From NCBI GenBank assembly GCA_009746045.1, contig RPFO01001901.1, positions 62,001 to 126,000 on the forward strand: a stretch of 64,000 nucleotides of DNA. Reading direction: 5' to 3'. Source of the DNA: Mesostigma viride. Its lineage: Eukaryota; Streptophyta; Mesostigmatophyceae; Mesostigmatales; Mesostigmataceae. A program made the translations under genes and the position numbers. Positions 1-64,000 of this stretch are shown here, piece after piece; positions within the stretch are counted from its first letter, which is position 1, and every line of letters starts with the position of its first letter. A model generated the notes under the pieces. The model worked only from the letters and a program-made list of their open reading frames with translations. It searched no databases and was not told where the DNA came from.

Positions 1-296
1 TTGAATACCGCATCCACTCTCTCTCCCTTCTTTGGAATGCCATGCGCAGAACAAGACGCGGTGGCAGAAGATTGTCAAGGCTCACACGCCCGACCCAGGC
101 TGTGGGCAAGCCCCCTCCCCCCAAGAGGAGGAGGCGTTTTGACGAGTATATAGGGCAGTTAGGATTTTTCTAGACTAGATTAGCGTTAGGATAGTTAGAT
201 TACGCGGCTCTCCCCTTTCCACCACCCATCAAGGAATATGTGCTACATGATCTCCCAACGGAGGCATGATATAATTTAATTTAATTTAATTTTTAA
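1..296 (+). mobile_element. LINE family D, 5'-truncated 3' end
   Basis: This is the 3' end of a LINE, cut by the window edge. It aligns with 17100-17373: the same coding tail (basic, proline-rich, ending KRRRF-like), then a 3' UTR containing a gtgctacatgat-like motif and a terminal array of TTTAA units instead of poly-A. It abuts reverse-transcriptase DNA in the opposite orientation at about 297. Relative to 17239 it carries a 4-bp TATA insertion at 149-152. No usable ORF remains. Confidence 0.75.
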
Positions 297-475
297 TGGC
301 AGCAATAAACGCTGGTGGTACCCGGTCCAGAGCTAGGATGGCCCAATTAAGAACCTCCCAGAGGACCGTGTCAAAGGCCTTGATATAGTCGACAAAAATG
401 AAGACCAGGGGCAAACCATCAGGGCAAAGGCGACGCACCTCCTAGCTCCATATCAACCGGCGCGCGACAAATACA
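297..475 (-). pseudogene. LINE reverse transcriptase fragment
   Basis: The reverse strand encodes a piece of a non-LTR reverse transcriptase: FVDYIKAFDTVLWE is RT motif A (the catalytic-aspartate block), preceded by a VARRL-like block. It matches the A-family LINE at 43080-43260 in order but is clearly diverged, so it belongs to a related family. Both ends are lost. From 476 to 1143 I see no gene. Confidence 0.7.
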
Positions 476-1159
476 TGGCCATCGATCACAGACATCAAGG
501 AGTCACATGCAACCAGCGCAGGCCAGAAATCGGGAGAATCCGGACCATGGAAGCTCGAGCCTGCATGCCGTTATCTTGTCTGCGTTTTCGAGTCGTTAAG
601 GATGATGAATATGAATGGAGATGGAAATGTGTAGCCTTGTTGTGCATTGAAATTATGGCTGGCTTACGTGTATAGAGCGACTAGATGACCTAGACGGTGG
701 GGCCGGAAACAGCATGCTTGATCAGGGCGTGTGTTTCGAGCCTAACTAGGGCCGGGAGTGTCTAGTGGTGAGCACCATTGCTGCGATCGCTCTCCCACCA
801 TTTACGAGGAAATACCCGCAAATGGAAAACCACTGAGAAGGTCTATAGCTAGTCAGTCATTACGTTACCCATGCCATGATTCCAAACGTCCAAGAACTGC
901 ACACGGTGCAAAGGCAAAAAGCCGGAGGACAGCACTTTCAAATGTGCGGCAGGAACCAAAAGCCCGCGCGTATGCCAGAAAACATCGTGTTGCTGCAGCG
1001 ACGCGTCGATGTGGAGTCACGTACAACGAATCCAGTGCCAAGCTCGGAACGTCCGCAAAGGAGATCTGGCATCCCAAGGTTCACATGTGCTGAGATACTA
1101 CGCGATCCAGCCGGTCCACGACCTGTTTGTAGCGCTTGTGCCACACTAGGAACTCGGCT

Positions 1160-1475
1160 TTGAGAATGGGTGAGAAATGGTGAGAAAAAGGGTGAGAAAG
1201 GTGAGAAAAAGGGTGAGAAATGGGTGAGAATGGGTGAGAAAGGTGAGAAAAAAGGGTGAGAATGGGGTGAGAATGGGTGAGAAAACACGTTTCTCACCCG
1301 GGTGAGATTGCCCCAAAAAGGTGAAAAAAGGGGAAAAACGTGAGAAAAATCTCAAAAAAACTGGACGTGAGATAAGTGAGAAAAACGGGAGGTGTGATAC
1401 GTGAGAAAAGTGAGAAAATGAGGACGTGAGAAAAGTGAGAAAATCAGGACGTGAGAAAAGTGAGAAAAGTGAGAA
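1160..1475. repeat. Left subterminal GTGAGAAA repeat array
   Basis: About 20 degenerate copies of (G)GTGAGAAA with spacers AAAGG and TGG, mostly in forward orientation, plus one CTCACCCGGGTGAG palindrome near 1294. It is inverted relative to the right-hand array and lies directly inside the CACTA terminus, so transposase binding is the likely role. Confidence 0.7.
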
Positions 1476-3627
1476 AACACAGCGCTGAAAAACACACCCA
1501 TAATGCAATATGCTGGCAGCAGACACATGCATGCAGTGCCAGTAACAACCGCTGTTCAAAACAGCACGAACAATCATGATTTTTTCATTAAATGTTTGAA
1601 TAATTTAATTGTTAACAGCTCAGGAACCCGTTGATTCAACTATTCAACACTGTTTTTCTTCGGCATTCAATGCCTTTCATCAAATACTATATGGCAGCTA
1701 GCTAACAAAGCGGGCCGCTCGACAGGGCGTCACATGCTAACTTGAAAGTGGGACCGCTTGCAATTTATTCTCGTGGTGCCTGCAAGAAATCAAGCAAACC
1801 GACACAATATATGCAAGAGGAAAAGAAATCAGATCCTTGACATAGATGTAAGCGTTCTACAATGATCTTGAGCTCATCACCACCTAACAATCCATGCAGC
1901 AAATGTGTATGGCAAATCAAACCAAGCAACATACAATTCCACACATCCATGCATGCAAGAGGGGAAAAAAAAACAGGCCCTTGCAGATAAACATCTATAC
2001 CTTCAAATGCATTCCAAAACGTGAAGCATGCCAATGCTTGTCATGCATGCCTCCCAATGCAGGCATAGAAAGGGAAACTAAAGTGAAAGGGAATGCAAGG
2101 CTGGTGGCGCACACCATATTTTGAATAGATGTATAGGTGAGCATACTAGCCTACAAGGCATAGCTGCTATGCAAGAAGATGCAACATACCAGTTCGTGCA
2201 ACTGCAAATAGAAAGTTCTAATGATGGCGGGCTTTACAAAGCAAAGGACGCTCAAATTGCCACAAATAGAAGCCACCAGCGACAAGCGTTTAGTCGATAG
2301 CAAATCATTGAGTAATCAAGGCCAATCAAGTTTGAAATAACCTCCAAAGCCTCAGAACTGCTCAACGAGATGAAGAAAGTCATCTAACAAGGCCATGTAT
2401 TCCTAATGGCAAGGCATATCACTGGAAAGAGAAGAATGAGACGAAAATCCAGCAAACCTCTTGCTATGGTGTTGCAAGCGAGTGAGAACAAAAAATTCAA
2501 AATGAAAAGACTTCCTGATTGCTCTCACCAGTAAAGGGATTTCGTTTGCAGGCATGCGGAGATTTGGAGAGAACCATTTTAAAGATGCCAAGTAAGCTCT
2601 GGATATCAAAGAGGATCATGCAACTCAATGCCGACAACACGGAATGGCATACGTTCGCTCACCATGCTGCAGAACAATCACCCAGCATAGAGACCCAGAG
2701 GCTCTACTAGCGTAGACGGATAGGCCGCCGCATGCCGGTCTAACGGCATGACGCTGCCAACAAATGTACAAAGTGCAGCACGCAATGCAAACAGTAAAAG
2801 GATGTAAGAACCAGAAGCACAAGTGCAGTTAAGACTGGATCTGAAGCCATCCGGCCAGGTCTCTCCACATCGCACACTTCCAAGTTCCAACTCCGAAACT
2901 TCCTTCTGCAGCATTCAATTCAACAAGTTCAAAACGAATGCTATGTGCATCTGAAACCCTTGCATCGCGCCGCACACCACTGGGAGCAGTTCTTTAATAT
3001 TGGCAACGCATGAGGCATACAGAATCCATGGCCATGTTATAAAAGCACTCACTTGCTCACCTGAGGTCATAGCAGGAAACCGCCGGGTTTCTATAGCAGT
3101 CTAACATTGCGACGAGGACTAGCTTGTTAGTCATACGCCTGCCTGAGCTTTCTCCTTGACAGCTTTCTGCTCTGAAATTTAAAGCTGGTCGAAGGCGCTG
3201 CCTTTGCAAAGGAAAGTCGTCCCGGTGACTTCCTCCAGTCCAATCCATGGGCCAATCCACAAATTCCCTTCCAAACCTAAGAGCCGCATACATAACCACT
3301 GCTAGCCTGTCATCGAACCTCCCATCCTCCTGCCATTACCTTTCAGAATCAATTAGCTGTACACTCCCAGCGCAAACCGCGAAGTGAAATGTGGGGTAAT
3401 CACGTCCTGTCGACCACACCCAAAAGCAGTTCTAGCTGCACTACTACATGTGTTTATGGCCGTTGGCGCAAAAGCATGTCGGTTGCTGGCGTCGATCCGA
3501 AACCAGCGGCAACCGCTAGTTTTTGAACTGTACAGGCCAAGCGACAGAATCTTTCCGCAACGGCAATACCGGGCGAAGATCACACTGCAATGTCACTCTG
3601 CACACCCATTGGCATCTACAATAATAA

Positions 3628-3877
3628 AATCCTGGGATCGTGATTCTAATCCGTACATCGTCAGCATAATTCAAACGAATGGACATATGGCTTGCCATTA
3701 TGACTTGATACTAAGGTAAATGTACACGCTCTGCACATCCCTGCCAGAGAAAAATCCTGGGTACGTGATTCTAATCCGTACATCGTCAGCAAAATTCAAA
3801 CGAATGGACATATGGCTTGCCATTATGACTTGATACTAAGGTAAATGTACACGCTGTACACATCGCTGCCGGAGACT
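3628..3877. repeat. 125-bp tandem duplication inside CACTA-like element
   Basis: Two nearly identical units with a 125-bp offset, each running from an AAATCCTGGG motif to GGTAAATGTACACGCT. Non-coding. Confidence 0.75.
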
Positions 3878-5504
3878 GAGCGGCGTAACCGTAACTTCAT
3901 TTCAGGAGCCCGGCATTGCAAAGCTTGACCTTCCGAGTTGCGAGCCGTGTGACCGTTGCATTCATGTGGTGCGACTCGACAAGATGATGAAGGCATCGTT
4001 TCCCCAGTGTGAGTCCTTCCTACATTCAAAGCAAGGGCCAGGGAAGCTAGGTCGGCGATCGGCGCGATCACGGGACTGCAAGATGTCTATAGCAATAATG
4101 CAACCTTGCAACCTTATATATCTAGATTGATGAAGCGCTGAAAAGGCATGTAGATTGACTGGATTATGTGCGTGCAGTACCCATCGAAGTTTTCAGGTCG
4201 AACAGAGGATTTAAATTGAGGACGAGACATGAATGGCATCGTTTAGAAGCATTGAAGTCATATTCGGTAGAGATGAAAGATACGGTAAATACACTACCGA
4301 ACTTCCAGACCTGCATGCTTTCTTAACTCATAAGGTGAGCACGTTCTTCCTCATATGGTGGAATGTCTGGCCCAGTGTATTCGTCATGCTTCTGTAATTT
4401 ACTGGTCGTTGGGGACCTGCCGTTGAGAGGGTGTCTTCCGAACGATTTCTTGTTATGGTGTTGACCACCATGCAAATCACTGCTTGTTTCTTTTGTATGC
4501 TGTGTATTGTGGTTTGTACGTCGATTTTTTTCTTCGTGTGCATGTCTAAAGACAATGCGGCGACCGAGGAGCATGCGGCCCTATCGCAGAGACGGGACGA
4601 GGAACGTCGTTGGCATCGAAGGCTATAGAAGCGCGGTGAAAGTTTTTGGTGAGCAATCGCTTTTTTAGTTGTTTCAATTCGTATTTGTGAATCTGTCGGT
4701 AACCATTGCTTTCAATCCTTCTCTTCCGATTCATTTGCTGTCAACGTCCAATGCGCGGCACCTTTGCAAACCATACCTTTATTTGTTAGCAATCAGAGTA
4801 GCAGTTTTTGCAAGGTAATGTTTTCCTTATTTGCAGTTGCCCTCACTGGCATGCTTTCGCTTTTGTTCATTCAGCTACACAGGCTACTAACTGGACCGGC
4901 TATATTATACCGTTCTGTATGCCTGCTTGAGTGACTGCCGACAATCTAGCGGGGTTGAGGCATAACCTACTTCACCATAGGATGTTTTGCTGGGCAACAA
5001 CGATCTGCCGCCTGACTGGTCCGCCCCCTGCCTTGCTGTACCGGTGTCCTCTTCAATTGCGGTGCTCTGTGTGCCTGCAGGACCATAGAGAACGGCTGGC
5101 AGCCCTGTGGCTCTGTCCAAAGAAGCATGAATCGTGATGAAGAAGCATATAGATTGGGCCTGTTATTATTAGATGGTCATAGTCGCAGCATCTGCAGAAA
5201 ATATGACAGGCCTAGCTTTTTGCCGCCTTTGTTCACAATGATGTAAACATTTTGATGAGATCAAATTTCTGATCAAATTTTGATGAGATAACCAACGTGG
5301 GGCTAAATCTTGATTGTAATCGTATATTTCTAATAAAAAACAACTCGTTTGGAATGATGGCCTGTTAAGCTGTGTTTAACAAGGCCTGTGTATTGTATGA
5401 ACCCTATATTGCACCTTTGTGGTGCACCCTATAATGCATATCAAAGTGGTTGAGTTTTTTTTCACGTTAAGGACTTCATGAAATAAAGCTAATGATTTTT
5501 CTCG

Positions 5505-5825
5505 TGTTACACTCTTGGTGAGAAATTTCTCACCACGTTGACTTGTGATTTTTCTCGTGTTAGTGATTTTTCTCGTGTTGGTGAGAAACTTCTCAATTTT
5601 CTCAATCTTTCTGCCTTTTTCTCACCCATTCTCACCTTTTTTCTCACTTTAGGGTTTTTTCTCACCCCAATCTCACCAAAACGCCCTTTTTCTCACCAAA
5701 ATCTCACCCTGGTGAGATTTTTTGCCTAGCGTTTGCGGAAAAAAATTGAGATTTTTCTCAATTTTCTCAAAAAATTCTCACAAAAGGTGAGAAAATTGAG
5801 GGTTTTGAGAATTTTCTCAGAAATT
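5505..5825. repeat. Right subterminal TTCTCACC repeat array
   Basis: Mostly the reverse complement of the left array: TTTCTCACC and TTTTCTCA units, with a CTCACCCTGGTGAG palindrome near 5703. It pairs with 1160-1475 as the inverted subterminal region of the CACTA-like element. Confidence 0.7.
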
Positions 5826-5989
5826 GAGTTCCTAGTGCAAGGGCCGGGCAGCACCAAACAGATGTGGGTGACGTTGCAAAAAACACCGGACAGTTGACGG
5901 AGCATAATGTCTCGGTCATGGTCTTTGACCAACAAACGATGCAAGAGTTCAACAAGAGTCGTGATGACAGACATTGCCATTCAAATACA

Positions 5990-6750
5990 TTGCCATCATG
6001 GACAGAGTTATACGACCACGACGGAAACCCATCTGAGACTCACCTATGCAGGTGTGGGTCTAACGCGGCGCGGAGCCGGCCTGTGCAGCATCATGCCGGC
6101 GCATGAAGACCTTCAGCGCGGCGCTCTGGAGGCAGACACCCCGATAGTTACCGGGGTCAGCAGCAGAGCCCTTCTTGTACAGCATGACTCGGATGGCCGT
6201 CTGCCACTTGCAGCAGGCGGAGGCTCATCAGAGAGCAGGACACGGTTGCAGAACGCCAGCAGAAGATCCCTCACCGCCAGGTCAGTACTCGGGGCCCGGT
6301 CTTCAGCAGCTCAGCAGAAAGGTGGTCGGCACCGACCGCCGCATCGTACCGCAGGCGAGCAAGGGCGCCTTCCATTTCCTTTGCAAAGTGAAGGGGTGGA
6401 CTCACGACGTCGTTGGTGGCAAGGCAGCCCTCCTGCAAGGCGGGGACTTGGTAGTCCATGCACGGCCGAGGAGGGGGGCGCCGGCGGCGGGGGGGGTCCG
6501 GCAACACCGAGACGGGCGGCCGTCTCGGGGTGAAGCGGCGGAGGGGGGGGCGCGAGCCCCACCTGTCAAGGAAACATTGTGGGCCAACCAGTGGTCAAGG
6601 CTGACCGGCGCCGTGCCCGGCGTGCCGTCCCCCGTGTGCTCCATGCACCGGGGTGTGCTGCCGCCGGCCGCCGAGCTGGTCGAGGTGGTATCACATGTCA
6701 TTGCCCTGGTTGCGAGCTTGGCAGGCCTTGGCATCTGCGATTAGGCACCG
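5990..6750 (-). pseudogene. LINE ORF2 (reverse transcriptase) remnant
   Basis: Read on minus, this gives pieces of a LINE ORF2 upstream of and around the RT fingers: an AAVGADHLSAELLK block equivalent to AAVGPDQLPAPVIK of LINE A, then a QMGFRRGRI block equivalent to QMGFRPGRN. A proline/alanine-rich linker precedes them. Several frameshifts and stops make it non-functional. It belongs to a family related to, but distinct from, LINE A. Confidence 0.7.
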
Positions 6751-6756
6751 TCAACC

Positions 6757-6990
6757 GTGAAACTTGAGGCAGTTTCTACCAAGGTAGACGCCCTGGCCAC
6801 GCAGGTCCCCGAGATCGCCGAGCGAAGGGCCACCATCGCCGCCCAACCTAGCTGCTGGTATACAGTACCTTACTATAGGGCTATAGCGATGACCCCTCCA
6901 CTCGCGCCTCCTGGGCTGACCTGCTCAAGAGCCAGGCATCCTCTATACCACGACCGCCATCAACACCAAGCTCCAGGAGCTGGAAGACTG
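6757..6990 (+). pseudogene. ORF1 fragment of family B LINE
   Basis: Translates to a KLEAVSTKVDALATQVPEI segment that aligns with KLEAITAHTEALATQVPKL in the intact family B ORF1 (15431-16795), followed by a degraded SWADLLKSQ block. This is the coiled-coil part of an L1-type ORF1 protein. It is joined at about 6990 to the ORF2 of LINE A1. Confidence 0.65.
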
Positions 6991-7004
6991 TCACGCGCCG
7001 CGTC

Positions 7005-7502
7005 TTCGGCTTGAGAAATCTGACGACGCTCTGGAGGACTTCCCTGACAAACGCGCCCACAAGCGCGCGGCAGAGGCGTTCGTCGAAGCTGGACATCCCG
7101 GCCATGGCCAGTGACGCCCAGCTGTTCGCTGCCAGCCCGGAATCGGCCCTTCGGCACCTCGCTGACAAGCTGCCCGCGGCCGGGGCCCTGCTGCCCCCCC
7201 GCCGCCCGCCCCGCTTCACCAGCCTGCACCGGCTCCCCTCCGTCATCCAGGCCCGGCAAGCCCTGCGCGACAACAGCGACCCCGCCCGCTACGCCCGCCT
7301 CAAAGCCGATAACCACTCGGCCATCCGGCAGGCGACCAAGGAGCAGGAGGACCTTCATGTCCGCGAGTACTTCGCCCACCTCAAGGACCAGCACGGCAAG
7401 TACGCCTGGACCGGCCTGCGTCACGCCCAACGGCCCGCCGGCGGCGCGCAGCCGGCGCCGCGGACGCTCTCTGGCTCACCGCAGCAGCAGCTCGACCAGT
7501 GG
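7005..7502 (+). pseudogene. LINE A1 ORF2, 5' part before hAT insertion
   Basis: Encodes the linker between endonuclease and RT: SALRHLADKLPAAGALLPP, then RQALRDNSDPARYARLKAD and KYAWTGLRHAQRPAGG, nearly identical to LINE A5. Reading is interrupted at the hAT insertion after codons for LDQW. The continuation resumes at 8830. Confidence 0.85.
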
Positions 7503-7503
7503 T

Positions 7504-8820
7504 CAGTGTATAATCATACGCCGTATCGCGCGTATTATACGCGATACGCGAGCAGCGCGTACGAAAACATGGTACTTTCGTACGCGCCGCGTATTTTTAG
7601 GGTATTTCTTGCGTATCGCGTATTTTTTTGCGTATTTTTTGCGTATTTTTGGCTCCGGCGTCAGTTTACAGCTCGGGTGAAGCGGAAGTTTCTAGACTAG
7701 GCTGCGGCGCGCCGAGTATAGTAGAAACAAGTGAGCAGCAAGGTGCCATGCACTTGGCCAAGATCAATGCATATGGCTGCGTGTATTGGCAGGACAGGAA
7801 GGCACCGTTCAAGAAGACAAAATGTGCCAAGATCGCGGTCTGCCAGCAAGATCGCGGTGGTCACCTATTATCGTAGCATATCAACAGGCGCCATGGCTAC
7901 GGAGAGTGAGGAGATGGACCATGATCGTGATGACGGGGCCGACGAGTTAGAGGCTGATTCTGAGGATGTTTGGACATATGTTAGCAAAGAGCGTGTCTTC
8001 AAGGATGGGCAGCAGACAAATAACTACCAAATGACGTGCTCAGAATGCAAGGCACATTTCAAGGGTTCTTCTACCCGAGGAAGGTGCCATATCATGGGCG
8101 GCACGTATGCCAAGGATGCGAAAGTGTGCCCATGCTCGAAGCCGCCCAAGGCATTGCGTCTCAAGCTGCATGTTGAGGGAGCAGGCGGAGAAGGATGACA
8201 AGGCCAGGAAGAGAAAGGCGGGTAGTGACGCCGGGAAGCAGGCTGAATTGCGCGGGCGGCAGCCAAAGGCAAGCTTACTACTGACCTTGTAGAAACCGAC
8301 GCCTCCGAGTGGCAGTCCGCTCGAATGCCAGCTCCTCCGGCATGGCCGGCTCTGGGCGCACTACTGCTGGGCCATCCGGTGCACTTTGTTAGCCTGCATG
8401 CCAGCCATAAAGCCTTTTGTATCCTTGCTTCATGCAGAACCATTAGTAATGGCCGGCCTACGATGAGTAGGCAATGTGTCTTATTTCTGGCAAAATGTCT
8501 TATTCAGTACCCCTAGTTGAATATAAACTTGACGCTTTGTTGTGCTTTTATTGATTCATTAGGGACAGCGCTTGTTGTTCTAGCTAGGTAGTGACGACAT
8601 TGGCAAGGCCATGTGATAATGTGGCATATAAAGCCAAACTTGTGATGCTGGAGAACATGTTGGGTTGGTCAGATTGATGAATGATCATCAAAACCATGCA
8701 AAAACAGACTTTTAAGGGGTTAGCGTACGATTAGCGTATAATACACCGTATGAAGCGTATTATACATTATACACCTGGGCCGCGTACGATCGATAGCGTA
8801 TTGCGTATGATTATACACTG
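7504..8820. mobile_element. hAT-like DNA transposon (hAT1)
   Basis: Perfect 18-bp terminal inverted repeats: CAGTGTATAATCATACGC at 7504 and its complement ending at 8820. The host sequence CCAGTGGT is duplicated on both sides (8 bp, the hAT size), the right copy carrying an extra ACGT (8826-8829). The uninterrupted site is seen in LINE A5. Inside is a BED-zinc-finger ORF fragment but no catalytic domain, so it is non-autonomous. Subterminal regions are rich in GCGTAT motifs. Confidence 0.88.
7893..8198 (+). pseudogene. hAT transposase remnant with BED zinc finger
   Basis: The ORF from the ATG at 7893 gives an acidic start (MATESEEMDHDRDD) and then a BED-type zinc finger: VWTYVSKERVF, CSECKAHF, a GSSTRGRCH segment and a final C-P-C. 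This arrangement is the N-terminal DNA-binding part of hAT transposases. It ends at 8198; a lysine-rich continuation (EKDDKARKRKAG) lies in another frame from about 8180, so either a frameshift or a splice site is involved. The catalytic and dimerisation regions are absent from the element. Confidence 0.65.
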
Positions 8821-8829
8821 CCAGTACGT

Positions 8830-10525
8830 GGTATTCCTCCCAGTCCCGGCTGCTCGGCGCCCCCCCGCCGCCTCCGCCGCTTGGCCCTCTGGCGGCCGCA
8901 CGCCTGGCAGTAGCGCCTGCGGACGTCCCTGCACCGCCCACGCCGCCCACCGCTGAGCAGGACTACACGTACCCAGCCCTGACGGAACCCCTGGCCGACC
9001 CCAACGAGCTCCCGCCGTTCACCGAGCTCGAGCTGAGCACCGCCGCCAAGCAACTCCGCTTCTATGCCGCCGTTGGACCTGACCAGCTCCCAGCCCCCGT
9101 GATTAAGCTGACGGCGCTCACGGGGTTCCTGCTTGACGTCTGCAACCGGATCCTGCTTGCCGACGCGCCGCCGATTCCTGAGTGGCAGCACAGCTACCGT
9201 ATTATGCTGTACAAAAACAAAGGTTCCCCTGACGACCCCGCCAACTACAGAGGAGTCTGCATCCAGAGCGCCGCACTCAAGTTGTTCATGCGCATGATCC
9301 TCAACCGCCTTCGTTGTGCTCTCGACTGTCACCTTGGGGAAAGTCAAATGGGCTTCCGTCCTGGGCGCAACACCGTCATGGCCATCTTCGTCGCGCGTCG
9401 CCTCTTCGAGGAAATCGCTCTCCTGCAACCTGGTGAGTTTCCCGCCATCCTGATCTTCGTCGACTTCATCATGCAAGGCTTTTGATTCTGTCCTCTGGGA
9501 CGCTCTATGGGCTGTACTTGCTCGCGCTCGCGTCCCCACTCCCCTGATTATATACCGTCATCCGCACGCTGTATGAGGGGTCGACCACTTCGGTGCGCAC
9601 TCAACACGGCATTACCCCGCCATGCCCACTGCAGACCTGCGTCTGGCAGGGTTGCGTCCTGTCGCCGTACCTGTTTATTATTGTAGTGGATTATGTTATG
9701 TGCCAGGCACGTGCTCGCTTTGCTAGCATTGCAGGCCGTGCCCCTGGCCTAGCGATCACGAACGAGCTTGGGGAAGGGGGGCCGACTAACAAGCAGAATT
9801 CACTAGCTGACCTCATTTATGCCGACGACATCACGCTCATCGAGAAGCCGGAGTCTGCCCAACTTTGGCTGGACTGCCTGGCGCTCGAGGCTCGAGCGGT
9901 TGGTCTAGAAATCAGCCCCAAAACGGAGGCCCGGCCTGGCCCTCGGCATGGCAGGGCCCCCACCCACACTCCGCCTCTTAAAGACGACGCCGAGGTCAAC
10001 TACCCTCCTTCAGGACGCTTCAAGCTGCTCGGCAGTTGGCTTCCCGACTGCGATCGAGGACGACCTGACGACACGGATCGGCATGCATGGCGTGGGCGCA
10101 CCTCCATGACCACGGCCGCTGGTGGAGCAACCCCGCCCTACCCCGGATCGTCAAGCGTGACCTCTTCAAGGTCGTCATTCTGACGATCCTGACCTACGGC
10201 GCCGAGACGTGGACATGCACTGGCGCAGGAGCTGGAGCAACGACTGGACGGCGCCGTAACCAAGATGCTGCGCAAGGCCCTTAACATCCCCTTTGGTTTG
10301 CACGTAATTAGTAATGAGGATTTGTACGCTGATTTGCCCTATGTTTCCCACATTATTAGGCACAGGCGCCTGGGCCTAGCCGGGCACCTGGCCCGCACAG
10401 ATCAGGTAGATACATCAGATAGACTAGCTGGCACCAAGCCCGCCCAGCCTGCATGGGCGATATGTCCTCACCTGGCGTGCCCCCGGCCGCGCGCGGCAGG
10501 GCCGCCACCCGTGGACTTTTCGTGA
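8830..10525 (+). pseudogene. LINE A1 reverse transcriptase, frameshifted
   Basis: Contains all RT landmarks of LINE A: KNKGSPDDPANYRGV, GFRPGRNTVMAIF, FVDF (motif A, interrupted by a TGCA insertion at 9472-9475), QGCVLSPYLFI (motif B, PLQT-C-VW variant), LIYADDITLI (motif C, catalytic YADD) and the LTYGAETW thumb block. Frames change at the 4-bp insertions listed for this element, plus small indels and point changes. No functional ORF2 is left. Confidence 0.9.
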
Positions 10526-11317
10526 TAGACTCGGCATGGACATGTGCTACACTAGACGTGATGGGCTCACCCCCGGGCAGCCTCCTGGTTTGTCTGTAAT
10601 ATGGAGGCAGATGGTGCGCAAGGATAGATGGCAAGTAGTGATGAAGGAGACCACCCCCAAGCCTGTTGTGGGGCTCCGCGTGTGACCAAGTATGGCATTC
10701 ATAGCGATTCGGGCCGCGGTGCCCACACCCCTGTAACTAGGACCTAGATAGCTTATACCATCCATTCCATCCCATGTTCCCCTCCCACTGATGCTCACGT
10801 GACGCAGTCACGTGTCTATTAATTAATTAATTAATTAATCCTCATGCATGCGAAGGAGCACCTTTAATTAATTAATTAGGAACATAACTCCGTTGGGAGT
10901 GAGTATATGTAGCACATAGCCCTTGAGAAGGGGCATATGGCCTATAATACATTCTAAGCTACTTCCTGCCGCAAGGGTGGGAATGTAAACGACCCTTGCT
11001 CTATAGGTGCACCAGGGCACCTGCATCCCCATGATCTATCAAGCTATGCCCAGCTAAGGGGGAGCCTGTCATGGGGGGGAAGATCATCATAGCTATACAA
11101 AAGCTAGAGCGTGGCATCTCAGCAGAAAGCAGCTCTCTGCACGGGCACACCGTAACTAAATATAGCTAGGCATCATCTGGTGTGTGGCACATCATAGGCA
11201 CGCATGTACATGGCTAAATAATGCTCGTGAATCAGCTGGTATAGTGCCTGTAGGAGGCGTACATGTACATGGCCACGGTCTATCTATCCTACACTACTAT
11301 ACTACTGTATTCCCCTA

Positions 11318-11654
11318 AGCTGCATGGGGCGTCTGGAGTCGTTGGGGCCGCGGGGGTCGCATGCCAGGGCTTGTGGCCGACGTACGTAGATGGCCGCCCC
11401 CTTCCAGTACACCGGCTGCCCCGCCTTGGTCTGCCGGAGCTGGAGGTAGGTCGGCCATAGCTCCCGTCGCCGTTGTTGCTGCGCCAGGGTCAAGTCGTCG
11501 TCAAGGGTGAAGTGAGTGTTCTCGAGCCGCTTGCGGCGTCTGAGAAACGAAATCTTGTCCGCCGGGTTCTGAAAGGTGAGAAGGAGCGGGGGCGCCCCTG
11601 CCTTACCCCGCGCGCGGGGAAGGCGGTGGGCAACCAGCTCGATCTCACCATTAA
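11318..11654 (-). pseudogene. C1 ORF1, C-terminal part
   Basis: Reverse strand encodes the RRM-to-C-terminal part of an L1-type ORF1: FLRRRKRLENTHFTLDDDLTLAQQQ in pieces, RRRELWPTYLQLRQTKAGQ, then VYWKGAAIYV, the diagnostic C-terminal-domain pattern (RRELWP ... YWRG ... hydrophobic). It continues the reading of 13344-14438 once the piggyBac-like element is skipped. Confidence 0.8.
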
Positions 11655-13343
11655 CCCCTAAATGGTCTGAGATCCTGCCGATAAATCGGCTGGATCTTCA
11701 CAATTTTGCAAACCAGATGCCATCCAACCTACCCATATCCAATGGCTGTCCTTGGGGGCCAAGCATGTCCATGAGTTGCCCTTCGGGTTGGTATATCACA
11801 ACCTCACATATATGCAGGGTAGGCCATGTTTAACTGCCGTCAAAGTCAGGGGGGTCAAGACGCGCGTTTTCATTTTTGGTAGAATGTGCATTTTGAATTA
11901 TGTTATAAGACCTAGGCACCTACCACTTCAGGGATGATAAACAATTAGTTGCTGAACAGTTTGAGCTATTGGGGTCATAATTTGGGTGGGTATACCAGCA
12001 GTTACACCCAGTACAGCCCATAGGGGTACCGTTGGTAAAAAGCAACCAAGGGAGTAGGGGTGGGCATACTACCTCCTAATATGGCCACCAACCATGCCAA
12101 ACAATACATTTCCCTTCCACAATGATGGGGAAACATAACTGCATCATCACACTGCCCTTACATGGCACCTATGTGCAGGTGCCACCTTGTCCATGCACGT
12201 AGGTAACGTGGTACGGACACCCTACGCAAGGCATGCATTCTAGGAGGCAGCCACCAACAAACTAGTGGTGTTGAGCCTATTTCAGCCTGCCCTAGCAAGG
12301 ATAAACTAGGCCTAAGCTGCTATAGCTTGCCAGGTGATGGCCAGCACACCTGGTGGCACATGCTGTCAATGGGAAGCTTTTACTCACCGGTTACGTGCTT
12401 GATGATGCCACAGAGACCAGCCAACTGCCTCACACTCATGCAATATGTGTATGGGAAATGTATAACAAACATATATGGAGGTATTCAAACCCATACAGCC
12501 TCTAAAACTTATCACCATCACCCTGTGGCAGGTCAACTGACTGAGGGAAGCATCTAAGAAGGGTGTTTTAGAAAGGGGCCAGGCCAGGGTCAAGAAAGAG
12601 CATGAATAGTGCAAAAAGAATGTGCTACACAAGCTAGAACGTATATATAAACGTCAAACATCGATAGGAAAACGATGCTTAAGCTTTACCAGGCATGGAT
12701 GGCGTTAACTTGGCCCAGGCGGTGGCCGCAAAATGGCGCATTTCGGCACACCAAAGTTGTGCAGCATGGTCGCTGGATTCGGCGATTTCTGGCCACCCTT
12801 GCACGTTTACGACTACTATGTATCATAAAAAGTACAAAGAAACCAATATATCCTTTAAAATACGCCGGAAAGGTATTGCTGTCAACGTTTCTATCGTCCG
12901 GCCTGATCGCAGTTTTTTCCAGCAAGAACGCTGCCGACACCTATCAAATGGCATTCCCGCGAACCAAAAATTGGCCTGTATCATCTTTAGGACGTTTAAA
13001 ATCAATATCCTAAGTTTGGCCAGAAAATTCGAACGCAAACGTAAATGCCATGCGTGGGCGCAAGCCGCCATGGCCAGGTCGTCGTTTTCCGGAATGCACG
13101 TTGTACGTGAAAAAGTACCCTGACCCCTTGTACTTTGACCGGCCAGAACACCTCTATAACTTTGTCAAAAGTATGCAAACCCTAGTACCATGCTGTGAAG
13201 AATTTTATAAACTTTCGATCTTCTCAGCTAAACTTTTCCTAATTCTCAATAGATTTCGCGGCATCTGGTCCCCCGAGAAGGGGCCGATGCATCGGCTGGA
13301 ACTCGATTTTTGGCGGAAAATCGGCAGCAAGACCATTTAGGGG
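11655..13343. mobile_element. piggyBac-like element, non-autonomous
   Basis: Inserted at TTAA, present on both sides (11651-11654 and 13344-13347), with terminal inverted repeats starting CCCCTAAATGGTCT and a second inverted block around CTGCCGAT. TTAA duplication with CCC-starting ends is the piggyBac signature. Removing the element and one TTAA restores the collinearity of C1 with C3 (a MGL-GEI junction). The 1.69-kb interior shows no DDE transposase; short ORFs near 12670-13120 match nothing I recognise. Confidence 0.85.
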
Positions 13344-14438
13344 TTAAGGCCCATGCGACCAAGGATTTCTCTCTCAAACGCATGCGTAAGCTTCTTGGAA
13401 TTCTCACCTTCCTCCATGTCGAAGTTCCTGACGATGACGTTGAGGCTGCGCTTGGCGAGCTCGGCCTCCTCGCGGAGGGCAAGCGTCTGCCGCTGGAGCT
13501 GGGCTGCGACGGCGGAGGTGGTGAAGGTGGTGCGCTGCTTATTAAGCATGTCCGCCCAGGTCGTGATGGGAGGAGCATCGCCGGCCAGGCCAGCAGGGGC
13601 TGGCTTGGCGGCAATGACCTTCACCGCCTGGACGGTGAGGCCTGCGGTGTTTTGCAGGACCTCGATAGCGATGGCATTGTCCTTAAGACGCTGGTCGATG
13701 TCGCGGAGCTGGGCGGTGATGGAGTTGGTGGAGGCGGAGGGGGGGGGGGGGGGCGTGGAGGCGAGGACGGGATGGCGGTGGCGGTGAGGATGGTGGAGAG
13801 CTCAGCAGCCAGCGTGCCACCCACAGCTTCCACATCTGCAGCAATGGGCGTCACGTGCTGCATGTGAGAGGGCGTCGTGGAGGTGGTGGAGGAAGGTGGA
13901 TTCGGTAATGGGGGCGGGGTGCAGGAGGTCCTCGGCCGAGCGCTTAAGGATGGTAAAGAGAGCTGCGAGCTGAAGGCGGGGCCGAGACCACCCGGCCAGG
14001 TTGGTCGAAGAAGGGACGTCAGATACGCGGTGGGAAAACCGGCCGTCAGCTCCGTTGCGGAAAAAGTGGGTTCTGGAGTTGAGTTGCTGGCACAGAGCCA
14101 GCAGTGAGGCGTGTGACCCGTAAAACACGAGCTCCAGTATCTTGATGGGTGGCATGTCGAAAAAGGCAGGCCTGTTGACGTCGAAGGTTGTAAAGAGCCG
14201 ATCAAAGTCAAAATCACGCTCAGACCAGCCAGGTTCGCCTGGGCGACTGCGCTTTGGGTCAGGCGATGCAGAGGGCGAGGAAAGCCCGGGAGGTATTTGG
14301 GCGACCACCAGTGCGCGACTAGTGTCACCACTGCCTTCCGGCCCTGATGGCGAAGCTGCAGCCGGAGCTGTGAGACGTATTTTCATTGCCGAGCGCAGCC
14401 GCCAGGCTGCGTTGCGTCGAGGAGCGTTTGCTCGTCAT
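13344..14438 (-). pseudogene. C1 ORF1, N-terminal part
   Basis: From an ATG at 14438 the product begins M-T-S-K-R-S-S-T-Q-R, parallel to C3 and C2. It runs through a proline/serine-rich head containing SPSASPDPKRSRP, a FYGSHASLLALCQQL block, an AADVEAVGGTLAAEL coiled-coil start and a REEAELAKRSLNVIVRNFDMEEGEN block that begins the RRM-like domain. Frameshifts separate the blocks, and a proline tract near 13740 is expanded. Non-functional. Confidence 0.75.
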
Positions 14439-14439
14439 A

Positions 14440-14605
14440 TATCAAGCGTAATAGCTTTGGAAAATTATATCAGCATGTGCGTCTGAGAAAGACGAAGCGA
14501 TTAAGTGATATTCACAGCTGAATTCGGTGCTCAAACGTGAAAGTTATGAGCTCCGCCGTCAGCCATGGCTACCTCGTGGCTCGTGGCTCGTGGCTCGTGG
14601 CTCGT
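14440..14605 (-). promoter_or_regulatory. C1 5' leader with hairpin motif
   Basis: Minus-strand leader: CTCGTGG heptamer repeats, then GAGCTCATAACTTTCACG, then a CGTCTTTCT..AGACG hairpin and CTGATATAATTT just before ORF1. The same order occurs in C2, C3, B1 and LINE A5, so it is probably the internal promoter or another conserved 5' element. Confidence 0.5.
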
Positions 14606-14759
14606 TCAGAAGGAGCACCTGGCCGCGCCTTGATTGCCCTTGGGTTGCCATGTGAGGACATGGCGCGCGCAACGGTCGGCGCCATTCCAGACCGCGCGCG
14701 GACCGTTCCAGACCGAATGGCGCGCCCTGGCTGAGTGGGCTTGGTGCCAGCTGACCTAT

Positions 14760-15250
14760 CTCTAGCGTGTCTACCAGTGATCAGTGATCTGTGCGTTCCA
14801 GGTGCCCAGCTAGGCCCAGGCGCCTGTGTCTAAGAAGATGGGACTGAAACATAAGGCGAATCGGCATACAAATCCTCGTTCCGCTTTATGTAGCATCTTG
14901 GGGACGGCGCCGTTGAGTCGTTGTTCCAGCTTCTTGGTCAGCGCCCAGGTCTCCCCACCATAGGTGAGGATCGTCAGAACGACGACCTTAAGAACATGCC
15001 TCCGTTCAGCGTTCTTACGACGACCTTGATCAGCTAGTACCACAGTAGATATAGTTAGCTAAACAGGTAGGTAAGATATATAGGAGGGTTGCTCCCTACC
15101 GAAACGTAATGTAATGCTGCTCGTGCGTTTGAATCAATTAATTGGTTAATTAATAGACACGTGACCGTGCCACGTGAGCATAAGTCCTCAGTGGGAGGGG
15201 AACATGGGATGGAATGGATGGTGTAAGCTATCTAGTACGTGTAGGCATGT
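14760..15250 (-). mobile_element. LINE A-related 3' fragments
   Basis: 14760-15050 encodes on minus the thumb/C-terminal block of an A-like RT (VLKVVVLTILTYGGETWALT, then KLEQRLNGAVPKMLHK), diverged from A5. 15137-15250 is a separate A 3' end in the same orientation: the TTAA tail, the CACGTGACC..GTCACGTG region and the GGGATGGAATGGATGG motif. Together these are two truncated insertions. Confidence 0.7.
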
Positions 15251-15430
15251 GTGCCAACGAAAATGGCTGACGGCGGTATGGCTGACGGCGGAGTTCAGAT
15301 CTTTTGCATCTGAGCCCCAAATTCGGTCAGACCACTTGCATTCGATGCGCTTTTTTTGAGACGCACCCGCCGGTATAATCGGTTACGGCTGAAACGCAGT
15401 ATTGCCAAAGTTATCACGTGACAAGCAGCT

Positions 15431-16795
15431 ATGACGACCCCTAAAGCAAAACGGGGTTTGGAAAAGGAGCTTACCGGCTCCCAGCCCAACCCTCTCGCCA
15501 TCGTTCTTGCCCAGCCGCCTGGGCTCGCCAACTCACCGCCAGCAGACCCATCGCCAAGCGCCTCGCCTGAGCCCAAGAAACCATGCCACGATCGCCACAA
15601 ATGGAGCAAATTCTTGCCCGGCGACCAACTGTTCACCCTCCTCGAGTGGCAGAAGCTGTCGCCGCAGGAAGTCGTCGAAGTTCTCCAGTTCCTCACACAG
15701 GAGCGGAAGCTCTTTGTGGCCTGGAGAGGGGGGACGGCTATCGACTACCGCGACACGTCCTGGCTCTACACCTGTGACGAATCCCGCCAACGCACGGTTA
15801 TCTTGACCAGCTACTACCAGCGCAGCTTCGCCGACATCAGCAGAGCGCTCAAAGCCCCCGCCCCCGCACAGCCGGCAGCCCCATCGGCTTCCTCCCTCTA
15901 CAAGGATGACATCCGCGCAGTGCTGGAGGAGCACGTGACCTGGCAGCTGGCCGAGAAGCTGACATCGCTGAACACCACGCTCAACACGGTCGAGGCCCGG
16001 GTCTCCAACGTGGAAACCAAGGTCGTCCACAAGCTACAACCACAGTTCACGGCGCTACACACCGCGGCGCAGGCTTCGGAAACGCATGCTGCACTTGTCT
16101 CTCGCCTTAACCAGGTGGAAGGCAAGTACGGCGTGCTCATGAAGAAGCTTGAGGCCATCACCGCCCACACCGAGGCCCTGGCCACACAGGTCCCGAAGCT
16201 AGCGGAGCAGACGGCCACCATTGCCTCCCAGCCACCCCGGCAGGATGCTGGTGACCTCCCGCTCTCCTATGCGGACCTGCTGCGGTCAGCGACCGTCTCC
16301 ACCACCGACGCCATCGCCACGAAGCTCCAGGAGCTGGAGGACCACCGCCAGGCCCAGCAACGGGAGGTCACCGATCGCGCTCGCCGCGAGTGCCGAGTGG
16401 TGCTACGTCGCTTCCCCCAGAAGCCAGGTGAGACGTCAACCTCCCTTGCTGACGAGCTCAAGAACCAGCTTCTTACCCTCATGGGCCTGGTAGGTGAGGT
16501 AGAACTGCGTGGGTGCCACCGCCTTCCCCACTCACGGGACAAGGCGGCCACCCCACCAGTCCTGCTCACCTTCCTCTCCCCTGAGGATAAGCAGCGGTTC
16601 CTCTCTCGTCGCAAGCGGTTGCACGACCTCACCTGGACGCTGGATGACGACCTAACCCCCGCTCAGCAACAGCAGCGACGCGACCTGTGGCCGGAATACC
16701 TCCGCCATAAGCAGGACCCCCAGAAGCCCAAGGTGTACTGGAGGGGCGGGGACCTGATGATCAACCACAAGATGTGGACGCCCCCAGCGGGCTAG
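15431..16795 (+). CDS. L1-type ORF1 protein (family B), intact
   Basis: 454-aa ORF from an ATG that closely follows the conserved leader. The basic, proline-rich N-terminus (SPSASPEPKKP) is followed by a central coiled-coil stretch (about residues 155-255, with LNTTLNTVEARVSNVETKV). An RRM-like domain begins near residue 320 (ECRVVLRRFPQ ... TLMGLVGEVELRGCHRLP ... PVLLTFLSPEDKQRFL). The C-terminal domain contains LDDDLTPAQQQQRRDLWPEY and VYWRGGDLMI. This is the coiled coil-RRM-CTD plan of L1 ORF1p, an RNA-binding trimeric chaperone of retrotransposition. No CCHC knuckle is seen. It is the only full-length ORF1 of families B and C in the window, so this copy may still be expressed. Confidence 0.85.
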   Translation: MTTPKAKRGLEKELTGSQPNPLAIVLAQPPGLANSPPADPSPSASPEPKKPCHDRHKWSKFLPGDQLFTLLEWQKLSPQEVVEVLQFLTQERKLFVAWRGGTAIDYRDTSWLYTCDESRQRTVILTSYYQRSFADISRALKAPAPAQPAAPSASSLYKDDIRAVLEEHVTWQLAEKLTSLNTTLNTVEARVSNVETKVVHKLQPQFTALHTAAQASETHAALVSRLNQVEGKYGVLMKKLEAITAHTEALATQVPKLAEQTATIASQPPRQDAGDLPLSYADLLRSATVSTTDAIATKLQELEDHRQAQQREVTDRARRECRVVLRRFPQKPGETSTSLADELKNQLLTLMGLVGEVELRGCHRLPHSRDKAATPPVLLTFLSPEDKQRFLSRRKRLHDLTWTLDDDLTPAQQQQRRDLWPEYLRHKQDPQKPKVYWRGGDLMINHKMWTPPAG

Positions 16796-17013
16796 AATAG
16801 CAATAGCCCTAGCTTGTAACCATTGGAGTCACTGCCGCTAAGGCAGCCATGCCTAGAATGTTTGCCTAGCTGTGCCAACACACCTAGTCACGTGCCGCCA
16901 ACGCACGGTACACAACCAGCCATAGCCTTAGCCTAGTCCTAGTACAGCCATGCTACGCCCTGGCTATGTTCAGATTACTTGCCCACGCTATACTTGTTAT
17001 GCTACGCTTACAT

Positions 17014-17373
17014 TCTACAGGACATTCCCAAAAGGGTAGGGAAACCTGTCACGAACTACGTTCAGATGTTGCTGGACGACCTAGTGGTCCCAGCCCAGTT
17101 TGAGCACCGCATCCACTCTCTCTCCCGTCTTTGGACTGCCATGCAGGACAAGACGCGGTGGAAGAAGATTGTCAAGGCGCACACGCCCGACCCTGTGGGC
17201 AAGCCACCTCCCCCCAAGCGGCGGAGGCGTTTTGATGATGAGTAGTGCAGTTAGGATTTTCTAGATAGAGTTAGGATAGTTCGATCACGCGGCTTCCTCC
17301 ACCCCATCCATCATGAAATATGTGCTACATGACCTCCCCACGGCGGCATGTTATAATTTAATTTAATTTAATT
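17014..17373 (+). mobile_element. 5'-truncated LINE family D in B1
   Basis: A 360-bp 3' end of LINE D with a TTTAA-unit tail, bounded by an 11-bp target duplication TACGCTTACAT (17003-17013 and 17374-17384). The encoded tail (LSRLWTAMQDKTRWKKIVKAH, then PPPKRRRRF) is the C-terminus of its ORF2. A clear target-primed insertion. Confidence 0.88.
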
Positions 17374-17582
17374 TACGCTTACATGGGTCTTATTGCACCC
17401 ACAGTTTGCCGGATCGTTAGCGTGTCCGTTTAGCTAACGCGCCCGATTGCGGCTGTGGCATGCCTTTGGCATGAAGGAGACTGGGGGTCTCTGCCCTTTC
17501 TCCTGTAGTGCACACACAGGGATTAAAAGCACTTCGGTGCTCCGTGACTCCCCAACGGGAGCACGAGTTTAATTAATTAATC

Positions 17583-17678
17583 AACTAAGCTATCTAGGTC
17601 CTAGTTACAGGGGTGTGGGCACCGCGGCCCGAATCGCTATGAATGCCATACTTGGTCACACGCGGAGCCCCCACAGGA
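17583..17678 (-). mobile_element. LINE A 3'-end fragment
   Basis: About 95 bp matching the end of the A ORF2 and its 3' UTR (GGTGTGGGCACCGCGGCCCG) in minus orientation, directly after the B1 tail. From 17679 to 17856 I see only AT-rich spacer. Confidence 0.7.
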
Positions 17679-17856
17679 TGAATCAATATACTAGGGCAAA
17701 TTAATTGTTCACTCTTTTCTGGGGTTATGCTCCGTGGATCCCCAACCTCGCATAATGAGTAATTTTATTACTAACTAGTAATGAAGTTGGACAACTAGTA
17801 ATTTTTGGTAGCCCACGTGATGCAGCCACATGTAATGAATTAATTATCAATTCAGA

Positions 17857-19392
17857 TTACGTGCCCCTCCTCCCCTTGACTTGCAAAGACTTTGCAAAGA
17901 CTAAATTTCTCAAAGCTTGCGGACCAATGCGAACCATCCGCCTTTTCTTACTTGACACTGGGACAGATACCTGTGGCATCTTCTTCTGGGCTGGCCCTGC
18001 AAGAGCGGGTTCTTGGGCTGATATACGCCCTGGCCTGGGCCGCCTGCGTCCAGGATCCACCCCAACACTGAGTGGCCCCGCGGGCGAGCCCGCGTCCCTT
18101 GTATAATTTGTATCAAACTCAGATAGTGTCTTCAATATTTCTTCCGGCCACTCCCTCTTGACCATGCGTTCGTGGCGCAGGTGGCCAGCCAACGGCGCGC
18201 ACTGGTGCCAGCTCCAGTCGTGGCGCTCAAAGACCCACTGCCACGAGAACCCGTTAGGATACTTGATCCCATGGCAGAAGGACGGGGCCTCTCCCCCCGC
18301 CGTCGAGGGCCAGCAGGAGCACACACCGTCGCGCATGAGATGTAACAATTGGTCATTTTGAGACAACCACCCCGCCTTGGTCTCTTTTGTAGGTTTGTTC
18401 TCATGATGCCAATGAGAAGCAATCCGCGGGAGCGGGTTCAAATAAGGCCCCAATGTGGCCATGTGTTCGGGTGTGTGTGGCGCCTGGCCAATTGGTGCCC
18501 GAAAGTTCCACCCGGGCTCGAGCTCCTGGACATGCCAGCTGTACATATCGCGGTGCTTGTGCCATAAATAGGTCGCCATGATGTTGTACTGGCAAAACAC
18601 CGGGTTGGCGATGTCCCGCATCATTGTGAACGCTTCGTCAAAATCCTTTGTGCCGACGTGCCGCGTGATGTGGTCCCTTATCTCCTTGAGATGAGCGGTA
18701 CGGATGATGACGGGGAATTGGTCCATGTGACGGAACGGCTCGGGCATGCCCAGCGCGAAAAAGGTGACGTTGGGGCTGTTTGCCCAGTTTGCGTCGGTGG
18801 GCCGGCCATACAATCCGATAATGCGCGGCCGCCGCTGCTCATCAAACAGGTCCTGCTCCTGGACAACGCCCGTGAAAACGGTGTCCGAGTCACAGAACCC
18901 GACAAACTCCGCATCCGTGTAATTATCCCCGAAAAACATCATCCGGTACTGCCTGAAGTACCCCAGCTCGTCCTCTTGGCCCTTTGGCGCGACGTTGAAA
19001 GCCACACGCCCGCCGGCTAGATGCGCTTTTTCTGTGGCCACACGCACGCGGTCTATCAGTTTCTGGCGTGCCGCCTCCGGTCTATTCGACTCCGCCACGA
19101 CGACCATGCGCGTGTTGTTCAGTGGCCAGAACAGATGAAGAGAGTAAAAGAAGATGTCTGTAAACTCTACCCACGCGTCGTCACCGTTGTCATCATCAAT
19201 GGGGAGGGGGACAAACAACTCCAGGTTTTCCATGCAGGGGACCCTGCCAGGAGGCGGCTGGTAGTCGGACAGGGTGCAGTTTGGCGTGCCCGATCGCTGC
19301 GCGAAGCTGCTCGGGCATAGATCAAAGCACGCGATGACAGCGATCGTCAGGCCCACAATGACAAACACTCTCGGTCCTCCCGGTGCTTCCAT
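17857..19392 (-). CDS. Putative type II membrane glycosyltransferase
   Basis: 511-aa product from the ATG at 19392, chosen because it is directly followed by a hydrophobic signal anchor (VFVIVGLTIAVIACF, about residues 10-24); the frame stays open upstream to 19467 without another ATG. The lumenal part contains LELFVPLPIDDD and VVVAESNRPEAARQKLIDRV, then EFVGFCDSDTVFTG with a DSD (DxD) motif at about 168-170, the metal/nucleotide-sugar site of GT-A folds. Downstream are ASHWHHENKPTKETKAGW and an aromatic W-rich stretch, plus several NxT sequons. The C-terminal 70 residues are low-complexity and basic and may include unspliced intron. A Golgi/ER glycosyltransferase is my inference; the exact family and sugar are not identifiable. 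It is flanked by LINE debris but is itself intact. Confidence 0.72.
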   Translation of the reverse strand: MEAPGGPRVFVIVGLTIAVIACFDLCPSSFAQRSGTPNCTLSDYQPPPGRVPCMENLELFVPLPIDDDNGDDAWVEFTDIFFYSLHLFWPLNNTRMVVVAESNRPEAARQKLIDRVRVATEKAHLAGGRVAFNVAPKGQEDELGYFRQYRMMFFGDNYTDAEFVGFCDSDTVFTGVVQEQDLFDEQRRPRIIGLYGRPTDANWANSPNVTFFALGMPEPFRHMDQFPVIIRTAHLKEIRDHITRHVGTKDFDEAFTMMRDIANPVFCQYNIMATYLWHKHRDMYSWHVQELEPGWNFRAPIGQAPHTPEHMATLGPYLNPLPRIASHWHHENKPTKETKAGWLSQNDQLLHLMRDGVCSCWPSTAGGEAPSFCHGIKYPNGFSWQWVFERHDWSWHQCAPLAGHLRHERMVKREWPEEILKTLSEFDTNYTRDAGSPAGPLSVGVDPGRRRPRPGRISAQEPALAGPAQKKMPQVSVPVSSKKRRMVRIGPQALRNLVFAKSLQVKGRRGT

Positions 19393-21841
19393 CGTATCGC
19401 AGAGTCGAGTTGCAGGACAGTTAATGCGGCCCACGACGATGTGACCCAGGCGTATATACGGTATCACCTGTAGCTGGCAATGTAGGTGCAGTCCAATATT
19501 AGTATATGATGCCCGATGGTCTGTAGGGATAACGTATGCCAGCTAGCTGAGCAGACACCACTTGCACATATTTTAATTAATCAAGGGCGCATGGCTCAAC
19601 GAGGCTGGGCGGAAAAAGAACGGAATGGCCACAGCGGGGAATGGATTGCATGCCAAGGCGTTTCTGGGCTCTGCCTGAACCTGAAGCACAAGTGCGTGAG
19701 GATATCACTGATTCGCGGTTGTTTCAACGTGACGGGCTGTCATATCGACTGCTATCAAGGAGACAACAAGCTATTTCTATATCTAGTGATAACACGCTGC
19801 ACAGCTCTGTCAGCTAATGCGTAGCTGACAGCCACGTAATACATTTATCTGTCCACGACCACGACGTCGTAATAGCTCCAGAATACCGTCAAGAAGTTTT
19901 GCCGCCGTCTGGAGAGGACCGAGTTTTTCGAGTGAAGTTGCGGCCTCGCCACGGCCTCGCCAAAGAAATGATTTCCGAGTCCTGTCCGAGTCGCCAAAGG
20001 ATGGATTGCGGTCGCCAGAAGTTAGTTTGTGGTTTTGGGCGGAGGGTTACAGCACATTGAGCACAATAAATAACAGCAGTTTGGTTTCCTGCACCTTGGC
20101 CCTGCCTTGGCGATGGAGTTTTAATAGCCTCCGTCGGGCGCCGCCAGCTGCTGAGCAATGATGACCGTGCGATCATCATAATCCAGGTTTCACGGAACGC
20201 ATAATGCAACGGTGCTCTGGCTTGTATCGTTCATTTGGTCGCTGCTCTCTGCGTGTTGTAACAGATTCCCATTCCCCTCCACGATGTCAACGCCAACACG
20301 CTCGAGGAGGACCTCGGCGGAGTTGCCAGACCCCTCCACACCGAGAAAAGAAAGCAAGGAAAGAGGATCGGGGAATTCGGCGCCCTCTCCGATATGCTTG
20401 TATTTCTCGCCTCAGCGCGGCTTGAGAGGACCCTGGACAACGAGCTGCCTCCTCTTCAGGTGGATCGAGTAACTGCGAGTCTGCGCCTGTATTCTTAATG
20501 CCGATAGCATCGTTTTTGGAAAGCATTGTCTAACATAACGGCATTGTTTTGCGCGGCATTCGTACTTCAGCGAGATTCGAAGGGCCTCTGAGGGATCGCA
20601 CGGGTGTGAAGGAAGAGCGTGGTCCGCTGGTGTCCCGAGCAACGTCTACCGAGCTGCCAGCTGTGCTGGTATTGTGGTGACTTACTGGCGGTTAACTGTG
20701 CTTGTCTTTTCTGCAATTGGGTGTACTTTGTATCAGCCATTTACGCATGCATGGCTAAATGTTACATGGGGTTGATTGGCCAGCCTTTGTAAGAGATGAC
20801 CACTTTTTTTATCCAGGCATTGCTCTTCTGCCTGTTTCAATATTAGGCTGCCCATCATTTGCACCTACAGTCCATCTCAACTATGTCGTCCATTTTCCTG
20901 AGAAGGCAAGTTTGCATTTTACCATACCATTAATGCTCGCATGGCTTGCTAAGGAATATGGTTCGCGGGTATTTTCACACTGCATTATGAATGTAGGGGA
21001 CCATTCTCAGAATGTAAAACGTGAGCAGGTATGCATCAAGGCTGATTTGATGAGTTTTCCGAAAGTGGGTGTGCCCATGCAGCACCGTGGTTCACACCCC
21101 ACGTTGATATGTTAGAAACTTGCGTTTTTTTTTGTTCTGTTTACACACGCTCGGCGAAGCTTCTCAGAGATGCCTATTGGGTGTGGGGCATGTTTTTTTG
21201 CATAGCTGTGATATCAGGTGGGACTGTCGTGATAAGGAGTTACTTGGAGGGGGAAGCAAGTGTGCACACCTGCCATGGGTCGGTGGAGCCAGTATTGGAT
21301 TCCTCTTAATTATGGGGACATGCTTGTTACCTGTCAGTTTCAGCCAGTAGTTTCATGATGGTGCTGGTTTTTGTGACAAACTGGCTTCTTTTTCGCGTGC
21401 CCCAAACCTGTCTTTTCCAGCGCTTGACTTGCGCCCGGGATCGTGCATGATGATGCCACTTGGATTGCCATTCCTTCACCCCTCCTTATTTCGCCACGCA
21501 GGCATTAGCTGCCGCCCTCTTTTATTCCCTTTCTCATTTCCTTTGCATGCTTAGGGCTTGATTTAGGATCCAGTCGTGTACAAGTACATCAGTGTCTAAA
21601 TTTGAGTGTGTCATGATTGCGTTTGCTGTTGCAGGTGGGTGGCTGGACGAATGCGAAGATGGGCAGCAGAAAGAGGGTTTGTGGCGGCAAGGGCGTTAAC
21701 GCTAGTCACCATTGTCCGGTGAAACTTCAGAAGGGGTACACATACTTAGCAATTGATTGCAGTACCTGGGTAAAGATTAATGATAAGCTGGCAAAAAGAA
21801 AGCCAGGTGCGTTTTTTTTGCAGCAAGGCATGTGCAAATAA
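19393..21841. other. Unassigned single-copy region
   Basis: No repeat family recognised here and no confident gene. On minus, a TATA-like CCGTATATACGC lies about 60 bp above the glycosyltransferase ATG. On plus, 20284-20457 could be a first exon (separate entry). Around 20840-20900 the peptide CPSFAPTVHLNYVVHFPE faintly recalls the APT-HFNY region of coproporphyrinogen III oxidase, with WVGGASIG near 21280, but no continuous gene can be built. Possibly a degraded or intron-rich gene. Confidence 0.3.
20284..20457 (+). CDS. Possible first exon of an unidentified gene
   Basis: From the ATG at 20284 the reading is basic and rich in serine, proline and threonine: MSTPTRSRRTSAELPDPSTP, then RKESKERGSG and SPQRGLRGPW, resembling a disordered regulated N-terminus with several SP/TP sites. 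A possible donor (TTCAG|GTGGATCG) follows at 20458. No downstream exon could be assigned and the product is unknown. Confidence 0.25.
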
Positions 21842-23300
21842 TCCTGACATGAGCCTGCACTTGCCGGATGGTAAGGCCGTGCCTGCCTACTCCGGTTCCC
21901 CCCCTCCGCTCTGCCGGAGCTGGAGGTAGGTCGGCCGACGGCCATAGCTCCCGTCGCCGCTGTTGCTGTGCCAGCGGGGTCAAGTCGTCGTCCAGAGTGT
22001 AGGAAGTCCTCGAAAGCTTCTTGCTGCATTTAAGAAACAACAGAGTATCCGCCATGTACTTTAAGGTGCATGAGGAGCACGGGGACCGGGCCAGCCTTAC
22101 CCCGTGCGCGGGGAAGGCGGGCAGCCTACATCCGCAGCTCACCAGCATGAGTTGCATGGGGTTAAGAATGTGCCGCTTACACGCTATGGCAAGAGACTGC
22201 GAGTTCTCACCTGCCGGCTGGTCAAAGTGCTTGACGATGACATTGTGGCTGCGCTGGGCGATGTCGGCCTCCTCGCGGAGGTCGAGCGTTTGTTGCTTGA
22301 GCTGTGCTGTGATGGTGGAGGCGGTGGAGGTGGTGTGGTTCTTCAGCATGTTCGCCCATGCAGGTCCGGGTGGGAGGAGCATCGTCGCCGGGGCCAGCAG
22401 ATGCCGGCCGGGCGGCAATGTCTTTAATTCACCGCCTGGGCGGTGAGGCCTGCGGTGTTTTGCAGGCACTCAATGGCGATGGCATGGTCGTGGAGGCGCT
22501 TGTCGATGTCGAGGAGCTGGGCCTTTATTTATTCTGTGGAGCTCAGCAGCCAGCGTGCTGCCCATATGGCTGCCACATCTGCAGCAAGGGGTTGCACGTG
22601 CTGCTCGAGGGCTTCCTTAGTTAAGGATGGAGCGGTAAATGGCTGCGGAAATGGTAGGAGCCCAGATCTCGCCATCAGAGCGCATGAGAAGTGAGCAGAG
22701 GATGAGGTCATTGAGCCTTGAGGTGCTGATCGAAGGCGGGGGGGTGGTTGGGGATGGTCCGTCCCATAGGTGAGGGGGCACTGCGTGTGCCGTCTGGGTA
22801 AATGAGGCGGTTGATGCTGTGGAGATGGAGGCACAGGTCGTAAAGTGAGGCTTAGTACCCGTAAAAGATGCAGAGCGTAGTACTTGGCGGGGCCATGTTG
22901 GTCCAGTTGTGGTCGGCAACTTTGAAGGGTGTCAGCCGAACTTGCGGTTCTGTTGGGCGCGATTCTGCTGGGCGGTTGCGTTTGGGATCAGAGGAGGCCG
23001 AGGGCGAGTTCGCAGGAGCCGAGTGCACTACTAAAGCTTGAGTAGTGTCACCGCTGCTTGGCGGAGGCCGGGCGGAGCTACAGGCGAAATTTCTTGGCTC
23101 AGCGCAGCTGCCAGGCTGCGTTGCGTAGTCGAGCGTTTGCTCGCCATAATATTGCATTTTAGTTTCGGAAAAATATATCAGCGTGTGCGTCTTAGAAAGA
23201 CGAAGCGATTGTGATATTCACGGCCGAATTTGGTGCCCAAACGTGAAAGTTATGAGCTCCGCCGTCAGCCATGGCTACCTCGTGGCGTGGCGCGTGTATT
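21842..23300 (-). mobile_element. ORF1-only LINE derivative C2, 3'-incomplete
   Basis: Minus-strand family C element. Leader 23150-23290 contains the hairpin motif and the sequence CGTGAAAGTTATGAGCTCC. ORF1 remnants run to about 21880. The usual C 3' UTR and TTAA tail are missing. It stands head-to-head with C3, about 190 bp away. Confidence 0.78.
21880..23147 (-). pseudogene. C2 ORF1 remnant
   Basis: Starts M-A-S-K-R-S-T-T-Q-R at the ATG at 23147. Contains SPSASSDPKRNRP, later LREEADIAQRSHNVIVKHFDQPAGEN (RRM start), the conserved LDDDLTPLAQQQRRRELWP of the C-terminal domain, and a degraded end. Several frameshifts make it non-functional. Confidence 0.72.
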
Positions 23301-23499
23301 CAAGGTCGTTATTAATTAATTAATGGTCCAGTGGCCACGGATCTATAGGCTTGGAACTGAGTTATCTAGAGGCGCGACGGTTTGGGAGAACATAATGCCA
23401 GGCGAGACCGCTAGGGTCTGGCTCCCTCTAGATATATACTAGACCGGTAGGATTGTGTGCCCTCATCCATCCAACGAGCCACGAGCCACGAGATAGCCA

Positions 23500-23625
23500 T
23501 GGCTGACGGCGGAGCTCATAACTTTCACGTTTGAGCACCGAATTTAGCCGTGAATATCACAATCGATGCGTCTTTCTACGACGCACATGCTGATATAATT
23601 TCCCAAAGCTATTACGCAATATACG
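23500..23625 (+). promoter_or_regulatory. C3 5' leader with conserved hairpin motif
   Basis: GGCGGAGCTCATAACTTTCA, a GAATATCACAATCGATGCG segment, a CGTCTTT..GACG imperfect hairpin, CATGCTGATATAATTT, then the ORF1 ATG. The order is shared with the leader of LINE A5, whose ORFs are otherwise different. Function (promoter, RNA element or ribozyme) is unproven. Confidence 0.5.
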
Positions 23626-24963
23626 ATGAGCAAACGCCTCTCGACGCAACGCAGCCTGGCGGCTGCGCTCGGCAATGAAAATCCGCATGCAGCTTCGGCT
23701 GCAGCTTCGCCCACCGGCCCAGATGGCAACGGTGACACTAGTCGTGCACTGGTGCCCGCCCAGCCTTCCGGGCTCGCCTCGCCATCTGCATCGCCTGAAC
23801 CTAAGCGCAGTCGCTCTGCTGAGCCGCCCTGGGAAGAGACCTCCTTTGACGTCAACAGCTCCGGCTTCTGGCAACGCAGCCCCAGTTGGTTCATGGAAGA
23901 CGTGTTTTACGGCAATCACGCCTCGCTTCTAGCCCTGTGCGTGTACCTCACGTCCCACAACCGTGGCCGCTGGCCTGGTGACGGCAAGCTTGTCGACCCC
24001 GCCGAGGCTCTCCCAATCATTCACCGCATGCCTCGCCCCAGGCTTCAACGCTTCGCCCTCTGCTCCCTTGTTGGACGCTCCGAATCCGAGATCTGGGCTT
24101 CCCAACCGCCCCCCCCCACCTTCCCCACCGAAGCCACCATCCGCACCCTCCTCAAGGAATTAGCTTTCGAGCAGCACGTGACCCCTCTTGCCGCAGATGT
24201 GGTGGCACTTGGCGGCACGCTGGCTGCTGAGCTCCCCACCATCCCCACCGCCACCGCCACCCTCCTCGCCTCCACCCCCCCCCCCCTCCGCCTCCACCGA
24301 CTCCATCACCGCCCAGCTCCGCGACATCGACCAGCGCCTCAAGGATAATGCAATCGCTATCGAGGTCTTGCAGAACACAGCAGGCCTCACCGCCCAGGCA
24401 TTGAAGGACATTGCCGACAAGCCAGCCCCGGCTGGCCTGGCCGGCGATGCTCCTCCCATCACGACCTGGGCGGACATGCTTAAGCAACATACCACCTCCA
24501 CCACCTCCGCCGTCGCAGCCCAGCTCCAGCGGCAGACGCTTGACCTCCGCGAGGAGGCCGAGCTCGCCAAGCGCAGCCTCAACGCCATACTCAAGAACTT
24601 CGACATGGAAGAAGGTGAGAATTCCGAGAAGCTTGCACGTGCGTTTGAGAGCTAAATCCTTGCACGCATGGGCCTTCTTGGTGAGATCAAGCTGACCGCC
24701 CGCCCACCGCCTCCCCCGCGCGCGGGGTAAGGCAGGGGCGCCTCCGCTTCTTCTCATCTTTGATAGCCCAGCGGACAAGATTTCGTTCCTCAGACGCCGC
24801 AAGCGGCTCGAGAATACTCACTTCACCGTGGACGACGACTTGACCCTGGCACAGCAACAACGGCGACGGGAGCTATGGCCGACCTACCTCCAGCTCCGGC
24901 AGACCAAGGCGGGCCAGCCGGTGTACTGGAAGGGGGCGGCCATCTACGTCGGCCACAATTAAG
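23626..24963 (+). pseudogene. C3 ORF1, near-complete but broken
   Basis: Reads from MSKRLSTQRSLAAALGNEN through SPSASPEPKRSRS, a MEDVFYGNHASLLALCVYL block and AADVVALGGTLAAELPT. It shifts frame in a proline tract near 24275 into AGLTAQALKDIADKPAPAGL and REEAELAKRSLNAILKNFDM, with a stop at 24655. The C-terminal domain (RRRELWPTYLQLRQTKAGQ, VYWKGAAIYV) follows in another frame. A TTAA insertion at 24959-24962 itself creates the final stop codon. Confidence 0.78.
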
Positions 24964-25540
24964 CCCTGGCAAGCGACCCCCTCGACCACCGCGGCCCCAG
25001 CAACTCCAGCCCCAGCCTAGGGGAATACAGCAGTAGTGTAGAATAGTTAGACAGTGGCCTTGTACATGCCCGCCTACTACAGGCACTATACCAACTGAGG
25101 CCTAGCCTTTTTAGTCATGTACATGTGTGCCTATGATGAGCCACCCTCCAGATGATACCTAGCTTTATTTAATTATGCCGTGCCCATGCAGGGGGTCACT
25201 CCCTGCTGAGAAGCCATGCCCTAGCCTTTGTATAGCTGCGCTGATCTTCCCCACCTATGACAGGCTCCCCTTAGCTGGGTGTTGCCTGAAACTCTGGGTG
25301 ATGCAGCTGCCCTAGTGCACCTAGAGCAAGTGTTGTTTACATTCCCACCCTTGCAGGAAGTAGCTTAGAATGTATGATAGGCCATATGCCCCTTCTCTGG
25401 GCTATGTGCTACATATACTCCCAACGGAGTTATGTTACAATTCAATTCAATCCATCCATCCATCCATCGGGGTTACTCCTCGACCGCCCATTAAATTAAA
25501 AATTAAATTAAAACATATCTCCGTGGGGAGCATACATGTA

Positions 25541-25764
25541 ACTATGGGCCCCAAGACAGCGGAGTTTTTCCACGAGTGCTGCCAGCGCCGTGAAGACCGG
25601 GCCTCAACCTGAAGGGTCAGACCGCCCCGTGGTCTGCCCGCACGTGGTCCTCGCATTGGCAGCAGCGCCTGTCACTCGCCCTCACTCGCACCGTGGCTGA
25701 TGTGCTATTCCGCCGCACCCGGGCCGACTTTGTCGCGACCCATGCGGTCTACTGCGAGGACAAC
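25541..25764 (+). pseudogene. C-terminal fragment of another LINE ORF2
   Basis: Matches 27398-27610: encodes GPKTAEFFHECCQRRED, then LSLALTRTVADVLFRRTRAD. A block like this (a LGP..AEFF..L segment followed by R.LS.AL) is common at the C-terminus of algal and oomycete LINE reverse transcriptases. It is joined directly to LINE A2. Confidence 0.5.
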
Positions 25765-26450
25765 ACGGATCGGCATGGCGTGGGCGCACCTCCATGACCA
25801 CCGCCGCTGGTGGAGCAACCCCGCCCTACCCCGGATCGTCAAGGGTGACCTCTTCAAGGTCGTCATTCTGACGATCCTGACCTACGGCGCCGAGACCTGG
25901 ACACTGACGCAGGAGCTGGAGCAACGACTCCACGGCGCCGTCACCAAGATGCTGCGCAAGGCCCTTAACATCCCCTTTGGTTTGCACATTAGTAATGAGG
26001 ATTTGTACGCTGATTTGCCCTATGTTTCCCACATTATTAGGCACAGGCGCCTGGGCCTAGCCGGGCACCTGGCCCGCACAGATCAGGTAGATACATCAGA
26101 TAGACTAGCTGGCACCAAGCCCGCCCAGCCTGCATGGGCGATATGTCCTCACCTGGCGTGCCCCCGGCCGCGCGCGGCAGGGCCGCCACCCGTGGACTTT
26201 TCGTGATAGACTCGGCATGGACATGTGCTACACTAGACGTGACGGGCTCACCCCCGGGCAGCCTCCTGGTTTGTCTGTAATATGGAGGCAGATGGTGCGC
26301 AAGGATAGATGGCAAGTAGTGATGAAGGAGACCACCCCCAAGCCTGTGGGGGCTCCGCGTGTGACCAATTTATGGCATTCATAGCGATTCGGGCCGCGGT
26401 GCCCACACCCCTGTAACTAGGACCTCGATAGCTTACACCATCCATTCCAT
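25765..26450 (+). pseudogene. LINE A2, 3' fragment with ORF2 C-terminus
   Basis: Equivalent to the last quarter of the A ORF2: RIGMAWAHLHDHRRWWSNPA, VVILTILTYGAETWTL, KMLRKALNIPFGLHISNEDL. A 4-bp CATG insertion at 26133-26136 shifts the frame near the end; the identical insertion is at 10452 in A1, so those two copies share it by descent. Other A1 insertions are absent here. Confidence 0.85.
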
Positions 26451-26487
26451 CCCATCACCTCACGTGGCCCCCCCGCGGGACTGCGAC

Positions 26488-26912
26488 CAGCCCAGCCTGG
26501 CCGGCACCTCCTGACGTGGGCTGGGCCCAGTGATGTTAGACGCCGCAAGGCCCGCACCTTCAAAGAACAGCTAGTAGAGGACATGGGGGGCCTAGGCCTC
26601 TCCGTGATTTGGAAGAAGATGATGGACAAGGCCAAGTGGGCCCAGGTCATAGAGGACAACGAGCCCCCCCCAGTGGGGAAGCGCCCGCGTGTACAATCCC
26701 GCGGGAGGCACGCCAGATAGCTCCCCCTAGGGCAGCGTGCGGCTGCCTAGATAGATGTTGTCGCTAGAATGTTGTTAGATAGATGTAGAATGTAGCCAAT
26801 GTAGATAGATTAGACCGGTAGGAATGTTTGCACCCATCCATCCATCCATCGGGGTTAATGCTCCGTGACTCCCCAACGGGAGCACGAGTCTAATTAATTA
26901 ATTAATTAATTC
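26488..26912 (+). mobile_element. LINE family E, 5'-truncated 3' end
   Basis: Collinear with 46908-47320. Encodes the ORF2 C-terminal segment RRKARTFKEQLVEDMGGLGL, VIWKKMMDKAKWAQVIEDN and PPPVGKRPR, then a 3' UTR with TAGATAGATG repeats and ATCCATCCATC, the ACTCCCCAACGGGAGCAC hairpin and a TTAA-unit tail. Confidence 0.8.
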
Positions 26913-26988
26913 CATCCCATGTTCCCCTCCCACTGAGGACTTATGCTCACGTGACGCAGTCACGTGTCTATTGATTAATTAATTAATG
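26913..26988 (+). mobile_element. Minimal LINE A 3'-end insertion
   Basis: About 75 bp of only the extreme A 3' end (TCCATCCCATGTTCCCCTCC, then CACGTGACGCAGTCACGTG, TTAA tail), inserted directly at the tail of the family E copy. An extreme 5' truncation. Confidence 0.7.
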
Positions 26989-27240
26989 CGGTCTAGATCC
27001 CTCCCAGGCCTGCATGGTGGGCCGGCAGCAATGTTGCTGTGTGTCGTAGTTTTGTTATGTAGTTAGTTGTACCAATTGTGCAGCTTGCGTGATCCTTGGA
27101 TGTCCGTGTCAGATTTCTAATAATTTCTTCAGGGTTCTTCTTTTCGGGTTTTCCCTAATGTTGCATGCCAATCTCAACTCCGTAATTCATCATTCTCAAT
27201 GAATATATGTAACACGATGGGCATGCAGGGTTGCCACAGG

Positions 27241-27610
27241 TCTGCTCATCGATGTCTCCGTGGCTCGGCCGCTCTCCGGTCGCCACATTCTCCGGGCGGC
27301 TGTGGATGCCGGCGCTGCTGCCGCTGTGCCGTTGAGCCTCCTATGGCAATGTGGGGCCCCACTGGGTCAACCCCTTTGTCCTTGAGGAGTTCGGGGCCCT
27401 GGGCCCCAAGACGGCGGAGTTTTTCCAAGAGTGCTGCCAGCGCCGTGAAGACCGCCTCGACCTCGAGGGTCAGACCGCCCCGTGGTCTGCCCGCACGTGT
27501 TCCTCGTATTGGCCGGCGGCAGCGCCTGTCACTCGCCCTCACTCGCACCGTGGCTGATGTGTTATTCCGCCGCACCCGGGCCGACTTTGTCGCGACCCAT
27601 GCGGTCTAGA
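27241..27610 (+). pseudogene. LINE ORF2 C-terminal fragment, copy 2
   Basis: Begins LLIDVSVARPLSGRHI-LRAA, continues in another frame with PFVLEEFGALGPKTAEFFQE and RLSLALTRTVADVLFRRTRA, and ends at the same point as 25541-25764. The order DVSV..PL / F..E.FG..G / R.LS.AL is that of the C-terminal extension of many non-LTR reverse transcriptases in algae. Frameshifted and non-functional. Confidence 0.5.
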
Positions 27611-27639
27611 TCGCTCCCGGTGGGCCGGAGCTCGCCTAT

Positions 27640-27770
27640 GAGGGCCATGCATGGGGGCGAGGATTTTGTGCCCAAACGCCTGAGCATGCAAGCTTCTCGG
27701 AGTCCTCACCTTCCAGCAGGTCGAAGTGCTTGACAATGACGTTACAGTGACTGCCCATGGGAGCACAAAT
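27640..27770 (-). mobile_element. Family C ORF1 fragment
   Basis: About 130 bp of diverged C ORF1 in minus orientation (TDNVIVKHFDLLEGEDSEKL-like reading around the RRM start). Directly followed by repeat R. Confidence 0.5.
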
Positions 27771-27777
27771 TAATGAT

Positions 27778-29905
27778 GGGACGGGACATGCCCGAATTTT
27801 TTGGCGCCAAAAAATTCGCGCCGGAACCCAAGGTCATAAATTTCACGTGCACAGTGCGCGCACCCCTTGCGGAAGTGGCCATGGCGACTGCGTTCAGGCG
27901 AAACTACCACACTAGGGAAAAATGCAAAAATTTTACTCGAATCTAAAAGACGATGAGTTAATGATGTTAGTTTGTGGCGGAAATCAGCTGGTTTACAATA
28001 TCGCTGTTGTTTTTTTATGCCATCGGCATGGGGGGTAATATGAATTTTTTGGTCGCGCGGAATGAAATAGAGTTCATGATCGCGGCTGTAAAATCCCGTT
28101 TATGGGGGTTGTTCTGACCGTGAAGCAGGCGTTAATATCGGTTGCATCGAATTCTAAACCGATCTGGTGCTTTTTGCCAGATTTTCGGCCATTATCGGTA
28201 AGTAATTGTTCAGACCTGCGCAGTGCGTGTCTGACCTGTCCATGGTATAACGGCTGTTGTTGCGCGCCTGGGCGAGGGATTTAGTAGGAGGGCGAGGTAG
28301 AGATTTGTCGCGAATGTTATCTGCTATCAGTGCTTTCTTCTATGAGCTCATCGTTCGAGTTTTTTTGCGTTCTTTTTGGGCAGTTTCCGCCAGCTAGCTC
28401 GCCGTCGCTTGCCGTTGTGTTGTCGAATACCTGGCAGCTTTAGATTGTTTTCGTTGATGTCGTGATCAGGGCCGCTTCAGTCGCAGCCTATAGCTCTTCG
28501 GGAACTAGGTATAAGGCATTTCATAAAACGAGTTCTGGCAAGGATTTTGTGCGTATGGACGCTTCTTGTTGTTTGAGAGTGATGCACCCTCTCTTCGCAG
28601 GGGCCCCGCAGCGGCGCATCACAGCGCTCATGCGCTGAAGGGCCGCCAATGGTTTCTTTGCATTTTATCGTGCAGGGATGGAAGTGTTTTAGTGATGATG
28701 ATGTTGGAGATAATGCATTTGTGTGACTGCATGTAGATAGCTGGCACCAATGGTTGTTTGAGCTTTCCTTTGTTATGATGATGTGACAAGACTACAATGT
28801 GCTGAGCCAACCATGGATGGTTGACATGCATGACTGCATGCAAGCTATATATACCATGTTCCTACTTGGTTCCTTGCCCTCCATAGTCCCAGTTTGTCAT
28901 CCATGCCGGGGAGGACAGTTTAGGAGGTGTTGTTGAGTCGATTAGCTTGGTTGGCATCAACCTTACACTCTAACCTGGGAGAAACATAGGAAATGCTCAC
29001 TTAGGCATATTCTGGAGCCCTACCAACATCAAGGCTATGAACCTTAGTATTTACAAGGCTGGCCATGCTGGAGGGATGATGAACACATATGAGGTGCGTG
29101 GCCACCCCTTTGTACATCGTAAACATACTCAGCATGGTTTTGGTGCATGTTGGATGGCATATTAAGTGGCACTGTGGGGTTACTAACTTACTGAGTGGTC
29201 CTTAGCGCCTTGTCAGGTGGTCATATAGGAAACCCATCGATCAACTTGAGTAGTTCTTGTCACAATGACCCCCCACGTTGAGCATGCGTTGCCGTCAGCG
29301 TGCAAGAGTTAATTATGCACATGTGCTTTGGTCAGTTTGCAGATCGATGTCTTTGATGAAGAAGGAGGTGCTAGTGTGGCTGAATGGTTACTATAATTTC
29401 CTTGTAGTGTCTACATGGGTGGCCGGCCGTCTTGGAATGGTTGTAACTTGGGCAGTTCCTGTCAGAACGTCGTCAAACCTTGAACACAGGAGGTACCATA
29501 TGTGCAGAGGATGGTAGTACGTGGTTTGGCCAGTTTTCACGTGGCCGAGATGTATAAAGGGGTGTTAGTGTGGCTAAATACTAGCTAGAACCTCCGTCAG
29601 CGTCATCACTGGTGGTGATCTAGGAATATCCATCAAATAGGGCTGCGCTTGTCAGAATGACCTGAAAATTTTGGGCTGCATTCCCCCCAACCTCTAGTAT
29701 TTGGGAATATATGATTTGGCACTATTCCTTGTGCTTATGATTTGATTTATTTTTTTTGGTGGAAAAAAGTACCCTTTTTGCGGGAAAATCCATCAATGTG
29801 TCTGAACATGATTATTCTGTGCTCAAAATTAGGCAGACTTTCTCAAGAGTCAGGGAACTATATGGGAATATGTGATTTGGTCCCAATATGTTTGCCCACA
29901 AACAA
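27778..29905 (+). repeat. Dispersed repeat R, copy 1
   Basis: 2.1-kb repeat collinear with 61908-64000. It starts GGGACGGGACA, followed by a 26-bp perfect palindrome (27793-27818, core TTTTTTGGCGCCAAAAAA). No long ORF is conserved between copies, so it looks like a non-coding or very old transposon. This copy is interrupted at 29905 by LINE A3. Relative to copy 2 it carries GATC (29239), TCGA (29344) and GGCC (29425) 4-bp insertions. Confidence 0.75.
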
Positions 29906-30345
29906 GGGGGGCCGACTAACAAGCTGAATTTACTAGCTGACCTCATTTATGCCGACGACATCACGCTCATCGAGAAACCGGAGTCTGCCCAACTTTGGCT
30001 GGACTGCCTGGCGCTCGAGGCTCGGGCGGTTGGTCTGAGAAATCAGCCCCAAAACGGAGGCCCTGGCCCTCGGCATGGCAGGGCCCCCACCCACACTCCG
30101 CCTCTTAGACGATGCCGAGGTCAACTACCCTCCATCAGGCCGCTTCAAGCTGCTCGGCAGTTGGCTTCCCGACTGCGAGGACGACATGACGACACGGATC
30201 GGCAATTGGCGTGGGCGCACCTCCATGACCACCGCCGCTGGTGGAGCAACCCCGCCCTACCCCGGATCGTCAATTAAGCGTGACCTCTTCAAGGTCGTCA
30301 TTCTGACGATCCTGACCTACGGCGCCGAGACCTGGACACTGACCG
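29906..30345 (+). pseudogene. LINE A3, internal RT fragment
   Basis: Starts GGPTNKLNLLADLIYADDITL (RT motif C, YADD) and runs to LTILTYGAETWTLT, lacking the 3' UTR. Frames shift at small indels, including a TTAA insertion at 30274-30277. Internal truncation at both ends is unusual for simple target-primed insertion and suggests later deletion or rearrangement. Confidence 0.8.
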
Positions 30346-30576
30346 CGACCGTCGCCGCTGCCGGGTCCGAAAATGATCCTTGAGCAGGCGCTTCGACAAT
30401 GATGCAGCCGGAGGAGACCCCAGACAGTCTCTCTAATCTCGACGAGCTGAAGATTAATAAACTCTTGGCGTGCATCATTGGCGCTGCCAGGTGCTTTGGC
30501 CGTACAAAAGACTCAGCCATATACACTGAACGCTGAACTTCAAGTTCGCGTCCACTTGGATGTAACAGTATACACA

Positions 30577-31266
30577 CTCGCGTGCAGACACGTGTGTAGT
30601 ACTCCTACACACAGATCTCGAGTGATTTATCTAGTACCAAATCCGAAAGGCTTGCATCACTCCCCGGACAGGAGAACTTTTGCGGATGACTGTAGGTGTA
30701 AGTTGGCGATGCCATGGTAACCGGAGACGTCCGTCCTATAGTCAGCAAAATTGGTGCGAGAGGTCCCCAGTTCGATTCAGGTCGGATTCATTTGCAGATC
30801 GCGTTTTTCCGCGTTTTCCGCGGCCCGGCACTGAACGCAAATGGTTTTCACCTTTGCGGAGTGCCTGATCAGAATATACGCTTGGCTGATTTCGATAGTA
30901 CCGGCTACGCCCCCTTCTAAAGAAGGATTCAGCCGTGTTCAGCCCGTCTCACGGTGCGAGACTGAACAAGTCTCGCGTGCAGACACGTGTGTAGTACTCC
31001 TACACACAGATCTCGAGTGATTTATCTAGTACCAAATCCGAAAGGCTTGCATCACTCCCCGGACAGGAGAACTTTTGCGGATGACTGTAGGTGTAAGTTG
31101 GCGATGCCATGGTAACCGGAGACGTCCGTCCTATAGTCAGCAAAATTGGTGCGAGAGGTCCCCAGTTCGATTTAGGTCGGATTCATTTGCAGATCGCGTT
31201 TTTCCGCGTTTTCCGCGGCCCGGCACTGAACGCAAATGTTTTTCACCTTTGCGGAGTGCCTGATCA
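30577..31266. repeat. Duplicated 0.3-kb repeat with tRNA-like B box
   Basis: Two near-identical ~294-bp units (30577-30873 and 30972-31266, offset 395 bp). Each contains GAGAGGTCCCCAGTTCGATT, close to a pol III B box (GTTCGANTC) and to the 3' half of a tRNA, preceded by GTCCTATAGTCAGC, but the distance between the two blocks is too short for a real tRNA. Possibly a tRNA-derived SINE or tRNA pseudogene that was duplicated. Confidence 0.5.
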
Positions 31267-31560
31267 GAGTATACACACTGACTGAGTCAGAAAATACTGT
31301 TACTACAGAATTCAATACTACCGATATTAATGCATCCAGGCTTCATGGTCACAAAGCCCCCCCCAAATGCGAATTTACTGCCGCATGCAGTGCCGCCATC
31401 ACGAATTCTATTTTATTCCGCGCGACCAAAAAATGCAGTTTACCCCCCATATGCCGATGGCAGTATATTGACAGTAAGCAGCGATGTTGTAAATCAGCTA
31501 CTTGCCGCCACAACCCAACATCATCAACCCATGGTCCGCCAAGCCCTTTTAGGCACTTTC

Positions 31561-32303
31561 TGTCAGCCGTAGTGGGCCAAGGCAGTCCCGGCACTAGTTT
31601 TTTGGCTGTCAGTTAGCCTAATTAGTGGGACGACACAACTGTACTTTTCCAGACTATTTAATTCGTGCTACGGATTTTTAGTGCTGCGTTTCAGGTCCGA
31701 GATACTGTACGGATCATACTTTTGAGACCCGTTGTAATTGTTTTTGGGTCCGGACTATATGTGGAGTGCTACAAAATATTGTACCGGTGCTGGTGTGGCA
31801 CCGACGGTACATTTTGGATTGCTTATGCTGCCACCGTACGTTATGCAGCAGGATCCGCGCTTCGCGCAGATCTTAGGGACGTTGGTACTGTTTCTGGTTT
31901 TTCACCTATGTGAGTGATTTTGTCTAAGTCCGAGCTTGTGGCGCATGTCTGAGAAAGAAATCATAAGAATGGTAGAGTATCAGACGCGGCGCAACTTTTC
32001 AGTCCTTTGTGCATGTATGCATGCACATGTGTGCTTGAATGCATCCGACCACCTAGAACGCGCCGCCACGTATCGTACGGCTGTGATCTGTTTGTGTCGT
32101 GACCTGTCCTTTGGGCGGCGTAGCATTTAGCCTAGGCACTGCTCCTTGGCAACTCACGCTCATGCCTTATTTCACACGTTTTTCACCATGAAGGACGTGA
32201 AATGTGGGCGTCGGCATTTGTGATTTAATGCTTGTCTTTTAAGCGTTATTTAATAACCAAGATCAATTTCCTCCGATCACCTTGGTTCAGTGCAAATGCA
32301 ACA
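31561..32303 (+). repeat. 5' LTR
   Basis: 743 bp, TGTCAGCC ... GCAACA. Carries the promoter and start of the transcript by analogy. Two short ORFs in it recur unchanged in the 3' LTR only because the LTRs are identical. Confidence 0.95.
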
Positions 32304-32320
32304 TGGTATCGCCTCAGAAA
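32304..32320 (+). promoter_or_regulatory. Primer-binding site (tRNA-iMet type)
   Basis: TGGTATCGCCTCAG directly abuts the LTR end. Plant copia elements usually show TGGTATCAGAGC here, so the first seven bases match the initiator tRNA 3' end. Confidence 0.75.
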
Positions 32321-32673
32321 GTGACAGGCAAAATCTGGTGAAGCCAAACTTCATACACTTCACCTTGTCCAAGACTGTGAGGGGGACGCCCCACATCTAC
32401 ATTGCAGTCTTTGGATGCGCCTCTTTCGCTTCTTCTTGTTGAAATCGGGCCACCCAATTTGTGGGAGGTGTTCTTCTTGAGGGAACTGCATTGTTCTGTT
32501 GAAAGTGTAAGACCCTTGGCATAAGGGCCACTTGAGTATTGGGAAGTTTGTCTTTATTCTTGAAGCATCCTTCCTGTGGAGACGTTTTTTGAGATAAAAC
32601 GTTTTTCTGTTCTTCCTGGGCAGTAAAGAATCTGGTTTTTTCTGCAACATTTTTAGTGGGGAGAAACTTGTCT

Positions 32674-33630
32674 ATGCAAAGGGATTTGACCACTGCTTTG
32701 TGGTGTCCTAGAGCTGCTGGAGATCCTATTGTTATTCCGAATCCTGATTACAGCACCGGGGCCTTCATCAGTGCTGCTGATAAGTTACCAAAGTTTGATG
32801 GTGTGGATCCCCGTAAGTGGGAGGCAACGAATGTCCGCTTTACCCGTTTGCTGAAAGCCTTTAACCTACATGGGGTAATCACGGGTGAGATCGTGGACGA
32901 TGGCAAGGACGCGGCAGTTCAGGCCGCGATGGGCATCTTTTTAGATGGCCTGGCTCTTATGCTGGTCAAGAATGTGACCAGTGCAAAACAGGCATGGGAG
33001 CTCCTGATGAAGAGGTTTGGTCACCACCGTACGACTGAGACCTATCAGGATGAACTGCGTCGCAAGCTTCGTTCCAAGGAGCCTGCACCAGTGGACAAGC
33101 CCCTCAATGAGTTCCTGGCAGCGAGGGAGCTGACGCGCGAGGAGTACGTCCAGGAGCTGGACGGGCGTTTTGACGACCAGGACATGGTCCTCTCTACTCA
33201 TGATCTCATGCCCGCTGCGATCCGGGTGATGATGGCAGCACAGGATGTACGCATCACCACACTCACGTGGGATGAGTACAAGGCACGTGTGCTGAGGATT
33301 GAGGACAGCATCAAGGCCCAGGCGGCCATCATGCGCAACACAGGCGGGGGGAAGCAGGGAGACACCAGGGACACCAGTTCTCTGGCTGGCGTCTTTGCTA
33401 CCATGGCGATGGAGGACGGGAAGAAGGGTGGCTGTTTTCACTGCGGCAAACCGGGCCACAAGGTCGCAAACTGTTTCAAGAAGCACCCCCACCTTCGCAA
33501 GGGGGGGAAGGACGGAGAGGGCAAGGCGCAGGCCAACTTGACGTCCACTCCTGATCAGCAGGAGGCACTGGAGGTGCCCCCTGGTTTTGTTTTCCACACT
33601 GTCGTGGAGGCTCCCGCTGACCAACTGTAG
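32674..33630 (+). CDS. Gag polyprotein of copia-like element
   Basis: 318 aa from the first ATG in frame (32674; the frame is open 18 bp further up without an ATG). Central part has the copia/UBN2-type Gag fold pattern: LPKFDGVDPRKWEATNVRF, then TSAKQAWELLMKRFGHHRTT, then LRRKLRSKEP and DMVLSTHDLMPAAIRVMMA. Near residue 255 is one CCHC knuckle, CFHCGKPGHKVANC (CX2CX4HX4C), for RNA packaging. The ORF stops with TAG at 33628-33630, about 80 bp before the polypurine tract. It forms the particle shell; RT and integrase must be supplied by another element. Confidence 0.92.
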   Translation: MQRDLTTALWCPRAAGDPIVIPNPDYSTGAFISAADKLPKFDGVDPRKWEATNVRFTRLLKAFNLHGVITGEIVDDGKDAAVQAAMGIFLDGLALMLVKNVTSAKQAWELLMKRFGHHRTTETYQDELRRKLRSKEPAPVDKPLNEFLAARELTREEYVQELDGRFDDQDMVLSTHDLMPAAIRVMMAAQDVRITTLTWDEYKARVLRIEDSIKAQAAIMRNTGGGKQGDTRDTSSLAGVFATMAMEDGKKGGCFHCGKPGHKVANCFKKHPHLRKGGKDGEGKAQANLTSTPDQQEALEVPPGFVFHTVVEAPADQL

Positions 33631-33710
33631 TATTTGTTTAGTGGTGCGTTGCTCCAGGGGCGCCCTGGCCACCATACCTTTTCGAGTCATTGTTTCCAGC
33701 TTGTCCCACT

Positions 33711-33718
33711 AAGGGGGG
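33711..33718 (+). promoter_or_regulatory. Polypurine tract
   Basis: AAGGGGGG immediately before the right LTR; primes plus-strand synthesis in LTR elements. Confidence 0.85.
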
Positions 33719-34461
33719 TGTCAGCCGTAGTGGGCCAAGGCAGTCCCGGCACTAGTTTTTTGGCTGTCAGTTAGCCTAATTAGTGGGACGACACAACTGT
33801 ACTTTTCCAGACTATTTAATTCGTGCTACGGATTTTTAGTGCTGCGTTTCAGGTCCGAGATACTGTACGGATCATACTTTTGAGACCCGTTGTAATTGTT
33901 TTTGGGTCCGGACTATATGTGGAGTGCTACAAAATATTGTACCGGTGCTGGTGTGGCACCGACGGTACATTTTGGATTGCTTATGCTGCCACCGTACGTT
34001 ATGCAGCAGGATCCGCGCTTCGCGCAGATCTTAGGGACGTTGGTACTGTTTCTGGTTTTTCACCTATGTGAGTGATTTTGTCTAAGTCCGAGCTTGTGGC
34101 GCATGTCTGAGAAAGAAATCATAAGAATGGTAGAGTATCAGACGCGGCGCAACTTTTCAGTCCTTTGTGCATGTATGCATGCACATGTGTGCTTGAATGC
34201 ATCCGACCACCTAGAACGCGCCGCCACGTATCGTACGGCTGTGATCTGTTTGTGTCGTGACCTGTCCTTTGGGCGGCGTAGCATTTAGCCTAGGCACTGC
34301 TCCTTGGCAACTCACGCTCATGCCTTATTTCACACGTTTTTCACCATGAAGGACGTGAAATGTGGGCGTCGGCATTTGTGATTTAATGCTTGTCTTTTAA
34401 GCGTTATTTAATAACCAAGATCAATTTCCTCCGATCACCTTGGTTCAGTGCAAATGCAACA
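33719..34461 (+). repeat. 3' LTR
   Basis: 743 bp, with no difference from the 5' LTR noticed by eye; followed by the CTTTC target duplication. Confidence 0.95.
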
Positions 34462-35241
34462 CTTTCACACCCCTGAAAATAAAAAAATCATAACTTATAG
34501 CCCACAAAGTTTCCAACTGATACCCCCAACCAAGATGTTAGGAGTATCTACACTTCAAGGGCTTTCAGAATATGCAATTTAATGTCATGAGTCTAGTAAG
34601 TGTTTTGGATGATACATTCATCGATGATACAATCATCGTCTTCAACATTCGATCATTTTTTTTGCATTTATCTAGCCCTACATGGCTATAGTTTTGCCTA
34701 AAAGCAATGGCCATGGCCACTTCCGCAAGGGGTGCGCGCACCGTGCACCCACTTTTCACAGTATATATACGGCTGGTACCGCGAATTTTTTCGCGCAGAA
34801 AATATTCGCCGCGCCACGTCATCCATCAAAATGAAATTAAATTATAACATGACTCCGTTGGGAGATCATGTAGCACATATTCCCGTGGATGGATGGAGGG
34901 GGGGCAAAGCCGCAAAACCGAACTAATCTAACTCTAAGCTAATATCTAATCTAGAAAACCCTACCTATTCTACTCAGCAAAGCGCCCCTTCCGCTTGGGG
35001 GGAGCTGGGGCTGGCATGTGAGCCTGGACAATGGTCTTCCACCTCTTCTTCTTGTTGTCCTGCATGGATAGCAGTCCAAGCAAGAGAGAGGGAGTGAATG
35101 TGATGTTCAAACTGAGCTGGGACCACTAGGTCAGCCACTGAGCAACTGCTGTGGGTAGGTCATGACATGTTTGCCTACCTTCTTAGGAATGTCCTCGGGG
35201 CCAGGCCACTGAGGTCAGGATACGCCGCCCTGGCTGGCCAA

Positions 35242-36801
35242 CCGTGTTGGTCTGTACGGCAGTACGGGGTACTCGGTAAAACCCTTGCGTACTGTAAAAA
35301 TACAGGTATTTTTGCGAGGGGTAAAAAATACGCGAAAAAATACGCAGTACGGCATACGGGGTATTTTTGAAATTGTGGTAAAAAAGTACGGGGTATTATT
35401 GAGGCCAAGGCTTAAAGTACGGGGTATTCTAAGGATGTGTGGCCCTGCAGCCAACAAATGTTACTATGTACTATGCTCTCTGCTATTCATTAATGAGCAT
35501 AATGGCAGTGACTTGCCACCTGCCACACTTAGATCGACATTGCAATACATCCTTCAAGTACATTTGTATATTGTGGACATGCAAACTATTGACCATCTAA
35601 CACCGGCCTCTTTTATTACAATGCGTCATTGACAACATAATACATTATTGAATGGTATAATGCACCCAGAGCTCTGGCAGCCTCGATGCAGAGGATGTCA
35701 TAGCACTATAGATGGCAGCTTCGCTGCACAATGACAACAACTAGTGCATGCCACGAATCCCTAAAAAATAAAATCATTGGCAATGAACCCAGAATTGACC
35801 TTCACTGCTGCGGCAGGTCCATACTTTGCCACTGCCGCGATCATGTGCTTGTACGAGGCGCTGGCGGCGACGTGAAACGGAATGCCATTCTCGTAAAAGA
35901 AAGAGGCCTGGGCAAGGCGGACTTCCTGGAGCTGCGCATTGGAAAAGCACTGTGGAATCGTCTTCTGCACTGCCTTGCCAGAGCCACAAGGGCCAGCACC
36001 CGGGGCAGCGGCAGGCAGAAGGGCCTTGGCAACGCGGGCACCGAGCACTGCCTTTTGCTCCTTCTTTTCCAACCGGGCTGCCTCAGCCGCCTGAAGCCTC
36101 CCGATCAGGCCTTCTACATGATTCCTAGACTGCTGGCAAAATGTGGCTCCCTTGTTGGGGATGTGGCCGAGATGGCCGACAGCGCGATCCTTGCTAAAGT
36201 TGCCAGGCCTGCCGAACTTGTAATCGCACAGCTTGTACGCCTGGCCACCTCTGGCCGACTACCACGTCTTCCCCACTCACGGTCTTTTCCACCTCGTCAA
36301 TCAGGTGGAGGTATTGATACTCCTCTCCCCTTTTGACGACTGGAACTCTAGGCATGGTCGCCTCTTTTAGGATTGCCTAGCGCACAATACATGAACCGGC
36401 GCACCCGGCACCCTCTATTTGCTTCAATTGCGTCTTCACTCTTCTGCGTCTTTCTGGAAGTGCACCTGTCCCTAAACCTTGTGATTCTGCCATGCATATG
36501 CTGTCTGTCCCCTTTACAGCTTTTCTCCCGCGCAATAAAAAATCCTGTCAAAAAATGTAGAAAGCGGCACACCGTCACGCGTGTACTAGCAAGTAGCTAT
36601 GCACTCGCTGCAATTTCAGCAATTTCAGTACCACTGACAGGTCTGGGCCTCTCCCCACCGCGTGACACGTCCGCGACCTCCAAAATCGGCTAAGTCCAAA
36701 GTGAAAAACAGTGAAAATCGTACGGCGTACGCGGTCGAAAGCGTCAGTACCGTGGAATACGGCGTATTTTCATACCCGAGGTGCCGTACGAACCAACACG
36801 G
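35242..36801. mobile_element. hAT-like DNA transposon (hAT2)
   Basis: Terminal inverted repeats of 18 bp with two mismatches (CCGTGTTGGTCTGTACGG left, CCGTGTTGGTTCGTACGG as the complement of the right). 8-bp target duplication CTGGCCAA at 35234-35241 and 36802-36809. Subterminal TACGGGGTA/TACGC motifs resemble those of hAT1. Encodes a broken BED/DUF659-type transposase N-terminus but no catalytic core. Confidence 0.85.
35761..36355 (-). pseudogene. hAT transposase N-terminal remnant (BED + DUF659-like)
   Basis: From the ATG at 36355: MPRVPVVKRGEEYQYLHL and acidic residues. After a frame change come YKLCDYKFGRPGNFSKDRAVGH-type residues and NKGATFC, a BED zinc finger with C, C, H and C in order. 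Further on, SFFYENGIPFHVAASASYKH plus IAAVAKYGP is the conserved start of the DUF659 region of hAT transposases. It ends before the DDE core. At least one frameshift separates finger and DUF659 blocks. Confidence 0.75.
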
Positions 36802-36894
36802 CTGGCCAAGCCGCTGGGGGCCGGCCAGACCGAGGTCGGTGTCTACCTGGCTGGTGCAGGCAAGATGTCCTACGAATGCTATCCTACGCGCTGC

Positions 36895-37254
36895 CTAATC
36901 TCGTCCAAAATACGAGGCATACCCTGATACAAAAACTCTAAGGACCGATGCTTGCATGGAAAACCCACCCTTCAGGGCCTGACCGAGCATCCGGGTTACC
37001 GTGCCGTCTAGCTTGGCCGCCAGCGTGTCCGTGAGCGTCCATGCCTCAGCGCCATACGTGAGCACCGTAAGGACGAGGACCTTGAGGAGCATGCGCTTGC
37101 GGTGCTCGCCGAGGGCCTTCGAGTGCCAGTAGGTTTTGAGCGAACGATGCCTAGCCCAGGCCAGGCCGATGCGGGTGTCCACATCCATGGAGGGGGCCAT
37201 TATATGGGCGCACATGCGCATAGGCCTGTGCCACGTGCGCATAGGCCTGTGCAT
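36895..37254 (-). pseudogene. LINE D reverse transcriptase C-terminal part
   Basis: Minus reading gives MDVDTRIGLAWARHRSLKTY, VLVLTVLTYGAEAWTLTDTL and AKLDGTVTRMLGQALKGG. This is equivalent to the segment RIGMAWAHLH ... TYGAETWTL ... RLDGAVTKMLRKAL of LINE A, at roughly half identity by eye, so a related but distinct family. The reading breaks off toward hAT2. Confidence 0.75.
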
Positions 37255-37289
37255 GCCACTGAGCTAAGCTAGCCTGACTAATCTACACT

Positions 37290-37650
37290 ACTGCTATATA
37301 TATTCCCTAGACTGGGGTTGCTGGGGTGGCATGAGGGGGCGCCTGCCAGGGCTTGTGGTTGACGTGGATGACGTCCCCCCTCCAGGATACCGGTTTCCCC
37401 CCTGCGCTCTGCTGGAGCTGGAGGTAGGTCGGCCATAGCTCGCCGCCGTTGTTGCTGTGCCAAGGTCAGGCCGTCGTCCAGCGTGTAGCAAGTCCTCTCG
37501 AGAGAGCTTCTTGCGTCATTTAAGAAACGACAGCTTATCCGCCATGTAATCAAAGGCAAAGGTGAGGAGCAGGGGAGCCGGGACAGCCAGTTATACCCCG
37601 CGCGCGGGTAAGGCGGGCCGCGGCAGCCGACATCCCGAGATGACATTGAT
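37290..37650 (-). pseudogene. Family C ORF1 fragment (C4)
   Basis: C-terminal half of a C-type ORF1 on minus: LERTCYTLDDGLTLAQQQRRR, then WPTYLQLQQ-like and a GNRYPGGG block. A short 3' UTR piece with GGGAATATATA ends it. Broken by frameshifts. Confidence 0.65.
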
Positions 37651-37654
37651 GACT

Positions 37655-38479
37655 ACAGCGCTCAACATGGTGGACGGGAGGCCAAGGTCTCCAATACGGA
37701 AACCAAGGTCGCACACAAGCTACAAACTCAGCTCACGGCGCTGCAGACCACGGCGCAGGCATCCGAGGCACATGCTGCACTCCTCTCCCGCCTCAACCAG
37801 GTTGAGGGGAAGTGTGGCGTGCTCATGAAGAAGCTTGAAGCCATCGATCACCACCCACACCGAGGCCCTGGCCACACGGGTCCCAAAGATAGCGGAGCAG
37901 ACGGCCACCATCGCATCCCAGCCACCCCGGCAGGATGATGGCGGCCTCCCGCCGGCGCTCTCCTATGCGGACCTGCTGCGGTCAGCGACCGCCTCAACCA
38001 CTGACGCCATCGCCACGGAGCTCCAGGAGCTGGAGGACCACCGCCAGGCCGAACAACGGTAGGCCATGCACCGACCGCGCTCGCCGCGAGTGCCGAGTGG
38101 TGCTGCGTCGTTTCCCCCAGAAGCCGGCCAGGTGAGACGTCAACCACCCTTGCCGACGAGCTCAAGGACCAGCTCAGTCTCACCCTCATGGGCCTGGTAG
38201 GTGAGGTAGAACTGCGCGGGTGCCACCGCCTTAATTCCCCACTCACGGGACAAGGCGGCTCCCCCACCAGTCCTGCTCACCTTCCCCTGGCCTGAGGACA
38301 AGCGGTGGTTAATTCCTTTCTCGTCGCAAGCGGTTGCACGACCTCACCTGGACGCTGGACGACGACCTGACCCCCGCTCAGCATGCAGCAGCAGCGACGC
38401 GACCTGTGGACGGAATGCCTCCGCCACAAGCAGGACCCCCAGAAGCCCAAGGTGTACTGGAGGGGCGGGGACATGATGA
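37655..38479 (+). pseudogene. B2 ORF1 remnant
   Basis: Pieces in changing frames: LNQVEGKCGVLMKKLEAI, EALATRVPKIAEQTATIASQ, LSYADLLRSATASTTDAI, ECRVVLRRFPQKP, LMGLVGEVELRGCHRL, then QQQRRDLWTECLRHKQ. Nearly every frame change coincides with one of the 4-bp palindromic insertions, which shows directly how this ORF was inactivated. Confidence 0.8.
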
Positions 38480-39814
38480 ATTAATTAATTAATTAATAGA
38501 CACGTGACTGCGTCACGTGAGCATAAGTCCTCAGTGGGAGGGGAACATGGGATGGAATGGATGGTATATGCTATCATCTAGGTCCTAGTTACAGGGGTGT
38601 GGGCACCGCCGCCCGAATCGCTATGAATGCCATACTTGGTCACACGCGGAGCCCCCACAGGCTTGGGGGTGGTCTCCTTCATCACTACTTGCCATCTATC
38701 CTTGCGCACCATCTGCCTCCATATTACAGACAAACCAGGAGGCTGCCCGGGGGTGAGCCCGTCACGTCTAGCGTAGCACATGTCCATGCCGAGTCTATCA
38801 CGAAAAGTCCACGGGTGGCGGCCCTGCCGCGCGCGGCCGGGGGCACGCCAGGTGAGGACATATCGCCCAGGCTGGGCGGGCTTGGTGCCAGCTAGTCTAT
38901 CTGATGTATCTACCTGATCTGTGCGGGCCAGGTGCCCGGCTAGGCCCAGGCGCCTGTGCCTAATAATGTGGGAAACATAGGGCAAATCAGCGTACAAATC
39001 CTCATTACTAATGTGCAAACCAAAGGGGATGTTAAGGGCCTTGCGCAGCATCTTGGTGACGGCGCCGTCGAGTCGTTGCTCCAGCTCCTGCATCAGTGTC
39101 CACGTCTCGGCGCCGTAGGTCAGGATCGTCAGAATGACGACCTTGAAGAGGTCACGCTTGACGATCCGGGGTAGGGCGGGGTTGCTCCACCAGCGGCGGT
39201 GGTCATGGAGGTGCGCCCACGCCATGCCGATCCGTGTCGTCATGTCGTCCTCGCAGTCGGGAAGCCAACTGCCGAGCAGCTTGAAGCGGCCTGAAGGAGG
39301 GTAGTTGACCTCGGCATCGTCTAAGAGGCGGAGTGTTGGTGGGGGGCCTGCCATGCCGAGGGCCAGGGCCTCCGTTTGGGGGCTGATTTCTAGACCAACC
39401 GCCCGAGCCTCGAGCGCCAGGCAGTCCAGCCAAAGTTGGGCAGACTCCGGCTTCTCGATGAGCGTGATGTCGTCGGCATAAATGAGGTCAGCTAGTAAGT
39501 TCCGCTTGTTAGTCGGCCCCCCTTCCCCAAGCTCGGTCGTGATCGCTAGGCCAGGGGCACGGCCTGCAATGCTAGCAAAGCGAGCACGTGCCTGGCGCAT
39601 GACATAATCCACTACAATAATAAACAGGTACGGCGACAGGACGCAACCCTGCCAGACGCCGGTCTGCAGTGGGCATGGCGGGGTAATGCCGTGTTGAGTG
39701 CGCACCGAAGTGGTCGACCCCTCATACAGCGTGCGGATGACGGTAATCAGGGGAGTGGGGACGCGAGCGCGAGCAAGTACAGCCCAGAGAGCGTCCCAGA
39801 GGACAGAATCAAAA
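38480..39814 (-). mobile_element. 5'-truncated LINE A4 in B2
   Basis: 1.33 kb of LINE A 3' half on minus with a TTAA-unit tail at 38480. Flanked by target duplication GGGGACATGATGA (38467-38479 and 39815-39827). A textbook target-primed, 5'-truncated insertion. Confidence 0.92.
38578..39814 (-). pseudogene. LINE A4 reverse transcriptase, 5'-truncated but open
   Basis: Open reading from the insertion junction (FDSVLWDALWAVLARARVPT) through QTGVWQGCVLSPYLFIIVVD (motif B), LIYADDITLI (motif C) and LTYGAETWTLMQELEQ to the normal C-terminus GAHTPVTRT. It lacks the endonuclease and the first RT motifs, so it cannot act. It has no frameshift, so it is younger than A1-A3 and close in sequence to A5. 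Confidence 0.9.
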
Positions 39815-40374
39815 GGGGACATGATGATATATATTAACCACAAGATGTGGACGCCCCCTGCAGGCTAGAATAGCTTGTATAACAGCCCTAGCTTGTATCC
39901 ATTGGTAGTCACTGCCGCCATGGCAGCCATGCCTAGAATGTTTGCCTAGCTGTGCATGCCACCATACCTAGTCACGTGCACCGCTAACACATGGTACACA
40001 ACCAGCCATAGCCTCAGCTTAGCCCTTGTACAGCCATGCTACGTCCTGGCTAAGATCAGTTTACTTGCCCACGCTACTTGTTACTGATGATATGCTCACA
40101 TGGGTCTTATGAGATTAGCATAGTACTCCGTGGCATGCCTTTGCGCATGACACGCAAGTACTTACTTACTTACTTATGGGTCTTATTGCACCCACAGCAC
40201 TTGCCGGATCGTCTATGGCGTGTCCGATTAATTGCCGCTGTGGCATGCCTCTGGCATGAAGGACAAAGGGGGTCTCTGCCCTTTCCTCCTGTTGTGCACA
40301 TGCAGGGATTAAAAGCACTTCGGTGCTCCGTGACTCCCCAACGGGAGCACGAGTTTAATTAATGAATTAATTAA

Positions 40375-40690
40375 TTAATAGCTCCCGTCTCCGCTGTTGC
40401 TGGGCGGGCCAGGGTCAAGTCGTCGTCCAGCATGTAGGAAGTCCCCGAGAGCTTCTTGCCGCATTTAAGACATGACAGCTTATCCGCCATGTACTTAAAG
40501 GTGAGGAGCAGGGGAGCCGGGCCAGCCTTACCCCGCGCGCGGGGAAGGCGGACAGCCGACATCCGCAGCTCACCAGTGAGTTGCATGGGGGCAAGAATGT
40601 CGCGCTTAATGCCATGAGAAGAGTCTCCGAGGTCTCACCTGCAGGCCGGCTGATCGAAGTGCTTGACGACGACATTGTGGCTGCGCTGGT
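40375..40690 (-). pseudogene. Family C ORF1 fragment (C5)
   Basis: Minus reading contains NVVVKHFDQPACR, then LPRARGKAGPAPLLLTFKYM, LSCLKCGKKLSGTSYMLDDD and the start of the C-terminal domain, the same order as in C2 and C6. Cut at the right by unrelated sequence at about 40690. Confidence 0.7.
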
Positions 40691-41224
40691 TCCATGTAAT
40701 GCGAGATGCAAAATCCGCTTCCCTGTCGTAATTCCGTCCAATACCGTCGTGCAGTAGGTACCACGAATGCACTATACCAGCTAGGTGCACATTGTGCACC
40801 CCGAGCAGTTGACAGTTTACATCCTCCACCTGCAGGTTGTAGCCCAGATTGATTGTGAGCCCATAGATGCCCGCCTTCTCAGGGCTAGGTTTTACATATT
40901 CAATAGTGAGACAACTATGGCTGGACGCATGGCGATCGATCCAACGCTGTGGAAGGACTGGGGTAGCTCCCCACGGAGCTATGTTCTTAGTTAATGAATG
41001 CAGTACTACCGTTCCAAAAACAGATTCGCTGGAGCTATGTACCACTTATTTAATTTCACCATGCCTCTCTTTCCAACTCCCAACTCAACTCAATTCGGAG
41101 CCATTTTTTCAACGACTAGCTACACGTGTCTGCATGTCAGACTTCTCGCAGGCAGAGGAAGACATATTGGAGGTCTCACATTACATGAAGTGAGAGCATC
41201 ACAGAAGTGAGAGCATCACAGAAG
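40691..41224. other. Mixed C-type 3' UTR debris
   Basis: 40780-40900 matches the C 3' UTR at 48080-48180 (CACCTGCAGGTTGTAGCCC, CATAGATGCCC) in plus orientation, but with an insertion around 40905-40960 and a rearranged end (CTCCCCACGGAGCTATG). 41000-41220 contains a short GAAGTGAGAGCATCACA repeat. No gene. Confidence 0.45.
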
Positions 41225-41798
41225 TGAGAGCTTAAGCATCACACCACCTCCACCACCTCCACCATCGCGGCACAACTCAAGCAACAAGCCCTCGACCTTC
41301 GCGAGGCGGCCGAGCTCGACAAGCGCAGCCACAATGTCATCGTCAAGCACTTCGACCAGCCGGCAGGTGAGACCTCCACGAGTCTCCTTGAGGCAGTTAA
41401 GCGCGCCATTCTTGCCCCCATGTTACTCACTGGTGAGCTGGACATGTCGGTTGTCCGCCTCCCCCGCGCGCGGGGGAAGGCTGGCCCGGCACCCGTGCTC
41501 CTCACCTTTAAGTACATGACGGACAAGCTGGCGTTCCTTAAATGCCGCAAGAAGCTCTCGGAGACTCGCTTCACGCTGGACGACGACTTGACCTTGGCCC
41601 AGCAACAGCGGCGACGCGAGCTATGGCCGACCTACCTTCAGCTCCGGCAGCGTGCAGGGGGGAAGCCGGTATACTGGAGGGGGGCGGTCATCCACGTTGA
41701 CCACAAGCCCTGGCAGGCCCCTCCTGCCACTCCAGGCTAGGGAATATACCAGTAGTGTAGATTAGATAGGCTTAGCCTTGCAAGTGGCCCACGCGCAT
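41225..41798 (+). mobile_element. ORF1-only LINE derivative C6, first half
   Basis: Family C copy that continues at 47812-48257: LINE A5 lies between, flanked by target duplication CCCACGCGCAT (41788-41798 and 47812-47822). This half carries ORF1 from the REAAELDKRSHNVIVKHFDQ block to the stop and the start of the 3' UTR. Confidence 0.82.
41420..41740 (+). pseudogene. C6 ORF1, C-terminal part
   Basis: Open from about 41420 to 41740: MLLTGELDMSVVRLPRARGK, TDKLAFLKCRKKLSETRFTL, DDDLTLAQQQRRRELWPTYL, KPVYWRGAVIHV. An intact RRM C-terminal half plus CTD of an L1-type ORF1, but the coiled coil is missing and a frame change separates it from 41270-41420. Confidence 0.7.
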
Positions 41799-41902
41799 TA
41801 ATTAATTAATTAATAGACACGTGACTGCGTCACGTGAGCATAAGTCCTCAGTGGGAGGGGAACATGGGATGGAATGGATGGTATAAGCTATCTAGGTCCT
41901 AG

Positions 41903-44900
41903 TTACGTATATACAGGGGTGTGGGCACCGCGGCCCGAATCGCTATGAATGCCATACTTGGTCACACGCGGAGCCCCCACAGGCTTGGGGGTGGTCTCCT
42001 TCATCACTACTTGCCATCTATCCTTGCGCACCATCTGCCTCCATATTACAGACAAACCAGGAGGCTGCCCGGGGGTGAGCCCGTCACGTCTAGTGTAGCA
42101 CATGTCCATGCCGAGTCTATCACGAAAAGTCCACGGGTGGCGGCCCTGCCGCGCGCGGCCGGGGGCACGCCAGGTGAGGACATATCGCCCAGGCTGGGCG
42201 GGCTTGGTGCCAGCTAGTCTATCTGATGTATCTACCTGATCTGTGCGGGCCAGGTGCCCGGCTAGGCCCAGGCGCCTGTGCCTAATAATGTGGGAAACAT
42301 AGGGCAAATCAGCGTACAAATCCTCATTACTAATGTGCAAACCAAAGGGGATGTTAAGGGCCTTGCGCAGCATCTTGGTGACGGCGCCGTCGAGTCGTTG
42401 CTCCAGCTCCTGCATCAGTGTCCACGTCTCGGCGCCGTAGGTCAGGATCGTCAGAATGACGACCTTGAAGAGGTCACGCTTGACGATCCGGGGTAGGGCG
42501 GGGTTGCTCCACCAGCGGCGGTGGTCATGGAGGTGCGCCCACGCCATGCCGATCCGTGTCGTCATGTCGTCCTCGCAGTCGGGAAGCCAACTGCCGAGCA
42601 GCTTGAAGCGGCCTGAAGGAGGGTAGTTGACCTCGGCATCGTCTAAGAGGCGGAGTGTGGGTGGGGGCCCTGCCATGCCGAGGGCCAGGGCCTCCGTTTT
42701 GGGGCTGATTTCTAGACCAACCGCCCGAGCCTCGAGCGCCAGGCAGTCCAGCCAAAGTTGGGCAGACTCCGGCTTCTCGATGAGCGTGATGTCGTCGGCA
42801 TAAATGAGGTCAGCTAGTAAATTCTGCTTGTTAGTCGGCCCCCCTTCCCCAAGCTCGTTCGTGATCGCTAGGCCAGGGGCACGGCCTGCAATGCTAGCAA
42901 AGCGAGCACGTGCCTGGCGCATAACATAATCCACTACAATAATAAACAGGTACGGCGACAGGACGCAACCCTGCCAGACGCCGGTCTGCAGTGGGCATGG
43001 CGGGGTAATGCCGTGTTGAGTGCGCACCGAAGTGGTCGACCCCTCATACAGCGTGCGGATGACGGTAATCAGGGGAGTGGGGACGCGAGCGCGAGCAAGT
43101 ACAGCCCATAGAGCGTCCCAGAGGACAGAATCAAAAGCCTTGATGAAGTCGACGAAGATCAGGATGGCGGGAAACTCACCAGGTTGCAGGAGAGCGATTT
43201 CCTCGAAGAGGCGACGCGCGACGAAGATGGCCATGACGGTGTTGCGCCCAGGACGGAAGCCCATTTGACTTTCCCCAAGGTGACAGTCGAGAGCAGAACG
43301 AAGGCGGTTGAGGATCATGCGCATGAACAACTTAAGTGCGGCGCTCTGGATGCAGACTCCTCTGTAGTTGGCGGGGTCGTCAGGGGAACCTTTGTTTTTG
43401 TACAGCATAATACGGTAGCTGTGCTGCCACTCAGGAATCGGCGGCGCGTCGGCAAGCAGGATCCGGTTGCAGACGTCAAGCAGGAACCCCGTGAGCGCCG
43501 TCAGCTTAATCACCGGGGCTGGGAGCTGGTCAGGTCCAACGGCGGCATAGAAGCGGAGTTGCTTGGCGGCGGTGCTCAGCTCGAGCTCGGTGAACGGCGG
43601 GAGCTCGTTGGGGTCGGCCAGGGGTTCCGTCAGGGCTGGGTACGTGTAGTCCTGCTCAGCGGCGGGCGGCGTGGGCGGCGCAGGGACGTCCGCCGGTGCT
43701 ACTGCCAGGCGTGCGGCCGCCAGAGGGCCAAGCGGCGGAGGCGGCGGGGGGGCGCCGAGCAGCCGGGACTGGGAGGAATACCACTGGTCGAGCTGCTGCT
43801 GCGGTGAGCCAGAGAGCGTCCGCGGCGCCGGCTGCGCGCCGCCGGCGGGCCGTTGGGCGTGACGCAGGCGGGTCCAGGCGTACTTGCCGTGCTGGTCCTT
43901 GAGGTGGGCGAAGTACTCGCGGACATGAAGGTCCTCCTGCTCCTTGGTCGCCTGCCGGATGGCCGAGTGGTAATCGGCTTTGAGGCGGGCGTAGCGGGCG
44001 GGGTCGCTGTTGTCGCGCAGGGCTTGCCGGGCCTGGATGACGGCGGGGAGCCGGTGCAGGCTGGTGAAGCGGGGCGGGCGGCGGGGGGGCAGTAGGGCCC
44101 CGGCCGCGGGCAGCTTGTCAGCGAGGTGCCGAAGGGCCGATGCCGGGCCGGCAGCGAACAGCTGGGCGTGGCTGGCCGGGATGTCCAGCGCGTCGACGAA
44201 CGCCTCTGCGGCGCGCTTGTGGGCGCGTTTTTCAGGGAAGTCCTCCAGAGCGTCGTCAGATTTCTCGAGCAACTGAAGTGTGCGCAAATCAGGTGGTGCC
44301 ACGTGCTTACGAAAGGGCGAGGGGAATCGCAGGCGGATGCGGGCGGTGACGATGCGATGATCGGAGCGCACCAGGGGGATCACATGCGAGCGAGCAGCTA
44401 GTACAGATCCTTGATGACGCTTGCGCATTACAACATAGTCAATGCAGCGTTCAGTGCCAGTTGGCGAGGTGTGTGTGACCAAAGCATCTGGACTATGTGG
44501 AAAGCGGTGTTGGCAGTGACCAAATCGCATGTCGTAAGCAAATCAGCAAAAAGTTCAGTGTTGGCATTGGAGACCGTACCGTTGGGGGCGTGCTGACATC
44601 CGCCAGTACCCGGTGGTAGCGTGGCGTTGGCGTCCAGCAGCAGAGCGAGGTAGTTGCGACCAGGGATGCCGTTCGCCAGGTTCTCCAGCGCTGCAAAGAA
44701 GTCCTTGCGGTCTTGTTCTGGGTGGCCGGAGTGGGGTGCGTAACCAACGCCCACCGTCAGGGCGTAGGTCGAGTGGCCCTCCATCGAATGAAAAGTGGCC
44801 ACGAGGAGCCGAGCGTTGACCAGCTGGGGTTCGCCCATGTGGCGTACGGCGAGCGGGGAGCAGAGGAGACCGACGCCCCCGTTCCCGGTGCCGTCGCCGC

Positions 44901-45531
44901 CTCCGTAGTAGAACCGCCAGCCGTCGATGTCGTCAGCAACAAGGGCAGTTGATCCGCGGGCCGATGCAGTGCGCCTGTGTTCTTGGATTCCCAGGATGGC
45001 GATATTATTGTCGATGCAGAAACCAATAAGATTGGAGACTCGATGGCACTGACAGTCGTCACTGCGCAGGCAGTGACAGCGGTCAGCGTCGGGCTGGAGC
45101 GTGCGGGCGTTGAAGGTGGCGATGACCAAGGGCGCGCGTTGACCGAAAAGGGGGGTGCAGGCGGGGGTGGGGGCGGAGATGGAGCAGGGTGGTGATGGGG
45201 GTGGGGGTGGAGGTGGTGGGGTAGGGGGGGCGGGTTGGGGACTTATGCTTTCAATCACCGTTTCGATTCTTCCTGCCAACGCGTCGAGGCGACGCCGACG
45301 GTTGGCTCGGGTGGCCAGGTAGAATGAGTCTGCGTCTGCACGCATAAGAAATGCGTGCAGTCTGAGGAGGTTTCGGAGGCGGCCGCGCGAGGCGGGGCGA
45401 ACCTGGCTCACTGCCGACCCGTTGCTCTCTCTCCGACAGCCCGAGGGCTGCGAAGGCAAAGGGGCGGGAAGGGGAGTTAGGCAGATCCCACTGCTAGAGC
45501 CGCGGAGCCGCGGGGCCGCGAGCGTCGTCAT
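41903..45531 (-). pseudogene. LINE A5 ORF2: APE endonuclease + reverse transcriptase, one frameshift
   Basis: Starts at the ATG at 45531. After a basic/proline-rich leader, the APE-type endonuclease begins near residue 135 (VIATFNARTL) with AILGIQEHRR (catalytic E), LLLDANAT, CIDYVV and VRSDHRIV (SDH motif). RT follows: YKNKGSPDDPANYRGV, GFRPGRNTVM, FVDFIKAFDSV (motif A), GVWQGCVLSP (B), LIYADDITLI (C), LTYGAETWTL (thumb). A single base is missing in a C run at about 44499-44501, splitting it into 367- and 875-codon frames. Near the stop, an 8-bp GTATATAC insertion (41907-41914) alters the last residues. No RNase H is seen. It nicks target DNA and reverse-transcribes LINE RNA in the nucleus. 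Confidence 0.93.
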
Positions 45532-46898
45532 TGATAGGAGAGAAGGGTTCGCAGCGCGGGCTCCGGCTCAGGTGCAAAGCGAACGAATTTATTAGGGGGA
45601 CGGCCAAGCCTGGCAGCCATACCTGAGCTGAAGTTGCCCCGGCGGATCCCCACACGTGCTGGGGAGCAGGTGACCGTCGATGCCGGTGGCGATGGCGGTG
45701 ACGGCGGGGGCCGAGCAGGGGGCTGGGGCGCTGGCACGGCGGTATCCATGGGGGTCGCCGTCATTGGAGGAAGGTCCTGGCCGTTAATGCGGACGATGAA
45801 GACGCCATTAAAGAGGCGGGCATAGATGCTGCACCGTAGTTGCGGGTTGGCCTGCTTGGCTGCCCGAGCCTCGTGGACCTCCGGCCGGTTCAAAGCGGCA
45901 GCCCGGGCCTCAAGCTGCTCCGGGGTATAGTAATCGTCGATGCTCAGTTGGGTATCGTGGAGGTTCCGGCGGGCCTTCTGCACCTGCAGTTTGTCCTCCT
46001 TGCGGTGGAATTCCACCAAGACAGGGGCGGTGGGGCCGCCGAGCCGTCGTGCCGTTTTGATGACGACGCTTTGGGCCACGCCGAGCTTCCCCAGGAAGGG
46101 GTCGCCCCGGAGGTAGGTGCCCAGGCGTGCATCGTTGACGTTCGAGGGGACGCCACGTACCACAATACTGCATGAGCGAATGGGTTCGTGCATAGCATCC
46201 CTTGTGCTGGCCTTGACGGCTGTTTTGATTTCGTTGATGAGCTCCGTAGGGTTCTGAAGCGTGGCGGCATAGGTGGTCTTGGCAGGAGTTATGGAGGCGG
46301 CAAGTTGTTGCTGGAGCTGGTGGAGGAGCTGCTGCTGCTGCTGCAGCCCTGCTGCAATGTGGGTGATGGCGGAGTGGATGGAGGTGTCGGCGTGTGAGGA
46401 ATGGGCGTGGTGGGTGGCGAGGTGGTTGTGGACAGGGTTGAGGGCAGCGTTGAGGAGGGGAGGGAGGCGATCGAAGCAGGTATTGGCGACTTGCTTGGCG
46501 GTGATGTTGATGGCGGCCGCAACAGTGGGGTCGGCTCCCACGTCCAGAGAGGCCATGACAAAGCTCTCAAGGGCGCTGTCGGAAAGACGGGAGCACGTCC
46601 ACCAGACTGCGAGGCAGAGGTCAGTGTCGTCGGGGTCGTCGTGGAGAAAGTCCGACAGGTGGGTAACCTGTTGGTTGCAGTCCCGGATCTCGCACTTTTT
46701 CTCGGCAGCCAGGTGCAGGATGGTGAGGGCGGCAGCTCGGGACAGGCGCATGATGGCGTTAAGGCCTGGCCATTTGCCAGGTAAAAATGCGGCAGCTTCC
46801 TCGGCAGAAAAGGCCTCCTCGCGGGTATCCATGGCAGGGTCGCTGTTCGGCGGAGCGGTGGAGTGGAGCGGCTGGATGTTGACAGTGGCGTCCGGCAT
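45528..46898 (-). CDS. LINE A5 ORF1 protein
   Basis: 456 aa from the ATG at 46898 (MPDATVNIQPLHST); the eight codons further upstream belong to the inserted LINE E. An N-terminal helical region includes LSRAAALTILHLAAEKKCEI. A glutamine-rich coiled coil lies at about residues 185-200 (LQQQQQLLHQLQQQL). An RRM-like domain follows from about 243 (RSCSIVVRGVPSNVNDARLG ... PVLVEFHRKEDKLQVQKARR). The C-terminal domain contains LSIDDYYTPEQLEARAAAL and GVFIVRINGQDLP. This matches the L1 ORF1p plan. The TGA stop overlaps the ORF2 ATG (ATGA), suggesting reinitiation-coupled translation. The end is proline-rich. Confidence 0.88.
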   Translation of the reverse strand: MPDATVNIQPLHSTAPPNSDPAMDTREEAFSAEEAAAFLPGKWPGLNAIMRLSRAAALTILHLAAEKKCEIRDCNQQVTHLSDFLHDDPDDTDLCLAVWWTCSRLSDSALESFVMASLDVGADPTVAAAINITAKQVANTCFDRLPPLLNAALNPVHNHLATHHAHSSHADTSIHSAITHIAAGLQQQQQLLHQLQQQLAASITPAKTTYAATLQNPTELINEIKTAVKASTRDAMHEPIRSCSIVVRGVPSNVNDARLGTYLRGDPFLGKLGVAQSVVIKTARRLGGPTAPVLVEFHRKEDKLQVQKARRNLHDTQLSIDDYYTPEQLEARAAALNRPEVHEARAAKQANPQLRCSIYARLFNGVFIVRINGQDLPPMTATPMDTAVPAPQPPARPPPSPPSPPASTVTCSPARVGIRRGNFSSGMAARLGRPPNKFVRFAPEPEPALRTLLSYQ

Positions 46899-46907
46899 AG
46901 CGTGCAA

Positions 46908-47320
46908 CCTCCTGGCCGGCACCTCCTGACGTGGGCTGGGCCCAGTGATGTTAGACGCCGCAAGGCCCGCACCTTCAAAGAACAGCTAGTAGAGGACATG
47001 GGGGGCCTCGGCCTCTCCGTGATTTGGAAGAAGATGATGGACAAGGCCAAGTGGGCCCAGGTCATAGAGGACAACGAGCCCCCCCCAGTGGGGAAGCGCC
47101 CGCGTGTGCAATCCCACGGGAGGCACGCTAGATAGCTCCCCCTAGGGCAGCGTGCGGCTGCCTAGATAGATGATGTAGTTAGAATGTTGCTAGATAGATG
47201 TAGTATGTAGCCAATGTAGATAGATTAGACCGGTAGGAATGTTTGCACCCATCCATCCATTCATCGGGGTTAATGCTCCGTGACTCCCCAACGGGAGCAC
47301 GAGTCTAATTAATTAATTAA
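46908..47320 (+). mobile_element. 5'-truncated LINE E in A5
   Basis: Plus-strand 413-bp insertion with 10-bp duplication TAGCGTGCAA (46898-46907 and 47321-47330) and TTAA tail. Encodes the same ORF2 C-terminal block as 26488-26912 (KEQLVEDMGGLGLSVIWKKM). It separates the A5 ORF1 start codon from its leader, so A5 is probably silenced by it. Confidence 0.9.
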
Positions 47321-47433
47321 TAGCGTGCAAGGGTGTTTCCAATGACGCCATGGCTTCATCAGCGAGTTGGTGCAGGGCCGCGGACGCTTGTGATTGCTGG
47401 GATGAGTCGTATTCCGCCATATCGAGCTGAAAA

Positions 47434-47811
47434 AACAGCGATATTTGCTGGGCAGGGCGGTGCCGGGATCTTCGGAAATATTGAGCGATAGCTGTAGAAA
47501 ATTATATCAGCGTGTTCGTCTTCAAAAGACGAGTCTAATGCAACCAACCCGATGAAATTTCATGGCCGGAGTCAAAAGTTATGAGCTTTCTCGTATATTG
47601 CAACAGCGATATTTGCTGGGCAGGGCGGTGGCGGTATCTTCGGGAATATTGAGCGATAGCTGTAGAAAATTATATCAGCGTGTTCGTCTTCAAAAGACGA
47701 GTCTAATGCAACCAACCCGATGAAATTTCAAGGCCGGAGTCAAAAGTTATGAGCTTTCTCGTATCTTGCAACAGCGATATTTGCTGGGCAGGGCGGTGCC
47801 GGTATCTTCTT
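47434..47811 (-). promoter_or_regulatory. 168-bp tandem monomers in LINE A5 5' UTR
   Basis: Two full 168-bp units (47434-47601, 47602-47769) and a partial third ending exactly at the element's 5' boundary. Each unit on minus holds GAGCTCATAACTTTTGACTC-like sequence (as AAGCTCATAACTTTTGACT), a perfect CGTCTTTTGAAGACG hairpin, and CGCTGATATAATTTTC. Repeated promoter monomers at LINE 5' ends are known from mouse L1; promoter function here is inference. Confidence 0.75.
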
Positions 47812-48257
47812 CCCACGCGCATGTGCGCCCATAATGGCCCCCATGGATGATGCTTTCAGTATCTAGCCGCGCCCAGCCTACAATGGGACCTCCCATGGAT
47901 GATGCATTAAGAATTTAGCCATGTGATGCCTATGCAGGGAGTTACTCTCTGCTGAGATGCCATGTGTACACCAGCTATAGCCTAGCCACATACCCTCCAC
48001 CCCATATGTCATGCAGGCCTTCTAGGCCCTCTCCTCAAGCCCCCCCTGGGTGCCTGTGCATGAACCATCATGGCGGTGCAGGTGCACCTTGTGCACCCAG
48101 AGCAGGTGACAGTTGTACATCCTCCACCTGCAGGTTGTAGCCCTGATTGTATTACAAACCCATAGATGCCCCTTTCTCAGGGCTATGTGTTACATATGCT
48201 CCCAACGGAGCTATGATTTTAATTAATTAATTAATTAATTAATTAATTAATTAATGA
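47812..48257 (+). mobile_element. ORF1-only LINE derivative C6, 3' half
   Basis: 3' UTR of the family C copy that starts at 41225: matches 25080-25440 (ACCTGCAGG region, CTCAGGGCTATGTGTTACAT, CTCCCAACGGAGCTATG) and ends in an unusually long TTAA array (about 48213-48256). 48258-48606 is spacer and 3' UTR of the next gene. Confidence 0.8.
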
Positions 48258-48606
48258 AGTGAGACAACTATGGATGCTTGCCTCACTATGGGAACGAGTT
48301 GTTTAATTCACCAATTATGAATAACGTAGCACTAACAGCCTAAGATTGATTCTACGAGGAAAATATGTCTACACAACGCAATTGTTTCAGAGAGTTTTTA
48401 TTTGACAGGACTACATGGCTGGGCTCCACATGTTCTTTCAATCAGACAGCACTTGCCTGACTTCTTTTGGCACCTACACAGCAACTGAGCCTCATACACG
48501 GCCAGAAACAAGCCTAAACCTATAGACCCACCAGGGCGGCCACGCAAGCCATCAGGCTCATGTCATGTAATGAATTAGATAAACCACAACCACGGCCGCC
48601 AGCCCA

Positions 48607-51413
48607 TTACAAGCGGTACCGCTGGCCCACCCCATCATAATAGGCAGGCTCCTCGCGCGCTGGTTGTTGGTAGCTCTCGTATGTGCGGTACACCGGCCGG
48701 CCCGCCTCCCGTTCATACCCATCCGCATACCCCGCCACCGGGTACGGTTCCCCTCGCGACGCCGGAGGGTACTGGGAGCCAGCATACGGGGCAGCCGCCG
48801 GCGCCGGCCGATACATGCCGCCACCGCCAGCGCTACCGCCGCCATTATAGGGCGCTGCGCTGAGCTTGGGCGGTGGCGCACTCTCGTACTCCACCACGCG
48901 TGTGTACATGGGTATCGGCCGCTCCATCGGCTCGCGCGCAAATGATGGCGGCGCGCGCGCCAATGGTCCCTGGCCCATCGCGCGCGGCGGCTCGAATTGG
49001 GGCTCAAAGGGCGCGTCGTACGGCTCCTGGTAGCGCGCAAACTTGGCCGGGGGCGGGGACACCATCATGGGGGGCACTTGGATGGGCAGCTTCTTGTTGG
49101 CAGCGTTGCGCTTGGCGGTGTTTTGGTAATTCTGGCGGTTTATTCGCATGGCCTCCAGTGCCTCAATCTTCCTCTGCAGCGGTGCGAGCGGCATCTTGTC
49201 CACCAGGTTGTTCTCCTCCAGAAAGCGGACGCACAACTTGTAGGCCGCCAGCTCAGCGCCCTTCTGGGCTGGCGCGTTGGTTGCGTTGGCGAGGAACTTT
49301 TGCAGGATGGGCACGATGTTGACGGAGGAGAAGAGCTGGAACTCCCTCACCATGCGCAACACCACGGGGAACTTGGCCGCGGCCACCAGCTTCTTGATGA
49401 TGGCTGCGCACAAGGGGGGCGACCGGTGAGGGGCAGGGGTGAGGGGGGCAGAAGTAAGGGCGAGGGGCGAGGGGCGAGGGGCGAGGGGCGAGGGGCGAGG
49501 GGCGAGGGGCGAGGGGCGAGGGGCGAGGGGCGAGGGGCGAGGGGCGAGGGGCGAGGGGCGAGGGGCGAGGGGCGAGGGGCGAGGGGCGAGGGGCGAAGAT
49601 GAAAGGCAGGCATGAGGATGGGGACAAGAGGGCGAGAAGATATCCGAACTGCCAGAAGGTCATTTTAGAAGGAACTGCCTGAGCCCACTGCCATGTAGAA
49701 CAAAACACAGTTCTTTTGTGGATGGGTGCGATGGCCTTCCCTAAGATCGACAATCCGATATGGATGGTTTGCTAGCAGGTCATTTTATTGCATCGGCCAC
49801 AAAGCACAGCAAACAGAAACGCACCTAGCCATGGGCGGCAGGCAGAGAAACAGTATGCCATTGCAAGTCCACACCGTGGTTAAACCAATCTGAGATCAAT
49901 ACTGAGAAACTGTGCCCCAGTATTTGCTGCTCTTCAGGTAGGTTAGAACCATATGACTACATTAGCTCAAATAGGTTAGAACCATATGACGCATTAGCTC
50001 AGATAGGTTAGACCCATATGACCGCACTAGCTCAAACAGGTTAGAACCATATGACCGCATTAGCTCAACTACTAGATATGCGCCGTCGAGCCATGCAATC
50101 GGAGACCAGGGTATGATGTATGCAAGCACGCGTTGGTCCATGGCAGCATTCCTGTTCAAGAATTCTACCCACTTCACGGCTCCTACCAACCGCCAGCAAG
50201 CCAAGGATAACGATTAGGCCATCCCATGATCCCAGGCTGTGCATGCACTCAATCCCCTCCCTGTGCGAGAGGTGTGCAGGTATGAATAGGGGCCAGGATC
50301 CCACCCTATGGGACGAGTGATGTCGTACAAAGAGGGTATCGGATGCCATGCTAGGGATATGCGTCTTACCTAGGAGGGATAGGCGTCTCAATTAGGAGGG
50401 TACTTATTCTAGCTGTATACATGGCCACCATCTGGGCGCGAACACAAGAGCTTCTGCAATTATTCAATTGGCGAAGATAAGCTTGGGTGACATTGGAGCA
50501 TGCGGGGGACAGCAGGAGCGCGACTCCTACCTGGCATCCGGTCGTCTAAATTTAGCGCCTTGAGCAGTGCGAAGTTGGCCCGCTTGCCCAACGCGTGCAC
50601 AGCAGCATTCTCCACAAAGTCGGACGGGTAGCGCGACGAGATTGCAAACGTGGCGATCAGCGCCAGGAAGCCGTTGGCACAGACAGGGTCGAACGAGGCC
50701 ATCTGGCCGTCCATGCGCTGGTACCAGTCGTCCGCGATGCGCTTGGCCTCGTCCGCGTCTGTCAGATCTGCAAAGGGAACCTTGGCCTCCACGAACCCAT
50801 CCAGCACCGCCATGCACACACGCCGCGCTCGATCGGCCATCTCCTTGCTGGCCGGCTTCTCGTTGAAGAGGTCTTCCGTCAGCCCGCTGAGCACGTCGAG
50901 AACCAGGCGGCATGGCGAGTCGGCCTTCAACAACGCCGAGCCCAGGGATTTCCCGATGAAGGTCATGTCTTGCTTCTTTTTCTGGCCTAAGTGGTCGGTA
51001 AGGTCTTTTGCGGTCCCGAGTCTACAGATGCGGTCTAGCTCCGTGGCTGGGACAGCATTTGCCTTCCCTGCCTCCTTGCCAGTCGTTGCTACCACAGGCG
51101 TTGCTTCTGCCTCTTCGTTCGCCATTTCTGTCTCCTCTCCGGCCTCATTGGCGTCATCCAGCTGGGCATCTCCGTCCGCCTGATCATCCGTCACGGCCGC
51201 ACCCTCCGCGCCCGTCTCAGCATGCTTCTTCAACCTTCCTTCTCGCGCATCTAGCTCCGCTTCTCGACGGTTCAATTCCTGCTCACGGTCTTGTAACTGT
51301 TTCTCGGCCGCTGCAATGCGCTCCCGCAGCTTCTTCCAAACACCAGTATCGTGGGCTTCCCTAGCTGATATCCACTCATTGAAGGATCTGTCAATGGCCT
51401 CCAACGCGGCCAT
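48607..51413 (-). CDS. FRIGIDA-like protein, two exons
   Basis: Exons 51413-50531 and 49403-48607 join at GCC (donor GTAGGAG, acceptor TGCGCAG) to give 559 aa; the total is an exact multiple of three. The first ATG gives MAALEAIDRSFNEWISAREA. Residues 25-66 are a charged coiled coil (WKKLRERIAAAEKQLQDREQ). An acidic linker is followed by the Frigida domain from about 126 to 400: LDRICRLGTAKDLTDHLGQK, SALLKADSPCRLVLDVLSGL, RRVCMAVLDGFVEAK, FALLKALNLDDRMP, then AIIKKLVAAAKFPVVLRMVR, FLEENNLVDKMPLAPLQRKI and ALEAMRINRQ. The tail is proline/tyrosine-rich. In land plants this family acts as nuclear scaffold proteins (flowering and chromatin-linked); the role in this organism is unknown. An acceptor-like TTGCAG precedes the ATG, so a 5' UTR intron is possible. 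Confidence 0.88.
49457..49597. repeat. 7-bp minisatellite in the FRIGIDA-like gene intron
   Basis: About 19 perfect tandem copies of GGGGCGA, starting roughly 55 bp from the 3' splice acceptor of exon 2 on the transcribed strand (CCCCTCG units). It is G-rich on plus and could form a quadruplex. Confidence 0.9.
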
Positions 51414-52142
51414 GGCCGAACTAGCAACTCCCCTTTCCTGCAACGCTTAGAAGAAGTAGAAAACACTTTTGTTCTTTTGAAACACGCGAATGCAGCGCAC
51501 GTTTACCATATACCCGACGGGTAGTGTTTTTATGGCATTACGCACTTCTATCCATTACGACGGATTCTATTCATGACACTAATACGTGTTTTTATTAATT
51601 ACTTGCATCGTTGCCCAGTGTATCTGATGAGAACCACGCGCTGCTCAAGTGCTCAGTGTACCCACGCTCCGTGCCCACTGCCCACTGCCCAGTCCCGCAC
51701 GCAGTCCGAGTCTCATGATCACCACGCTCCGCATCGCCATTTCGGGGGGCCATCGAGATGTTTCCCAGCCCAGGTCGGCAATGTAAGGTCGTACGGTCGT
51801 ACGGTCGTATATCGGAGAGTCTTGAGTAGGCACACGTAACAACATGGCGACCCGTGTTGGGTCAGACGGCACCCTCCTGAGTTTCCGACGCGTCCAGACG
51901 CCGTTTCGCGGCCTCGAGTTTCCGACGCGTCCAGACGCCGCCGACGGCGACGCGGCCGCGTGGGCCTGTGGAGCTACAGTATACAGTGTAATGGCTGATG
52001 ACGGGCGCCGTACTGTATAAGAGCTGGACCGTATAAGAACTGAACCATACTATGCGTCCAGTCAGGACTTCAGTCAGTCAGACCGACTGCCGGACTGCGG
52101 ACTATGCATCCAAGAACCGCCCATAATTGTCTCACTTGATCA

Positions 52143-52343
52143 GGCGGAGCCAATTTTCGGAAGAACCGTCAGGTTCGCCAGAATTGGCGAAGCTTATAAG
52201 GCCGTACACGTGAGAAAACATAGGAATAGGGGATGAAAATCCGTCAATCCATCCATACATACATCCATCCATACATACATCCACCGAATTTGTCCCGAAT
52301 TTGCAAGCATAAGGGTGAGGTTCTTCCGAAAATTGGCTCCGCC
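52143..52343. repeat. Short inverted-repeat element (MITE-like)
   Basis: Perfect 25-bp inverted repeats at its ends (left GGCGGAGCCAATTTTCGG..., right the exact complement), about 150 bp apart. No clear target duplication. Could be a MITE or a snap-back duplication. Confidence 0.6.
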
Positions 52344-52587
52344 GTAGAGTTTCAACGGGCAAGTTGCAAACACGCACGTTACTTGATAAGAATTGGGTCT
52401 GTCATTGCCTCATTTGTCGATACTAGGGCACAGTCGACACACCACCTGACACTGGCAAGGTTCCACCCTGGCCGTCGGCTAGCCGTCGGATTCCCCCCCT
52501 GAGTTTCCGACGTCGGTTTCCCCCCCTGAGTTTCCGACGTTTCAGACGTCTGACCCAACCCGGATGGCGACAAACCCGGCTGTTTCC

Positions 52588-52590
52588 AAT

Positions 52591-52675
<85 letters not shown>

Positions 52676-52676
52676 A
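52588..52676. repeat. (GTT)n microsatellite
   Basis: About 29 uninterrupted GTT/TTG triplets. On minus it would read as polyglutamine or polyasparagine, but no gene supports this. Confidence 0.95.
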
Positions 52677-53134
52677 GGTTGTTAGATTTGGACTGTTCGA
52701 ACCATGTTTTGTTGAATGTGTACACATTAGGGATGTTAGCAAAAACTACCAGTCCGGCCGGCAACCTGCCGGAGGAACGCGGACGCTAGCAAACACTAAA
52801 ACGTACAGAGTGGACCAGTCCGGCCGGCGGCCTACCGGGACGCAAGTTTTATTTCAAGACCAGTAGTTCTTGTCCATTACGCCCAACAACATCACCTACG
52901 CAACGTACGGTGTGCGCCCTATTTATTCCCGTTTTTTCGTCGCCCCTTGCGTTGGGGCAACTCCTCCCCATCCGACGGCTCCAAATCCTCCTGGCGCGCC
53001 GCAGCAAGCCGGTCCATGTAGCATGTGCGGTACTCCAGGCGATTCGACAGCATGCAGCATGCAGCATGTCGGGCCACTGGACAGGGCTCTGGGAGGACTG
53101 CGAGCCTCCTTGGCCTCCACTTCCACTGGACAAG

Positions 53135-53275
53135 GCTATTCGGCTACATCTGTGCGGTTTTTCGGCTACATCTGTGCGGTTTTCGGCTGCATCTGTGCGG
53201 TTTTTCGGCTACATCTGTGCGGTTTTCGGCTACATCTGTGCGGATTTCGGCTACATCTGTGCGGTTCTCGGGTGT
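53135..53275. repeat. ~20-bp repeat cluster
   Basis: Seven degenerate units of TTCGGCTACATCTGTGCGG with one or two extra T. Non-coding. Confidence 0.85.
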
Positions 53276-53357
53276 ACCTGTCCGTCCGTCCGTCAGATTC
53301 ACCCATCTGACGGTCGTAAATCGGTGGGAGAGTAAATGGGTGGGAGAGATGAGCATT

Positions 53358-53358
53358 C

Positions 53359-53446
<88 letters not shown>
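53358..53446. repeat. (GTT)n microsatellite
   Basis: About 29 GTT triplets, with a further short array at 53478-53500. Similar length to the array at 52588. Confidence 0.95.
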
Positions 53447-53775
53447 AGACTTGGTGTTGGTTAGAATTGGACTGCGTTATTGTTGTTGTTGTTGTTGTTG
53501 TGTCCCACGCCGCACATGGTGGGCAGCAGAGAATCTATTTCAATTTGTAAACCGAGATCATTCTGCACAAACCGTATCCATTCTGGGTCTGGGTGTCAAA
53601 CTGTAGTCAAATCCCGTGCCCAGTCAGCAAATCTGGGGATGACCGCTCGCGGAACTTTTCGCTAGCAAAAATATGGCTGCACGAAATGGAGACAAGATCA
53701 CGCTAGCAAATTTGTCACTCGCCTAGCGAGAGCAGAGCTACCGACTGCGTGTTCGCTTCAGTCAGTGGACCAGCG

Positions 53776-55384
53776 ATGGAGAAAGCGGTAGCAGGAATGC
53801 CGGGGCTGCTGGTTGGCAAAGTGGGTTTGGTTAGCACTTGCCCCCCCCCACGTTTAGCCGGGCTTGGGAAGGTACGAGGAACAATCATCAGGATGACCGA
53901 AGCGCACCTACCAAAGTCAGCCACGAAATTACGTAAGGCTGCCAATTTCAGCGAAAGCGGTCAGTTCTCAACTGGCATTTATAGACGACGGGTGGGGGGA
54001 GCTGGCCTGGTTGTACGAGCACTATCGGGCTCAGAGGGAGCCCGGGCCGGGGCATCCAATGGGAAGACGGAGTCGAACCGTGCCGAGTATGTCAGCATTC
54101 ATGAGCGTTGCGTGTCCAGAAATCCTGCAGTTGTGCGCTCTTTTTGTTTTTGAGGCTACTCGTCTCTCAACATTGGGCGAATTGCGCTGTGCTGCCCCCC
54201 CGCAATTCCCTACCGCAGGTCATGGGACAAGATCACCTCAAACATGGCGCAAATGGCCACTCTCCCCTTTCTTTTGTTGCTGATGCCGCAAATTTTGAAG
54301 AATGCGCAGAATCTCATTGCCGGCAAGCTGGAAGCTGTCTCAATTCTACCCTGGATGGTAAGTTTAGTACGGCCGTCATCGGCAGGGTAGGAAAAGAGTG
54401 AAGACAAGCGAACTTAAGCCCCCCCCCCCCCCCCCCCCCCCCTCCCCTTGATTCTCTCACCAATATGGTTTTGCCTTGCTTTCGGGAAGTGTGGTTTATG
54501 CCACATCATTTTTGCAGTGTATAACATTTTTTCGGTGTATGTCTTTCCAATGTCGCATGTCCGTGCCTCCTCGCTAGCTAGTGGTGTTGGAGGCATTAAG
54601 GCGTATTACCCGAGTCTGTAAATTTTCTCCATCTGAGAGGGTATAGTATGATGCGTAGTTTGACTGCATAAACATCTCGCCTTTACCTTGATAAATGCCA
54701 TAACTGTCTTTAGCGCAGTGATCCCCTGGCACAAGGTGGGCCTGTGCTGTGTGGGGCCAGTGGGCATTCATGTGCCGGCCGCAAGCACTAGCACGGGGAT
54801 GCTGTGTGTACGTATGATGTCCGTGTGTACTGTGTATATTGCTGCTGCGGGCACACCAACAGGTGTTCCCACGTGCTGCACCCAGCAGGGCAGAGCATGC
54901 TCTGCATGCCTCTGTGATGGGTACGCATGACGTATCGCTCATCCCCATGGGGTGCTGGGCATGATGTGCTCTTCAGGGGTCCTTCCTCTGTGGAATGTGT
55001 ATGCTAATGTTGGCCGCAACCTCTACTCCCTGTGGCGCACCTGTCAACCCCATTGTGTACTATACTCCCTACTGCACACTCTACCCTCTAGGCACTGTCA
55101 TCCCCTGTACACTCTGTTCTTACTGTCCACTCGACTGCCTGCTGTCGTCTCTATTCCCTACTACACACTGTCCTCCCCACGGTTGGGTACCCGACCTCTT
55201 TATGCCCCACCCTCCGGCACCGTCATCCTCGCCAGGCATACTTCACGGGCCTGCTGGGCAACATGCTCCTGCTAACCTACTTTGCAGAGAAGCACGAGAA
55301 GAGCGCGGTGGTCGTGCAGAGCATGGGCGTGATCACCACCGCCGTGCTGCTCTCGCAGGTGGGCGCGTGGGCGCACGTAGTACC

Positions 55385-55428
<44 letters not shown>

Positions 55429-58400
55429 CACGCGCACTTAAGACGCGTGTGCGCTATCCTAGGTAGGCAGACTAGCGAGGCAGGAAACCAGCTAGGCAGG
55501 TAGATGTGTGCACTCACCATGTCTGTGTTTAGTCTTGCTCGCCAAGGGCATGCTGATCTCCCTGGTAGGTGGCGCATTGGCTGGGCAGGAAGCCCGTGTG
55601 CCAGTGGGGATGGGAAAGGGGAGAAGCATAGCCACATTTGGTGTCAGGAAATGGCTAGTGTAAGGTCAACAAGTGAAACCACTCACCGAACGACACTTGT
55701 ATAAGTGGCAAACCAATCAAAGGATGGATTGCACCATGGATGTATAGCAAATACGTTGTGTTCTTTATTGTCTGTGCAGAGTATAGCATATATCATGTGC
55801 AGAGTGTAGCAAATACGTTGTGTTCTTTATTGTCTGTGCAGAGTGTATCATGTATCATGTGCAGAGTGTAGCAAATGCGTTGTGTTCTTTATTGTCTGTG
55901 CAGAGTGCACGACTTGTGGGGTGGTCTCTCATTCAGAAGATCTCTACTATGTCTCCCACCACTCACTGCCGTCTATTCTTTCTTTGGGGAGTCGCCCCCC
56001 CTTGCCCAGACGGTGTCCTTTGGTGACCTAAAGGGGTCGGACGGTGGACAGCACGCTCCTGGGCTATGAGTACAACGGTGTTGGTAAAAATACCACCCTG
56101 GCATCATGTTTGACTCTGGTACACCATCCTCTGCCTGCACCTGTCACGCGCGTGCATCCCCCATGCCTGCGCAGATCTTCCTGGGCGGCTTCATGCCCTT
56201 CCCGGCGTTTGCGCTAATGTCGGCCGTTACCGCCGCAGGGCTCGTGCTCAACTACCTGGACTTTGCCGGAATGGTGCCGCCCCTCCTATGGGCCATCTGG
56301 AAGGGGTTCATCGGTGTAACAGGGCTGGCCGTGCTGCCCCAGGTAGGCAGGGCTGCGGAGCCATGACAGGGCCTTCGGGCATGGGCCGGGTTGCGTCTGG
56401 CAGTTCTAATGAGGGTGGCTCTCTTGGGATGCGGGTGGGGTGGGGAGGTGGGTGCCACGACAGGGCTCGGGGCATGAGTGACTTTTTGAAAGTTTTCTGT
56501 CCAGTAGGTGCTGACCAAATACTATGATACCGTGCGCGGTCGCTAATTGCCACATTCACCGCGCATATGCCTCCTTTCCCCATCCAGGACAAGTAACCCT
56601 GCCCCATCCAAGACAAGGAACCACGCCCCATCCAAGACAAGGAGCCCCGCCCCATCCAAGACAAGGAGCCCTGCCCCATCCAAGACAAGGAGCCCTGCCC
56701 CATCCAAGACAAGTAGCCCTGCCCCATCCAAGACAAGGAGCCCTGCCCCATCCAAGACAAGTAGCCCTGACCCATCCAAGACAAGGAGCCCTGCCCCATC
56801 CAAGACAAGTAGCCCTGCCCCATCCAAGACAAGGAGCCCCGCCCCATCCAAGACAAGTAGCCCTGCCCCATCCAAGACAAGTAGCCCTGACCCATCCAAG
56901 ACAAGTAGCCCTGCCCCATCCAAGACAAGTAGCCCTGCCCCATCCAAGACAAGGAGCCCTGCCCCATCCAAGACAAGTAGCCCTGACCCATCCAAGACAA
57001 GTAGCCCTGCCCCATCCAAGACAAGGAGCCCTGACCCATCCAAGACAAGGAGCCCTGACCCATCCAAGACAAGGGGCCCTGCCCCATCCAAGACAAGTAG
57101 CCCCGCCCCATCCAAGACAAGTAGCCCCGCCCCATCCAAGACAAGGAGCCCTGCCCCATCCAAGACAAGGAACCCCGCCCCATCCAAGACAAGGAACCCC
57201 GCCCCATCCAAGACAAGTAGCCCCGCCCCATCCAAGACAAGTAACCCCGCCCCATCCAAGACAAGGAGCCCTGCCCCATCCAAGACAAGGAGCCCCGCCC
57301 CATCCAAGACAAGGAGCCCTGCCCCATCCAAGACAAGTAGCCCTGACCCATCCAAGACAAGTAGCCCTGCCCCATCCAAGACAAGTAACCCTGACCCATC
57401 CAAGACAAGGGGCCCTGCCCCATCCAAGACAAGTAGCCCTGCCCCATCCAAGACAAGGAGCCCCGCCCCATCCAAGACAAGTAGCCCTGCCCCATCCAAG
57501 ACAAGGAGCCCTGACCCATTCAAGACAAGGAGCCCTGCCCCATCCAAGACAAGTAACCCCGCCCCATCCAAGACAAGTAGCCCCGCCCCATCCAAGACAA
57601 GTAGCCCTGCCCCATCCAAGACAATGAACCCCGCCCCATCCAAGACAAGGAGCCCTGCCCATTCAAGACAAGTAGCCCTGCAAGGCGTTTCTAGCGGCCT
57701 CATGGACCACCGTGATTACCGCACCCAACCCACGTCCATCAACCCAACCCATGACGATCGTGCTCTTGTAAAATCGTCGTAGTACTCTTATTTAACAGAT
57801 TTGGTTGCCTTGCGAAGCCCTAGAATGATACGCGTTGCTCACTATGTTGGTCACTATGACCCTGTGATGGTTGCCTCGCGAAGCCATCGTCAGCTGTTTG
57901 AGGGACCTGCCTTGCCACAACCGCGTGCCTTGTGACTATCGCCTGCCTTGTTACCATCGCCTGCCACGCTTCCTTCGGTGGCGAAGCATGGGATTCCAGG
58001 TGGTCCACCGCTTGGGGGGGCATGGGGCCAAGTATGTGACCACCTGCCATGCGTGACCACCTGCCAACCACCTGCTGTGCGTAAATGCCTGCCGTACCTA
58101 ATCGGCTGCCGTGCATGACAACAACGGGACTACGGGGTTCCCAGCTGCCGCATGGAAGGACCTTCCATGCCTACATGCCTGCCATACATAACGATCATGC
58201 GGCTTTGGAGGGTTACCAACAACCACCACACACAACCAACCAACTGCCACACATGACACCCATTGGATGGCATGGCTTCCTCTCTTGCGTCGCAGGTCAT
58301 CTGGGCGACCTTCACTGCCACCACGACCATCATCCCAGCCGTCGTCACAGGGCTCGCGGGTGCGGTATTCTACATCCAGGTGGGTGCCTGGGTCTAGGGG

Positions 58401-61400
58401 TATGGGTAGGTCTAGGGTTTGGGATGAGTCTAGGGTTTAGGGATGAGGTTGGTAGGCTCTGTGGCCTGCCCCCCCCCGGCAGGGAGAGAAGCTTGGGCTC
58501 CCTCCCTTCTTGTTGTGTACTAGGGGTTGACTAGGGGGCCCCCTCCCTCCTCTTTGCTAGTTTCGGTGGACAGCGTATGCAGGGCGGTGTCCATGCGTAA
58601 TCACATGTGTGGTGTTGTCACTCAAGGGGAGCATGGCGAAGGCTGCCGCATGCCTTGGGCACCGCATATCCCTCGCCATAGCCCAGCAGCCTGGACAGCC
58701 CACCCCCAGGTCAGCCGTGGCCTCCCTCGGATCTACAGCACCCATCCCCATGCAACTGACTGACAGACCCAAACAGATGCACACATTCACAAGCGTGTGC
58801 ATGCATGCAGGATTACCTCATTGAAAAAGCACAGGAGGCCGCTGAACATGAATAGCTGCATGCTCTGGATTCCCCTTCTTCCCCCACTCCCATGCACATT
58901 CGTTACCTGCAAAGTCTGTATACGCATCCCTCCCTTCTCCCTGCCTGATCGGCCGTTGGGGAACCCTCTGCCGCATATCCGCGCCCCCATATCCCCCCAC
59001 GTTTCTGACTTGTTCTCGTTCAGGGTGGCCAAAGAGGCACGGGCTCTGCCGCGCTCTCTGGCCTTGCACCCTTGTTGGTAGAGGCCATGTCCTCACGGGT
59101 GTGTGCGCGCCCACAAGCCACCCATGCCCTCCACATCTCGCCGTCCGCCGCACGACTCGCCGCTGCCCCCCCCCCCCCATGCATGAGCGCAGTGACATCG
59201 TCCACCTTGTATCGTTCCTCATATGGTTTGGCCACAGCTGACATCACCACCCCCCGTTACTGTGCTGGCGTGCGGTTTCATCACCCAACGTGACTGTGTC
59301 GGCCCGCAGGACAAGCGCGGCGCACTGCCGCAGAAACTGCGTGGCGTATGGTCTAGCATGTCCGCGTGGACGGCGACGCTTCTCTTCATGTTCATGCCCA
59401 TCGCCCAGTTGGTGCGTGCTGCCACCCGCACTTCTCCCCTCGCTGTTCACACGCACTGCTCCGGTGGTGCTGCGTGCTTCCACCTGTACCGCTGGTGCCG
59501 CTGGCTGTGTTGCCCTCTTGGGAAGCTAGTTTTGCAACGGCGTGGAGGGGTGGATAACAGCCACCTGTCCCTGGTACTGGCTGGCATTCTTTGTGGGGAC
59601 TGCATGGGCCCATCCAAAAAGCTGACCTCCATTCACCGTGTCATCGTGTGTCAATGTCGTCAATGTGGTCTGTGGCTGATTCGCCTTAAGCTGGTCTCCC
59701 CGATGATGGTGCCTGCTCCGGCCTGTTCCCACCGGCCCCAGCCTCATCCCCTCACACATGGACTCCCATGCATCACCCCTACCCCTCCACCCCCTACCCC
59801 CCCACCCCTCCCTCGTTGTCCAGCTGTCCTGCTTCAACAACCCGAGCAACCTGGCCAACATGTCCATCACCACCACGCTGCTGGGCATGTCCGGCAACGC
59901 GCTCATGATCGCGCGCGCGCTGTACACGCGCGACATCATCTGGTGAGGAACGCAGCGCCCAGCGTGGGATGACCAACGCAGCGCCCAGCGTGGGATGACC
60001 AACGCAGCGCCCAGCGTGGGATGACCAACGCAGCGCCCAGCGTGGGATGACCAACGCATGGCCCAGCGTGGGATGACCAACGCATGGCCCAGCGTGGGAT
60101 GACCAACGCAGCGCCCAGCGTGGGATGACCAACGCAGCGCCCAGCGTGGGATGACCAACGCAGCGCCCAGCGTGGGATGACCAACGCATGGCCCAGCGTG
60201 GGATGACCAACGCATGGCCCAGCGTGTGGGTGGCATGCTTGTGGCTGCACCCTGCAAGAATAGGGCGGCGCTCCGACCGACGCTGCGTCTTGACGTAGAC
60301 CCTGGACTCTGTAGCTTGACCCTAAATAGTTCAAACCAAATCGGCAGTCAAGACCTGTTGTTGCCTCCACCTTTGAGCATTTCTAACCTTAATCCCTTGT
60401 CAACCTGGCACTTTGCCTCAAGCGGCCGCATGCGCCCACCAGATCATAAAGCAGATTGCTCGGTGGCCAGTGTGCACTTGGTGGTATGGCTCAGCCAGTG
60501 GATCGCTTTGTGCCCAATGCACATTGCATTCTTTGCGCTGGCCCCACCTTCCCCCTGACCTGCCCCCCTTCTCCCCCCTGACTTGGGCCCTGTTCCCCCC
60601 CACCACAGGCTCACGGGTACCGTGTGGGCCGTCGCGTTCATGGGATGGGGCGTCCTCTTCAGCATGTTTGTGTGAGTCCTCTCACGCATGGATTCAACAT
60701 CTGTTGCCGCTCACTTCAGCTTTTACCTCGTTTTTCCATGGTCGCCATCACTCCGGCTGGCTTGGAACGGCGACAGCCATAGATGCCTTTTTCACGAGCT
60801 CTTTTCAAGTCACGCATGCCCACCGCTATTTTCCCTGCCTTGATCCAGTCGTATCGCACCCTGGGACCCACTTGTGAGACCCACTGGGCATAACCCATCA
60901 CGGTTGCGCGTCCGCTTCCCGTGGTTCTGCCGTGCTTGTCATGCCACACCTTGCCTTCTTTAAAGCCTTGCTGAGAAACTAAGTATCAAAAGGGCCACTT
61001 TTCTATACAGTCCCGCTCATTGCTCCATCTCGAACTGCTGATGTCTCTTGTCTTGTTGCTGTTGCAGCAACAAGGTGCACATCAACGCGCCCGTGTTCTG
61101 CCTCCTCTCGGCGGTCATCGTGGGATATCTAGGTACGGCCATGCGGGCTTCGTGCTTCCGCTGCCATTAGCCAGTGTGTGTTGCCAATCGCCAAGCAACG
61201 GGCACGGTTGGGCCGCGTGGCATAGGGAACAGTCGTTTGTGTTAGTAGCTACAGTCCCCAGCGTATGTACTGCGGGACAGATTTTGTCGACTGAGCTGCC
61301 ATAGGAACCAATCTGAATTCAAGACGATGACATGGAACTATATTGGACCTAGAAGGAGGCTGAAAAGTTGCCGAACAACGCAGCAAAGTAGTCCAAACTC

Positions 61401-61880
61401 TAGCTCAGCACAAAATTAGTAACTCCTGATTAAATCTGTGCACATCTCACTGATGACCAGCACTATCTGCACTGGGAGCTGTTGCAACAAAGCATTTCCT
61501 ACCTGATGGCCTAGCCCCCTGCATGTTTGGCAACCAGAACCCTTGGTTACGTCTAGGTGTTTATATTTTAGGAGTGCTCTGGGCGCTGGAGCACCGACTC
61601 TAGGCAGTTGTCCTGGGTTCTTAGCAGGCATATACAGCTGGTCTGCTGCCGCTGTAGCTAGGCATCGGTTCAACTGCAGCCTGATATTTGTCGTGTATAG
61701 TCACCGACTGCAAATTTGTTTTTCTTTTCAGCTGCCACCCAATCCGCACCTCTACTCCTTGGCTCACCAACGCCACTCCTCGGCATACCATCCGCACCGC
61801 TACTCCTCAGCACACCATCCATCCTCACAGCTAGTCTACTCACTCTCATATTCGGGTCAAACCCCATAATGGCGGTGTAG
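53776..61880 (+). CDS. MEX1: Maltose excess protein 1-like plastid maltose exporter
   Basis: Exons: 53776-~54071 (donor uncertain), 54219-54357, 55236-55358, 56175-56342, 58296-58379, 59310-59411, 59824-59942, 60609-60671, 61068-61132 and a tentative last exon 61732-61880. Exon 1 is Ser/Ala/Arg-rich without acids early (MEKAVAGMPGLLVGKVGLVS), as in a chloroplast transit peptide. Exons 2-9 join in phase and follow plant MEX1 block by block: SWDKITSNMAQMATLPFLLL, ILPWM|AYFTGLLGNMLLLTY, GFIGVTGLAVLPQ|VIWATF, SAWTATLLFMFMPIAQ|L, GNALMIARALYTRDIIW|LTG, MFVNKVHINAP. Multiple hydrophobic segments fit an inner-envelope transporter exporting maltose from starch breakdown at night. The last exon (ending SLLTLIFGSNPIMAV) does not resemble the plant C-terminus and is uncertain. 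Confidence 0.9.
54420..54442. repeat. Poly-C tract in MEX1 intron
   Basis: Homopolymer of about 22 C, 60 bp after the exon 2 donor. Confidence 0.95.
55388..55426. repeat. (GT)n microsatellite in MEX1 intron
   Basis: About 19 GT dinucleotides, 30 bp downstream of the donor of the exon ending at 55358. Confidence 0.95.
56585..57685. repeat. 24-bp minisatellite, ~45 copies, in MEX1 intron
   Basis: Tandem 24-bp units built on CCCCATCCAAGACAAG followed by a variable G/T-AGCCC-T/C-G end. Units differ only at three or four positions (G/T, T/C, C/A), so it is a young array. Because 24 is a multiple of three and the unit has no stop, long reading frames of 360-410 codons appear on both strands; they are artefacts. 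It lies between the exons ending at 56342 and starting at 58296. Confidence 0.95.
59948..60230. repeat. 26-bp minisatellite at a MEX1 splice donor
   Basis: About 11 units of a 26-bp sequence (AACGCAGCGCCCAGCGTGGG plus ATGACC), with a GCAT-GG variant in some units. It begins 5 bp after the donor of the exon ending at 59942, so the intron's 5' end is directly repeat. Confidence 0.92.
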
Positions 61881-61907
61881 TAAGGGCAGGAAATTCTGGC
61901 TTTTAAG

Positions 61908-64000
61908 GGGACGGGACACCCCCGAATTTTTTGGCGCCAAAAAATTCGCGCCGGAACCGAAGGTCACAAATTTCACGTGCACGGTGCGCGCACCCCTTGC
62001 GGAAGTGGCCATGGCGACGGCGTTCAGGCGAAACTACCACACTAGGGCAGGCGAAATGCAAAAATTTTACTCGAATCTAAAAGGAGATGAGTTTATGATG
62101 TTATTTTGTGGCGGAAATCAGCTGGTTTACAATATCGCTGTTGTTTTTTTATGCCATCGGCATGGGGGGTAATCTGAATTTTTTTGTCGCGCGGAATGAA
62201 ATAGAATTCATGATAGCGGCTGTAAAATCGCGGTTTTGGGGGTTGTTCTGACCGTGAAGCAGGCGTTAATATCGGTTGCATCGAATTCTAAACTGATCTG
62301 GTGCTTTTTGCCAGATTTTCGGCCATTATCGGTAAGTAATTGTTCAGACCTGCGCAGTGCGTGTCTGACCTGTCCATGGAATAACGGCTGTTGTTGCGCG
62401 CCTGGGCGAGGGATTTACGAGGGCAAGGTACAGATTTGTCGCGAATGTTATCTGCTATCGGTGCTTTCTTCTATGAGCTCATCGTTCGAGTTTTTTTGCG
62501 TTCTTTTTGGGCAGTTTCCGCCAGCTAGCTTGCCGTCGCTTGCCGTTGTGTTGTCGAATACCTGGCAGCTTTAGATTGTTTTCGTTGATGTCGTGATGAG
62601 GGCCGCTTCAGTCGCAGCCTATAGCTCTTCGGGAAGGTATAAGGCATTTCATAAAACGTGTTCTGGCAAGGATGTTGTGCGTATGGACGCTTCTTGTTGT
62701 TTGAGAGTGACGCACCCTCTCTTCGCAGGCCGCAGCGGCATCACAGCGCTCATGCGGTGGAGGCGCCAATGGTTCTTCTGCATTTTATCTGCAGGATGGA
62801 AGTGTTATAGTATGATGATGTTGGAGATATTGCATTTGTGTGACTGCATGTAGATAGCTGGCACCAATGGTTGTTTGAGCTTTCCTTTGTTATGATGATG
62901 TGACAAGACTACAATGTGCTGAGCCAACCATGGTTGACATGCATGACTGCATGCAAGCTATATATACCATGTTCCTACTTGGTTCCTTGCCCTCCATAGT
63001 CCCAGTTTGTCATCCATGCCGGGGAGGACAGTTTAGGAGGTGTTGTTGAGTCGATTAGCTTGGTTGGCATCAACCTTACACTCTAACCTGGGAGAAACAT
63101 AGGAAATGCTCACTTAGGCATGTTAGGGCTACCATCGTCAAGGCTATGCACATATTTACAAGGCTGGCCATGAGGGATGATGAACACATATGAGGTGCGT
63201 GGCCACCCCTTTGTACTTTGTAAACATACTCTGCATGGTTTTGGTGCATGTTGGATGGCATATTAAGTGGCACTGTGGGGTTAACTATTACTGAGTGGTC
63301 CTTAGCGCCTTGTCATGTGGTCATATAGGAAACCCATCAACTTGAGCAGTTCTTGTCGCAATGACCCCCCACATTGAGCATGCGTTGCCGTCAGCGTGCA
63401 AGAGTCGATTATGTGTGCTTTGGTCAGTTTGCAGATATCTTCGATGAAGAAGGAGGTGCTAGTGTGGCTGAATGGTTACTCTAATTTCCTTGTAGCGTCT
63501 ACATGGGTGGCCGTCTTGGAATGGTTGTAACTTGGGCAGTTCTTGTCAGAATGGCGTCAAACCTTGAACATAGGAGGTACCATATGTGCAGAGAATGGTA
63601 GTATGTGGTTTGGCCAGTTTTCATGAGGCTTAGATGTATAAAGGGGTGTTAGTGTGGTTAAATACTAGCTAAAACCTCCCTTAGCTTCATCACAGGTGGC
63701 AATCTAGGAATATCCATCAAATAGGGCTGCGCTTGTCAGAATGACCTGAAAATTTGGGGCTGCATGTCCCCCCCTCTCTAGTATTTGGGAATATATGATT
63801 TGGCACTATTGCATGTGTTTATGATTTGTTTTTTTTTTGTTTGTTTAAAAAAGGACCCTCTTTGCGGGAAAATCCATCAATGGGTCTAAACATCATTATT
63901 TTGTGCTCACAATTAGGCAGGCTTTCTCAAAAGTGGGGGAACTATGCGGGAATATGTGATTTGGTCCCAATATGTTTGCCCATTGTCCTAGGAAAAATGT
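61908..64000 (+). repeat. Dispersed repeat R, copy 2
   Basis: Starts GGGACGGGACA only 28 bp after the proposed MEX1 stop, with the same 26-bp palindrome (61923-61948), and runs collinear with copy 1 (27778-29905) past its truncation point to the window edge. Short indels distinguish the copies. No conserved ORF. The far end lies outside the window, so terminal structure and class are unknown. Confidence 0.75.

Follow-up and report, generated by a model that had tools for sequence, protein, structure and literature searches.

Repeat copies in the genome of Mesostigma viride recurrently carry four-base palindromic insertions in which a dinucleotide XY has become XY-rc(XY)-XY, where rc is the reverse complement. 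This pattern, proposed by a first-pass annotation of the 64,000-nucleotide stretch analysed here (the window), is confirmed as real. In self-alignments of the window, 20 of 39 distinct four-base insertions had exactly this form, for which random inserts give a null rate of 0.0132 (1.3%; P ~1e-27), and the other 19 did not match it exactly. Four base pairs was also the commonest insertion length, accounting for 39 of the 127 distinct insertions whose flanks matched at 8 or more of 10 bases on either side. A stricter exact-seed method, with simple-repeat contexts removed, placed 15 of 29 four-base insertions in the form. Nor is the form local to the window: two further retroelement families elsewhere in the same 440-Mb genome, compared over 40 copies, show it in 8 of 10 four-base insertions. 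All indel comparisons were made between repeat copies.

The events in LINE-R and its hAT-like element, with the elements that hold them, are:

7009..10840, plus strand: LINE-R copy A, heavily scarred, with seven canonical events plus that at 8826
7504..8820: hAT-like element within LINE-R copy A, with an 18-bp perfect terminal inverted repeat, CAGTGTATAATCATACGC
8826..8829: +4 ACGT (GT to GTACGT), in the right 8-bp target duplication of the hAT-like element; the left one is undisturbed
9472..9475: +4 TGCA (CA to CATGCA), LINE-R copy A
9551..9554: +4 TATA (TA to TATATA), LINE-R copy A
9933..9936: +4 GGCC (CC to CCGGCC), LINE-R copy A
10054..10057: +4 TCGA (GA to GATCGA), LINE-R copy A
10084..10087: +4 TGCA (CA to CATGCA or TG to TGCATG), LINE-R copy A
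10216..10219: +4 TGCA (CA to CATGCA), LINE-R copy A
10452..10455: +4 CATG (TG to TGCATG), LINE-R copy A, also in copy D
26133..26136: +4 CATG, LINE-R copy D, at the site of 10452
30274..30277: +4 TTAA (AA to AATTAA), LINE-R copy E
41797..46922, minus strand: LINE-R copy B, with long open frames of 875 aa (RVT_1), 367 aa and 464 aa
41904..41914: +8, LINE-R copy B; not in window copies A, C and D

Those in other repeats are:

149..152: TATA in a SINE copy; weak
11321..11324: +4 (TG to TGCATG), LINE2 copy
11384..11387: +4 ACGT, LINE2 copy
24959..24962: +4 TTAA (AA to AATTAA), LINE2 copy
29239..29242: +4 GATC (TC to TCGATC), repeat U
29344..29347: +4 TCGA (GA to GATCGA), repeat U
29425..29428: +4 GGCC, repeat U
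37846..37849: +4 GATC, copy of the 15957-16760 repeat
38067..38070: +4 TGCA, copy of the 15957-16760 repeat
38126..38129: +4 GGCC, copy of the 15957-16760 repeat
38233..38236: +4 AATT, copy of the 15957-16760 repeat
38311..38314: +4 AATT, copy of the 15957-16760 repeat
38384..38387: +4 TGCA, copy of the 15957-16760 repeat
22067..22072: TG to TGCATG, additional event
22357..22362: CA to CATGCA, additional event
27511..27516: GG to GGCCGG, additional event
39953..39958: TG to TGCATG, additional event

The sequence was read at all 24 queried coordinates. The window contains an undisturbed homologue for 21 of the first-pass annotation's 22 four-base sites (19 by hexamer-homologue comparison, 11321 by self-alignment and 8826 by its own junction). 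The exception is 149, where the +4 reading is backed, by eye, by one of the two other SINE copies. The four additional events (22067, 22357, 27511 and 39953) lie outside that list. The claim that the 10452 event is common to 26133 was borne out in LINE-R copies A and D. The 8-bp palindrome described at 41907 is present, and reads as a succession of steps from GTAAC to GTACGTAAC to GTATATACGTAAC, consistent with two nested +4 events. LINE-R copy B, its own +8 excepted, served as the polarity reference, and the 3' part of copy A differs from it by 22 substitutions in 1976 aligned bases. Copy E has a +2 insertion at 30205, the same site as the 10084 event of copy A. Because the 8826 event occurs in one copy only of the 8-bp target duplication (CCAGTGGT) that flanks the hAT-like element, it arose in DNA after both the LINE and the hAT-like insertions. 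A pattern search of viral and prokaryote contigs confirmed no relative of the LINE.

The dinucleotides CA/TG, GA/TC and AC/GT, for which reverse complement and plain complement differ, are XY at 14 of the 22 curated sites (four with ambiguous XY left out), and all 14 carry the reverse complement. Counting XY-rc(XY)-XY hexamers in the window without alignment gave no usable excess over control arrangements. Counting window hexamers with a collapsed homologue fails to separate the two: the reverse complement gave 51 of 487 and the plain complement 51 of 412. Both figures take in the (AATT)n tails of LINEs as well as AA, CC and similar dinucleotides, whose complement is also their reverse complement. 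CA/TG was XY at 9 of the 22 curated sites against 3.3 expected from base composition alone, with coding bias uncontrolled, and the flanks are G+C-rich on both sides, which is what an integrase target might show.

We consider the +4 insertions to be probably the excision footprints of cut-and-paste DNA transposons that make a 2-bp target duplication and whose departure leaves hairpin-sealed flanks. Insertion of such an element would give XY-element-XY. On excision both flanks would be sealed as hairpins, in the manner of RAG and hAT transposases, and a host nuclease would nick each hairpin two bases past its tip, so that the left 3' end would read XY-rc(XY) and the right one rc(XY)-XY. Since the terminal two bases of these ends are always complementary, the ends would anneal, and gap filling would then yield XY-rc(XY)-XY, a net gain of four. 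Where XY is self-complementary all four bases could anneal, giving XYXY and a net +2, and trimming of the ends would produce +1 to +3 variants. The 2-bp duplication, the hairpins and the position of the nick are what we infer. The putative target bases stand on both sides of the joint (XY in the same 20 window and 8 other-family insertions), and at the canonical sites of the window and the other families the middle bases are the reverse complement of the flank, as P nucleotides are. Scars would build up in dead repeat copies because there is no selection against them. The annotation had offered a 2-nt stagger filled with hairpin-derived, P-nucleotide-like bases, either as an excision footprint or as a RIP-like process. 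The former is the reading favoured here, and it fits the +4 class, some trimmed variants and the +2 class; the latter gained no support of its own.

Candidate variant products were also seen. Self-complementary dinucleotides account for 5 of 27 two-base insertions in the window (30, less two in simple repeats and one compared with a scarred copy), although in one of the five the open frame of copy B favours a deletion in copy A instead. In the two other families they account for 4 of 6, all TA to TATA. For the first of these families a uniform run gave three 4-base and two 2-base insertions, and an earlier run four of each, some at the edge of the alignment. Three self-complementary sites gained four bases rather than two: 9551, the nested event within 41907 and the weakly supported 149. 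P2-only +2 insertions made up 5 of the 27 window cases against 2.8 expected, whereas plain duplication of non-self-complementary dinucleotides showed no excess among them (1 of 27 against 2.8). A few candidate trimmed joints with P-like bases were read by eye, among them those in LINE-R copy D (AAGTA to AATTTA) and copy A (TTAG to TTAAAG). Duplication of four bases, abcd to abcdabcd, fits 7 of 49 pooled four-base insertions (null 0.0164, 0.8 expected), 4 of them among the 21 non-canonical insertions. This excess is minor, and four-base fill-in duplication of the topoisomerase II type was rejected as the source of the main class. A second form, ab-rc(abcd)-cd, one of ten that were tried, matches 6 of the 21 non-canonical insertions (null 0.0086), some of the six also matching other forms; as a lead only, it is a product that could arise from an element with a 4-bp duplication if the cuts fell two bases within its flanks.

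As to the source, a CACTA/EnSpm-type element is our tentative inference. Transposase_21 (PF02992) genes occur at at least 150 places over the cut-off (150 of 239 candidates scored), and they include large groups of equal score, which suggest recent activity. With DNA transposons this abundant, no special process is needed. Among 20 copies of the second fetched family, DNA transposons were resolved in four: E40 in two, E47 in one and a TTAA element in one, E40 and E47 both being abundant. E40 makes a 4-bp target duplication (10 of 10 copies read). E47 has no fixed duplication, as 10 of 20 copies were without any match (two of these sharing their flanks) and a further set gave 0 of 8, one unparseable locus (L063) left out. 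Neither element would predict the canonical form, and both were rejected as sources. The few elements whose ends were read show duplications of 8, 5, 4, TTAA or none fixed, and none of 2 bp; no terminal-inverted-repeat element with a 2-bp duplication was convincing in the window or the fetched loci.

Several known systems invite comparison. Ac/Ds elements have an 8-bp target duplication and leave many footprint types, whereas here one +4 product dominates, implying a 2-bp duplication. V(D)J coding ends have no target duplication, and Artemis opens RAG hairpins by a nick at a two-base position; unlike coding ends, the two ends proposed here would be complementary whatever XY is. Tc1/mariner elements target TA and share the 2-bp duplication proposed here, but in our sites XY is variable and the middle bases depend on it. 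TA is XY at 1 of the 22 curated sites, and a Tc1/mariner footprint was rejected. RIP, like the present process, leaves many lesions in dead repeat copies, but its lesions are C-to-T changes and those described here are insertions. Excision of Ac/Ds from hairpin ends leaves palindromic joints made of P nucleotides (PMC5873905, PMC4561436), and these footprints resemble ours in joint bases drawn from the flank rather than the element, in hairpin ends and in trimming variants. Published counts are 28 footprint types for Ds in Candida (PMC5873905) and 8 'perfect' excisions of 94 in rice (PMC4423477); because these footprints are far more varied, the single dominant product here needs explaining. 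Hairpin-sealed V(D)J ends are described as opened to 3' overhangs (PMC8533500), as in the proposed mechanism, and Tc1/mariner footprint bases as derived from the element (PMC4561436). CACTA, Transib and RAG1 are placed in a common transposase clade with duplications of 2 to 5 bp (PMC12730594). The likeness to CACTA/EnSpm-Mirage-Chapaev-Transib (CMCT) elements lies in the short duplication and the abundance of PF02992, CACTA being represented here by transposase matches. No description of the +4 form was found in the titles and abstract openings retrieved from open-licence literature. The chemistry of the product is already known, and what is unusual is how uniform and how dominant that product is.

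The same product form would also result if a nuclease or domesticated transposase made 2-nt staggered, hairpin-ended cuts in repeats, no element being inserted, and so inactivated them. The heavy load in LINE-R copy A (seven canonical events against 22 substitutions) and the lack of a 2-bp-duplication element among those with ends read argue for such cutting. However, the eight canonical events of the two fetched families lie in six copies that are among the more diverged, as a steady process would lead one to expect, and transposons are abundant; we regard it as unlikely. That the nuclease is a domesticated RAG-like, hairpin-forming enzyme with a 2-nt stagger, whose uniform +4 product is a genome defence frameshifting repeats by insertion rather than base change, seems quite unlikely. 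Topoisomerase VI and Spo11-type breaks have 2-nt 5' overhangs, and a 2-nt stagger belongs to the form. Fill-in alone would give XYXY, though, and plain duplications are not in excess, while polymerase template switching over two bases would not be expected to end after precisely that number. Both are improbable.

Retroelements hold most of the window examples, as would be expected had reverse transcriptase made the insertions during synthesis of each LINE copy. The 8826 event, in one copy of a later target duplication, refutes this origin for that event, and two events seem to be nested in LINE-R copy B, making it very improbable overall. Assembly or read error is scarcely credible. Deletion sites in the two fetched families are mostly of one base (43 of 47 and 43 of 51) and look like residual read error, but errors of that kind are one-base deletions rather than four-base palindromes; moreover, one event occurs at two loci (10452 and 26133), and canonical events lie in the more diverged copies.

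Among the small length changes in this genome's repeats, one stereotyped insertion forms a leading class, and indel-based analyses of the genome would be biased by the +4 insertions. In LINE-R, net insertions far exceed net deletions (46 copies longer and 1 shorter than the common length, among the first 100 listed of 928). If the scars are excision footprints, as we favour, past transposon excisions can be read from them, and they would offer a natural read-out of how hairpin-sealed DNA ends are opened and joined outside the immune system.

We aligned all repeats of the window (positions 62001-126000 of the contig; 64 kb out of a genome assembled as 2,243 contigs totalling 440 Mb) against one another, keeping distinct insertions if both flanks matched in at least 8 of 10 bases. 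The repeats comprise LINEs, a SINE-like repeat and a hAT-like element; the window also holds one pair of 743-bp identical direct repeats, which may be LTRs, and a gene with a domain of Frigida, a plant family, which points to the green lineage. Four bases was the most frequent insertion length (39 of 127), and 20 of these 39 had exactly the canonical form XY to XY-rc(XY)-XY, in which a dinucleotide is followed by its reverse complement and then repeated, compared to 1.3% of random four-base inserts. The excess of palindromic +4 insertions, originally proposed from alignment by eye, is thus borne out in the window. Among the other 19 inserts, no alternative division of four bases into duplicated and palindromic parts accounts for more than 3, and an independent exact-seed method gave 15 canonical insertions out of 29. 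Bare hexamer counts in the window, made without alignment, did not help in showing the form. Nor did a second count: hexamers with a collapsed homologue numbered 51 under the reverse complement rule and 51 under the complement rule, giving no discrimination, and both counts are inflated by (AATT)n tails. The two rules differ in 14 of the 22 curated sites with an unambiguous XY, and there the reverse complement is seen.

An undisturbed homologue was found for 21 of the 22 four-base sites in the first-pass annotation; at site 149, just one other SINE copy backs the +4 reading. The 8-base palindrome listed at 41907, in LINE-R copy B, is missing from window LINE-R copies A, C and D, and fits two nested events. 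Another 39 near-full-length matches are 1263-1273 long, mostly 1266, vs. 1274, which is consistent with the insertion being missing from most copies, although the site itself is not visible from length. We added sites at 22067, 22357, 27511 and 39953. Open frames persist in a number of the undisturbed copies (LINE-R copy B, 875 aa; position 15431, 454 aa), and therefore the insertion is the derived state in these comparisons. Event load is unequal between repeat copies; a heavier load is expected anyway in dead, old copies. Six non-canonical four-base insertions (window 28602, 28813, 29318, 37498 and 40641, and one fam1 copy) fit ab-rc(abcd)-cd, that is, four bases with their own reverse complement set in the middle. 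One LINE-R site has been hit differently in two copies: against CATGG, the copy at window 10084 reads CATGCATGG and the copy at 30205 reads CAATTGG.

The scar at 8826 lies beside the following element.

Within LINE-R copy A: hAT-like element, 18-bp perfect inverted ends, 8-bp duplication CCAGTGGT

The left duplication copy is undamaged and the right reads CCAGT-ACGT-GGT, so the +4 event is later than the hAT-like insertion. The order in this copy is LINE insertion, hAT-like insertion, +4 event, and at least one scar arose in DNA, post-insertion.

The canonical form extends outside the window. In a uniform analysis of 20 copies each of two further reverse-transcriptase families, in which most copies are at least about 98-99% similar, 2 of 3 four-base insertions in fam1 and 6 of 7 in fam2 were canonical. 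Each four-base insertion was confined to one copy, and the eight canonical ones sit in six of the more diverged copies. Numerous one-base deletions in otherwise near-identical copies (L009-L048) are probably residual read error of the assembly. Genome-wide, both anchors were matched by a pattern search in 928 LINE-R copies; of the first 100 listed, 53 share the common length, 46 exceed it and 1 falls short of it, within a detectable range of -10 to +20. Among the longer copies +4 was most often seen (10), with +3 in 8 and +2 in 6, these being net lengths over ~325 bases, some the sum of several events, and not insertion forms.

The middle bases follow XY and so cannot originate in an element's ends, whereas in mariner footprints they do. 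They match the residue of a hairpin-sealed end nicked off centre: if both ends carried XY, a nick two bases past each tip would leave 3' ends with terminal dinucleotides able to pair for any XY, which would account for the dominance of one product. Such dominance is unusual; in two reports, rice excisions left the duplication alone in 8 of 94 cases (PMC4423477) and Ds in Candida left 28 footprint types (PMC5873905), varied footprints in contrast to the prevailing +4 product here. Under this mechanism a self-complementary XY should tend toward XYXY. Few such dinucleotides were noticed among the +4 sites, and +2 insertions were examined afterwards: a self-complementary dinucleotide is doubled in 5 of 27 window cases, where 1.0 would be expected (3 of 30 left out). 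Since the frame is open in copy B, the case at 44188 makes better sense as a deletion in copy A, which leaves 4 of 26. TA became TATA in 4 of 6 two-base insertions in fam1 and fam2; an earlier fam1 run had two more, neither a self-complementary duplication and one at the alignment's edge. Three sites, weak site 149 among them, show +4 despite a self-complementary XY.

A 2-bp duplication was absent from all of the few elements read within repeat copies (hAT-like, 8 bp; a 645-bp element, 5 bp; two TTAA elements, one in the window and one in fam2; and two DNA transposons in fam2 copies).

L040:1680-2163, also L037 from 4258: E40, 484 bp (others ~493 bp)
L047:4312-5095: E47, 784/785 bp, inverted ends CATCAAG..TAATG

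The window's TTAA-type element (11651-13347, 1.7 kb, in a LINE2 copy) has 18-bp perfect inverted ends, TTAACCCCTAAATGGTCT. E40 has 25-bp perfect inverted ends (GGCCGGGCCCACTTCAAATGTTCCG), and its duplication is 4 bp in each of the 10 copies read; 40 copies were scored of 559 candidates genome-wide, at 97-100% identity to the query. A long element in L049 with the same end contains two open frames, 811 and 444 aa in length, for which Pfam gave no convincing match. For E47 (40 copies scored of 752 candidates genome-wide, 99-100% identity) the duplication is not fixed, being absent in 10 of 20 copies; the other 10 and 8 further copies match over 1-7 bases. Transposase_21 (CACTA) matches occur in at least 150 places, including large equal-score groups, and one study places CACTA, Transib and RAG1 in a single clade whose duplications measure 2 to 5 bp (PMC12730594). 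From these transposase matches and the clade, a CACTA-type element is the likeliest candidate source of the scars.
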